The notes beneath the pieces are model-generated. The model was given only the letters and a program-made list of their open reading frames with translations. It did not search any database and was not told the origin of the DNA. A DNA stretch of 28,748 bases from a virus. The stretch covers positions 1-28,748 of IMG/VR virus record IMGVR_UViG_3300044641_001210; one strand, written 5' to 3'. Of the stretch, positions 1 to 28,748 are shown one piece after another. Position 1 is the stretch's first letter; the number at the start of each line of letters is the position of its first letter. The position numbers were made by a program, and so were the translations under genes.

Positions 1-127
1 AAAAATTTCGTTCGTGTTTTAAATAGAAAGCCATTGCGTCCCGTCATCAACAACAGTAACCGCATCCCATTGGTTTAAAGTAAAAATTAACGCTCCATCA
101 ATTAAGTCGCCACCCGTTCCCTGAACA
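1..127. repeat. Direct terminal repeat, left copy
   Basis: These 127 bases are identical to 28622-28748. The copy contains the end of the 902-residue tail gene and the upstream box of the tape-measure promoter. The length equals a common maximum k-mer of short-read assemblers, so this is most likely the overlap of a circular assembly graph and not a biological terminal repeat. Either way the sequence closes into a 28,621-base circle. Confidence 0.95.
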
Positions 128-2727
128 TCAACATTGAAAGTTGAAACGTTTTTAATTACGTAGGTTTTCCCAAAGTTTCCAACCGCTGGAAGTGTTGCGT
201 TAACTAAAGCTGCACCATCTGAAATTATAAGCGTGTCATCTGCGGTCAGTGTATAGTCTTGGTCTATTAAAGTAGGTGTATAAATTAAAGAGTTAGGCGA
301 CCAATTTTGTAATGACTTGCCGTTTAAATTATCCGCCCAAATTCCACTATCACCTGAACTTACAGACCTATTATTACCAATAACTACACCTTGAAAACCT
401 TCTTGAATTACGTTCCCTTGTCCAAATACTAAAGCGTTTGAACCTGCACTTTTAACATTTGTCTTGTCAGTAGTTGATGCAATAATAGGTGTTGTAATTC
501 CACCCACTTCTCCAACAGTTGGGAATACAGGTCTTCCAGTTGTAAACCTTGCAAAGTCTATTTCAGTATCAATACTTAATAATTCGACTTTTGTTAGTTT
601 AGGGTTGTTGCAGTCGTAATCAATTACCTTGTTTATGTTCCACCAACTGTTATCAATACGAATCTTGTCATTTAGTTTTAACGTAGAAATGTCCGTTTCT
701 CGCAAATCGAATTCAGCGGTTAGCATTTTACCCGTGTCAATTTGCCCTATTGTTCGCCTCCAATATAGATTAAATAGGTTGTTATTGGTTAAGATATTTT
801 GTTGGTAAAAATAATAATCGCAAACCCCGAAATTTAAATCAAAGGTTGGGACGTTAGGATTGTCGAAATGAATTATTGACGGGTATTGAACTAAACCGAT
901 TTGTCCCGTTGTTCCGTAGTCATAAACATTAAACGGATTACAAGGAAATAAACCTCCATCAAACAAGATTCTTATGTTCGTCTTTGGAGCAGCACCAGCA
1001 ATTAATGGAACAACCGCATCAAATACAGTTTTAGCCATTGGTGTTGGACTAAATATAATTTCTTTTTTGTCTATGTTCTTTACATACTCGTTATTGAAAA
1101 TGTACTCAACTTGCCCGTAAATCTCATTAGTCGCATCGGTGTAACTTACATTGGGTTGGTCTTTATCTTCTTTGTAAGTTAGGATTAAACGCTTTGATGT
1201 TATTTCAGGAAGGAATTTTAAATCTTGTTCACGGTCTTTTGCTAACTTAAAAGTCCAGTCTTTCTCTTGTCCTGAATCGTAATAGTCATCACGGTGTGAA
1301 AGTATTAAATTATTTGCGTTGTCGGGGTCTATTTCAGTGTACAAATTGTACATTGTGAAAATTGACTTAACGAAATCCGACTGTTTTATTTTTTTAGGTA
1401 AATATTTATTCATTTCAAGTAAACCGCCAGAACCATTAATGTTAGAACTTGGCGTTACGGTCATATCAATAAATAAATTTGTAAGGCTTACGTCAACTAA
1501 AACGTTATTGCCTCCGATATTTTGCCATCTTAAATACCCGTTTCCTAATATTCCCAAATATTCTTGAACTGAAATACCTGCATAAATTGTGATAATATCC
1601 GAAGGTTGTAAATTTGAAACAGATATATTTATGCTCCTAGTAAATGAACCTAAGTTAGTAGTTCCAACCGCAAGTGTCCCACCCTCTAAAAATCTATTAT
1701 CATATAAAAATGGTGAACCCTGACCTGTTAAAACACCATTAACATAAATAAATAGTTTAAGTCTATATTCATAACCAGCTTGAAAGTTTATAGTTCCGAA
1801 ACCATTTAAATAAGCATTTGCACCCGTTGTGTTTATTAGGTCAATATCATAGTTACAAGCAAAGTTAAAGTTTAATGAATCACCTGCCGTTATTTGAAAT
1901 GTATTCGTATAAACCCCCGTAACTGGATTAAATAAATTGTAGGTGTCTTGTGTTTCAGTCCATCCGATAAGTTGCTCACTAAATGAAATGTTTTGACCTA
2001 CCGTGTTTTGATATCCGTTAATAGTTGCCGTATCATTAGCCTCAACAACGTAACCGCTAAAATCAAAACTTTCAACTTCGCCATTGTAAGGAATTAGCAA
2101 CTTGTCGAAAAATGCATCTTGTAACGTTGCCCAAGTGTAAGTAAACCCTGCATTTGAAAATATCCTATCTAAATACGTCTTTGCGTAAATAGCAGGTTTC
2201 ATTTCTTTGAGTGGGTAAAAGTTGTCGCCAGAATAAGGTAGTAAATATTTATACCCATCAGCAATCGTGTTTGTCCAACTTGCAACCGCATTAGTTGAAT
2301 TATAAGTATGGTTTAAGTCTGAAAAGTCTAAGTCCGTTAATTCCTTTGCACCTAACTCAGTAAAGAAATCTGATTGTCCATCTTTAACCAAAACTTCGTA
2401 TGTTACCGATTGTTCGTAAGCGTCGTTGGTTTGTGTCTTCTTAACTGATATAAGTTGAAGGCTTGCGTCCTCCATTACAGGTATTCCGTTTTGAATTACG
2501 CTACATTTTGTTATCGTGTTTATATCGAACGTTCCAGCTTCGATGTTTACATCGTAGTAATGGTTTAAAAGTTCGTGATTGTTCTTTGTGTCCTCAAGAA
2601 CTATTGTTTTACTAAACGCCCCTTTGCGTGTTGAAACGTCACGAATGTCACCAACTTGAAAGTTTAACGGAAAAGCCGTGTTGTCCTTTACATCAAGGTA
2701 ACCGTTTTCTAATTGTATTCTAACCAT
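19..2727 (-). CDS. Tail tip / baseplate protein (902 aa)
   Basis: Large structural protein, probably part of the tail tip or baseplate hub. The N-terminal part starts MVRIQLENGYLDV and is rich in beta-strand-like and Tyr/Asn-rich segments. The last 150 or so residues look fibre-like: a short stretch of the type A-L-V-F-G-Q-G-N...V-V-I-G-N-N, as in trimeric adhesin heads, and then a compact beta domain (LTADDTLIISDG ... QWLSI) of a kind common at the ends of phage fibres. The start overlaps the upstream tail gene by 8 bases (ATGGTTAG), so the two are co-translated. Together they follow the terminase genes. No lysozyme or peptidase motif was noticed. The tail assignment is by size, composition and position, and the exact role is inferred. 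Confidence 0.7.
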   Translation of the reverse strand: MVRIQLENGYLDVKDNTAFPLNFQVGDIRDVSTRKGAFSKTIVLEDTKNNHELLNHYYDVNIEAGTFDINTITKCSVIQNGIPVMEDASLQLISVKKTQTNDAYEQSVTYEVLVKDGQSDFFTELGAKELTDLDFSDLNHTYNSTNAVASWTNTIADGYKYLLPYSGDNFYPLKEMKPAIYAKTYLDRIFSNAGFTYTWATLQDAFFDKLLIPYNGEVESFDFSGYVVEANDTATINGYQNTVGQNISFSEQLIGWTETQDTYNLFNPVTGVYTNTFQITAGDSLNFNFACNYDIDLINTTGANAYLNGFGTINFQAGYEYRLKLFIYVNGVLTGQGSPFLYDNRFLEGGTLAVGTTNLGSFTRSINISVSNLQPSDIITIYAGISVQEYLGILGNGYLRWQNIGGNNVLVDVSLTNLFIDMTVTPSSNINGSGGLLEMNKYLPKKIKQSDFVKSIFTMYNLYTEIDPDNANNLILSHRDDYYDSGQEKDWTFKLAKDREQDLKFLPEITSKRLILTYKEDKDQPNVSYTDATNEIYGQVEYIFNNEYVKNIDKKEIIFSPTPMAKTVFDAVVPLIAGAAPKTNIRILFDGGLFPCNPFNVYDYGTTGQIGLVQYPSIIHFDNPNVPTFDLNFGVCDYYFYQQNILTNNNLFNLYWRRTIGQIDTGKMLTAEFDLRETDISTLKLNDKIRIDNSWWNINKVIDYDCNNPKLTKVELLSIDTEIDFARFTTGRPVFPTVGEVGGITTPIIASTTDKTNVKSAGSNALVFGQGNVIQEGFQGVVIGNNRSVSSGDSGIWADNLNGKSLQNWSPNSLIYTPTLIDQDYTLTADDTLIISDGAALVNATLPAVGNFGKTYVIKNVSTFNVDVQGTGGDLIDGALIFTLNQWDAVTVVDDGTQWLSI

Positions 2728-4132
2728 TGATTGCGTCTTGGTTTGATAGCATCACACTTATTGAATGCTTAATTAAGTTCTTGTTCTTTTGCCTTGCCAC
2801 CTCAAATGATGTGTCGTTAATTGTACAGGCATAATATTGGTTGTTTATTTTGACGTATGTTTCAGGTGAGGTTATTAACTCCTGAAAATAATTGTCCATT
2901 TCAATAGTTAACCAATTAGTATTTAGTTGAAGCGTCTTTTCGACAGTTGGATTTATTACTCTCATTCCCTTTGCTTGTGTTTCGTAACTCCACATACCCG
3001 CACTTGTTATCCCTAAGATGTCTTGTTTATAAGTCGTCTTTTCAACAATTCCGTTTTCGTATGCCCTCAACTGAAAAGCAAAGCTACCAAATGAACCTAA
3101 TCTATCTAAGAAAGCAATTTCAAATGGTTCAATTACGCAACGCCTGTCAATGTCAATTCTGTATTTAAGTGAATGCCTTGTATAAGCTGAATTAGCGTAG
3201 TAAATTTCGTACCAGTCAGTATTAGATTTAACCAACGGCAAAGAACCCGTAATGACCGTTAATATACCGCTATTGTTTCCACCAACTGCTACTTGCGTTA
3301 TTAATGAATTTTGTGTTATTGCCCTTGAGAATTTATCACCGTTTGAGTTTTCAAAAATCATAAACCCCGTGGTGACAAAATTGTTCATTGCATTTACCCA
3401 CAAATCTTGGTCAGGTGTTACCTTAAATCCACTAACTGGAATGTTCGTTAGTAATCTATCCGTGTTTCCATTAAGAATGAAATCTGATTGATTGTAAGTT
3501 CTGAAACCAGACCAAGGAATAGCACCGTTAAAAACGTATTTATTTAATTCAGTTACAATGTCCCTTGTTATTGTCTTTCTATTATCAGCATAATAAACAA
3601 CACCATCAATAGTAGCATTAACCACATTTGCAAACAAAGCATTAATCGTAAAGTTCGTTGTTCCACTCACAGCAATAACAGTCCAAAGTCCATTAATCGG
3701 TGCATTCGTTGTTCCAGCATCCAATACTACTTGGTCGCCTACAATAAACGTGTGCGCACTTGTTGGCGTTATTTGGATATTACCTCCGTTGTTTACTAAA
3801 CTTGCAGTGTATGGATACGATGTTATATACTCTTCGCCTACCTTAAAATCGTATTTGTAAAATGAATTACTCGCAGCCAATATAACTGAAGATGGACTGT
3901 AGTCATAAGTAACTTTGTTTTGAAGTAACTTGCTTAAATCTATTTCTCCGTAGCCGTCCCCGAATCTAGGGTAAACTCGGTATTCAGCTATCTTGTTTGA
4001 AGTCCCACTTTCGTAAACGTCAAAGATATATTTAAACCCTGCTAAGTTCTTATTAGTTGAGTTATATAGAAACTTAATAGGGTTGTATGCGGGTGTCCTG
4101 TCGTAAGGTTCGTTTATTACTGTTATTGCCAT
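2720..4132 (-). CDS. Distal-tail-like structural protein (470 aa)
   Basis: Probably a distal tail or baseplate component. It begins MAITVINEPYDRTPAYNPIKF and carries an inserted beta-rich segment at about residues 117-172, which resembles small Ig-like inserts in tail proteins. A conserved-looking stretch FLDRLGSFGSF lies at 341-351. The gene is the first of a two-gene late unit. Its ATG lies exactly three bases after a TATTATAA box, one of five such late elements. It lies between the large terminase and the 902-residue tip protein, ahead of the tape measure, the reverse of the usual siphovirus order. Function rests on context. It could instead be another baseplate or head-fibre protein. Confidence 0.55.
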   Translation of the reverse strand: MAITVINEPYDRTPAYNPIKFLYNSTNKNLAGFKYIFDVYESGTSNKIAEYRVYPRFGDGYGEIDLSKLLQNKVTYDYSPSSVILAASNSFYKYDFKVGEEYITSYPYTASLVNNGGNIQITPTSAHTFIVGDQVVLDAGTTNAPINGLWTVIAVSGTTNFTINALFANVVNATIDGVVYYADNRKTITRDIVTELNKYVFNGAIPWSGFRTYNQSDFILNGNTDRLLTNIPVSGFKVTPDQDLWVNAMNNFVTTGFMIFENSNGDKFSRAITQNSLITQVAVGGNNSGILTVITGSLPLVKSNTDWYEIYYANSAYTRHSLKYRIDIDRRCVIEPFEIAFLDRLGSFGSFAFQLRAYENGIVEKTTYKQDILGITSAGMWSYETQAKGMRVINPTVEKTLQLNTNWLTIEMDNYFQELITSPETYVKINNQYYACTINDTSFEVARQKNKNLIKHSISVMLSNQDAING

Positions 4133-4135
4133 ATC

Positions 4136-4162
4136 TTATAATATAGTTTTTAGTTTCGTGTT
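4136..4162 (-). promoter_or_regulatory. Candidate late promoter A (distal-tail unit)
   Basis: Read on the minus strand: AACAC (4162-4158), 14 bases, TATTATAA (4143-4136), GAT, ATG at 4132. The wider box is AAAACACGAA, identical to that before the tape-measure gene, and lies downstream of the terminase stop codon, so it is not explained by coding. It matches four other late gene starts in spacing. It does not match the Bacteroidota housekeeping -7 box TAnnTTTG. Confidence 0.6.
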
Positions 4163-5311
4163 TTACAAGGTCAAATAACTATCGTCGGTGTAATACATTT
4201 CTTTAATGTACATTACGGCATACCTCACGGCGTCCATTGCATCGTCGTAAAGCTTAACGGGTTCGTCCGTAATGTTGTCACCTACCTTTTTCCATTTATA
4301 ATTGTTGTATTCCTTTTTGAGGTTGTCGTCCTCTTGACACCACACCTTAAAAGTTTTAACGGCATTTATTCCACTCTTAACGTTCTTGTTTGCGTTGTTC
4401 ACGTTAAAGCCTGCATTTTGCATTTCGGCAATTATTTCGGGTCTTGAATAGTCGGCTAAGATATCAATCGTCTGTTCAATGTTTAGTTGTTTAAAGCGCT
4501 CAATTAATTCGCTTGTCGTTAAATAGCTTTCATAAATAACGGGTTCAATGTAAATGTCACCGTCACACCAATACACACGCATTAACGCCGTAGGGTGATT
4601 GTATCCAAAGTCCAAACCGTAAACAAAGTTCGTGAACCTTTCAGGGCGTTTAGGAATAAAGTCCCAAGTGTTGAAGATGTTCGACTTACTAATCGCCTTT
4701 TCACCTAGGGCATAGATTTGATATAACGCTTCATCGGTTCGTTTAAGGTCTTCGATTTGGCGTTTAATCGATTCGGGCAAAAATGGGTTGTCTTTGTATG
4801 TTGATTTGATTAAAACGCTTTCGTCTTTTGGTAGTTCATAAAGCCATGAACTTGAATCGGAAGGGTTATAATCGAAAATCATTTTAAACTCGGTACGCAT
4901 GTTCAATTGCTGGAAGTCTTCGAACCAAAGTTCGTTCGCCTCATTACACCACCCTAAATCACGCTTTCGACCCCTTACCTTTTGCTCATCGTCCACACTA
5001 AAGAACTCAACTAACGAACCATTACTAAAGCGGTAAATGTTTTCACTCATATTGTGGCTAGTCTTTTCATAAAGATTCAAGTCTTTAAGCACCTCAAAGA
5101 AGTCACGCATTACCGTTGCCCTCAAAGCTGGGAAAGTTTTCCTAACTATACTTACAACCTTATTCTGGTTTTGTAGGCAGTAAACAATAATCAGTTGGCA
5201 AAGTGAATAGGTCTTACTAGAACGTGAGCCGCCTTGGTTTATAATAAATCTTTTATCGGAAGTTAGTGCGTCCCAGTTCCAACTAAACACCTGCGTTGCG
5301 TTAATGTCCAC
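4163..5311 (-). CDS. terL: Terminase large subunit
   Basis: DNA-packaging ATPase and nuclease that cuts the replicated genome and drives it into proheads. The N-terminal ATPase has a Walker A-like GGSRSSKT at residues 27-34 and an acidic Walker B region near DLGWCNEANEL. The C-terminal RNase H-like nuclease shows LDFGYNHPT, ILADYSRPE and YDDAMDAVRYA, the three acidic clusters expected. At 382 residues it is compact but complete, of the PBSX/Terminase_3 type. It starts with GTG, overlapping the small subunit stop as TAGTG. Strong assignment. Confidence 0.95.
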   Translation of the reverse strand: MDINATQVFSWNWDALTSDKRFIINQGGSRSSKTYSLCQLIIVYCLQNQNKVVSIVRKTFPALRATVMRDFFEVLKDLNLYEKTSHNMSENIYRFSNGSLVEFFSVDDEQKVRGRKRDLGWCNEANELWFEDFQQLNMRTEFKMIFDYNPSDSSSWLYELPKDESVLIKSTYKDNPFLPESIKRQIEDLKRTDEALYQIYALGEKAISKSNIFNTWDFIPKRPERFTNFVYGLDFGYNHPTALMRVYWCDGDIYIEPVIYESYLTTSELIERFKQLNIEQTIDILADYSRPEIIAEMQNAGFNVNNANKNVKSGINAVKTFKVWCQEDDNLKKEYNNYKWKKVGDNITDEPVKLYDDAMDAVRYAVMYIKEMYYTDDSYLTL

Positions 5312-5727
5312 TATTCAGGTTTAATAATGTTTACTTTTATTTCACTGATTCGTTCGCCTTGGGTAGTGACGTCCGTCTTTTCGGTTAAGCCGTTTAATCG
5401 AGCGGTCAAGTTTGGAGCTTTATATTTTCCCGTTAACGTTCCTGAAATTTGGTTTTCTTCCCACTCCCTTCTAATGCACGTAACGACTCCCAAATACGCA
5501 ACATATGAATCATTCCAATTATCGATATATTGATGAACATTGAAACCGTATTTACGAAACACGTAAGCCTCGAAACCTTGTCTTGTATATGGTCGGTCAA
5601 CTACTTCTATTTGCACTCCTTTATTTGTAGCCTTTTGTATTTTATCGGGTGTATTGTCTACGTGAGCTTTAAATTCGTCCCATAGTTCTAATAGCTTTTC
5701 GGGTGTTTCAATATATTTTGATTTCAT
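5311..5727 (-). CDS. terS: Terminase small subunit
   Basis: Recognises phage DNA and hands it to the large subunit. The 138-residue protein has the pattern of the gp3-type DNA-packaging family: YIETPEKLLELWDEF near the N-terminus, a central PYTRQGFEAYVF followed by YIDNWN, a helical segment ending in TCIRREW, then GTLTGKYKAPNLTARLNGLTEK. A central K...VDRPYTRQGF segment fits a helix-turn-helix role in DNA binding. The start overlaps the preceding 69-residue gene by four bases (ATGA) and its stop overlaps the large-subunit GTG, so all three are likely translated together. Confidence 0.88.
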   Translation of the reverse strand: MKSKYIETPEKLLELWDEFKAHVDNTPDKIQKATNKGVQIEVVDRPYTRQGFEAYVFRKYGFNVHQYIDNWNDSYVAYLGVVTCIRREWEENQISGTLTGKYKAPNLTARLNGLTEKTDVTTQGERISEIKVNIIKPE

Positions 5728-5933
5728 AGTTCGTGTTTTTCGTGTTTTTTAAAGTGGTTTAGAAATTCGTCTTCGGTTATTTCTTCAACTGCTAGGTAAT
5801 GGTCTTGACTGGTTAAATAACAAATATAATGAAAACCTTGTTGCTTCATTGCGTCTTCGATACCTTCCGATATTGAAAGCATCTTTGTGCCTGAATCAAT
5901 TACAAAGAACCTATGTCGATTAGTCTCATCCAT
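5724..5933 (-). CDS. Small unknown protein (69 aa)
   Basis: Unrecognised. It starts MDETNRHRFFVIDSG and ends in a charged tail with a KHEKHEL repeat. It has no membrane segment and looks like a small soluble alpha/beta protein. It overlaps the preceding membrane peptide gene by 8 bases and the small terminase by 4, so it belongs to the first late unit. The tail codons create two AACACGAA copies like the late promoter box, but without a TATTATAA box at the right distance. Confidence 0.7.
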   Translation of the reverse strand: MDETNRHRFFVIDSGTKMLSISEGIEDAMKQQGFHYICYLTSQDHYLAVEEITEDEFLNHFKKHEKHEL

Positions 5934-6087
5934 TTGCGTTTTTTTCGTAAGCCGTAATTGCTAAATACGTAATGTAACTTATAAGTAACACACCGCCAAA
6001 TTTACCCGCCATTTCAGAACCGTTTATTAAACACACTCCGAAACCTATTGCAGTTATAAAGGTAATTAAAGCAAGGAAGTCTTTCAT
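5926..6087 (-). CDS. Small membrane protein (53 aa)
   Basis: Short gene beginning MKDFLALITFITAIGFGV, with two hydrophobic segments (about residues 4-21 and 31-47) separated by a short loop, ending EKNANG. It is the first gene of the terminase late unit: the ATG is three bases after a TATTATAA box and the stop overlaps the next start. A 24-residue peptide at 14482-14556 starts with the same MKDFL. Function unknown. Two-segment topology would allow a pinholin- or antiholin-like role, but nothing else supports that. Confidence 0.7.
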   Translation of the reverse strand: MKDFLALITFITAIGFGVCLINGSEMAGKFGGVLLISYITYLAITAYEKNANG

Positions 6088-6090
6088 AGT

Positions 6091-6118
6091 TTATAATATT
6101 AATTAATGGGTTCGTGTT
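6091..6118 (-). promoter_or_regulatory. Candidate late promoter D (terminase unit)
   Basis: Minus strand: AACAC (6118-6114), 15 bases, TATTATAA (6098-6091), ACT, ATG at 6087. The upstream box is inside the last codons of the sigma-like gene (Lys-His-Glu) and the box follows its stop codon, so the element marks the border between the middle genes and the first late unit. Confidence 0.55.
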
Positions 6119-6629
6119 TTAATAGGTCTCGGATTTCTTCTTTAATTTCAGTCAGCAACCCGTGCGCAGCAAAAGACGAAATGTTAAAATGCGCAGCTAT
6201 TGACCTAACGGTATTATAACCCTTGTCGTAATAAGTTTCAAAGAATATTTTCTTAACTCGGTCGGTCTGGGTTTGCTTATAGAGTTCTAAAGTAGCAATG
6301 TAGTTTTGAATTTTAATTTCTTCGGCTAAACTGATTAAATATTCGTCAATTTCTTCGTCTTTTTGTTGGTCAACCGTTAAGCAATTAACCAACTCCAACT
6401 TTGACGCCGTTCCGTTCCAAATAATCTCGGATTTAATTAAATGGAATAAATAACCTTTTGCTTCGTAGTCTTCTTTAATGTCGGGGTTAATTTGAACCAG
6501 TTTAAGGTAAGCGTTTGATATTACGGCTTCCGATGTTAGGTTAAGTTTGGAGCGTGAAACGAAATAATCAGTGTATTTTTTGACTTCAATGTAATTACTT
6601 TGTATGTACAAATCAAGAATGTCTTTCAT
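6099..6629 (-). CDS. Sigma-factor-like transcription regulator
   Basis: Probable ECF-type sigma-like protein of 176 residues. The N-terminal half resembles sigma region 2: LNLTSEAVISNAYLKLVQ, then EAKGYLFHLIKSEII, compare the A-x-D-I-V-Q-E-x-F-x-K-L and F-x-x-Y-L-x-x-I patterns of ECF sigmas. The C-terminal third resembles region 4 with a helix-turn-helix at TVRSIAAHFNISSFAAHGLL. The ATG at 6629 (MKDILDLY) is preferred over an upstream in-frame start whose extra 24 residues are hydrophobic and overlap the previous gene heavily. It lies directly upstream of the first late unit, fitting a middle-to-late switch. The family call is from motif pattern only. A general HTH regulator is the alternative. 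Confidence 0.6.
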   Translation of the reverse strand: MKDILDLYIQSNYIEVKKYTDYFVSRSKLNLTSEAVISNAYLKLVQINPDIKEDYEAKGYLFHLIKSEIIWNGTASKLELVNCLTVDQQKDEEIDEYLISLAEEIKIQNYIATLELYKQTQTDRVKKIFFETYYDKGYNTVRSIAAHFNISSFAAHGLLTEIKEEIRDLLKHEPIN

Positions 6630-6816
6630 AAAATTCAAGAAAGTCTTTAATATAGATTTTACGGTAAACCATACCACACATACAATTGCTTTCGTTACCA
6701 TTTAAGACGCGATTTCTAATCTTTTGAAACTCCTTCGCCACCTTTTTTGAATAACGTGCGGATTCGCTTAAAGATTTAACGCTTTCAATGTAGCTTATTT
6801 CAGCCTCTGTAAACAT
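6613..6816 (-). CDS. Small unknown protein (67 aa)
   Basis: Starts MFTEAEISYIESVKSL and is mostly helical and charged, with a Cys cluster N-C-M-C-G in the second half that could hold a metal or be structural. The internal ATG at 6816 is preferred because the longer frame overlaps the coding part of the upstream membrane gene. It overlaps that gene by 22 bases and the sigma-like gene by 17. Function unknown. Confidence 0.6.
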   Translation of the reverse strand: MFTEAEISYIESVKSLSESARYSKKVAKEFQKIRNRVLNGNESNCMCGMVYRKIYIKDFLEFYERHS

Positions 6817-7043
6817 AGATTTAAGATAAAAGCAAGTAAAGATACCAAACAAGCGGTAAAAACGTCTCCAGTGTAAGCTAAAGCGCTCCAAAACGCAACG
6901 CACTTAATACAACTTAATCCACCGTGAATCCAATTAAGATAAAAAGACGGTTTGAAGTAACCAAAAACACCATCAATTAAATATTGAAGTGGTTCGAATT
7001 CACACCACCACCACGCAAAAGCAATAAGTCCGATTATAATCAT
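6795..7043 (-). CDS. Small membrane protein (82 aa)
   Basis: Hydrophobic protein starting MIIIGLIAFAWWWCEF, with an N-terminal membrane segment, a middle part containing GGLSCIKCVAFW with two close cysteines, and a C-terminal hydrophobic stretch VFTACLVSLLAFILNLCL followed by QRLK. Probably two or three membrane spans with a positive tail in the cytoplasm. It overlaps the preceding gene by four bases. It lies in the middle region, away from the lysis genes, so a holin role is not supported. Confidence 0.65.
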   Translation of the reverse strand: MIIIGLIAFAWWWCEFEPLQYLIDGVFGYFKPSFYLNWIHGGLSCIKCVAFWSALAYTGDVFTACLVSLLAFILNLCLQRLK

Positions 7044-7243
7044 AACTTTTCAATTTCGTTTTTTACTTCAACTAGATACAAAACCTTATCAAATTCCTCG
7101 TTCATATCTTTACCACCACAAAATTCAAGCGACAAATTAACTGCAATTAAAGCGCATTGTAATACTTTAACATCTGTAGTTTTTAAATCTAATTCTTTAG
7201 AAAATAAATACCTCAATTTAGCGGCTTGTTCTTTAGATGTCAT
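7040..7243 (-). CDS. Small unknown helical protein (67 aa)
   Basis: Starts MTSKEQAAKLRYLFSKELDL and is mostly amphipathic helix with one Cys-Gly-Gly turn. It has no membrane segment and no known motif. Its stop overlaps the following membrane protein gene by four bases. Function unknown. Confidence 0.6.
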   Translation of the reverse strand: MTSKEQAAKLRYLFSKELDLKTTDVKVLQCALIAVNLSLEFCGGKDMNEEFDKVLYLVEVKNEIEKL

Positions 7244-7268
7244 AAGGTTATAGGCTTAAAATTGTTAT

Positions 7269-7397
7269 TCATTCTTCAGGGTTTAACCTTACAAAAGCTT
7301 CGTGACTAAATTCCTTTAAAAACTTGTTTGGAGTTCGTCTTCTCATAGCGTATTGACGAAAATTAGCACGTAAAAGTTTTGTTAGTAATCTGTTCAT
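7269..7397 (-). CDS. Small basic protein (42 aa)
   Basis: Short reading frame MNRLLTKLLRANFRQYAMRR... ending VRLNPEE, strongly basic in its first half with Arg-Arg-Arg at 19-21. It fills the gap between ninG and the 67-residue gene in the same direction. A small nucleic-acid-binding role is possible but unproven. The ATG is only five bases past the ninG stop, supporting co-translation. Confidence 0.5.
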   Translation of the reverse strand: MNRLLTKLLRANFRQYAMRRRTPNKFLKEFSHEAFVRLNPEE

Positions 7398-7401
7398 AAG
7401 C

Positions 7402-7938
7402 TCAAATATACAACTTTTTTAATTCTTTTATTTTTTCCTTATAAATCTCGTTGATTTCCTGAAGTTCTTCAATGGTAAATTTCTTTACAATATGCGCTTG
7501 TTCGTGCAATGCAAGTAATCTTTGCCCTCCTATTCGTTTTTCAATACCGATTTGGTAGTTTAAAAGGTTACCACTCAAGAACTGGTTGCACCTTTCACAC
7601 TGCAAGTGTACGTTGTCTTCGTTAAATCTAACGTTAGCGTGTCCCCCTGCGCTGAAATAATGACCTCCGTTTTCTTTTTTCGGCTTTTCATTGCAGGAAA
7701 TACAAGGTAACCCAGCGTCTCGAAGACGAATAAATTTATTAAACGTGGTTTGTGCTATTTTCAACCAATCACTAGCCGTCATTAAGTCCTTTTTTAACTT
7801 CGCTTTTTTCTTATTCCATTGTTTAACCTCGTGTTCTTTAATCATTGCTTTGACGCATAGGTCGTGAAAGCAGTTCTTTTGTAGTGAGGTGTAAGGTGTG
7901 AATTCAGCACGGCAGTATTTGCATTTTCGTGTTTTCAT
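7402..7938 (-). CDS. ninG: NinG-like recombination protein
   Basis: Matches the lambda NinG (Rap) family, which helps resolve or process recombination intermediates. The N-terminal zinc-finger-like part has Cys at 6, 9, 23 and 28. The central helical part runs into FNKFIRLRDAGLPCISC, and the C-terminal HNH-like core reads GGHYFSAGGHANVRFNEDN followed by C-x-x-CN and LSGN. Length (178) is close to the family's usual 180-200. The ATG overlaps the preceding Mom-like gene stop by four bases. Together with ERF and exonuclease upstream it forms a recombination toolkit. Confidence 0.9.
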   Translation of the reverse strand: MKTRKCKYCRAEFTPYTSLQKNCFHDLCVKAMIKEHEVKQWNKKKAKLKKDLMTASDWLKIAQTTFNKFIRLRDAGLPCISCNEKPKKENGGHYFSAGGHANVRFNEDNVHLQCERCNQFLSGNLLNYQIGIEKRIGGQRLLALHEQAHIVKKFTIEELQEINEIYKEKIKELKKLYI

Positions 7939-8651
7939 AGTTGTTTATAATGTTTCGGGTAAGGTTGTTCTTTTAATAAACAGTCTTTTATACATTTTTG
8001 ATTAATAAAATAAATATATCTGAATTGCCTCAACTCTAATTTTACCGCAGATTCTTTCCAATTTTTAGCCTCTAATTCAGCTTTTTTATTTCTTGAGTTA
8101 TTGGTTACAATTGAGTTATGAAAAATTTCATTTTCAAATTCCCACATTATATTAGTGTGTTCACCGTAAAATTTAAAATTTGCGGCTTGGTAAACAATAC
8201 CTAAACCCCCGCATCTTTCATCTGCAAAAGATTGAATCCATTTAACAGTTTTAAATTTACTTCTTATATACTTAATCGCGTAACTTATTGCTTTGCTTTC
8301 GGTGTTTCTTTCGGCTTTATCATCAAACCACATTCGATTTAATTCTTTGTATTCATTTAATTTTGTATTTAATACTATTGAATTCATACTTTGTGGATTC
8401 ATTGCATAACCAAATTGCAAACAACCTAGTAATTCACCATTTATAAAACAACCTAAATGTATATGAGTTGTCGCATCGTTGCAAACTTTATGGCTATAAT
8501 GATTTTTAATAATCATTTCTTTACTTTGCTTTTTAGGTATTTCTTTTACATAAAAACTTTCAGACCCAAAACCGATTATTTCACGGCTTCCAAAAATTGA
8601 TTGTTGAGTGCTATAAATTAAATCTTTTTTTTCCATTTCTCTAGTCTTCAT
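7935..8651 (-). CDS. Mom-like DNA modification enzyme (GNAT fold)
   Basis: Resembles the phage Mu Mom family, acyltransferase-like enzymes that modify adenine in phage DNA and block host restriction. Visible blocks are NHYSHK at 50-55, LGCFINGELLGCLQFG at about 66-81, ELNRMWFDD at 103-111, RNTESKAIS at 115-123, SFAD at 141-144 and IVYQAANF at 152-159. This order is what I expect for Mom-type proteins. A second in-frame ATG at 8636 (MEKKDLIY) is an equally good start. The first overlaps the upstream stop by 11 bases. It lies next to a PP-loop enzyme. Family call from pattern recognition. Actual substrate unknown. Confidence 0.75.
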   Translation of the reverse strand: MKTREMEKKDLIYSTQQSIFGSREIIGFGSESFYVKEIPKKQSKEMIIKNHYSHKVCNDATTHIHLGCFINGELLGCLQFGYAMNPQSMNSIVLNTKLNEYKELNRMWFDDKAERNTESKAISYAIKYIRSKFKTVKWIQSFADERCGGLGIVYQAANFKFYGEHTNIMWEFENEIFHNSIVTNNSRNKKAELEAKNWKESAVKLELRQFRYIYFINQKCIKDCLLKEQPYPKHYKQL

Positions 8652-8898
8652 AAATTCTCAATTCGTTTATTCGTTGGTTAGCTTTCATTAATTCTAAATT
8701 CATTTGGTGCAATTTAGTCGTTAAAATTTTGTTTTCGTGTTTCAGTTGCTTAAATACCTCATCGACTAACAAAAGGTCTTGAATTATTACCTCGATACCT
8801 TCGGCTTTTTTCGGTTCAAGTTTCTTTCGAAAAATCATTTTGTTAATCGTTAGCGACAAATTAACGGACGCTAAAGTTTGTTTAAGTGCTTTATCCAT
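8641..8898 (-). CDS. Coiled-coil protein (85 aa)
   Basis: Starts MDKALKQTLASVNLSLT. The second half, from about residue 45, is a heptad-like coiled coil (VFKQLKHENKILTTKLHQM and on). It is soluble and charged. It lies between the PP-loop enzyme and the Mom-like enzyme and could be a small partner or unrelated. Function unknown. Confidence 0.6.
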   Translation of the reverse strand: MDKALKQTLASVNLSLTINKMIFRKKLEPKKAEGIEVIIQDLLLVDEVFKQLKHENKILTTKLHQMNLELMKANQRINELRIYED

Positions 8899-8909
8899 AG
8901 TTGTTTATT

Positions 8910-9743
8910 TTAAAGTCCACAGTAACCCGAATCGCATTCGTTGAAATCGTCTTCGAATAAATCCAGTTGTAATTTATGTTGTTTAATCTTTTTGTAAGTA
9001 ATTCCTTTTTTAAATGTATTTCCGTTTTTTTGTTCTTGGTCAATAAACCAGTTAAATTTATTTTCTTGGTGTACCGATAAGTAATTTAAAAGTAATTCGT
9101 TCCGATGAAAACACCCAACACAATTATTTCTTTGAGCAAATCTCACTGCTTTACCTTGCCAAAAGTTCTCAATCGTATCTTTGAAAATTACGTCTTCTAT
9201 TAATGGAAAGCGAACCATTCTATACGGTAATTCTTGCCACTTATTACGACCGTTTTTTTCACCTACTTTAAATTTAAAGTTTTCAACTCCTTTTATTTGT
9301 CGTTCAATCATTTTATTTGCACGGCTTATCTCGTTGGCTCTAAATCCTATTCTCATTTCAATAGGTAAATCCGTATTTTCATAACACCATTGTGCAATTG
9401 GTTTAACTTTTAAATCAGTTGTGCAGTATCGAGTCATTATGTTCGGCAAATAAGCGCTATGTTTTAAAATAACATCTTCAAAAGTTGTGTTGCTTAACCA
9501 AGTAATTTCTTTACCGATAAATTGCTCAAGGTCTAACATAGTGTAAATGATTTCGTCCATCTCTAAAGTACCAATAAATTCAGTTCCAATTTTATCGCTT
9601 ACAATTTGTCGAATTTTAGCGTCAGGAAACAAACAATTTTTGTCATTTGTACGAACCAAAGCAAATACATTATAATCCGCTGGGTAATTTGCAGCAATAA
9701 AACTAGATGTTTTGCCACCGCTTAAACTGTTAACTGTTTTCAT
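8910..9743 (-). CDS. PP-loop ATPase, PAPS reductase-like
   Basis: Adenine nucleotide alpha hydrolase-like enzyme of the phosphoadenylyl-sulfate reductase family. The PP-loop is SGGKTSSF at 8-15. Further marks are RYCTTDLKVKP at 105-115, IGFRANEISRA near 132, and a Cys-x-x-Cys site NNCVGCFH at 206-213, with two more cysteines near the C-terminus (CDSGYC). The cysteines suggest an Fe-S or metal site. Phage members of this family occur widely and their substrate is mostly unknown. No dnd-type partners are present here. Sulfur-related or nucleotide-modifying chemistry is inferred. Placement two genes before the Mom-like enzyme hints at DNA or tRNA modification. Confidence 0.85.
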   Translation of the reverse strand: MKTVNSLSGGKTSSFIAANYPADYNVFALVRTNDKNCLFPDAKIRQIVSDKIGTEFIGTLEMDEIIYTMLDLEQFIGKEITWLSNTTFEDVILKHSAYLPNIMTRYCTTDLKVKPIAQWCYENTDLPIEMRIGFRANEISRANKMIERQIKGVENFKFKVGEKNGRNKWQELPYRMVRFPLIEDVIFKDTIENFWQGKAVRFAQRNNCVGCFHRNELLLNYLSVHQENKFNWFIDQEQKNGNTFKKGITYKKIKQHKLQLDLFEDDFNECDSGYCGL

Positions 9744-9747
9744 ATAA

Positions 9748-10599
9748 TTATTTTAAAGGATTAATTCCTGCGCAGGTAAATCCAGTTCCGTATTCATATT
9801 TAAATAGAACTCCGTTGCTTAATGGTGTCGGTTTACCGCCCGTTTCCGTTTCTTTAACTTTCCTAACGTGAACGTGCGTATACATCCAGTTCAACGAATC
9901 AGCAACGTAACGATGAATTACTAGAAAGTCATCCGCACGGTTTCCCCATTTACCGCCGCCTTCAGCGTCCGCCATATTTGGAGGCATTGGGTGACCTTCA
10001 AAGTCGCCATCTTTGTGTGTTTTACGCAAGGCTTCGGTTGCAGCGTGAATACATAAATAAATTGTTGTGTTCGTCTTTTTGGCAAACAACCGCAACTTAG
10101 TAGCCATTTCATAATCGTATTCGTGAGAATTTGAGTGTTTAGGTCTTAAAAATGAATTGTGTGGGTCAATCATTAAAACATCATAATTACCTAGTTCCTG
10201 AACGCCTTTCATAAAATCCTCAATTGTTAAGGCTTTACTTGAATCAATAAAGTCAAAATGTAGTTCTATAAATTCTTTAGCCGTTTCAAGTTCGTTTTCC
10301 GTTAGTTCAATTATTTTTTTACCCATAAACAACTCTATTAAATTACGCTTCATTCCAGTTACTGTATTTTCAGCACTATAAATTAGGTGTTTAAGGTCGT
10401 GTTTCACACTCAAACAAAGAAGGTAATACAAAACAAAGTACGTTTTCCCTACGTTAGCGTGTCCAAGAATAATATTAAAACTAGCTTCTTTAAATCTTAA
10501 ATACTCGTCTAGTTCAATTCCGATACCTTTACCAATAGGAACTTTGTTCCGCCTAAGCAACTCTAAAAATTCATCGTTATGTCGGTGGTTAATTATCAT
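9748..10599 (-). CDS. Replicative helicase-like ATPase (RecA fold)
   Basis: DnaB/RepA-type ATPase, 283 residues, lacking the N-terminal domain of full DnaB. Walker A is GHANVGKT at 46-53, and Walker B is YDVLMID at 139-145. A later HVRKVKETETGGKPT fits the arginine-finger region of hexameric helicases. It probably unwinds DNA at the phage fork. The start codon overlaps the stop of the upstream replication-initiation-like gene by one base (TAATG), the usual pairing of helicase with its loader or initiator in small phages. Confidence 0.85.
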   Translation of the reverse strand: MIINHRHNDEFLELLRRNKVPIGKGIGIELDEYLRFKEASFNIILGHANVGKTYFVLYYLLCLSVKHDLKHLIYSAENTVTGMKRNLIELFMGKKIIELTENELETAKEFIELHFDFIDSSKALTIEDFMKGVQELGNYDVLMIDPHNSFLRPKHSNSHEYDYEMATKLRLFAKKTNTTIYLCIHAATEALRKTHKDGDFEGHPMPPNMADAEGGGKWGNRADDFLVIHRYVADSLNWMYTHVHVRKVKETETGGKPTPLSNGVLFKYEYGTGFTCAGINPLK

Positions 10600-11000
10600 T
10601 AGTCAATTATTACGAATCCGTTAATATCAATTTTAGGTTGTCTAAGTGGTTGTTTAAGAATTCTTTTTCCTTCTTCTTCCTCTTCTTCTTTTCCTTCCTC
10701 TTTCTCTTCCCCTTCTTCTTCCTCTTGTACCGTAGGGGTTACCTTACCCCCTTTAATACCCCCTTGCCAAGGGTCTAGGTTAGGGTGCAATTTATTTGTT
10801 TTATTTAAATACCCTTCAACTTGGTTATCAATAGAATGCTTTTGTGAAAGGTAAGCAAACTTAACCATTCCTGAAAGTTCACTTTCTTCACCAGTAAATT
10901 CACGTTTTAACAACGCATCGTAAAACTCTAACCGTTCTTTGTCGTTTAATTCGTTAGCTACGTCCCAATAGCTACGATAAAAATTAAATGCTTTTCTCAT
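10599..11000 (-). CDS. Replication-initiation-like protein with acidic linker (133 aa)
   Basis: The first 65 residues (FNFYRSYWDVANELNDKERL ... FYDALLKREF) look like the DUF6291-type domain often found at the start of phage replication proteins. The middle is a low-complexity acidic block of Glu/Gly/Lys (about residues 93-112), and the end (PLRQPKIDINGFVIID) is a possible partner-binding tail. The protein may load the helicase encoded next, with which it shares a TAATG overlap. The acidic block could keep it away from DNA or bind a partner. Family call is moderate, role inferred. Confidence 0.6.
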   Translation of the reverse strand: MRKAFNFYRSYWDVANELNDKERLEFYDALLKREFTGEESELSGMVKFAYLSQKHSIDNQVEGYLNKTNKLHPNLDPWQGGIKGGKVTPTVQEEEEGEEKEEGKEEEEEEGKRILKQPLRQPKIDINGFVIID

Positions 11001-11010
11001 TTTAGTTCAT

Positions 11011-11119
11011 TAAAAAACCCGACCATTCTACTCGCGGCTTCGACTTCGCTTTCAAATAATCGGGTAATAATGTTATTATTCAGTTACTATGTTGTCGAAG
11101 CGTAACCTACTTAATAATA
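11011..11119 (-). other. Structured intercistronic region with possible terminator
   Basis: The 140 bases between two genes hold nested inverted repeats. A 13-bp arm pair (TTATTATT + GTTAC at 11073-11087 against GTAAC + AATAATA at 11102-11119) is followed on the minus strand by CCCGA/TCGGG (11060-11064 with 11018-11022) and a run of six T (11012-11017), like an intrinsic terminator with a long loop. A further pair, GCTTCGAC (11037-11044) and GTCGAAGC (11094-11101), links the two. The region also carries an in-frame stretch without a normal start that ends by overlapping the next ATG. Confidence 0.4.
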
Positions 11120-11140
11120 GTAAAAAATTGTTTTTGTTAT

Positions 11141-11320
11141 TTATCTATACCAACCTTTTCTTTCTTCGTTGAATTTCTCCCAAGCCTCAAATGTTGAAAC
11201 GTGGTAAATCAATTTAGGGTGTATGTCCGCTTTTTTAACAGCATCCTCGTTTGAATGCGCTTGGACTATTCGCCAGTCACGAATTCCATCCGATTGATAT
11301 ATTAAATAATAGGCTTTCAA
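11141..11320 (-). CDS. Small unknown protein with TTG start (59 aa)
   Basis: Reading frame begins at TTG, overlapping the upstream stop as TTGA, and reads MKAYYLIYQSDGIRDWRIVQ, ending NEERKGWYR. The composition is protein-like (alpha/beta, with two Trp) and it covers an otherwise empty stretch in the operon direction. No ATG is available in frame, so the TTG is the likely start, by analogy with GTG starts used by the large terminase and holin here. It resembles small host-like sensor or DUF proteins but is not assigned. Confidence 0.6.
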   Translation of the reverse strand: MKAYYLIYQSDGIRDWRIVQAHSNEDAVKKADIHPKLIYHVSTFEAWEKFNEERKGWYR

Positions 11321-11544
11321 AACGGTAGGTCTGTTTTCGGTTTGTCCAAACCCCCGAACACGTCCTTCTTAAATGGTTCGGAAATCTTCGCGCTGAAAAA
11401 TTTGCCGTTTTTACCGTCTTTGACCCAAAGCGCTATCTCTAGTTCCTCGCCTTTAACGTTTATTTTACCTTTGTAGTCGGGGTGGTTATCCGCTTTTTTG
11501 TCGTTCTTGAATATTGCACCCGTGTTTGTGTTGTCGTAACTCAT
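11317..11544 (-). CDS. Small conserved-type phage protein (75 aa)
   Basis: Starts MSYDNTNTGAIFKNDKKADN and contains HPDYKGKINVKGEE and W-V-K-D-G-K-N-G-K-F. This N-T-G-x-I-F-K-N ... P-D-Y-x-G pattern recurs in small phage and plasmid proteins of unknown function that often lie near recombination genes. Predicted single beta-barrel-like domain. A role in DNA binding is a guess. It lies 6 bases after the preceding gene. Confidence 0.65.
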   Translation of the reverse strand: MSYDNTNTGAIFKNDKKADNHPDYKGKINVKGEELEIALWVKDGKNGKFFSAKISEPFKKDVFGGLDKPKTDLPF

Positions 11545-11549
11545 AGTTT

Positions 11550-11759
11550 TTAATTTAAATTTACATTATTTTCTTCTAATATACTAAAGAATTTTTCTTG
11601 TATTTCTTCGTATACCGTCCATTTAGCTTCGGTTAATTCACCGTGTTTTAATTGCGCTCTCAAAAATTGTTGAAAGTCCCACAAAGCGGAAAAGTAGTCA
11701 AGTCCGTTTATATAAGGTTTAGCGTCTTCCATACTTTCAAATTCAAGTGTTATTTTCAT
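11550..11759 (-). CDS. Small unknown protein (69 aa)
   Basis: Starts MKITLEFESMEDAKPYI and has LDYFSALWDFQQFLRAQLKHG in the middle, a helical pattern that I have seen as a conserved small phage protein, then a second helix TVYEEIQEKFFSIL. The ATG at 11759 comes one base after the upstream stop (TAAAATG). A start 24 bases earlier would only add MKNLKDIK and overlap the previous gene. Function unknown. Confidence 0.65.
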   Translation of the reverse strand: MKITLEFESMEDAKPYINGLDYFSALWDFQQFLRAQLKHGELTEAKWTVYEEIQEKFFSILEENNVNLN

Positions 11760-11760
11760 T

Positions 11761-11973
11761 TTAATATCTTTTAAGTTTTTCAATATAAAGCGTAGCGTCC
11801 ATTAACTCTTCTTGTAAGTGTTCAAGCCATTCGCTAAATTCAACGTCTAATCTATCGAGGTTAGTTCCGTATTTCGCTTGACCAACTCGGGAACGCTCCC
11901 AGTATTTAGCCATTACCGCCATCAATACGCTATCTTCGTTTTGAATCGGTTCGTTTTCGTGTGTAATATTCAT
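11761..11973 (-). CDS. MazG-like nucleotide pyrophosphohydrolase-like protein
   Basis: The 70-residue protein carries KYWERSRVGQAKYGTNL, then VEFSEWLEHLQEELMDATLY, the helical E-x-x-E-L-x-D pattern of all-alpha NTP pyrophosphohydrolases. Proteins of this type are common in phages and are thought to trim nucleotide pools or act on alarmones. At 70 residues it is short and may represent only the metal-binding helices. The ATG overlaps the exonuclease stop by four bases. Confidence 0.6.
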   Translation of the reverse strand: MNITHENEPIQNEDSVLMAVMAKYWERSRVGQAKYGTNLDRLDVEFSEWLEHLQEELMDATLYIEKLKRY

Positions 11974-12635
11974 TTTATTAAGGTATTAAAGTATTTTCTA
12001 CATTCTTCTATTCGTGTTTTTATTTGCTCAATAACGTGTTCATCGTAGTTAAACAAGTAAGCTTTTACTCTTCGGTCTTCTTGTATATTATCGAAATTGT
12101 GAGCAGCCATAACGTCTCGAATAGTTTCGTCACTAGGTACGATTTCGTACTTTGACCACGCCGTTCTTCTGATTTCATCGTCTACAATATTTGAAGGTGT
12201 ATTAACTAAACAATAAGCAACCATTCCAAAAGGTTTTCCAGTTAACCAAAGGTAACCTTGAACTTGGTAATAATAGTCTTTATTTGGAAGTTCGTCTTCG
12301 AACCACGGGAACGTCAAAGCATTCCACGAACTTTTGACATCGATTACCATTTTGTCCGTTATAATGTCTGGTGTTCCTTTAATGTAATCGTTTTCAAAAT
12401 AGTCTTCGTTTTTTGTTACGAAACCCAACTCAAGAACTCGCTCCGTTAATTCAATTGAAGCTTGTTCAACCTCGTTTCCTTTATCCGTGTAACGTGAATT
12501 AAAATCCTTTTTAATACCGTACAAATGTTCCAAAGCTAGTTCTTGAATATACGATTTAGTTGTTTGACTTAACACCTCGGATTTACTCCGAGGGTTAGTC
12601 ATTATTTTACCGAGTGCGCTGCATCTTATTTTCAT
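11970..12635 (-). CDS. YqaJ / lambda-exonuclease-type nuclease
   Basis: PD-(D/E)XK exonuclease, probably digesting duplex DNA to make single strands for the ERF annealing protein encoded nearby. Visible signature residues: a helical GNEVEQAS with Glu (53-60), KGTPD at 86-90, IDVKSSW with Asp99 and Lys101, and YYQVQGYLWLTG with Gln124. Length 221 is normal for the family. The ATG at 12635 overlaps the upstream stop as TAATG, which is why it is preferred over an upstream ATG that would add MVMV. Confidence 0.88.
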   Translation of the reverse strand: MKIRCSALGKIMTNPRSKSEVLSQTTKSYIQELALEHLYGIKKDFNSRYTDKGNEVEQASIELTERVLELGFVTKNEDYFENDYIKGTPDIITDKMVIDVKSSWNALTFPWFEDELPNKDYYYQVQGYLWLTGKPFGMVAYCLVNTPSNIVDDEIRRTAWSKYEIVPSDETIRDVMAAHNFDNIQEDRRVKAYLFNYDEHVIEQIKTRIEECRKYFNTLIK

Positions 12636-13075
12636 TACCATAACCATTTAATAAATTTTCTAATTACTCCTATTTGAACCGTGTTTGTATTGTCAATTTT
12701 AGGTTGTTCTTGAAATGTTTCAGGTTCAATTTTAACTTTACGATTGTATTGTCTTTTTTGGTCGAATAAAGTAGGTGTTTGGCTTATTTCTTTTAAACGT
12801 CTTGTTTGATTAAAATCAAATATTTCATCTAAAAAAGAATTTACAATTTTAATATTTGGCTCGTATACGTCATTCCAATAATAAAAGCCATTATTTTTTT
12901 TATAAATTATTTCTTTTTTTATTAAGAAATAAGGGAAATTATTTGAAGTGTTAAATTGCTTTGATAAAATTCTTAAATCAGAATATTTTCCGCTTTTTTG
13001 TTGGTAAGCCGTTAAACAATTTAAATACTTTGAAATAGTTTCAGGCCTTGAGCCTCTTCTTTTTACTGTTTTCAT
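12635..13075 (-). CDS. Unknown basic protein (146 aa)
   Basis: Basic protein starting MKTVKRRGSRPETISKYLNC. The first 60 residues look like a small helical, possibly winged-helix domain (SDLRILSKQFNTSNNFPYFLIK). The rest is polar and ends KFIKWLW. Lies between ERF and exonuclease genes, both likely recombination proteins, with overlapping stops and starts on both sides, so a DNA-binding accessory role is reasonable. No family recognised. Confidence 0.6.
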   Translation of the reverse strand: MKTVKRRGSRPETISKYLNCLTAYQQKSGKYSDLRILSKQFNTSNNFPYFLIKKEIIYKKNNGFYYWNDVYEPNIKIVNSFLDEIFDFNQTRRLKEISQTPTLFDQKRQYNRKVKIEPETFQEQPKIDNTNTVQIGVIRKFIKWLW

Positions 13076-13605
13076 AGCTGGTTAAGTTGATTAATTTGTG
13101 ACTGCGTTAATTGAAATTTGTTTAAATCGTCTTTTGAAGCATTGTTGTTTTCATAGGCAATTATAAAATTTTGAAAACGTTCTTCTGAAAGTAAAGGCTT
13201 TTGCGTTTTAACCGCTTCTGCGCTTAAACTTGCATCGTCGTCTACAGCTTGTAGGCTTAATAAACTTTGAAGGGTGTAACGTCTATAATACGTAATTGCA
13301 GAACCGATTTTTTGAGGGTCTAAAATTTCGGGCAACTTCATACAACTTTCGCAAATTTCACCCGAATCAATGTCAACAATTCGACTAAACACAAAACCAT
13401 CTTCAATTGGTTGTAATAATAAAAGGTTGTTTTCTAGTAGAACGGGTTCAACCTCATCAATTAGCGCGTTAATGTCAGCGTAATTGTTTTTAAAGTGTGG
13501 ATTTTTAGCGTTCTTCGCTACCTTCTTAATTGATTGCTTCGCTTTATGAAGCTTTTGCAAAAATGTTAAGGTCGCAACCTCAACCGTTGTTTCTTGTTTT
13601 TTCAT
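13072..13605 (-). CDS. erf: ERF-type single-strand annealing protein
   Basis: Recombination protein that anneals single strands, of the ERF superfamily. Marks are KNAKNPHFKNNYADINALID at 31-50, LLENNLLLLQP to about 66, DSGEICESCMKLP, DPQKIGSAITYYRRYTLQSLLSL at 96-118, then AVDDDA. The order is characteristic. The C-terminal 50 residues are polar and variable. The ATG at 13605 (MKKQETTVE) is preferred; a TTG 42 bases upstream overlaps the previous stop. The exonuclease gene lies two genes downstream. Confidence 0.92.
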   Translation of the reverse strand: MKKQETTVEVATLTFLQKLHKAKQSIKKVAKNAKNPHFKNNYADINALIDEVEPVLLENNLLLLQPIEDGFVFSRIVDIDSGEICESCMKLPEILDPQKIGSAITYYRRYTLQSLLSLQAVDDDASLSAEAVKTQKPLLSEERFQNFIIAYENNNASKDDLNKFQLTQSQINQLNQL

Positions 13606-13630
13606 TTTTATTAGATTTGATTGTTTAAAA

Positions 13631-14032
13631 TTATAACATTTTTCCAATAAGCCCGTCTAAACGAACTAAATTTTTTGCGTAATTAACCCAAATATCATCT
13701 TCAGGGTAGTAATTTAAAGGAAAAGCCAATTTAACCTTTTCGATGTTTTCAATTATTTCGGGGTGTCCGTAACCCTCGTAAGCGTTAACAACTGCTTTAA
13801 TTGCATGAATTGTTACAGCGTGATTTCTATGGAATTCTTTTCCAGCTTCAGCAAGTGACGCACCGCTTAACCATTTCCAAACCATACCAACCGACCGCCA
13901 TAATACAACCTCACGTTTTCTAGTGTCAATGAATTCACCCTCAAACACGAACGGGCAAGCGTTGTAAAAATCAATCATTTCGAATTTAGTACATTCAGTT
14001 AGTTTGGCTATTTTCCCTCTGTTGTATTTCAT
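13631..14032 (-). CDS. DnaA domain IV-like DNA-binding protein
   Basis: 133 residues. Residues 59-81 (SLAEAGKEFHRNHAVTIHA plus IKAV) follow the C-terminal DnaA signature, S-L-x-x-I-G-x-x-F-x-R-D-H-x-T-V-x-H-A-x-x-K-I, which recognises DnaA boxes. There is no AAA+ domain, so the protein looks like a free-standing origin-binding module. It could recruit host DnaA-like machinery or mark the phage origin. The preceding 50-residue gene overlaps its start by 38 bases. An alternative later start at residue 19 (MIDFYN) would remove that overlap. Confidence 0.65.
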   Translation of the reverse strand: MKYNRGKIAKLTECTKFEMIDFYNACPFVFEGEFIDTRKREVVLWRSVGMVWKWLSGASLAEAGKEFHRNHAVTIHAIKAVVNAYEGYGHPEIIENIEKVKLAFPLNYYPEDDIWVNYAKNLVRLDGLIGKML

Positions 14033-14147
14033 TGCTTTTTGCTTTTAATATTTGTAAATAAAGGTCAAGATTGAAGTTTCCGCCTTTGTCACCTTCGTGT
14101 TTTTGACCTTTCCAGTAGTTGATTATTGTGTTTAAGTCTACGTACAT
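13995..14147 (-). CDS. Small unknown protein (50 aa)
   Basis: Reads MYVDLNTIINYWKGQKHEG, then KGGNFNLDLYLQILKAK, ending NSQTN. The ATG shares one base with the upstream stop (TAATG), a typical join in this genome. It overlaps the DnaA-like gene by 38 bases in a different frame. The balanced composition and the TAATG join support a real gene. Function unknown. Confidence 0.55.
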   Translation of the reverse strand: MYVDLNTIINYWKGQKHEGDKGGNFNLDLYLQILKAKSNEIQQRENSQTN

Positions 14148-14470
14148 TAGAATCCGTATTTAAGTGAATAATATTTGTCCTTCCAGCTTTCGTCTTCTTC
14201 TTCGCCGTAATAATCTTCGAAGTGTTCTTTTAAGCGGTCATTAATTTCTTCGTGAACCCATTCTATAAAGTCTAAGTCGAAGCCGTGGCTTTCTAAAGCA
14301 GTTGATGGAATGTCTATGCTATCGTAATTTTCGTTAACATAAGAAAACTTCATTGAGTTGTAAATGCAACAAAAGTTTTGATATTGAAAGTCTATACGGT
14401 AGTCGATGCCATTAAGCGTGAATTCAACTAATTCTAAGTCTAAATAAATGTATAAGTTTAAATTTTTCAT
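14147..14470 (-). CDS. Unknown acidic protein (107 aa)
   Basis: Starts MKNLNLYIYLDLELVEFTLNG and turns strongly acidic in the second half (DYYGEEEDESW), ending YYSLKYGF. Beta-rich first half, helical EWVHEEINDRLKEHFEDYY later. Might mimic DNA through its acidity, as many phage anti-restriction proteins do, but no family match is seen and this is a guess. It is the first sizeable gene of the early operon. Confidence 0.6.
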   Translation of the reverse strand: MKNLNLYIYLDLELVEFTLNGIDYRIDFQYQNFCCIYNSMKFSYVNENYDSIDIPSTALESHGFDLDFIEWVHEEINDRLKEHFEDYYGEEEDESWKDKYYSLKYGF

Positions 14471-14481
14471 TTTTCTTTTTT

Positions 14482-14556
14482 TTAAAGTGATTCAATAATT
14501 CCGATAATTAATCCTAGTAAATAAACTGCTAAAGCAAATTTTAAAAAGTCTTTCAT
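14482..14556 (-). CDS. Membrane peptide (24 aa)
   Basis: Reads MKDFLKFALAVYLLGLIIGI then IESL. One hydrophobic span with a charged start. The start follows the stop of the 48-residue gene by one base (TAATATG). The first five residues are the same as in the 53-residue membrane protein at 5926-6087, suggesting a shared targeting or a duplicated origin. Very short, so coding is plausible, not proven. Confidence 0.5.
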   Translation of the reverse strand: MKDFLKFALAVYLLGLIIGIIESL

Positions 14557-14557
14557 A

Positions 14558-14704
14558 TTACTTGTTTTTAGAATTGTATTCGTTACAAATTTTCATAAAT
14601 TTTAACCTTGGAAGGCTTTTGAATTTTTCGATTGACATTCCTACAGAAGCAGCTATCTTTTGCATTTTGATGTCAAGTTCTTCTAGTGTACTCATTGTTT
14701 TCAT
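14558..14704 (-). CDS. Small helical protein (48 aa)
   Basis: Reads MKTMSTLEELDIKMQKIAAS and VGMSIEKFKSLPRLKF, ending NEYNSKNK. It is the first gene after the host-type promoter box at 14733-14740 and so the first early gene. An internal ATG at 14695 (MSTLEEL) is an alternative start. Small, helical, charged: may be a regulator, but it has no recognised motif. Confidence 0.55.
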   Translation of the reverse strand: MKTMSTLEELDIKMQKIAASVGMSIEKFKSLPRLKFMKICNEYNSKNK

Positions 14705-14732
14705 TTTTCTTGTTTTTCGTAATTGATATATG

Positions 14733-14767
14733 CAAATGTAAACAACTTTTTTAAATGTAAATAACTT
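14733..14767 (-). promoter_or_regulatory. Early promoter with tandem direct repeat
   Basis: On the minus strand TACATTTG (14740-14733) fits the Bacteroidota -7 box TAnnTTTG, 29 bases before the first early ATG (14704). It overlaps one copy of a 15-base repeat: AAGTTGTTTACATTT (14748-14734) and AAGTTATTTACATTT (14767-14753), offset by 19 bases and differing at one base. No good -33 TTTG is visible at the expected distance. The repeat may be a tandem operator or, given the DnaA-like gene nearby, iterons. Confidence 0.55.
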
Positions 14768-14850
14768 TAGTGAACTTTTTTTTTAATTTTTTTCGATTAT
14801 TTTCTAAAACCCAATAAAATCAAGGCTTTACGAATAAAAATTTTTTTCAT
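14768..14850. other. AT-rich non-coding stretch
   Basis: About 80 bases, made largely of T-runs (minus strand: A-runs), without a gene, between the early promoter and the terminator of the upstream unit. Nothing specific is seen apart from low melting stability. It could be part of an origin because of the neighbouring direct repeats, but I do not call one. Confidence 0.4.
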
Positions 14851-14880
14851 AAAAAAAGAGGTGTACCGAAATACACCCCT
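14851..14880 (-). terminator. Intrinsic terminator after the exonuclease gene
   Basis: Minus strand: GGGGTGTA, loop TTTCGG, TACACCTC, then TTTTTTT. Eight base pairs (one G-T), followed by a run of seven T. It ends transcription of the DnaQ-like gene just before the early promoter. Confidence 0.9.
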
Positions 14881-14924
14881 AATTTGCATCAAACCTAACC
14901 ACTGAAAAACAAGAATAGGCTAAT

Positions 14925-15701
14925 TTAAGAAATATTTTTCTCTTTTATTTTATAAGTTAATAAGTCTTGATAGCATTTATGCGAAATGGTGAACTTTTCG
15001 GGACAACCGTCTTTGCAATACATTTGGTAGCGTAACGTTCCCATTTTGGTAGTGTATCTTTTATGCAAATTTATATTGTAACCTGAACACGTAGGACACG
15101 AATACTTTTCTTCGCCAAATAACACTCCGTAATGGGTCGTATTTTGAACGTAAGGTTGTAATTTATTAAATACCTTTTCAAGAATTATCACGTCTTGTTT
15201 ACAATAGTCAACCATCAACTCCAAAGCCTCAGCATCTTTGTCTAAAACTATCTTTTTCCACGTTGAAAAACCGCCGTTATCTTTCTTTTGACCCTCGCCG
15301 AATAATTTAGCAAGATAATCCAATTTATTAGAATTAAAATAAAAGCCGTTTTTAGCGTGTTTAAGCGTGTCAATTGATACGTAATGGGGTAACATATCAA
15401 CGCCCTGCAATAAAGCCCGTGTGCGTAGCCATTTTACGTCAAATCTATCTGAGTTATGACCGATTATTTCGTGCGCCGTGTTCATTACCTTAATGAAGTC
15501 TTTTAATAGCTTCTTATCGTCTTGTTTTTTGTCCCAAGTTAACGAGTGAATTTCGTCGCTACCCTCCCACTTCCAACAAACACAAATTATTTTCCGTTCT
15601 TCGATAATGTTGTCGGGGTCGATGTTTAATTTGTAACCACTTCGCCAACTAAAAACAATATTTGGACTAACTTCAATGTCAAAGAATAAGCGTTTACGCA
15701 T
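14925..15701 (-). CDS. DnaQ-like 3'-5' exonuclease with zinc ribbon
   Basis: RNase H-fold DEDD exonuclease of 258 residues. Exo I is FFDIEVSP with Asp8 and Glu10. Exo II is GHNSDRFDV at 81-89. Exo III is YCKQD at 166-170, of the Y-x-x-x-D kind. A four-cysteine site (202, 205, 229, 233) forms a C-terminal zinc ribbon. It probably trims or proofreads DNA or RNA ends. No DNA polymerase is encoded, so it either assists the host enzyme or acts in recombination or host DNA breakdown. It is bracketed by terminators at 15721-15745 and 14851-14880, so it is a separate unit or depends on read-through. Confidence 0.85.
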   Translation of the reverse strand: MRKRLFFDIEVSPNIVFSWRSGYKLNIDPDNIIEERKIICVCWKWEGSDEIHSLTWDKKQDDKKLLKDFIKVMNTAHEIIGHNSDRFDVKWLRTRALLQGVDMLPHYVSIDTLKHAKNGFYFNSNKLDYLAKLFGEGQKKDNGGFSTWKKIVLDKDAEALELMVDYCKQDVIILEKVFNKLQPYVQNTTHYGVLFGEEKYSCPTCSGYNINLHKRYTTKMGTLRYQMYCKDGCPEKFTISHKCYQDLLTYKIKEKNIS

Positions 15702-15720
15702 AAAAAAGGTTTAGGTAAAT

Positions 15721-15745
15721 AAAAAAAGCGGTTGTTATGCCGCTT
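15721..15745 (-). terminator. Intrinsic terminator after the lysin gene
   Basis: Minus strand: AAGCGG, loop CATAACAA, CCGCTT, then a T-run. The stem overlaps the last codons of the lysin gene. Six base pairs followed by seven or more T. Ends the lysis unit. Confidence 0.8.
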
Positions 15746-16292
15746 CGAATTCGTCTACTATTACGAAACTCCAAATAAATTGTGGTTTCATTAAGTTAAG
15801 AATCTTAACAAAGTCGGGTGTATTATTAAACACTAAACAACCCTCAGACCAACCGCCAATGTTTTCGATTATTCTAGTTGATTTTAAATCGTGTGTTGCA
15901 GCGTGAAAATTAAAACCTCGAATGTCCGTTTTTATTTCGGTTGTTGGGTTCGTTTTTCCGTCAGTTGTAAAGTCCCTACGATAAGGAAATCCTTTTCTTT
16001 GAACTCCAGCAGGTGTTTTCCCTCGGTGCAACCCTAAATAATACCCGTCGTAGTTCCAAACGTTAGCCTCAACAACTCCAGTCCCTTTGTGTCCTTTATT
16101 CGTGGTGCAAGTTGTAACCATTACGAATTTAGAACCTTTAAAGATGTAACATTTATCGTCAAACTTGTCGGCAGCATCTTCGTTTGAGCGCACAAATAAC
16201 GCCCAGTAATTAGACGGTATTTTTTCAAAAGTCTCCAAGCTTTTAACCTTGTCTAGTAACTGCGCATCGGTGTATTTTCTTACATTGTTCAT
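15735..16292 (-). CDS. Putative endolysin, L,D-transpeptidase-like (YkuD-like)
   Basis: 185 residues, third gene of the lysis cassette. The catalytic-looking core is FHAATHDLK, then GGWSEGCLVF: His134, Ser149, Glu, Gly, Cys152. The H-to-C gap of 18 and the S-x-G-C site fit the YkuD L,D-transpeptidase fold, in which a Cys nucleophile works on peptidoglycan stems. Such enzymes can also cut stem peptides, so a wall-degrading role is reasonable. No signal peptide is seen, so release would rely on the holin. The usual S-H-G-C is here S-E-G-C. Placement next to holin and spanin is the main support for calling it the lysin. Confidence 0.65.
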   Translation of the reverse strand: MNNVRKYTDAQLLDKVKSLETFEKIPSNYWALFVRSNEDAADKFDDKCYIFKGSKFVMVTTCTTNKGHKGTGVVEANVWNYDGYYLGLHRGKTPAGVQRKGFPYRRDFTTDGKTNPTTEIKTDIRGFNFHAATHDLKSTRIIENIGGWSEGCLVFNNTPDFVKILNLMKPQFIWSFVIVDEFEAA

Positions 16293-16765
16293 AAACCTAT
16301 TTTTTTATTGGTTTTTAAAAGTATTATAATAAGGGCAACAAGCCCAAGAATAACGGCTAAAAACTTCATTACGCTAGACCAACTGGTCTTTTTTTCAGCT
16401 TGTATTTCTTTACGTTCAGTTTTTGCGTCTTGTTTCAATTTAACCCTATCCGTTTTAGCGTCTTGTTGAATTTGCTCCTTTATTATTTTATATTCAGTTT
16501 TAGTTTGATATCGTGTTTTTGGAACGTAAACCGTATTATTTTGAACGATAGTGTCACGGTAATTGTAAAAGTATTCTTTGAAACCGTCTTTTATTATTGA
16601 ATCTTTGAAATAAATTCTTACGGTGTCAATTCGTGTTTCAATCTTTGCACCTTTTTTTATAGCCTTGTTGATGTGATAGGACGCCGAACAACCATAGAAT
16701 AATAAAAATAAAGCCGTTAATAAACAAGCTAAAATAAACCCTAAAAGTTTCTCAAGGTTAATCAT
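16289..16765 (-). CDS. Probable unimolecular spanin (lipoprotein with C-terminal TMD)
   Basis: 158 residues with two membrane anchors. Residues 8-25 are hydrophobic and end in a lipobox-like FYGC, with Cys26 as the modified residue, then SASYHINKAIKKG. Residues 97-126 form a charged coiled coil (QQDAKTDRVKLKQDAKTERK). Residues 133-150 (KFLAVILGLVALIIILL) form a C-terminal membrane span. Lipid in the outer membrane and a span in the inner membrane, linked through a periplasmic coil, is the topology of T1 gp11-type u-spanins, which fuse the membranes in the last step of lysis. It overlaps the holin and lysin genes by four bases each. Confidence 0.65.
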   Translation of the reverse strand: MINLEKLLGFILACLLTALFLLFYGCSASYHINKAIKKGAKIETRIDTVRIYFKDSIIKDGFKEYFYNYRDTIVQNNTVYVPKTRYQTKTEYKIIKEQIQQDAKTDRVKLKQDAKTERKEIQAEKKTSWSSVMKFLAVILGLVALIIILLKTNKKIGL

Positions 16766-17193
16766 TCTTGAAGTTCTTTTTTAACGTCCTTAACTTTTCG
16801 AACCGTGTTTATTACCTTTTCTAAAAACGAATAACCTTTAACCGCCTTGAAACTTTCGTCCATTGATTTGACCTCAATTGAAATCAAAACCAACGCTAAC
16901 AATTTAGTACTTAAGAAATCAACTGCAACAACCGTTTGTGTTAGGTCGTTTAAAATATAAAAGTCGGTGCAATAAGTTATAATAACCGCAGCGCAATAAG
17001 TTATAAGTTTAGGAACAAACCCGTGGCGAAGCTTTTTAGACTGAATTGAAACGTTCGTATTATAAGCCCTCCAAAGTCCGAACAAAGTGTCTATAACGGT
17101 CGATAAAGCAACCAATAAAACGATGTATTTAATCGGACTTAAAAATATTAATAACGCTTTAAATAAGCCTGAAATATAACTTGCTATTTTCAC
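16762..17193 (-). CDS. Holin
   Basis: 143 residues, three or so membrane segments (about 9-37, 65-82, 90-108), fitting the holin family 4-like pattern VLLVALSTVIDTLFGLWRAY, then KLRHGFVPKLITYCAAVII. The charged C-terminal tail (VRKVKDVKKELQE) faces the cytoplasm. It starts with GTG, sharing a GTGA overlap with the connector stop. It forms a lysis cassette with the spanin and lysin genes that follow. Holins make inner-membrane holes that release the lysin. Confidence 0.85.
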   Translation of the reverse strand: MKIASYISGLFKALLIFLSPIKYIVLLVALSTVIDTLFGLWRAYNTNVSIQSKKLRHGFVPKLITYCAAVIITYCTDFYILNDLTQTVVAVDFLSTKLLALVLISIEVKSMDESFKAVKGYSFLEKVINTVRKVKDVKKELQE

Positions 17194-17699
17194 AAAATTA
17201 AAATTTGATTAGTGAATCCAGTGTCTTCTTTTTTAGCTGGTTTAATGTCGCTATCTTTATTCAAGTCCGAAATGAATTCAGGAAACAAGGCTTTGTTTTC
17301 TTTTAAGTATTTAAACAACCTAGCTTCGTAGAAACTCGCCTTTTGTGCATAATGCTCCATACTAAACACAACTTCATTTTGTGTAACTTGACTTGAATAG
17401 TCCCCGAATTGTTGTTGTATACCTTTATTTTTAAGTTGGTAAGATAATCCGAAAACAGCATCTTCAGCAGACCGCCAAGCGACAACGGGTTGAATGTATG
17501 TAACTAGTGTTTCTTCGTCGTTGTTTAAGGTTTGAGCGTTGTAACCCGTTAGCATATAATTGTAAAAGTACGTTCCGAGAATCGGTTGCGCCCTCATATC
17601 GCTCTGTGTCCGAATATATGGCACAACATCATTCACATCTACGTTTGCAGTGATGGGTGTTTGTGTCTTGAGATAACTTTCAGTTATAAAGTAAATCAT
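17190..17699 (-). CDS. Putative head-tail connector
   Basis: 169 residues starting MIYFITESYLKTQTPITANVD, mostly helical, with VVAWRSAEDAVFGLSYQLKNKG and a polar C-terminus. Follows the portal gene directly (ATGA overlap), the place where head-completion or connector proteins of the gp6 type are usually encoded. No catalytic motif. Function inferred from position and helical make-up. Confidence 0.55.
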   Translation of the reverse strand: MIYFITESYLKTQTPITANVDVNDVVPYIRTQSDMRAQPILGTYFYNYMLTGYNAQTLNNDEETLVTYIQPVVAWRSAEDAVFGLSYQLKNKGIQQQFGDYSSQVTQNEVVFSMEHYAQKASFYEARLFKYLKENKALFPEFISDLNKDSDIKPAKKEDTGFTNQILIL

Positions 17700-19060
17700 G
17701 GTAATGGTGTTATAGGAGTAGTTGTTTCAGTTGGTGCAGCAGTTGCTAAATTTGCAGCTTGTTCTCTTGTCATATCACCTCCATCAACCGGTGGAAGAGA
17801 TGCCATTGCACGAATCTCGTTAATTGTCATTGACTCAAGAACTTTAGTTGCTAGTAATGGAGACATGGTATTTAGAGCATCACTAACCGCATTAGTATCC
17901 TCGTCTAATTCAATGATAGTTTCGTTAACGATTTGGAAGTTATTAATAGTTAATGTTGCTTTTACATCAGCTATTTTCATTAAGTCGTTAAATATCTCCT
18001 CAATAATATCTCTTAAAGGTATTATCGTGTTTTTCTCAAATATAATGTATGCTTGTTTGATGTCACTTCCTGAACCTAGTTTACCACTTACTCGAATACC
18101 CATTAATATTGGGTCGATTATGTGCGCCTGACAAATTTTAGAATCAATACTTTCGGTCGTACTTTGAAATAAATTATCGTTTGAATTTGTAGGTATAGAT
18201 TCAATTTTCGGAAGGCTTTCTTGGTTGTTAGCAAAGAACGCAATAGCTTTACCACCGTTTGCCGCTCCTTTTGCCCTATCCAAAGTGTTTTTAATGGCTA
18301 TTTTTTCCTCTTCGTTTTGTGGCTTTTTTGGGAACATCATTGCAAAACTAGGGAATATTGAATTTTGTATATTCGCTTTCTGTAAATACGACATTTCGCC
18401 GTCCAAAAACGCCCAATTCATAGCACTTGAATACTGTGGTAACGGGTAAACGTCCTGTCCTACTGAATGCGATTCATATATATATAAACATTCTCTTTGA
18501 TTAATACCCCATTTATAAGGTTTAAGCGTCTTAATGTCAATTTGACTGCTCCAGTCGTCGCAAATAAAATAGTTTTCACCGTATTTATCACGCCTTACTT
18601 TCTCCGCTCCTATATGTTTAATCTTTACAACGTCCCCAATTTGGTTAAAACATAAATAAAAATATACTCGGTTGTGAATAATAACGTCTTTCGTTACTAC
18701 GGGCAACAACTTTTTAAGGTTAACACGTTTGTCAAAAGTGTAAACGTCTACTTTCTCCATCGCCGTGGCGTTCTTGTCTACGGTTATTTCGAACCCACCA
18801 CCAACCGCAGCGTTTGTTTTGTAGTCTACAATTGCACCGTGCAACGGACTAGTGTAATACATTTGGTTTAAAAGTTGTGGATACAAATTATCCGAACCAA
18901 AACGAATATATCCGTTTACTTGTTGTCGTGGGTTTACGTATGGTAAAGAAAGGTTTCCTTCGCCCACCCTTAAAAAAGGTGTTGAAAACGCCTGATAATT
19001 GTTACCTTCAACAACTTGAACGCTTTCTTTTTTTCCTATTTCGAATCCGAATATTTTCAT
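17696..19060 (-). CDS. Portal protein
   Basis: 454 residues, the dodecameric ring through which DNA enters the head. Starts MKIFGFEIGKKES and has the portal pattern: IRFGSDNLYPQLLNQMYYTSPLHGAIV at about 52-78, then NRVYFYLCFNQ, LYIYESHSVGQDVYPLPQYS, a helical region with KANIQNS, and near the C-terminus ICQAHIIDPILMGIRV followed by SGSDIKQAYIIFEKN, the loop after the wing domain. Length normal. In this genome it is far from the terminase genes, separated by tail and head genes. Starts two bases after the stop of the 115-residue gene. Confidence 0.88.
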   Translation of the reverse strand: MKIFGFEIGKKESVQVVEGNNYQAFSTPFLRVGEGNLSLPYVNPRQQVNGYIRFGSDNLYPQLLNQMYYTSPLHGAIVDYKTNAAVGGGFEITVDKNATAMEKVDVYTFDKRVNLKKLLPVVTKDVIIHNRVYFYLCFNQIGDVVKIKHIGAEKVRRDKYGENYFICDDWSSQIDIKTLKPYKWGINQRECLYIYESHSVGQDVYPLPQYSSAMNWAFLDGEMSYLQKANIQNSIFPSFAMMFPKKPQNEEEKIAIKNTLDRAKGAANGGKAIAFFANNQESLPKIESIPTNSNDNLFQSTTESIDSKICQAHIIDPILMGIRVSGKLGSGSDIKQAYIIFEKNTIIPLRDIIEEIFNDLMKIADVKATLTINNFQIVNETIIELDEDTNAVSDALNTMSPLLATKVLESMTINEIRAMASLPPVDGGDMTREQAANLATAAPTETTTPITPLP

Positions 19061-19408
19061 TTAATCGTAAATTGATGTTGATGTTCCGTTAACTACTAGC
19101 CGACCCTCTTCAACAAGGTTCAAACCGTAAGCGGTCGTGTTTTCGTCGACTATAATTGGCACGGGACTTTCATAAACTGAATAAGTATATTGACCGATAA
19201 TTAACGTAAGGTCAACGCCCTCTTCCAAAGTGAATAAATTGTATCTATTTACATAAGGTGACGTGTCAACACCAACCCAGTAAATAGGTTGCGATGCCGT
19301 GTTAAATTCGTTCTCAAAAACAAACAACCAAGTCGGCGCAGAAATCGTTGAGTTCTCGGTTAACGTTAACGCAAATGTGTTTATTTCTCCCTTGTCTAAA
19401 TAAATCAT
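19061..19408 (-). CDS. Unknown structural protein (115 aa)
   Basis: Starts MIYLDKGEINTFALTLTENS and is beta-rich throughout, with APTWLFVFENEFN and YNLFTLEEGVDLTLIIGQYTY, ending NGTSTSIYD. First gene of the late unit with portal and lysis genes. The ATG is preferred at 19408, three bases after a TATTATTA box. An upstream start would add a hydrophobic stretch that includes the terminator region. Could be a decoration, head-fibre or neck protein. Not recognised. Confidence 0.55.
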   Translation of the reverse strand: MIYLDKGEINTFALTLTENSTISAPTWLFVFENEFNTASQPIYWVGVDTSPYVNRYNLFTLEEGVDLTLIIGQYTYSVYESPVPIIVDENTTAYGLNLVEEGRLVVNGTSTSIYD

Positions 19409-19411
19409 ACT

Positions 19412-19439
19412 TAATAATATAAAAAAATAGCAGTGTGTT
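19412..19439 (-). promoter_or_regulatory. Candidate late promoter E (portal and lysis unit)
   Basis: Minus strand: AACAC (19439-19435), 15 bases, TATTATTA (19419-19412), AGT, ATG at 19408. The box differs by one base from the other four, but spacing and the three bases to ATG are the same. It follows the terminator of the tail-tube gene. Confidence 0.55.
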
Positions 19440-19441
19440 AT

Positions 19442-19474
19442 AAAACACAAAACCCCCGACGTTAATCGAGGGTC
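19442..19474 (-). terminator. Intrinsic terminator after tail-tube gene
   Basis: Minus strand: CCCTCGA, loop TTAACG, TCGGGGG, then TTTTGTGTTTT. Seven base pairs (one G-T) with a T-rich tail. It closes the protease, capsid and tail-tube unit, and candidate promoter E starts within it on the 3' side. Confidence 0.85.
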
Positions 19475-19493
19475 TTATTAGATATAGTTTAGG

Positions 19494-20009
19494 TTAAACT
19501 AGTAATCCAGCAATTATCGCAGGGTCAACCTCATATGCCAACGCCTCATTTTCCGCTACCAAAGTAAGCGAGTATTTTGAACCGTCTGCTTTTGCAGTTC
19601 CTGAACCTTCAGCGTATGCAGTAACTTGCATATAAGGGAAAAACCAATATTTTCCGTTACCATCTTTTACGATAACCGCAAGGTCTCTTTGACCTTCGCC
19701 TAGTATTTTAATTGACCTAGATTTTGCACCCTCTCTACGGTGAAACATTAAGTTAACCGTTTGAGTTACGAAAGACGAACCATTGATTAAATCAATTGCC
19801 GATTCTTCGGTAAAGTTTGAAGTGTTTCTTCTAAACTCAAATGAAAGGAAAGGGTCACTAACTGGCAACGTTGTTATTGTCCACGTGTTAGCGTCCACGA
19901 CCATTGACACTAAATCTACATTTTCAAGGTCGTTAATATATGCAACCGTAATTGAACCGATGTTGTTATCACACCCTTTTACGATTTCTTCTAAAGTTGT
20001 ACAAGCCAT
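19494..20009 (-). CDS. Putative major tail tube protein
   Basis: 171 residues starting MACTTLEEIVKGCDNNIGSI, beta-rich with a predicted tube-like pattern: VNLMFHRREGAKSRSIKILG, then LAVIVKDGNGKYWFFPY and YSLTLVAENEALAYEV. Single gene between two terminators, as expected for an abundant structural protein. Preferred ATG 20009; an upstream start adds hydrophobic residues and runs into the terminator hairpin. Function rests on size, composition and place. Confidence 0.6.
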   Translation of the reverse strand: MACTTLEEIVKGCDNNIGSITVAYINDLENVDLVSMVVDANTWTITTLPVSDPFLSFEFRRNTSNFTEESAIDLINGSSFVTQTVNLMFHRREGAKSRSIKILGEGQRDLAVIVKDGNGKYWFFPYMQVTAYAEGSGTAKADGSKYSLTLVAENEALAYEVDPAIIAGLLV

Positions 20010-20022
20010 TTTATAAAGTATT

Positions 20023-20053
20023 AAAAAAGGGGTAAGGGATAACCCCACCCCTC
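20023..20053 (-). terminator. Intrinsic terminator between capsid and tail-tube genes
   Basis: Minus strand: GGGGT, then GGG, loop TTAT, CCC, then ACCCC, then TTTTTT. About eight base pairs with a small internal loop. Leaves the tail-tube gene to read-through, or to a promoter I do not see. Confidence 0.75.
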
Positions 20054-20075
20054 TTATTGTTAGTAATTAAATTAA

Positions 20076-21008
20076 TTAGTCAAAGCAAACTGAATAAACA
20101 ACTATTTCGCTTGGGTTGGTATAGTAGAAACCTACCTTCATATTTGCACGAGTTCTCAAATAAGGCTCTGCAACCGTATCCGTCAAGTTAACCGCTTTCA
20201 ACGCTTTAGAATCTCCTTCACCGTCAAACGCATAAATAAGGTTTGATTTCAAAGTTAACACCATTGTGTCGTTTGGCATACCGTCAGCAACAACAACTTT
20301 AACACCTAGGAAAGTTAAACCTAAAGGTAGTGTCACGTAAGTTTGAGTGTTACCAGTAGCAGCAGCAAGTTCGTAAGCAGCAGCAACATTTGAAGAAACG
20401 TAAAATCTCAAGTCTGATTTTTTACGAATAACCGCAGCAGGTAAAGAAGTGTAAACGGTTGTCATTTCAGCAATAACGTTTGTTGAATCAATTGCACCAG
20501 CATAAAGACCAGCAGCGATGTTTTCGTCACCACAAAGTTTAACTAGGTAACCGTCGCAAAGTCCTAGGATTGGGTCTTCTTTTGCCGTGTCACCTTGCCA
20601 TCTGATAAGCTCCAAATCCTCTTGGATTTTCAAAGACATTTCGTTCCAGTAGTAGTTCATAAAAGATGCAACTGTAAAGTCACCGTTTGAACCTTGCGCC
20701 ATTTGCAAAGAAACAAAAGACTGCTCCAAATCAAATTGACAAATTTGCGCCATTGCTGACAAAGCACAAACGTCAATGTCGATTGCATCTAGTGAATCGT
20801 TAGGAGCAGTAAAGCTACAAGTTGAAGCTTTCAAAATATTTCCAAAAGCAACGTTTGCCAATTTAGTAGCTGACTTAATACCCGGTAAAGTTCGGTAGTT
20901 GTCAACTAAATCTTCAGTTAAATAAGCACGTGAGTAAAACTCATCTGGGTTTGCACAAAGTAGTGCGTTTGTTTCGATGTCTAAATCGAATTTTAATTTT
21001 CTGTTCAT
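20076..21008 (-). CDS. Major capsid protein
   Basis: 310 residues, starting MNRKLKFDLDIETNALLCAN. Patterns that suggest the HK97-like fold: an N-terminal extension, a long central helix region (QICQFDLEQSFVSLQMAQGSN, YWNEMSLKIQEDLELIRWQG), a glycine-rich loop, TYVTLPLGLTFLGVKVVVADGMP, and a beta-rich C-terminus (MKVGFYYTNPSEIVVYSVCF). Seven cysteines, many for a capsid protein. It follows the protease/scaffold gene by one base (TAAAATG) and is followed by a terminator. Assignment by position and size, and by the order protease then capsid. Confidence 0.8.
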   Translation of the reverse strand: MNRKLKFDLDIETNALLCANPDEFYSRAYLTEDLVDNYRTLPGIKSATKLANVAFGNILKASTCSFTAPNDSLDAIDIDVCALSAMAQICQFDLEQSFVSLQMAQGSNGDFTVASFMNYYWNEMSLKIQEDLELIRWQGDTAKEDPILGLCDGYLVKLCGDENIAAGLYAGAIDSTNVIAEMTTVYTSLPAAVIRKKSDLRFYVSSNVAAAYELAAATGNTQTYVTLPLGLTFLGVKVVVADGMPNDTMVLTLKSNLIYAFDGEGDSKALKAVNLTDTVAEPYLRTRANMKVGFYYTNPSEIVVYSVCFD

Positions 21009-21009
21009 T

Positions 21010-21972
21010 TTAATTTTCTTTAAATAATTGTCTGTATTTTTTTAGTCTGTCAATTGCCGTGAATTTTTGTTCACTCAATTCAACTTCTTCTGTTTCCACT
21101 TCTTCTTGAACTGGAATCAATGCTTTTACTTCTGCGATAGCCTGCATTAATTCAGTTGCTAAAGCGTCTAAAATAGGTTGTACGATAGCGAGTACCGCTT
21201 CTGAATCTGTTTGGGGGTCAACCGCCATTGCGATTTCTTCTTCAACAACTTCTTCAGCTGCCGCTACCTCTTCCGCTTCAACTTCCGCTTCAACAACTTC
21301 TTCAGCTGCTAATTCCGCTTCCATTTCCGCAGGAACTTCATCTTTTATTTCGATAATTTCTCCGTCTTTTACAACGTAGATTTTACCTTCGATTAGATGT
21401 TCTCCATCAGGTAACTTCATATTATATTTGTTTAAATTGTTACTAAGTTTAAGACCTAAAAACCCCTCAATTGAAAAACCTACTTGGTCACTTTCAACTA
21501 ACTTGGAATAATATTCTTTATCCGTGATTTGGGCGGTTAACATTAACGTTCCTTTAGGCACGTCAATACCATAACTAGAAAACGCTTTGTCTTCTTTTGG
21601 ATTCTCAACTATCCACGCTTCAAGAATATAGGCAGGTACTTTTTTATCTGTATGCTCAAGGTTAAACAAGTTTTGGTTGTTTAAATCCTGCATAAACTTT
21701 GAGTAAATATTTTCTATTTCCTGCTCCGTAAATTGAACGTAATACTCTTCGCCCTCGTCGTTACGGTAAATGTTCATCGGAATCATTGCCGGAGCTACGA
21801 TTCTCATTTTAGGTTCGTCTTTGAAATGGAAAATTTGCGCTGAATTAAACGCCATTCCTTTAACCATTACCGCAGGTTTAGAAGTAAAGGCAATCATATC
21901 GATACCCAAGTCTTCGCCCTCTGAATATTCTTCGTCTATTGTAATTTTGTAAAGCGGTAAATCTTTAGCCAT
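21010..21972 (-). CDS. Prohead protease (XkdF-like) fused to scaffold-like tail
   Basis: 320 residues. The N-terminal 170 match the XkdF-like protease type: VAPAMIPMNIYRNDEGEEYY at about 59-78, NLEH with His107, and DQVGFSIEGF with Ser167 as the likely catalytic pair. The C-terminal 120 residues form a long, very acidic coiled region (Glu/Ala/Val repeats, 217-257) ending KKYRQLFKEN, like a scaffold that is cut away. The single-gene fusion of protease and scaffold is common in some HK97-like phages. It is the first gene of the capsid unit, with a late element just upstream. Confidence 0.8.
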   Translation of the reverse strand: MAKDLPLYKITIDEEYSEGEDLGIDMIAFTSKPAVMVKGMAFNSAQIFHFKDEPKMRIVAPAMIPMNIYRNDEGEEYYVQFTEQEIENIYSKFMQDLNNQNLFNLEHTDKKVPAYILEAWIVENPKEDKAFSSYGIDVPKGTLMLTAQITDKEYYSKLVESDQVGFSIEGFLGLKLSNNLNKYNMKLPDGEHLIEGKIYVVKDGEIIEIKDEVPAEMEAELAAEEVVEAEVEAEEVAAAEEVVEEEIAMAVDPQTDSEAVLAIVQPILDALATELMQAIAEVKALIPVQEEVETEEVELSEQKFTAIDRLKKYRQLFKEN

Positions 21973-21975
21973 ACC

Positions 21976-22002
21976 TTATAATAGTATAAAAATTTGTTTG
22001 TT
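21976..22002 (-). promoter_or_regulatory. Candidate late promoter C (protease and capsid unit)
   Basis: Minus strand: AACAA (22002-21998), 14 bases, TATTATAA (21983-21976), GGT, ATG at 21972. The upstream box differs at one base from AACAC. It sits next to the -7 box of the divergent plus-strand operon (22011-22018), leaving eight bases between the two. Confidence 0.55.
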
Positions 22003-22010
22003 ATTTTTTT

Positions 22011-22018
22011 TATATTTG
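22011..22018 (+). promoter_or_regulatory. Host-type -7 box for the plus-strand operon
   Basis: TATATTTG fits TAnnTTTG, the housekeeping -7 box of Bacteroidota, and would start RNA about 9-10 bases before the ATG at 22034. A -33 TTTG is present but 14-17 bases upstream, a little short. It would make a very short leader. Confidence 0.5.
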
Positions 22019-22033
22019 TTGAAAACTTATAAA

Positions 22034-22603
22034 ATGATAAAACTAGGTAAACAAGAAATTCCGAATGTAATTAACGAACTAACTATTGAACAATTTGAAA
22101 AGGTTAGCGAGTTCACAAATAACCAAGAACTGGACGCTTTTGAGAAATGGGTGTCCGTGTTCACCTACCTTGGAGCAGACGAAAACGAAGTTAATGAAAT
22201 GGATTTTTCAGAATTCAAAGACAAGGTTAAAGAATTCAATACCGTAACCTACAAAGCACCAATAAAGTTTAAAAAGACGGTTGAACTTGAGGGGTATAAA
22301 TACGTTAGTTACGACAAAAAATTCAAGTTATCAGTTCGCGACATTAAGCACATTGAAAAGATAATTAAGAAAGACCCGACCCGTTACGTTAGTAAAATGT
22401 TAGCGGTAATATTTAAACGTGAAGACCTCGACACGGTTGAACATTATTCGGATGCTCACATCAAACATAAAGCAAATTTGTTTAAGTCGTTGAATGCTGA
22501 AATCGCACTTCCGTTTATGGCGTATGTTGCCGAAAAATTAAAAGATACCGCTAAACAAATGACCGATGAAGTTGCCGCAGTCGTGGAATCAAATAACGGT
22601 TAA
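22034..22603 (+). CDS. Tail assembly chaperone-like protein 1
   Basis: 189 residues. Starts MIKLGKQEIPNVINELTIEQ and has a central LSVRDIKHIEKIIKKDPTRY, then YVSKMLAVIFKREDL. Resembles the next protein in both parts: T-I-E-Q-F near the start, the acidic segment, and a helical A-V-I-F block. Such small helical acidic proteins before a tape measure are usual for tail assembly chaperones, but here the gene is on the opposite strand to all other late genes. The start was taken as ATG 22034; a TTG upstream would add a hydrophobic, AT-derived peptide. Moderate confidence. Confidence 0.55.
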   Translation: MIKLGKQEIPNVINELTIEQFEKVSEFTNNQELDAFEKWVSVFTYLGADENEVNEMDFSEFKDKVKEFNTVTYKAPIKFKKTVELEGYKYVSYDKKFKLSVRDIKHIEKIIKKDPTRYVSKMLAVIFKREDLDTVEHYSDAHIKHKANLFKSLNAEIALPFMAYVAEKLKDTAKQMTDEVAAVVESNNG

Positions 22604-23297
22604 TCAATTTATTGAACTTGCAAAGCTTGAACAAATTGAATTTGATTCGTTGTTTGAAATGCAGGTTGAAATGCTTTCGATTTTAGCGGATGAAGACCCA
22701 GATGAATTTTACGACCTAGAAATTGACGAACTTAACCAATTACTCGAACCGCTTAAATTTTTAAGGCAAGAACCCCGTGTTAAAATAACCCAACAAATCG
22801 ATAAATTCACGTTTAAGCCTTTCGAAAAAATTACCCTAGGCGAATTTATTGATACCGATTATTTTTGTGTTCAAGACAAAATCGGAAATATACCGATTAT
22901 TTGCGCAATATTTTACAGACAAACCAACTTTGATGAGTGGGGAAATCGTGTTTTTGAACCTTATAAATACAACTTATTCGAACGTGCTGAAGTGTTTAAA
23001 GAAATACCTGTTACTTCGGTGTTTGGCGTAGTTCACGAATACCTAAAATTTCGGGATAATTTTACTAAGCAATATGAAAACCTATTTGCACCGCAATTTG
23101 AAGACGAAGAGGACACCACCGAATTAACTCCTGAAGAAAAAAAGGAAGTTGAAAACGAAAAGAAACGTTCAAAGTTCGCTTGGGAAAGCCTACTTTATAA
23201 TTTAGCAGGTGAAGACATCACGAAAATAGACGCAATCACAGACCTTAATTTAACCTTTGTGTTTAATATGCTTTCAATGAAGCACGTTTTGAGTTAA
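22566..23297 (+). CDS. Tail assembly chaperone-like protein 2
   Basis: 243 residues, starting MKLPQSWNQITVNQFIELAK. The N-terminal two thirds align loosely with protein 1, including ITVNQF against LTIEQF and ICAIFYRQTNF against LAVIFKREDL. The extra C-terminal part (KKRSKFAWESLLYNLAGEDI, then TKIDAITDLNLTFVFNML) looks like the second chaperone of a gpG/gpGT-type pair. It overlaps gene 1 by 38 bases in the +1 frame; an in-frame stop (22560-22562) just before its ATG argues for its own start, not a frameshift fusion. Its end overlaps the converging gp10-like gene by four bases. Confidence 0.55.
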   Translation: MKLPQSWNQITVNQFIELAKLEQIEFDSLFEMQVEMLSILADEDPDEFYDLEIDELNQLLEPLKFLRQEPRVKITQQIDKFTFKPFEKITLGEFIDTDYFCVQDKIGNIPIICAIFYRQTNFDEWGNRVFEPYKYNLFERAEVFKEIPVTSVFGVVHEYLKFRDNFTKQYENLFAPQFEDEEDTTELTPEEKKEVENEKKRSKFAWESLLYNLAGEDITKIDAITDLNLTFVFNMLSMKHVLS

Positions 23298-23737
23298 TAA
23301 GAACCTGGAGGTATTTGTAAATTCCATTTTCCGCTAGGGTCACCGTATAAATTAAAGCCTATTTTTATTTGTGGGTTGTTTAATATTGTAGCCATTTGTA
23401 GTAAAGGGTAGTTTTCAAATTGCCACGCAATATATTCGCCTAAAATTTCTCCAAATATCGCTTGAACGCTTGAACTATTTACCCATTTTTGCGTTATGTC
23501 TTGAGGTGTAATTACGCCACCGTTCCAAAGGTCAGCACCTTTGTCTTGAAATAAGTAATAATATAAAGCGTTTATTGTAACGTTTAATTCGTTTAATTTA
23601 TCTCCAGTCATTGCCGAAACACGAATTGAATCGTAAAGCGCTCCCGTATCAATAAGACCTAATTGCCTAACCTCACGTTGTAAAGCTTTAGCAAGTCGGT
23701 TTCTTGTTGCATATTTTACTTTAAAAGTTTTAGCCAT
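23294..23737 (-). CDS. HK97 gp10-like head-tail protein
   Basis: 147 residues. The block LIDTGALYDSIRVSA resembles the D-T-G-A-L-x-D-S-I motif of the HK97 gp10 family, which occurs at the head-tail joint. It starts MAKTFKVKYATRNRLAKALQ, followed by a compact alpha/beta domain and a Gly/Pro-rich end. Last gene of the tape-measure unit; its start overlaps the 79-residue gene by 8 bases and its stop converges on the plus-strand chaperone genes. Confidence 0.65.
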   Translation of the reverse strand: MAKTFKVKYATRNRLAKALQREVRQLGLIDTGALYDSIRVSAMTGDKLNELNVTINALYYYLFQDKGADLWNGGVITPQDITQKWVNSSSVQAIFGEILGEYIAWQFENYPLLQMATILNNPQIKIGFNLYGDPSGKWNLQIPPGSY

Positions 23738-23969
23738 TTACCTCGTACTTAGGTAGTTCTACATTATTAACCCAAAGAATTATTTCTTCATCTGTCCAAG
23801 TTTCAGTGTAATTGAATCCTGAAAAGTTAACTCCAAAAGTAGCTGAATCAGTTGTCAATACAACATTAACAGAACAAGTCTTTTCATTTATTGAATCCAC
23901 TACACCTATAACATAAACTGTTGGGTTGGTTATTTCAACATTGAATTGTGAAAATTTATAAGTTGCCAT
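23730..23969 (-). CDS. Small beta-rich protein (79 aa)
   Basis: Starts MATYKFSQFNVEITNPTVYV and is almost all beta-strand in pattern with TCSVNVVLTTDSATFGVNF and NYTETWTDEEI. Lies in the fibre part of the tail unit. May be a neck, fibre or decoration component. Not recognised. Confidence 0.55.
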   Translation of the reverse strand: MATYKFSQFNVEITNPTVYVIGVVDSINEKTCSVNVVLTTDSATFGVNFSGFNYTETWTDEEIILWVNNVELPKYEVNG

Positions 23970-23980
23970 TTTTTTATTTA

Positions 23981-24595
23981 TTAAGTTAAAGTTGTTCCTG
24001 TTACAGTAAATGTTCTACAAGGAATGTATTTATATAATATTGTTTTACCAGTGTAGCCAAAAGTAGTGCCGCTACTTGATAAACTCCAAGCAAAATTAGT
24101 TGAACCGAATAAAGTTGTCGAAGTCCACAAATCACCATCTGTTATATTAAATGGAGCATAATTTAATCTAAACCCAAAACTTGCACCCCCTTCATAATTC
24201 ATTATATTCATCAACTCTCTAATGTTTGTTAATCTCCATCCAGTTGTAAAAGTTCCAATACTAACTGCTAAGGCTCCATCTATTGCACCGTTCCAATTAA
24301 CAGTGGTTGCACTTGGTGTTCTTCTATAACCTAATACCGTTGAACCGTTATAAGTAGACCAATCAATAACTATATTATTAGTATAAGTTTGAGTACCTAA
24401 TTCACTCGTAAATCTATTCGTGTTTCCAAATGGATTATTTGAAGCAAGTACGGTAAAACTTGTAGCTCTTCCAGCTTCAAAATCTCCATCGTCACCAGTT
24501 CGATAAGATGTTGTTTGTCCTGTTTTAATTAATGTTGCACCAACTGGAACTGGAGTTGCTGCAGCTGTTGCTTTAATATATCTATTATCACTCAT
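23981..24595 (-). CDS. Lectin-like tail protein (DUF1566/Lcl-type)
   Basis: 204 residues. The C-terminal half carries the Lcl/DUF1566 marks: GWRLTNIREL at 119-128, DLWTSTTLF at 155-163, FAWSL at 168-172 and PCRTF at 192-196. This family has a C-type-lectin-like fold and occurs in phage and bacterial adhesins. The N-terminal half is Thr/Gly-rich and may attach it to the preceding fibre protein, to which its ATG is joined by TAATG. It probably recognises the host surface. The domain call is firm, receptor role inferred. Confidence 0.75.
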   Translation of the reverse strand: MSDNRYIKATAAATPVPVGATLIKTGQTTSYRTGDDGDFEAGRATSFTVLASNNPFGNTNRFTSELGTQTYTNNIVIDWSTYNGSTVLGYRRTPSATTVNWNGAIDGALAVSIGTFTTGWRLTNIRELMNIMNYEGGASFGFRLNYAPFNITDGDLWTSTTLFGSTNFAWSLSSSGTTFGYTGKTILYKYIPCRTFTVTGTTLT

Positions 24596-25707
24596 TACTT
24601 AGTAATATTTAAATTGATTACTGAAGCTATTGAAGCCGTTACCGTTATTTTACTACCTATTGCAATTGTATTTCCAAGCGTATAAGCCACGTTATCATCT
24701 TGAATAGTAATAGTTGGCGAGTTTAGAACATTTGAAACCGATGTTATAACCATATTATAAGGTGCGTAAAAGTTAACGGTAAGTGCGTCAATTAATTCAA
24801 CTGTGTATTGTATTCCAGCATCTATCCAAAGTTGCGTAGAAGCTTGATATTCTAACGATGCTCCTCCCGTTGGGTTGGTTATATAGACGTTATGAAGTTC
24901 GTCAAGTTCCCACCCGTTCATTACTTTGACATAAATTTTACCATTGTTTGCGTGGGCATATTCAACGTAACCGATAACTACGATGTGACCCGTTGCACCA
25001 GTTGGTTTTATGTTTGTTAATTTACCCGCTACCGTTGGACTTAAATATAAAACGTCTCCATCCGTCCAAGTTTCGCCTTGTAAACTTCCAGTCGTGTTTA
25101 TGTTTTCAAGTTGCCCAACCGTAATAATAAACCCTTCTTGATTTGTGGCTATTGTTTCAGTTACAAGTCCTATTGTGTCTGCTGAATTATTATCGTTGTT
25201 TGCTTGAGCCAAAGCAACTGCTAAGCGTCCACCTTGCGCACCACTAACCCTTACCGCTTGATAAGCTGCTTTTGTTAGTGTAGTGTTAGGTGTTACTTTG
25301 TTAACTACTCGTGCAACTAAATCAACTCCATTTTTTAAAGTTACGTTACCGCCTTTTAAAAGTGTTTCAGAACTTCCTATTGTGTTATTCCATTGCGTAG
25401 AACCTACGACAAAACCAGCACCTGAAGGTGACACGTTTAAATTAATATGGTCAGCGGTTATGTTATAAGTCCCGAGGTCTACGTCGTTAGTTGCACCCGT
25501 GTAAGGAACATAACCCGTTAAACTTGGAATCGTTGGTAAATTATCTAAATCATTGTAGTCATTAGAAAAAGCCGTTGCACCTAAATCAGCACTGTTTGCT
25601 TTTAATGCTAAAGCGTCAAATACCGCATCTTCGCTCGGTGCTTTATCTGTAACCCCGTCTGTAATTGTTTGGCTTACTTGTGAGGGTATGTTTATATTTA
25701 CTGCCAT
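24595..25707 (-). CDS. Tail fibre-like protein (370 aa)
   Basis: Starts MAVNINIPSQVSQTITDGVT and includes TGYVPYTGATNDVDLGTYN at about 64-82, a pattern common in phage tail fibres, followed by a repeat-like beta region and a middle domain (TLTKAAYQAVRVSGAQGGRL to YVEYAHANNGKIYVKVMNG) seen in many fibre proteins. The C-terminus is a short beta domain. Translated in one unit with the lectin-like protein after it. Likely forms the fibre or spike that carries the lectin. Confidence 0.7.
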   Translation of the reverse strand: MAVNINIPSQVSQTITDGVTDKAPSEDAVFDALALKANSADLGATAFSNDYNDLDNLPTIPSLTGYVPYTGATNDVDLGTYNITADHINLNVSPSGAGFVVGSTQWNNTIGSSETLLKGGNVTLKNGVDLVARVVNKVTPNTTLTKAAYQAVRVSGAQGGRLAVALAQANNDNNSADTIGLVTETIATNQEGFIITVGQLENINTTGSLQGETWTDGDVLYLSPTVAGKLTNIKPTGATGHIVVIGYVEYAHANNGKIYVKVMNGWELDELHNVYITNPTGGASLEYQASTQLWIDAGIQYTVELIDALTVNFYAPYNMVITSVSNVLNSPTITIQDDNVAYTLGNTIAIGSKITVTASIASVINLNITK

Positions 25708-26336
25708 ATTATATTTATATCAAAGTTTGCTAAAGTTACAGCGGTCTCAGTTGCTACAAGAACCGAATCCAAATATACGTTATATGTTGTATCGGGCAAA
25801 ATTAAAGTATCGCCACAATCAACACTAACGTTATATGAATCGTCCGAGTTTTGAACGGTTACAGGGTCGCAATCACAAGTGTTTGTTACGGGTATTATTG
25901 GTTCTAAAGGTATTTCGCAAACTGAATACTGATTAACCTCAAATGTAAAAGTACCAACCCAACCTGCAACGTAGTCTAAATCAAAGTTGTTTAAAGGTGT
26001 CATTGTAGGGTCGATAAGAATATCAATGCTTAAATCGTTCCCGTCGGTGTAATATAAGTAAAGGTCGTTTAATATTAATTGTGTGTCACTTAAAATCGTG
26101 TTTATGTTTGCGCGGTCTTTTTGAATAATGTCAACACAATAAACATCAAGCGTGAAAACGTTCGTGTTCATTCCGCTAGTCTCCGAAGTTGGAACAACAT
26201 AAACCAAAGGATACCTTTCGTCAAGTGTTGAAAAGTTCGGCATCTGTTCCCTAAATTCACCGCCAAATTTCTTTACTTGAATATGAGCATTGAAGAACGT
26301 TTCGAGTTTATTTAATAATTGCCAATAGCTTGTCAT
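25698..26336 (-). CDS. Putative tail completion/terminator protein (212 aa)
   Basis: The first 140 residues (MTSYWQLLNKLETFFNAHIQ ... VDIIQKDRANINTILSDTQLI) have the mixed alpha/beta pattern of a minor tail or tail-terminator protein with a helical N-terminus. The last 60 are a separate beta domain with a C-x-C pair (TCDCD). Start overlaps the tape measure stop (ATGA). Position next to the tape measure is the main evidence. Confidence 0.5.
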   Translation of the reverse strand: MTSYWQLLNKLETFFNAHIQVKKFGGEFREQMPNFSTLDERYPLVYVVPTSETSGMNTNVFTLDVYCVDIIQKDRANINTILSDTQLILNDLYLYYTDGNDLSIDILIDPTMTPLNNFDLDYVAGWVGTFTFEVNQYSVCEIPLEPIIPVTNTCDCDPVTVQNSDDSYNVSVDCGDTLILPDTTYNVYLDSVLVATETAVTLANFDINIIWQ

Positions 26337-28609
26337 AGTGTTGCGTTTTCTTCCATTCGTTTTATTCTACTTTGTGAACTTGTTATGTCGCTTTCAACAA
26401 CTACCGCCTTAACAACTTGTTGCTTTTCGACACTTTGCGCACCTTGTAAAGTATTCATTTCGTTAGCTTGTCCGAACAAATTAGTTTGAGGGGTTGCAGG
26501 TTGCACACCACCGCCACCACCCGAAGCACCCGCACCACCTGAAGCACCCGAAGCACTTGCGCCTTTGAATTGTGTTGAAGCTATTTTCTTAATGTTAGCA
26601 ATACCCGCAGCCGTAACCATTGCCGCAGCAATAGCACCCCTTATAATACTTGTCGGGTCACCCGCTACAATTTGCGAAGTATATGCGGCAACCGCACCCT
26701 TTAACGTGTCAATTACTGACATCGCTATATTTGCAGCCTTATTGATTTTAAACGCTTTTTCTTGTTGCTTTTCGCTTTCACCTGCAAAGGCTTGTATTAC
26801 GTCGTTAACGGTGCTTAAACCCGTCTTTGTAGCGTCTGCAACGGAGTTACCTTTCTCGATAGCCGCTTGAACTTCTAATTGTCTTTCTTGGTCAATTAGT
26901 TCCATTTTCTTCTTTTGGTAAGCTAACTGAATTTCTTCTTGAACTGCTGCGTCTAATTTTGCAAGTTCCATCTTTTCAGTATACCATTTTTCCAAAGCTG
27001 CTTTTTCGTTTTGACGTGCTATTTCTTCATCACTTAAGCCTACTTGGTTAAGTTCGTTTTTTAGTGCCGTTATTTGGTCGTTATATGTTTTTAGTTTTTC
27101 CGCGTCTTCTTTTGCATACTTTTCAACTAAGGCTTGTTCGTCTAGTAGCTGTTGTTCTTGAAGCTGCGCCGTTACCGTTGCATCGTCTTTATATAGTTCA
27201 AGTTTTTCTTTATACCAGTCGCTTAAACCGTCTCTCTCTTTTTGACGTGTGGCTTCCGTGTCAGTTAGCGTTTTATAATTTAATTCCCTTTGAAGTAAAG
27301 TAAGGGCGTCCGCTTGTTCTTGTAGCTTAACCTTTTCCTCTTCGTCGTATTTGTCATTTACCGCTTTACGTTCAGCGTTGTAGTTGTTTAGTAATGTAGT
27401 TGTGTCTTGTCCGTATTTTTTAGCTAGTAAAAACGCTTCTCGGTAATTGTTATCAATGTCTTCAAGTTCTTGTTTTCGTTCGCTTAGTTGGTCATATCGG
27501 AATTTATTTTCTAGTTCGGCAATTTTTTCTAAAGCCTCTTTGCGGTCTTCAATTCGTTTTTTATTATTTTCTGCAGCCTTGGTTGTTGCCTCGGTTGAAG
27601 CTGTTGCCTCCATTATTTGAAGCTGGTTATATGAATCCGCTATTGAATTAAATGCGTCGTTTGCACCTTTAAATGCATCGTCTCTTTTCTTTTGTGTTTC
27701 TTCAATAAACTTTTTACCCTCTTCGCTTTGAATATTTCTAGATTTCAAGTCGGCTAAAACTAGGTCATAAATTTTTAAGCGCATTTGTAACTCCTTTTGT
27801 AACTGAAGTTGGTAACGCATTGAAGCTATTATTTTTTCTTTTTCTAGTTCCACCGTAGACTTACCTTCGGCTTTTGCTAAGTCAATTCGTCTTTGATATT
27901 CTGACTGTTCATTATTAAAATTAGCTTCACGCATCATCCGCATTTCTTCAGCTCGTCGCATTTCGGCTTCGTGTCTCGCTTCTGCGTTTGCCTCGCCCTC
28001 TTCCGCTGCGCCCTCACTTAAACCAAACCACGAAAGGAATTCTTTAATAGCGTCAATTACTATATTTATAACGTCACCTATAAAACCAAACACAGCACCA
28101 ATTACGTCAAGTATTGGTTGAAGTATTCCGAGCGCATTCATTAAGGCAGCAATAGCTCCAACAATTGCGGTAATAGCAATAACCAATAAAAATATAGGGT
28201 TAGTTAATAGCATTATTCCAAACTGAATAAACGTTTTACCTAACGTGGCAACCGTAGACGTTAACCCTTTTAAACCATTTGAAATAGTTTCAGGACTTAT
28301 TGAGGTAACCGTCTGTTGAAATATTTTAGCTTTTTCGCTAGCTTCTTCAAAGTCTAAGTTCATTAACGAATCTTGTAAACTACCGAATGAATTAGTTACC
28401 TGTTCAAACTTTGAACCACTTGCAAAAGTTGAAATTTGTTCGTTAGCGTCGGCAATCCTATCCTTTAAACCCCCTGCCGCTTCCGCAAGTTCCTGCATTC
28501 TTTTCGGGTCGGTAGCGTTTAGTAATTCGTCACGAACCGCTTTTAATTCCGCTTTGAGTTCTTTAAGCCCTCCGACTTGAATAGTACCTACATTAATTGT
28601 ACCCGCCAT
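26333..28609 (-). CDS. Tape measure protein
   Basis: 758 residues, setting tail length. Residues 15-95 are helical and charged. Three or so hydrophobic segments lie at 125-195 (IMLLTNPIFLLVIAITAIVG and so on), as usual in tape measures that form a channel in the host membrane. A long alpha-helical coiled-coil part runs from 205 to 575 with a degenerate repeat of about 65 residues, at 365-425, 436-502 and 513-575. The end has a Gly/Ser/Ala-rich linker (683-702). At about 0.15 nm per residue it predicts a tail of around 110 nm. First gene of a late unit, with promoter element B upstream. Confidence 0.9.
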   Translation of the reverse strand: MAGTINVGTIQVGGLKELKAELKAVRDELLNATDPKRMQELAEAAGGLKDRIADANEQISTFASGSKFEQVTNSFGSLQDSLMNLDFEEASEKAKIFQQTVTSISPETISNGLKGLTSTVATLGKTFIQFGIMLLTNPIFLLVIAITAIVGAIAALMNALGILQPILDVIGAVFGFIGDVINIVIDAIKEFLSWFGLSEGAAEEGEANAEARHEAEMRRAEEMRMMREANFNNEQSEYQRRIDLAKAEGKSTVELEKEKIIASMRYQLQLQKELQMRLKIYDLVLADLKSRNIQSEEGKKFIEETQKKRDDAFKGANDAFNSIADSYNQLQIMEATASTEATTKAAENNKKRIEDRKEALEKIAELENKFRYDQLSERKQELEDIDNNYREAFLLAKKYGQDTTTLLNNYNAERKAVNDKYDEEEKVKLQEQADALTLLQRELNYKTLTDTEATRQKERDGLSDWYKEKLELYKDDATVTAQLQEQQLLDEQALVEKYAKEDAEKLKTYNDQITALKNELNQVGLSDEEIARQNEKAALEKWYTEKMELAKLDAAVQEEIQLAYQKKKMELIDQERQLEVQAAIEKGNSVADATKTGLSTVNDVIQAFAGESEKQQEKAFKINKAANIAMSVIDTLKGAVAAYTSQIVAGDPTSIIRGAIAAAMVTAAGIANIKKIASTQFKGASASGASGGAGASGGGGGVQPATPQTNLFGQANEMNTLQGAQSVEKQQVVKAVVVESDITSSQSRIKRMEENATL

Positions 28610-28612
28610 AAT

Positions 28613-28639
28613 TTATAATAGAAAAATTTCGTTCGTGTT
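28613..28639 (-). promoter_or_regulatory. Candidate late promoter B (tape-measure unit)
   Basis: Minus strand: AACAC (28639-28635), 14 bases, TATTATAA (28620-28613), ATT, ATG at 28609. The wider box AAAACACGAA overlaps the stop codon of the tail-tip gene only at its first bases. Spacing and box are identical to element A. The upstream part lies in the terminal repeat, so it appears intact only once the circle is closed at the left end. Confidence 0.6.
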
Positions 28640-28748
28640 TTAAATAGAAAGCCATTGCGTCCCGTCATCAACAACAGTAACCGCATCCCATTGGTTTAAA
28701 GTAAAAATTAACGCTCCATCAATTAAGTCGCCACCCGTTCCCTGAACA
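28622..28748. repeat. Direct terminal repeat, right copy
   Basis: Exact repeat of bases 1-127. The tape-measure gene starts at 28609, so in the closed molecule the 902-residue tail gene (ending at 19, equal to 28640) lies about 30 bases upstream of it on the minus strand. Confidence 0.95.

Follow-up and report, generated by a model that had tools for sequence, protein, structure and literature searches.

A phage-encoded sigma factor, five bipartite late promoters, and mostly leaderless late mRNAs make up the single explanation that we favor, at a probability of about 0.86, for an element that recurs in the window, by which we mean the whole IMG/VR record of 28,748 bases (classed as linear) analyzed here. 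Under this proposal, the phage would encode a small sigma factor with sigma2- and sigma4-like domains only (6099-6629). The host sigma factor would read TAnnTTTG promoters to express the early genes, probably including the sigma-like gene, and the phage sigma would then guide the core RNA polymerase of the host to five promoters, each of which combines a -35-like AAAAC(AC) with, 16 to 17 bases after the AAC, a -10-like TATTATWA. The first transcribed base would be the A of the ATG at most sites, and the packaging, tail, tape-measure, protease-capsid, and portal-lysis mRNAs would be leaderless or nearly so.

The element at unit heads in the window and in related phages

A preliminary description of this DNA had placed TATTATWA-N3-ATG at five named starts. 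With both strands of the 28,748 bases scanned, TATTATWANNNATG had exactly five matches, all on the minus strand, at those starts (4132, 6087, 19408, 21972, and 28609) and nowhere else in the window, compared with a mean of 0.07 and a largest count of 1 in 100 dinucleotide shuffles. The report of an AACAC, once AACAA, lying 14 or 15 bases upstream of the box was confirmed at all five sites: AACAC-N14/15-TATTATWA matched four times (mean of 0.03 in shuffles), the corresponding half of the fifth site (start 21972) is AACAA, and the spacing is 14 bases at 4132, 21972, and 28609 and 15 at 6087 and 19408. The box-to-ATG distance is fixed at 3 bases while the AACAC position varies by one, and the base preceding the ATG is T at 5/5 sites, again as described. 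The longer AAAACACGAA, previously credited to two sites, is present at three (28609, 6087, and 4132). Among the starts listed in the window, which number 43 rather than 47, the box precedes these five only; it is absent before the other 38, in keeping with its reported absence from the early genes checked.

The five unit heads thereby place promoters of putative phage-sigma type before late-function genes in several units (Table 1), whose late status we infer from gene function. Family matches identified the tape-measure protein (TMP), protease, capsid-like proteins, portal, and terminase of the five units, while no family match came up for the 4132 gene or for the genes that open the units at 6087 and 19408; the name "distal tail" for one unit comes from the earlier reader and from position.

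Table 1. Coordinates of the promoter elements, the sigma-like gene, and associated signals in the window
Feature	Position	Strand	Remarks
Late promoter element, tape-measure unit	28613..28639	-	AACAC-N14-TATTATAA, 3 bases before ATG 28609; conserved in relatives
Late promoter element, protease-capsid unit	21976..22002	-	AACAA-N14-TATTATAA, before ATG 21972
Late promoter element, portal-lysis unit	19412..19439	-	AACAC-N15-TATTATTA, before ATG 19408; terminator-like hairpin directly upstream
Late promoter element, packaging unit	6091..6118	-	AACAC-N15-TATTATAA, before ATG 6087; overlaps 3' codons of sigma-like gene
Late promoter element behind TerL	4136..4162	-	AACAC-N14-TATTATAA, before ATG 4132
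Gene of divergent sigma2+sigma4-like protein, 176 aa	6099..6629	-	Probable start 6629; upstream ATG at 6701 in open frame
Terminator-like hairpin ending protease-capsid unit	19447..19478	-	Same place in 14/14 representatives
Host-type -7 box TATATTTG	22011..22018	+	Divergent gene 22034; 28/30 phages
Host-type -7 box TATATTTG	7403..7410	-	5 bases before 7397 gene, head of small genes leading to sigma-like gene
Host-type -7 box TACATTTG	14733..14740	-	Before 14704 gene; possible early promoter; consensus match only

A search with the large terminase subunit (TerL) returned 104 related stretches, from which 80 metagenomic loci with TerL identities of 74 to 95% were kept; the full records behind 30 of the 80 were used for genome-level comparison. 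Among those listed, the closest cultured phages by TerL were Parabacteroides and Bacteroides phages (~35% identity), and window bases 1 to 25000 had no near DNA relative among cultured phages. Given these nearest cultured phages and the TAnnTTTG boxes, the host probably belongs to Bacteroidota.

In close relatives, a comparison that had been suggested beforehand, the window's element is retained at orthologous starts. Distant lineages have a different box in the same place, which recurs within one phage before several different genes. The box is CTATTATAA in clade A, TACTTATTA with variants in B, TCATTATAG in C, TTAATATAG in D, ACAATATA in E, ACATTATAA in F, CTATTCTAA in G, TACAATTA in L061 and L033, and ACCAAGTT in L069; clades A to G, the number of box types, and many of the boxes were assigned by eye. 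Unit heads of the relatives thus carry an AAC-N16-box element whose box is common within a phage and differs between lineages. Within-phage sharing was tested on the 22 bases before the ATG in 11 lineage representatives. Protease and portal heads matched at 8.18 of 9 positions within a phage and at 6.69 between phages (P = 5e-5); the TMP-portal and TMP-protease pairs each gave P = 5e-5, and pairs involving the tail head gave P = 0.0005 to 0.003. The TMP lacks the element in clade B, L061, and L069, and the tail homologue does not stand directly behind TerL in clades E and F and in L051, L061, and L069; lineages with such deviating TMP or tail heads were retained in the test. The AAC lies at exactly -30 in 17/44 unit heads of the 11 lineages.

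Behind TerL, the curated AAC-N16-box pattern was found in 70/81 sequences. The 11 dropped from this count are L026, L036, and L062, which end at TerL; L030 and L031, whose AAC lies inside TerL, beyond the stretch searched; L051, L056, L070, and L083, whose box or -35 falls outside the pattern; and L084 and L085, with a shorter gap. The AAC-to-box gap behind TerL in the latter two is ~11 to 13 bases rather than 16, and an insertion of 7 residues lies near residue 28 of the L085 sigma protein; gap and sigma protein length may be linked in this pair. L145 (TerL identity, 72%), found after the element was defined, has a sigma homologue (E = 1.4e-55) and AAC-N16-ACAATATAAGTATG, with the box, read behind TerL, recurring at two further places in its 17-kb locus, once where the sigma gene ends and once 7 kb behind TerL. 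A lax whole-genome scan for the element was noisy, with high controls in A-rich lineages (for example, 24 vs 16 in G027) and without a template for G025 and G026.

Promoter or ribosome signal, and the predicted start of transcription

In the window, the hairpin at 19478-19447 stops 38 bases short of the portal-unit ATG, and the element takes up this gap. The hairpin ahead of the portal element has a folding energy of -15.1 to -22.6 kcal/mol, below that of all 100 shuffles, in 14/14 representatives; the same comparison gave 0/14 at the protease head and 1/14 at the TMP head. Since this terminator-like structure lies directly upstream of the portal element, transcription must restart there. Terminator scanning was near chance overall (7 vs 8.4 and 15 vs 11.0), and the hairpin claim therefore rests on the 14-phage comparison and its shuffles. 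A generic sigma70 scan was likewise uninformative (38 found vs 52.4 expected; 50 vs 40.7 expected). Other terminator-like hairpins on the minus strand lie at 15725-15746 behind lysis-region genes, at 20029-20053 behind the capsid-like gene, and at 14857-14880 before early-type genes.

The preliminary description had named as its alternative a translation-initiation signal in the mRNA leader, read by the ribosome and hence at a fixed distance from the ATG. The constant 3 bases in the window, kept while AACAC shifts by one, would fit such a signal, as would an offset of 11 in 23/28 A/G sites of clade A. However, the bipartite element is intact where the ATG is displaced: box-to-ATG offsets are 13, 14, and 16 in clade B, 23 to 25 behind TerL in clade E, 31 in L055, and 21 and 25 in L061 and L033. 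Retention of AAC-N16-box while the ATG moves argues against a ribosome signal, as do the mere 38 bases between the terminator-like stem and the portal ATG, which hold the element, and a box that tracks a DNA-binding-like protein and varies by lineage though the hosts' ribosomes need not. We therefore regard a translation signal as highly improbable. The element is very probably a promoter, and the proposal of phage-specific late promoters gains support from the lineage-wise change of the box, the upstream hairpins, and the intact element at displaced ATGs.

Host-type boxes behave differently. TAnnTTTG precedes the 22034-type divergent gene in 28/30 genomes (2.27 expected from shuffles; the misses are G013 and G020) and the 7397 gene in 8/8 phages in which that gene was found. 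As a candidate for the late heads, the host-type promoter was rejected, with TAnnTTTG in 0/57 protease and portal heads, and the late box does differ from it, as first described. Next to the protease gene, the host-type box stays the same and the adjoining late box varies by lineage. With the sigma gene lying behind small genes that follow TATATTTG, the sigma factor would be an early or middle product. The sole plus-strand unit (22034-23297), also behind a host-type box, consists of overlapping frames at 22034-22603, with a homologue in 30/31 genomes searched, and 22566-23297, with no Pfam or PHROG match.

The ATG lies at the modal offset from the box in 61/86 distinct element sites, this offset being 11 in clades A, G, C, F, E, and D, 13 in B, and 14 in L061 and L033. 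Where the ATG is displaced, a pyrimidine-A step is kept at the modal offset in 19/25 sites, compared with 0.07 at neighboring offsets; the 86 sites are related, with ~8 independent groups among the 25. On the simplest reading, the A at the modal offset would be the first transcribed base. Because of these two observations, most late mRNAs, those whose ATG sits at the modal offset, should be leaderless, and displaced-ATG sites would have a leader of 1 to 18 nt. Comparison most favors the earlier suggestion, phage-specific late promoters that start at or near the ATG; a leaderless start is a prediction, and a minority of sites in relatives would have leaders.

A variant of this proposal keeps the promoters and the sigma factor but places the starts several bases upstream of the ATG, giving short leaders. 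Some sites in relatives clearly would have the 1- to 18-nt leaders just mentioned, and at many promoters, start sites vary by a few bases. The pyrimidine-A step at 19/25 displaced sites, where the A of ATG would be, speaks against this variant, as do the late starts of Salmonella phage 7-11, which lie 6 to 9 bases from the -10 element, about where the ATG is here (accessible text of PMC8948821). We consider short leaders as the rule unlikely, but a possibility to be reckoned with.

The sigma-like protein and its covariation with the promoter

The sigma-like gene sits between early-type genes and the terminase unit, and the packaging-unit element overlaps its last codons (6118-6091), likewise in other lineages. 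Homologues spanning 20 to 99% identity to the window protein in the alignment occur in 71/80 related loci; the 9 loci without one all have TerL <1.1 kb from the contig start. L019 and L065 have a sigma homologue elsewhere in the same record. The L007 record is probably a chimeric contig, since a block at its start is inverted, with the break at the sigma neighborhood, and its end is a perfect palindrome (L094 and L095); L012, L020, L031, L044, L063, and L080, which are 13- to 25-kb records without a sigma homologue, were taken for fragments. In L008 (1534-1919), a frameshift divides the sigma-like frame into overlapping parts of 69 and 79 aa. Elsewhere in the window, 7935-8651 (minus strand) encodes a Mom-like DNA modification protein (PHROG 1384, E = 3.7e-53) and adjoins a phosphoadenosine phosphosulfate reductase-like gene (8910-9743); an ERF recombinase lies at 13072-13647.

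AlphaFold with 35 homologues predicted a helical protein of two domains only, sigma2- and sigma4-like (mean pLDDT, 82.5; pTM, 0.43). The best Foldseek hit to the PDB had an E value of 1.1e-3 (probability 1.00), and the best 50 of 280 rows were by title all sigma factors, initiation complexes, or the sigma mimic PhyR; no PDB match reached E <= 0.001 for the window model or that of L061. The L061 model, of the most divergent type (pLDDT, 75.3), had the same kind of neighbor list, again with all 50 listed rows of these kinds by title, and for each of the two models the alignments with the listed sigma neighbors extend over both domains. VIA-align gave a middling Z of ~8 for sigma chains, with non-sigma rows, some of them HTH proteins, among the best, and region-4-only alignments with low rmsd. 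In a fold search against viral models, 22/24 informatively named rows were sigma factors or RNA polymerase subunits, and the ECF sigma of phage GAP52 was among the matches (E = 0.011).

By sequence, the family resembles known sigma factors only weakly. PHROG 351, "RNA polymerase sigma factor," matched with 8/35 members at E <= 1 (best, 1.2e-5), and Pfam gave only weak HTH matches to the family. The match to RpoE was not significant (P = 0.2), and hhalign of the single gp47 sequence against the family alignment gave no match. A PDB sequence search returned nine unrelated rows with the profile (best E = 0.062) and none with the L061 protein. Against 50,697 phage records, the window protein had no match at E <= 1, and the L061 homologue had three, to hypothetical proteins (E = 0.6 to 0.9), which were taken for chance. 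The -35 contains AAC and stands 16 ± 1 bases from the -10, as for ECF sigma factors, with shorter gaps in L084 and L085; the -10 boxes are AT-rich and lineage-specific, and not of the CGT type that is typical, not universal, for ECF. Because of these -10 boxes, we call the protein ECF-like and claim no membership of a described ECF group. The 6099-6629 product is likely the factor reading the late element, and the 176-aa protein would presumably bind core RNA polymerase and initiate transcription.

For distance tests, the 70 pattern sequences were reduced to 61 with sigma and full TerL and to 29 after removal of those with <3% sigma difference. Promoter distance correlated with sigma distance given TerL (0.63, P = 0.0002; partial Mantel test, 29 phages) and not with TerL given sigma (0.07, P = 0.09). 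Clade B is nearest to the window's clade A by TerL (0.18) but ranks among the farthest in both sigma (0.71) and promoter. With seven other proteins as controls, the promoter-sigma partial correlation was 0.39 to 0.79 (all P = 0.001; two of nine queries had too few sequences, namely the TMP and the sigma frame in its longer reading), and the reverse partials, for the other protein given sigma, were -0.04 to 0.31, being significant for the 4132, 7938, and 2727 genes (0.15 to 0.31). Promoter divergence tracks the sigma-like protein and not terminase. Common descent or codon constraint could in principle produce shared elements devoid of function, since sites within a clade are related and the packaging-unit site overlaps sigma codons. 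Yet within one phage the box is common to different genes, and in other lineages it changes jointly before them, and the partial Mantel tests control for TerL and the seven other proteins; we find this account barely credible.

A sliding window over the alignment showed additional association with the -10 box to be strongest at sigma residues 61-74. The partial correlation was 0.44 in 34 phages, five of them added with hand-set boxes, and 0.56 in 17 lineages with typed boxes (P = 0.0005 for the maximum over windows, by a permutation that breaks the whole promoter-sigma association and tests the peak only roughly). For the -35 box, the sliding window gave no clear covariation peak along sigma. 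In the model, residues 61-74 cover the last part of the fourth helix (54-70) and the turn that follows. We take them to be region 2.3-2.4, the part of sigma that contacts the -10 element.

It is conceivable that the 176-aa protein instead works as an activator, binding at the AAC half and bringing the holoenzyme with host sigma to the box. Its C-terminal HTH is the best supported part, through the weak Pfam matches and the low-rmsd region-4-only alignments, and the sigma2 similarity is weak in sequence. However, covariation with an N-terminal segment involves the -10 box and not the -35, the alignments of both models with their listed PDB neighbors take in both domains, and the 0/57 count speaks against host-type boxes at these heads. 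An activator is thus improbable, and a sigma factor remains the reading that we prefer. In a more detailed form, to which we give slightly better than even odds, a single late sigma would have diversified into ~9 natural sigma-promoter specificity types, with -10 preference arising mainly from the sigma2 segment at ~61-74 and most late mRNAs leaderless; the 3' codons of the sigma gene would, in many lineages, hold one of the promoters that the factor itself reads, so that factor and target are co-inherited.

Relation to known systems and biological meaning

According to the accessible text on Salmonella phage 7-11 (PMC8948821), gp47 is a late sigma factor whose promoters read GTAAtg-(16)-aCTA, and early genes use host sigma. 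A phage-encoded late sigma, bipartite promoters with a 16-base gap, and host sigma for early genes are thus common to both systems, which differ in boxes, phage group, and host, with no detectable sequence link; the present phages also have many lineage-specific boxes and starts predicted at the ATG. The same portion of that paper describes phiEco32 gp36 as likewise a phage sigma, for middle and late genes, but with single-element promoters (tAATGTAtA) and no region 4. Bacterial ECF sigmas are similar in having sigma2 and sigma4 only and AAC in the -35 region, with -35 to -10 gaps of 16 ± 1 bases in ECF41 and 16 to 17 bases in Streptomyces sigma E (excerpts of PMC3426412 and PMC6767563); in contrast, the phage family is without a -10 of CGT or TC type and matches ECF families weakly in sequence. 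The Bacteroidota host promoter TAnnTTTG, as given in part of PMC7366714, likewise precedes the 22034 and 7397 genes, but none of the 57 late protease and portal heads. Phage AR9, in the available sections of PMC5312081, has a phage-specific late promoter containing AACA, AACA-(6N)-TA/G, with the start at a TA or TG step, but differs in its multisubunit phage polymerase, other spacing, and 5' UTRs of 26 to 491 nt.

Phage late sigmas with bipartite promoters (PMC8948821) and the ECF combination of AAC and ~16 bases (PMC3426412 and PMC6767563) are thus already known from these texts. We found no description of late promoters or sigma factors of Bacteroidota or Flavobacterium phages in the open-licence literature searched, and within that literature, the sigma family, the joint lineage change of sigma and promoter, the promoter inside the sigma gene, and the probable leaderless rule appear to be new.

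Leaderless late mRNAs as a rule, if true, would be notable for the host phylum, given that ~3.7% of 5' UTRs in Bacteroides thetaiotaomicron are <10 nt (sections of PMC7366714), a surprise lessened by the AR9 paper, whose available part already calls phage transcripts often leaderless (PMC5312081). For an uncultured phage group seen in 80 metagenomic contigs, the proposal supplies a testable temporal program, and it assigns a likely role to a protein family that has no reliable name in the libraries searched. Matched sets, each of a single sigma with three to five jointly changing promoters, would offer a natural experiment on how a sigma and all of its promoters can shift specificity without loss of the genes served, and the sigma-promoter pairs could act as orthogonal expression parts.

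Follow-up and report, generated by a model that had tools for sequence, protein, structure and literature searches.

Two overlapping plus-strand genes, A and B, are read here as the short (TAC-N, gpG-like) and the long (TAC-NC, gpGT-like) tail-assembly chaperones of a group of small freshwater phages, a reading to which a probability of roughly 0.8 is given. The material is a 28,748-base virus record, analysed as one window, by which the whole stretch at its full length is meant. A preliminary description of this DNA had guessed at a tail-chaperone-like gene pair; because B joins to the core a C-terminal domain which cousin phages put in the -1 frame, that guess becomes an assignment of short form and long form. 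The features of the pair are as follows.

22034..22603, plus strand: gene A, 189 aa, short form (TAC-N type), core only; evidence from dN/dS, an AlphaFold2 model and homology to B and to the cousins' core
22566..23297, plus strand: gene B, 243 aa, long form (TAC-NC type), core, linker and C-terminal domain in a single frame
22566..22603, plus strand: A/B overlap, 38 nt, +1 phase, without a slippery run
23172..23294, plus strand: C-terminal domain of B, residues about 203-243, counterpart of the cousins' -1-frame W-x-W domain
23294..23297, no strand: stop of B, overlapping the stop of the convergent neck gene

The gene pair and its genomic setting

Gene calling in the window returned 37 genes on the minus strand and, on the plus strand, A, B and a doubtful 89-aa ORF with a TTG start (6984-7253). 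The earlier statement that all other genes lie on the minus strand holds for the 37 genes and has to make room for this one ORF; besides A and B, the window has no credible plus-strand gene. The two plus-strand genes with a 38-base overlap in the +1 frame and a stop ahead of the second ATG were recovered with coordinates, strand and phase as described, the stop being a TGA at 22560-22562, 6 nt ahead of the B ATG. The start of A is the ATG at 22034; the promoter box stands between it and a TTG at 21998. The neighbours and other landmarks of the window are listed below.

4163-5311, minus strand: terminase
20076..21008, minus strand: major capsid protein candidate (phrog_1623 virion structural protein, E 1.4e-16)
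21010..21972, minus strand: XkdF-like prohead protease, divergent from A (PF14550, E 3.4e-8)
left side of A/B, minus strand: portal (PF04860, E 1.4e-10)
23294..23737, minus strand: weak candidate for a tail completion/neck protein, right of B (phrog_5, E 0.3 only)
26333..28609, minus strand: tape measure protein, presumed client of A/B (phrog_3336 and phrog_9483, E 7-8e-9)

The position of A and B, flanked by the protease and neck genes but read from the other strand, departs from the usual order, in which the tail-chaperone gene stands just upstream of the tape measure gene.

Related loci were collected by three scans of IMG/VR, two with the single proteins and one with the B profile, and by one scan of GTDB genomes. 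These gave 156 loci beyond the window's own, some of them from the same contig, and scans with the most divergent members added almost no further loci. The pair is opposite to the head and tail genes in 155 of 155 loci showing both genes, a count that includes the window's own locus and certain contigs twice; 91 distinct sequences were measured. Only A is visible in two further loci. The long contigs of the A/B group (28-39 kb) show no recognised plus-strand gene besides A and B, the other plus-strand ORFs being short and mostly unmatched. The dN/dS ratio is 0.05 for A and, where dS is computable, 0.07-0.11 for B.

Several observations concern the remainder of the genome. A Mom-family DNA-modification protein (PF25680, 3e-65; 7935-8651), NinG (PF05766; 7402-7938) and a PAPS-reductase-like protein (phrog_424; 8910-9743) are clustered on the minus strand of the window. 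The neck candidate at 23294-23737, which adjoins B, is mosaic, with either 94-100% or about 54-66% identity among phages with close A/B. The window gene at 25698-26336 adjoins the tape measure gene in most relatives; in two loci (L081 and L149) it has been relocated across the portal block and is found left of the g17190 homologue. Two contigs, G001 (L168/L169, 32.3 kb) and G003 (L170/L171, 38.6 kb), have genes at one end that recur at the other, namely TMP and g19 in both contigs and terminase too in G003, which implies a unit genome of about 28-30 kb with a circular map.

Paralogy and the predicted frameshift cassette of cousin phages

Judged by their sequences, A and B are paralogues. BLASTP aligns the two proteins with an E of 0.011 over 151 residues, and hhalign aligns their family profiles with an E of 2.9e-9 over 121 columns, in agreement with the tandem duplication and divergence proposed earlier. 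AlphaFold2 models were obtained with a pLDDT of 89.9 for A and 83.5 for B, the latter showing a low-confidence acidic linker around residues 176-204 and then a C-terminal three-helix piece. The structural similarity of the two proteins, on which the preliminary description had staked its reading, is present: A matches 33 viral structures of BFVD at E <= 0.001, and 31 of these 33 are matched by B at the same level. Each protein also looks like two hairpin-plus-helices units; since hhalign of the halves was not significant, a two-unit repeat is not claimed.

The structural matches common to A and B include a 175-aa protein of phage P12024S, which profile scans indicate to be gp38, its length agreeing. 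The ORF behind it, gp39, has 55 aa and stands in the -1 frame with an open overlap of 94 nt, within which lies a run of nine T. A scan with gp38 identified 63 loci, P12024L itself among them, and the cousins are the Nonlabens phages P12024S/L together with 61 metagenomic relatives. The run was T9 in 61 of the 62 analysed related loci and T10 in the other, and is followed by a nearly invariant ATCATTT. Among the related loci listed, the -1-frame overlaps measure 64-376 nt, and past the T run the -1 frame holds a stretch of 80-94 aa with a K-W-G-W motif, the W-x-W domain. Frameshifting by -1 at the cousins' T9 is predicted. In many of the frameshift relatives (L202-L245, for example L218:9476-9761) the 0 frame also stays open for about 80-87 codons behind T9, so that the unshifted product would have a long tail of its own; this stretch of 200-376 nt is read in two frames, of which the -1 frame is the W-x-W domain.

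The cousins' single co-directional gene is homologous to the first ~160 residues of B. Using hhalign, B was aligned with the cousins' core at E 9.7e-13 (152 columns) and with their -1-frame domain at E 6.5e-15, and the C-terminal profile of B alone reached E 5.1e-13 against that domain over 52 columns. P12024S gp39 alone, compared with the C-terminal domain of B, gave a P of 0.0035-0.0057 and rank 2 of 462 segments, which was suggestive before the relatives' profile was used. A matches the cousins' core (E 4.4e-7 over 82 columns), and profile comparison found no match of A to the -1-frame extension. Because B aligns to the core and the -1-frame domain joined, it corresponds, in a single frame, to the frameshift product predicted for the cousins; A, matching the core and not the extension, corresponds to the unshifted short product.

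A and B themselves are unlike the usual frameshift fusion of gpG/gpGT, as had been noted from the outset, B being one open frame in +1 phase to A. In each of the 91 distinct sequences the overlap measures 11-50 nt, with a length congruent to 2 mod 3, the longest T run in A/B is 7, and 76 of the 91 have no run of 6 or more. Since B is in +1 phase to A, a -1 shift cannot join them, and a -1 frameshift fusion of A and B is ruled out by this phase. A fusion made in addition to the two proteins, by a +1/-2 shift within the overlap, would agree with the constant +1 phase, but such constancy is expected anyway because both frames are coding. Moreover, B has its own in-frame ATG, with a stop at most 6 nt upstream in 45 of the 91 sequences, no slippery run is conserved, and B already has the core, so that a fusion product would have two. 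An additional fusion of this kind is considered extremely improbable.

A tree of 68 core sequences was calculated to place the two genes. A forms one group (100/100), and B falls with the frameshift relatives, apart from A (100/100), in a tree that is unrooted, has long branches between A, B and the relatives, and gives no order of fusion versus duplication. The topology fits one duplication before the A/B group diversified, under which the cousins' gene would correspond directly to B, and A would be a changed copy. In the proposed history, an ancestral frameshift gene would have been fused into a single frame to give B, a paralogue lacking the extension (A) would have become the source of the short form, and the pair would have ended up on the opposite strand with its own host-type promoter.

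Promoter and antisense placement

The pair is preceded by one further feature.

22011..22018, plus strand: promoter -7 box TATATTTG, Bacteroidota sigma-A type TAnnTTTG, 23 nt before the A ATG

TAnnTTTG is the sigma-A -7 consensus of flavobacteria (PMC9723704). Of 72 distinct upstream regions, 69 contain it within the 75 nt that precede A, its start lying nearly always 19-25 nt before the ATG; dinucleotide shuffles used as a control gave a mean of 7.5 and a maximum of 13. The minus strand of that upstream stretch had no such motif. The host-type promoter that had been ascribed to the pair is thereby substantiated. In a divergent member the box reads TATTTTTG, so the two free positions vary. The box probably points to a Bacteroidota host. 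A minus-strand TAnnTTTG inside A, seen in 45 of the 91 sequences in adjoining bins, was discarded as promoter evidence, since in the window CAAACATA lies within the conserved codons 'IKHK'. A minus-strand TAnnTTTG is also present 30-38 nt upstream of the homologue of window gene 13072-13647 in three contigs (G002, G003 and G008), perhaps as the promoter of another operon.

Their own promoter and a strand common to no other credible gene would also suit A and B as non-morphogenetic early proteins, acting in takeover, regulation or defence, and such a role would explain both properties at once. The frameshift homologues, however, are co-directional and lie among terminase, neck and tape measure genes, and the regulator families in Pfam and NCBIfam gave no match. 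It is thus very improbable that the pair encodes early proteins of this kind. As tail chaperones, A and B may still be expressed earlier than the other tail genes, as was suggested previously; this stays hypothetical because host-type boxes are also found ahead of some minus-strand genes.

At its other end, B overlaps the convergent neck ORF by 4-29 bp in 82 of the 84 distinct sequences with a convergent ORF, which leaves a terminator no space. The transcript of the protease, capsid and portal genes would cross A/B antisense, provided that these genes lack a promoter of their own. The antisense placement might then be a control device, in which late transcription switches off or doses chaperone synthesis, and strand interference together with translational coupling replaces frameshifting as the control of ratio and timing; this idea is speculative and is held to be unlikely. 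More generally, the strict confinement of A/B to the opposite strand suggests a separate control of chaperone synthesis.

Chaperone assignment and comparison with known systems

A short core and a long form that gains an extra C-terminal domain through a -1 shift make up the G/GT pattern (PMC5009743). The A/B pair has a short form and a long form with the same core and an extra C-terminal domain, and this layout matches the cousins' core plus -1-frame domain, which bears out the tail-chaperone-like character with regard to architecture, chaperone activity being putative. A usual feature of G/GT chaperones that some T4-like phages lack, a long form made by programmed -1 frameshift, is absent from A/B, and its sequence signature is present in the cousins.

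Library searches were less informative. Direct searches with A and B against Pfam, PHROGs, NCBIfam, PDB sequences and INPHARED gave no usable match, the 15-bit Pfam/PHROG matches being noise; Pfam, NCBIfam and PHROGs hold nothing or 'unknown function' for the family; and Foldseek against the PDB returned nothing significant for A. Using VIA-align, the A model was matched to 2ob9 (Z 2.5; 63 residues, 3.6 A), 3fgx (Z 2.4; 64 residues, 3.5 A) and 6cb6 (Z 2.9), values too low to prove anything alone. The 2ob9 and 3fgx matches fall on the N-terminal half of A, and the B model matched none of these chaperone chains. All three entries, 2ob9 (HK97 gp13), 3fgx (Rbstp2171) and 6cb6 (vaccinia A6), occur in a DALI listing for another TAC-like protein, and the first two are termed tail chaperones there (PMC9603447). 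The search for G/GT-type chaperones therefore left the family unnamed in the libraries and yielded very weak matches of A to solved chaperone folds. As the family is unnamed in any library, we infer the chaperone function from the short/long architecture, the tail-module context of the cousins and this very weak fold match.

In the cousins, the genes follow each other on one strand in the order terminase, cassette, small protein, neck-type protein, two large proteins, tape measure protein (E 5e-19) and protease. The cassette comes after the terminase gene and several genes away from the tape measure gene, which differs from the classic order. A and B could be other assembly or structural proteins, such as connector, tail tube or scaffold subunits, with only the general build in common with chaperones; the cousins' -1-frame cassette would then lead to a minor extended structural protein, as in T7 gene 10. 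The location of A/B beside the protease, capsid and neck genes, that of the cousins' cassette beside terminase, and libraries in which no annotated chaperone relative was found all suit this explanation. However, a short and a long core, a linker and small domain gained via a -1 shift, and a tape measure gene together form the G/GT pattern (PMC5009743), and the PDB entries matched by the N-terminal half of A are tail chaperones according to PMC9603447. A structural role of this kind is accordingly given a small chance, well below that of the chaperone assignment. With A and B as chaperones, A in excess and fewer molecules of B would coat the tape measure protein, B would be translated from the overlap at the end of A, and the C-terminal domain of B would recruit the tail tube subunit. 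Translation of the overlapping pair, and not frameshifting, would fix the ratio of A to B.

Lambda, which also has a tape measure protein, resembles the pair in that its gpG is a short core protein and its gpGT a long form extended by a further C-terminal domain, but gpGT arises by a -1 frameshift in one gene, whereas A and B are two paralogous genes (PMC5009743). P12024S gp38/gp39 and the related IMG/VR loci (phrog_32199/phrog_38404, both 'unknown function') have a homologous core and C-terminal domain and a related terminase, and in the metagenomic relatives the protease and other genes are related as well. They differ from A/B in using a single gene, which has a T9 site plus a -1 frame and is co-directional with the structural genes. 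The comparison offers a likely function for phrog_32199 and phrog_38404, which PHROGs lists as unknown.

A one-frame layout of core plus C-terminal domain can be recognised by eye, with weak profile support, in Flavobacterium phage laban6-1 gp17, Cellulophaga phage Ingeline gp05 and Polaribacter phage Leef gp02 (phrog_25418). These differ from A/B in being single long genes on the main strand, with no short paralogue identified and homology below a firm level, and a scan with the Leef protein recovered its own close kin only. Flavobacterium phage 6H gp10 was set aside as a frameshift relative, since its frame changes twice against laban6-1 gp17 and it is not a clean case. In this gene (L159:10352-10927), the frame homologous to laban6-1 gp17 (301 aa) breaks off at 191 aa and the remainder lies in other frames, which may reflect two indels or unusual decoding.

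To our knowledge, separate genes for short and long chaperones are known only from T4-like phages, with no other case. In T4 these are presumably genes 26 and 51 (gp26/gp51), which we take to be Pfam family PF12322. Vladimirov et al., writing in Virology in 2022 (566:9), reportedly described T4-like phages in which the short and the long tail chaperone each have a gene of their own. The T4 chaperone family is absent among the Pfam matches of A and B at E <= 1, though a distant homology may exist, and no sequence relation of the T4-like genes to A/B was found. According to PMC10885494, some T4-like phages have separate genes for the short and the fused-long chaperones; they resemble A/B in having one short-form gene and one long gene that fuses the core with a downstream domain, and a programmed frameshift is lacking in both. 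In contrast to the T4-like genes, A and B overlap, have a host-type promoter and run counter to the whole genome. The A/B group apparently does as T4-like phages do, independently.

Few recoding events in long-tailed phages are as well conserved as the frameshifting that yields two tail-chaperone forms in a fixed ratio (PMC5009743). The phages described here allow relatives that have the frameshift site, the cousins with one gene and T9, to be compared with relatives that lack it, the A/B group with two genes and the frames fused. This comparison makes it testable whether the ratio needs frameshifting, and how a phage can abandon frameshifting.
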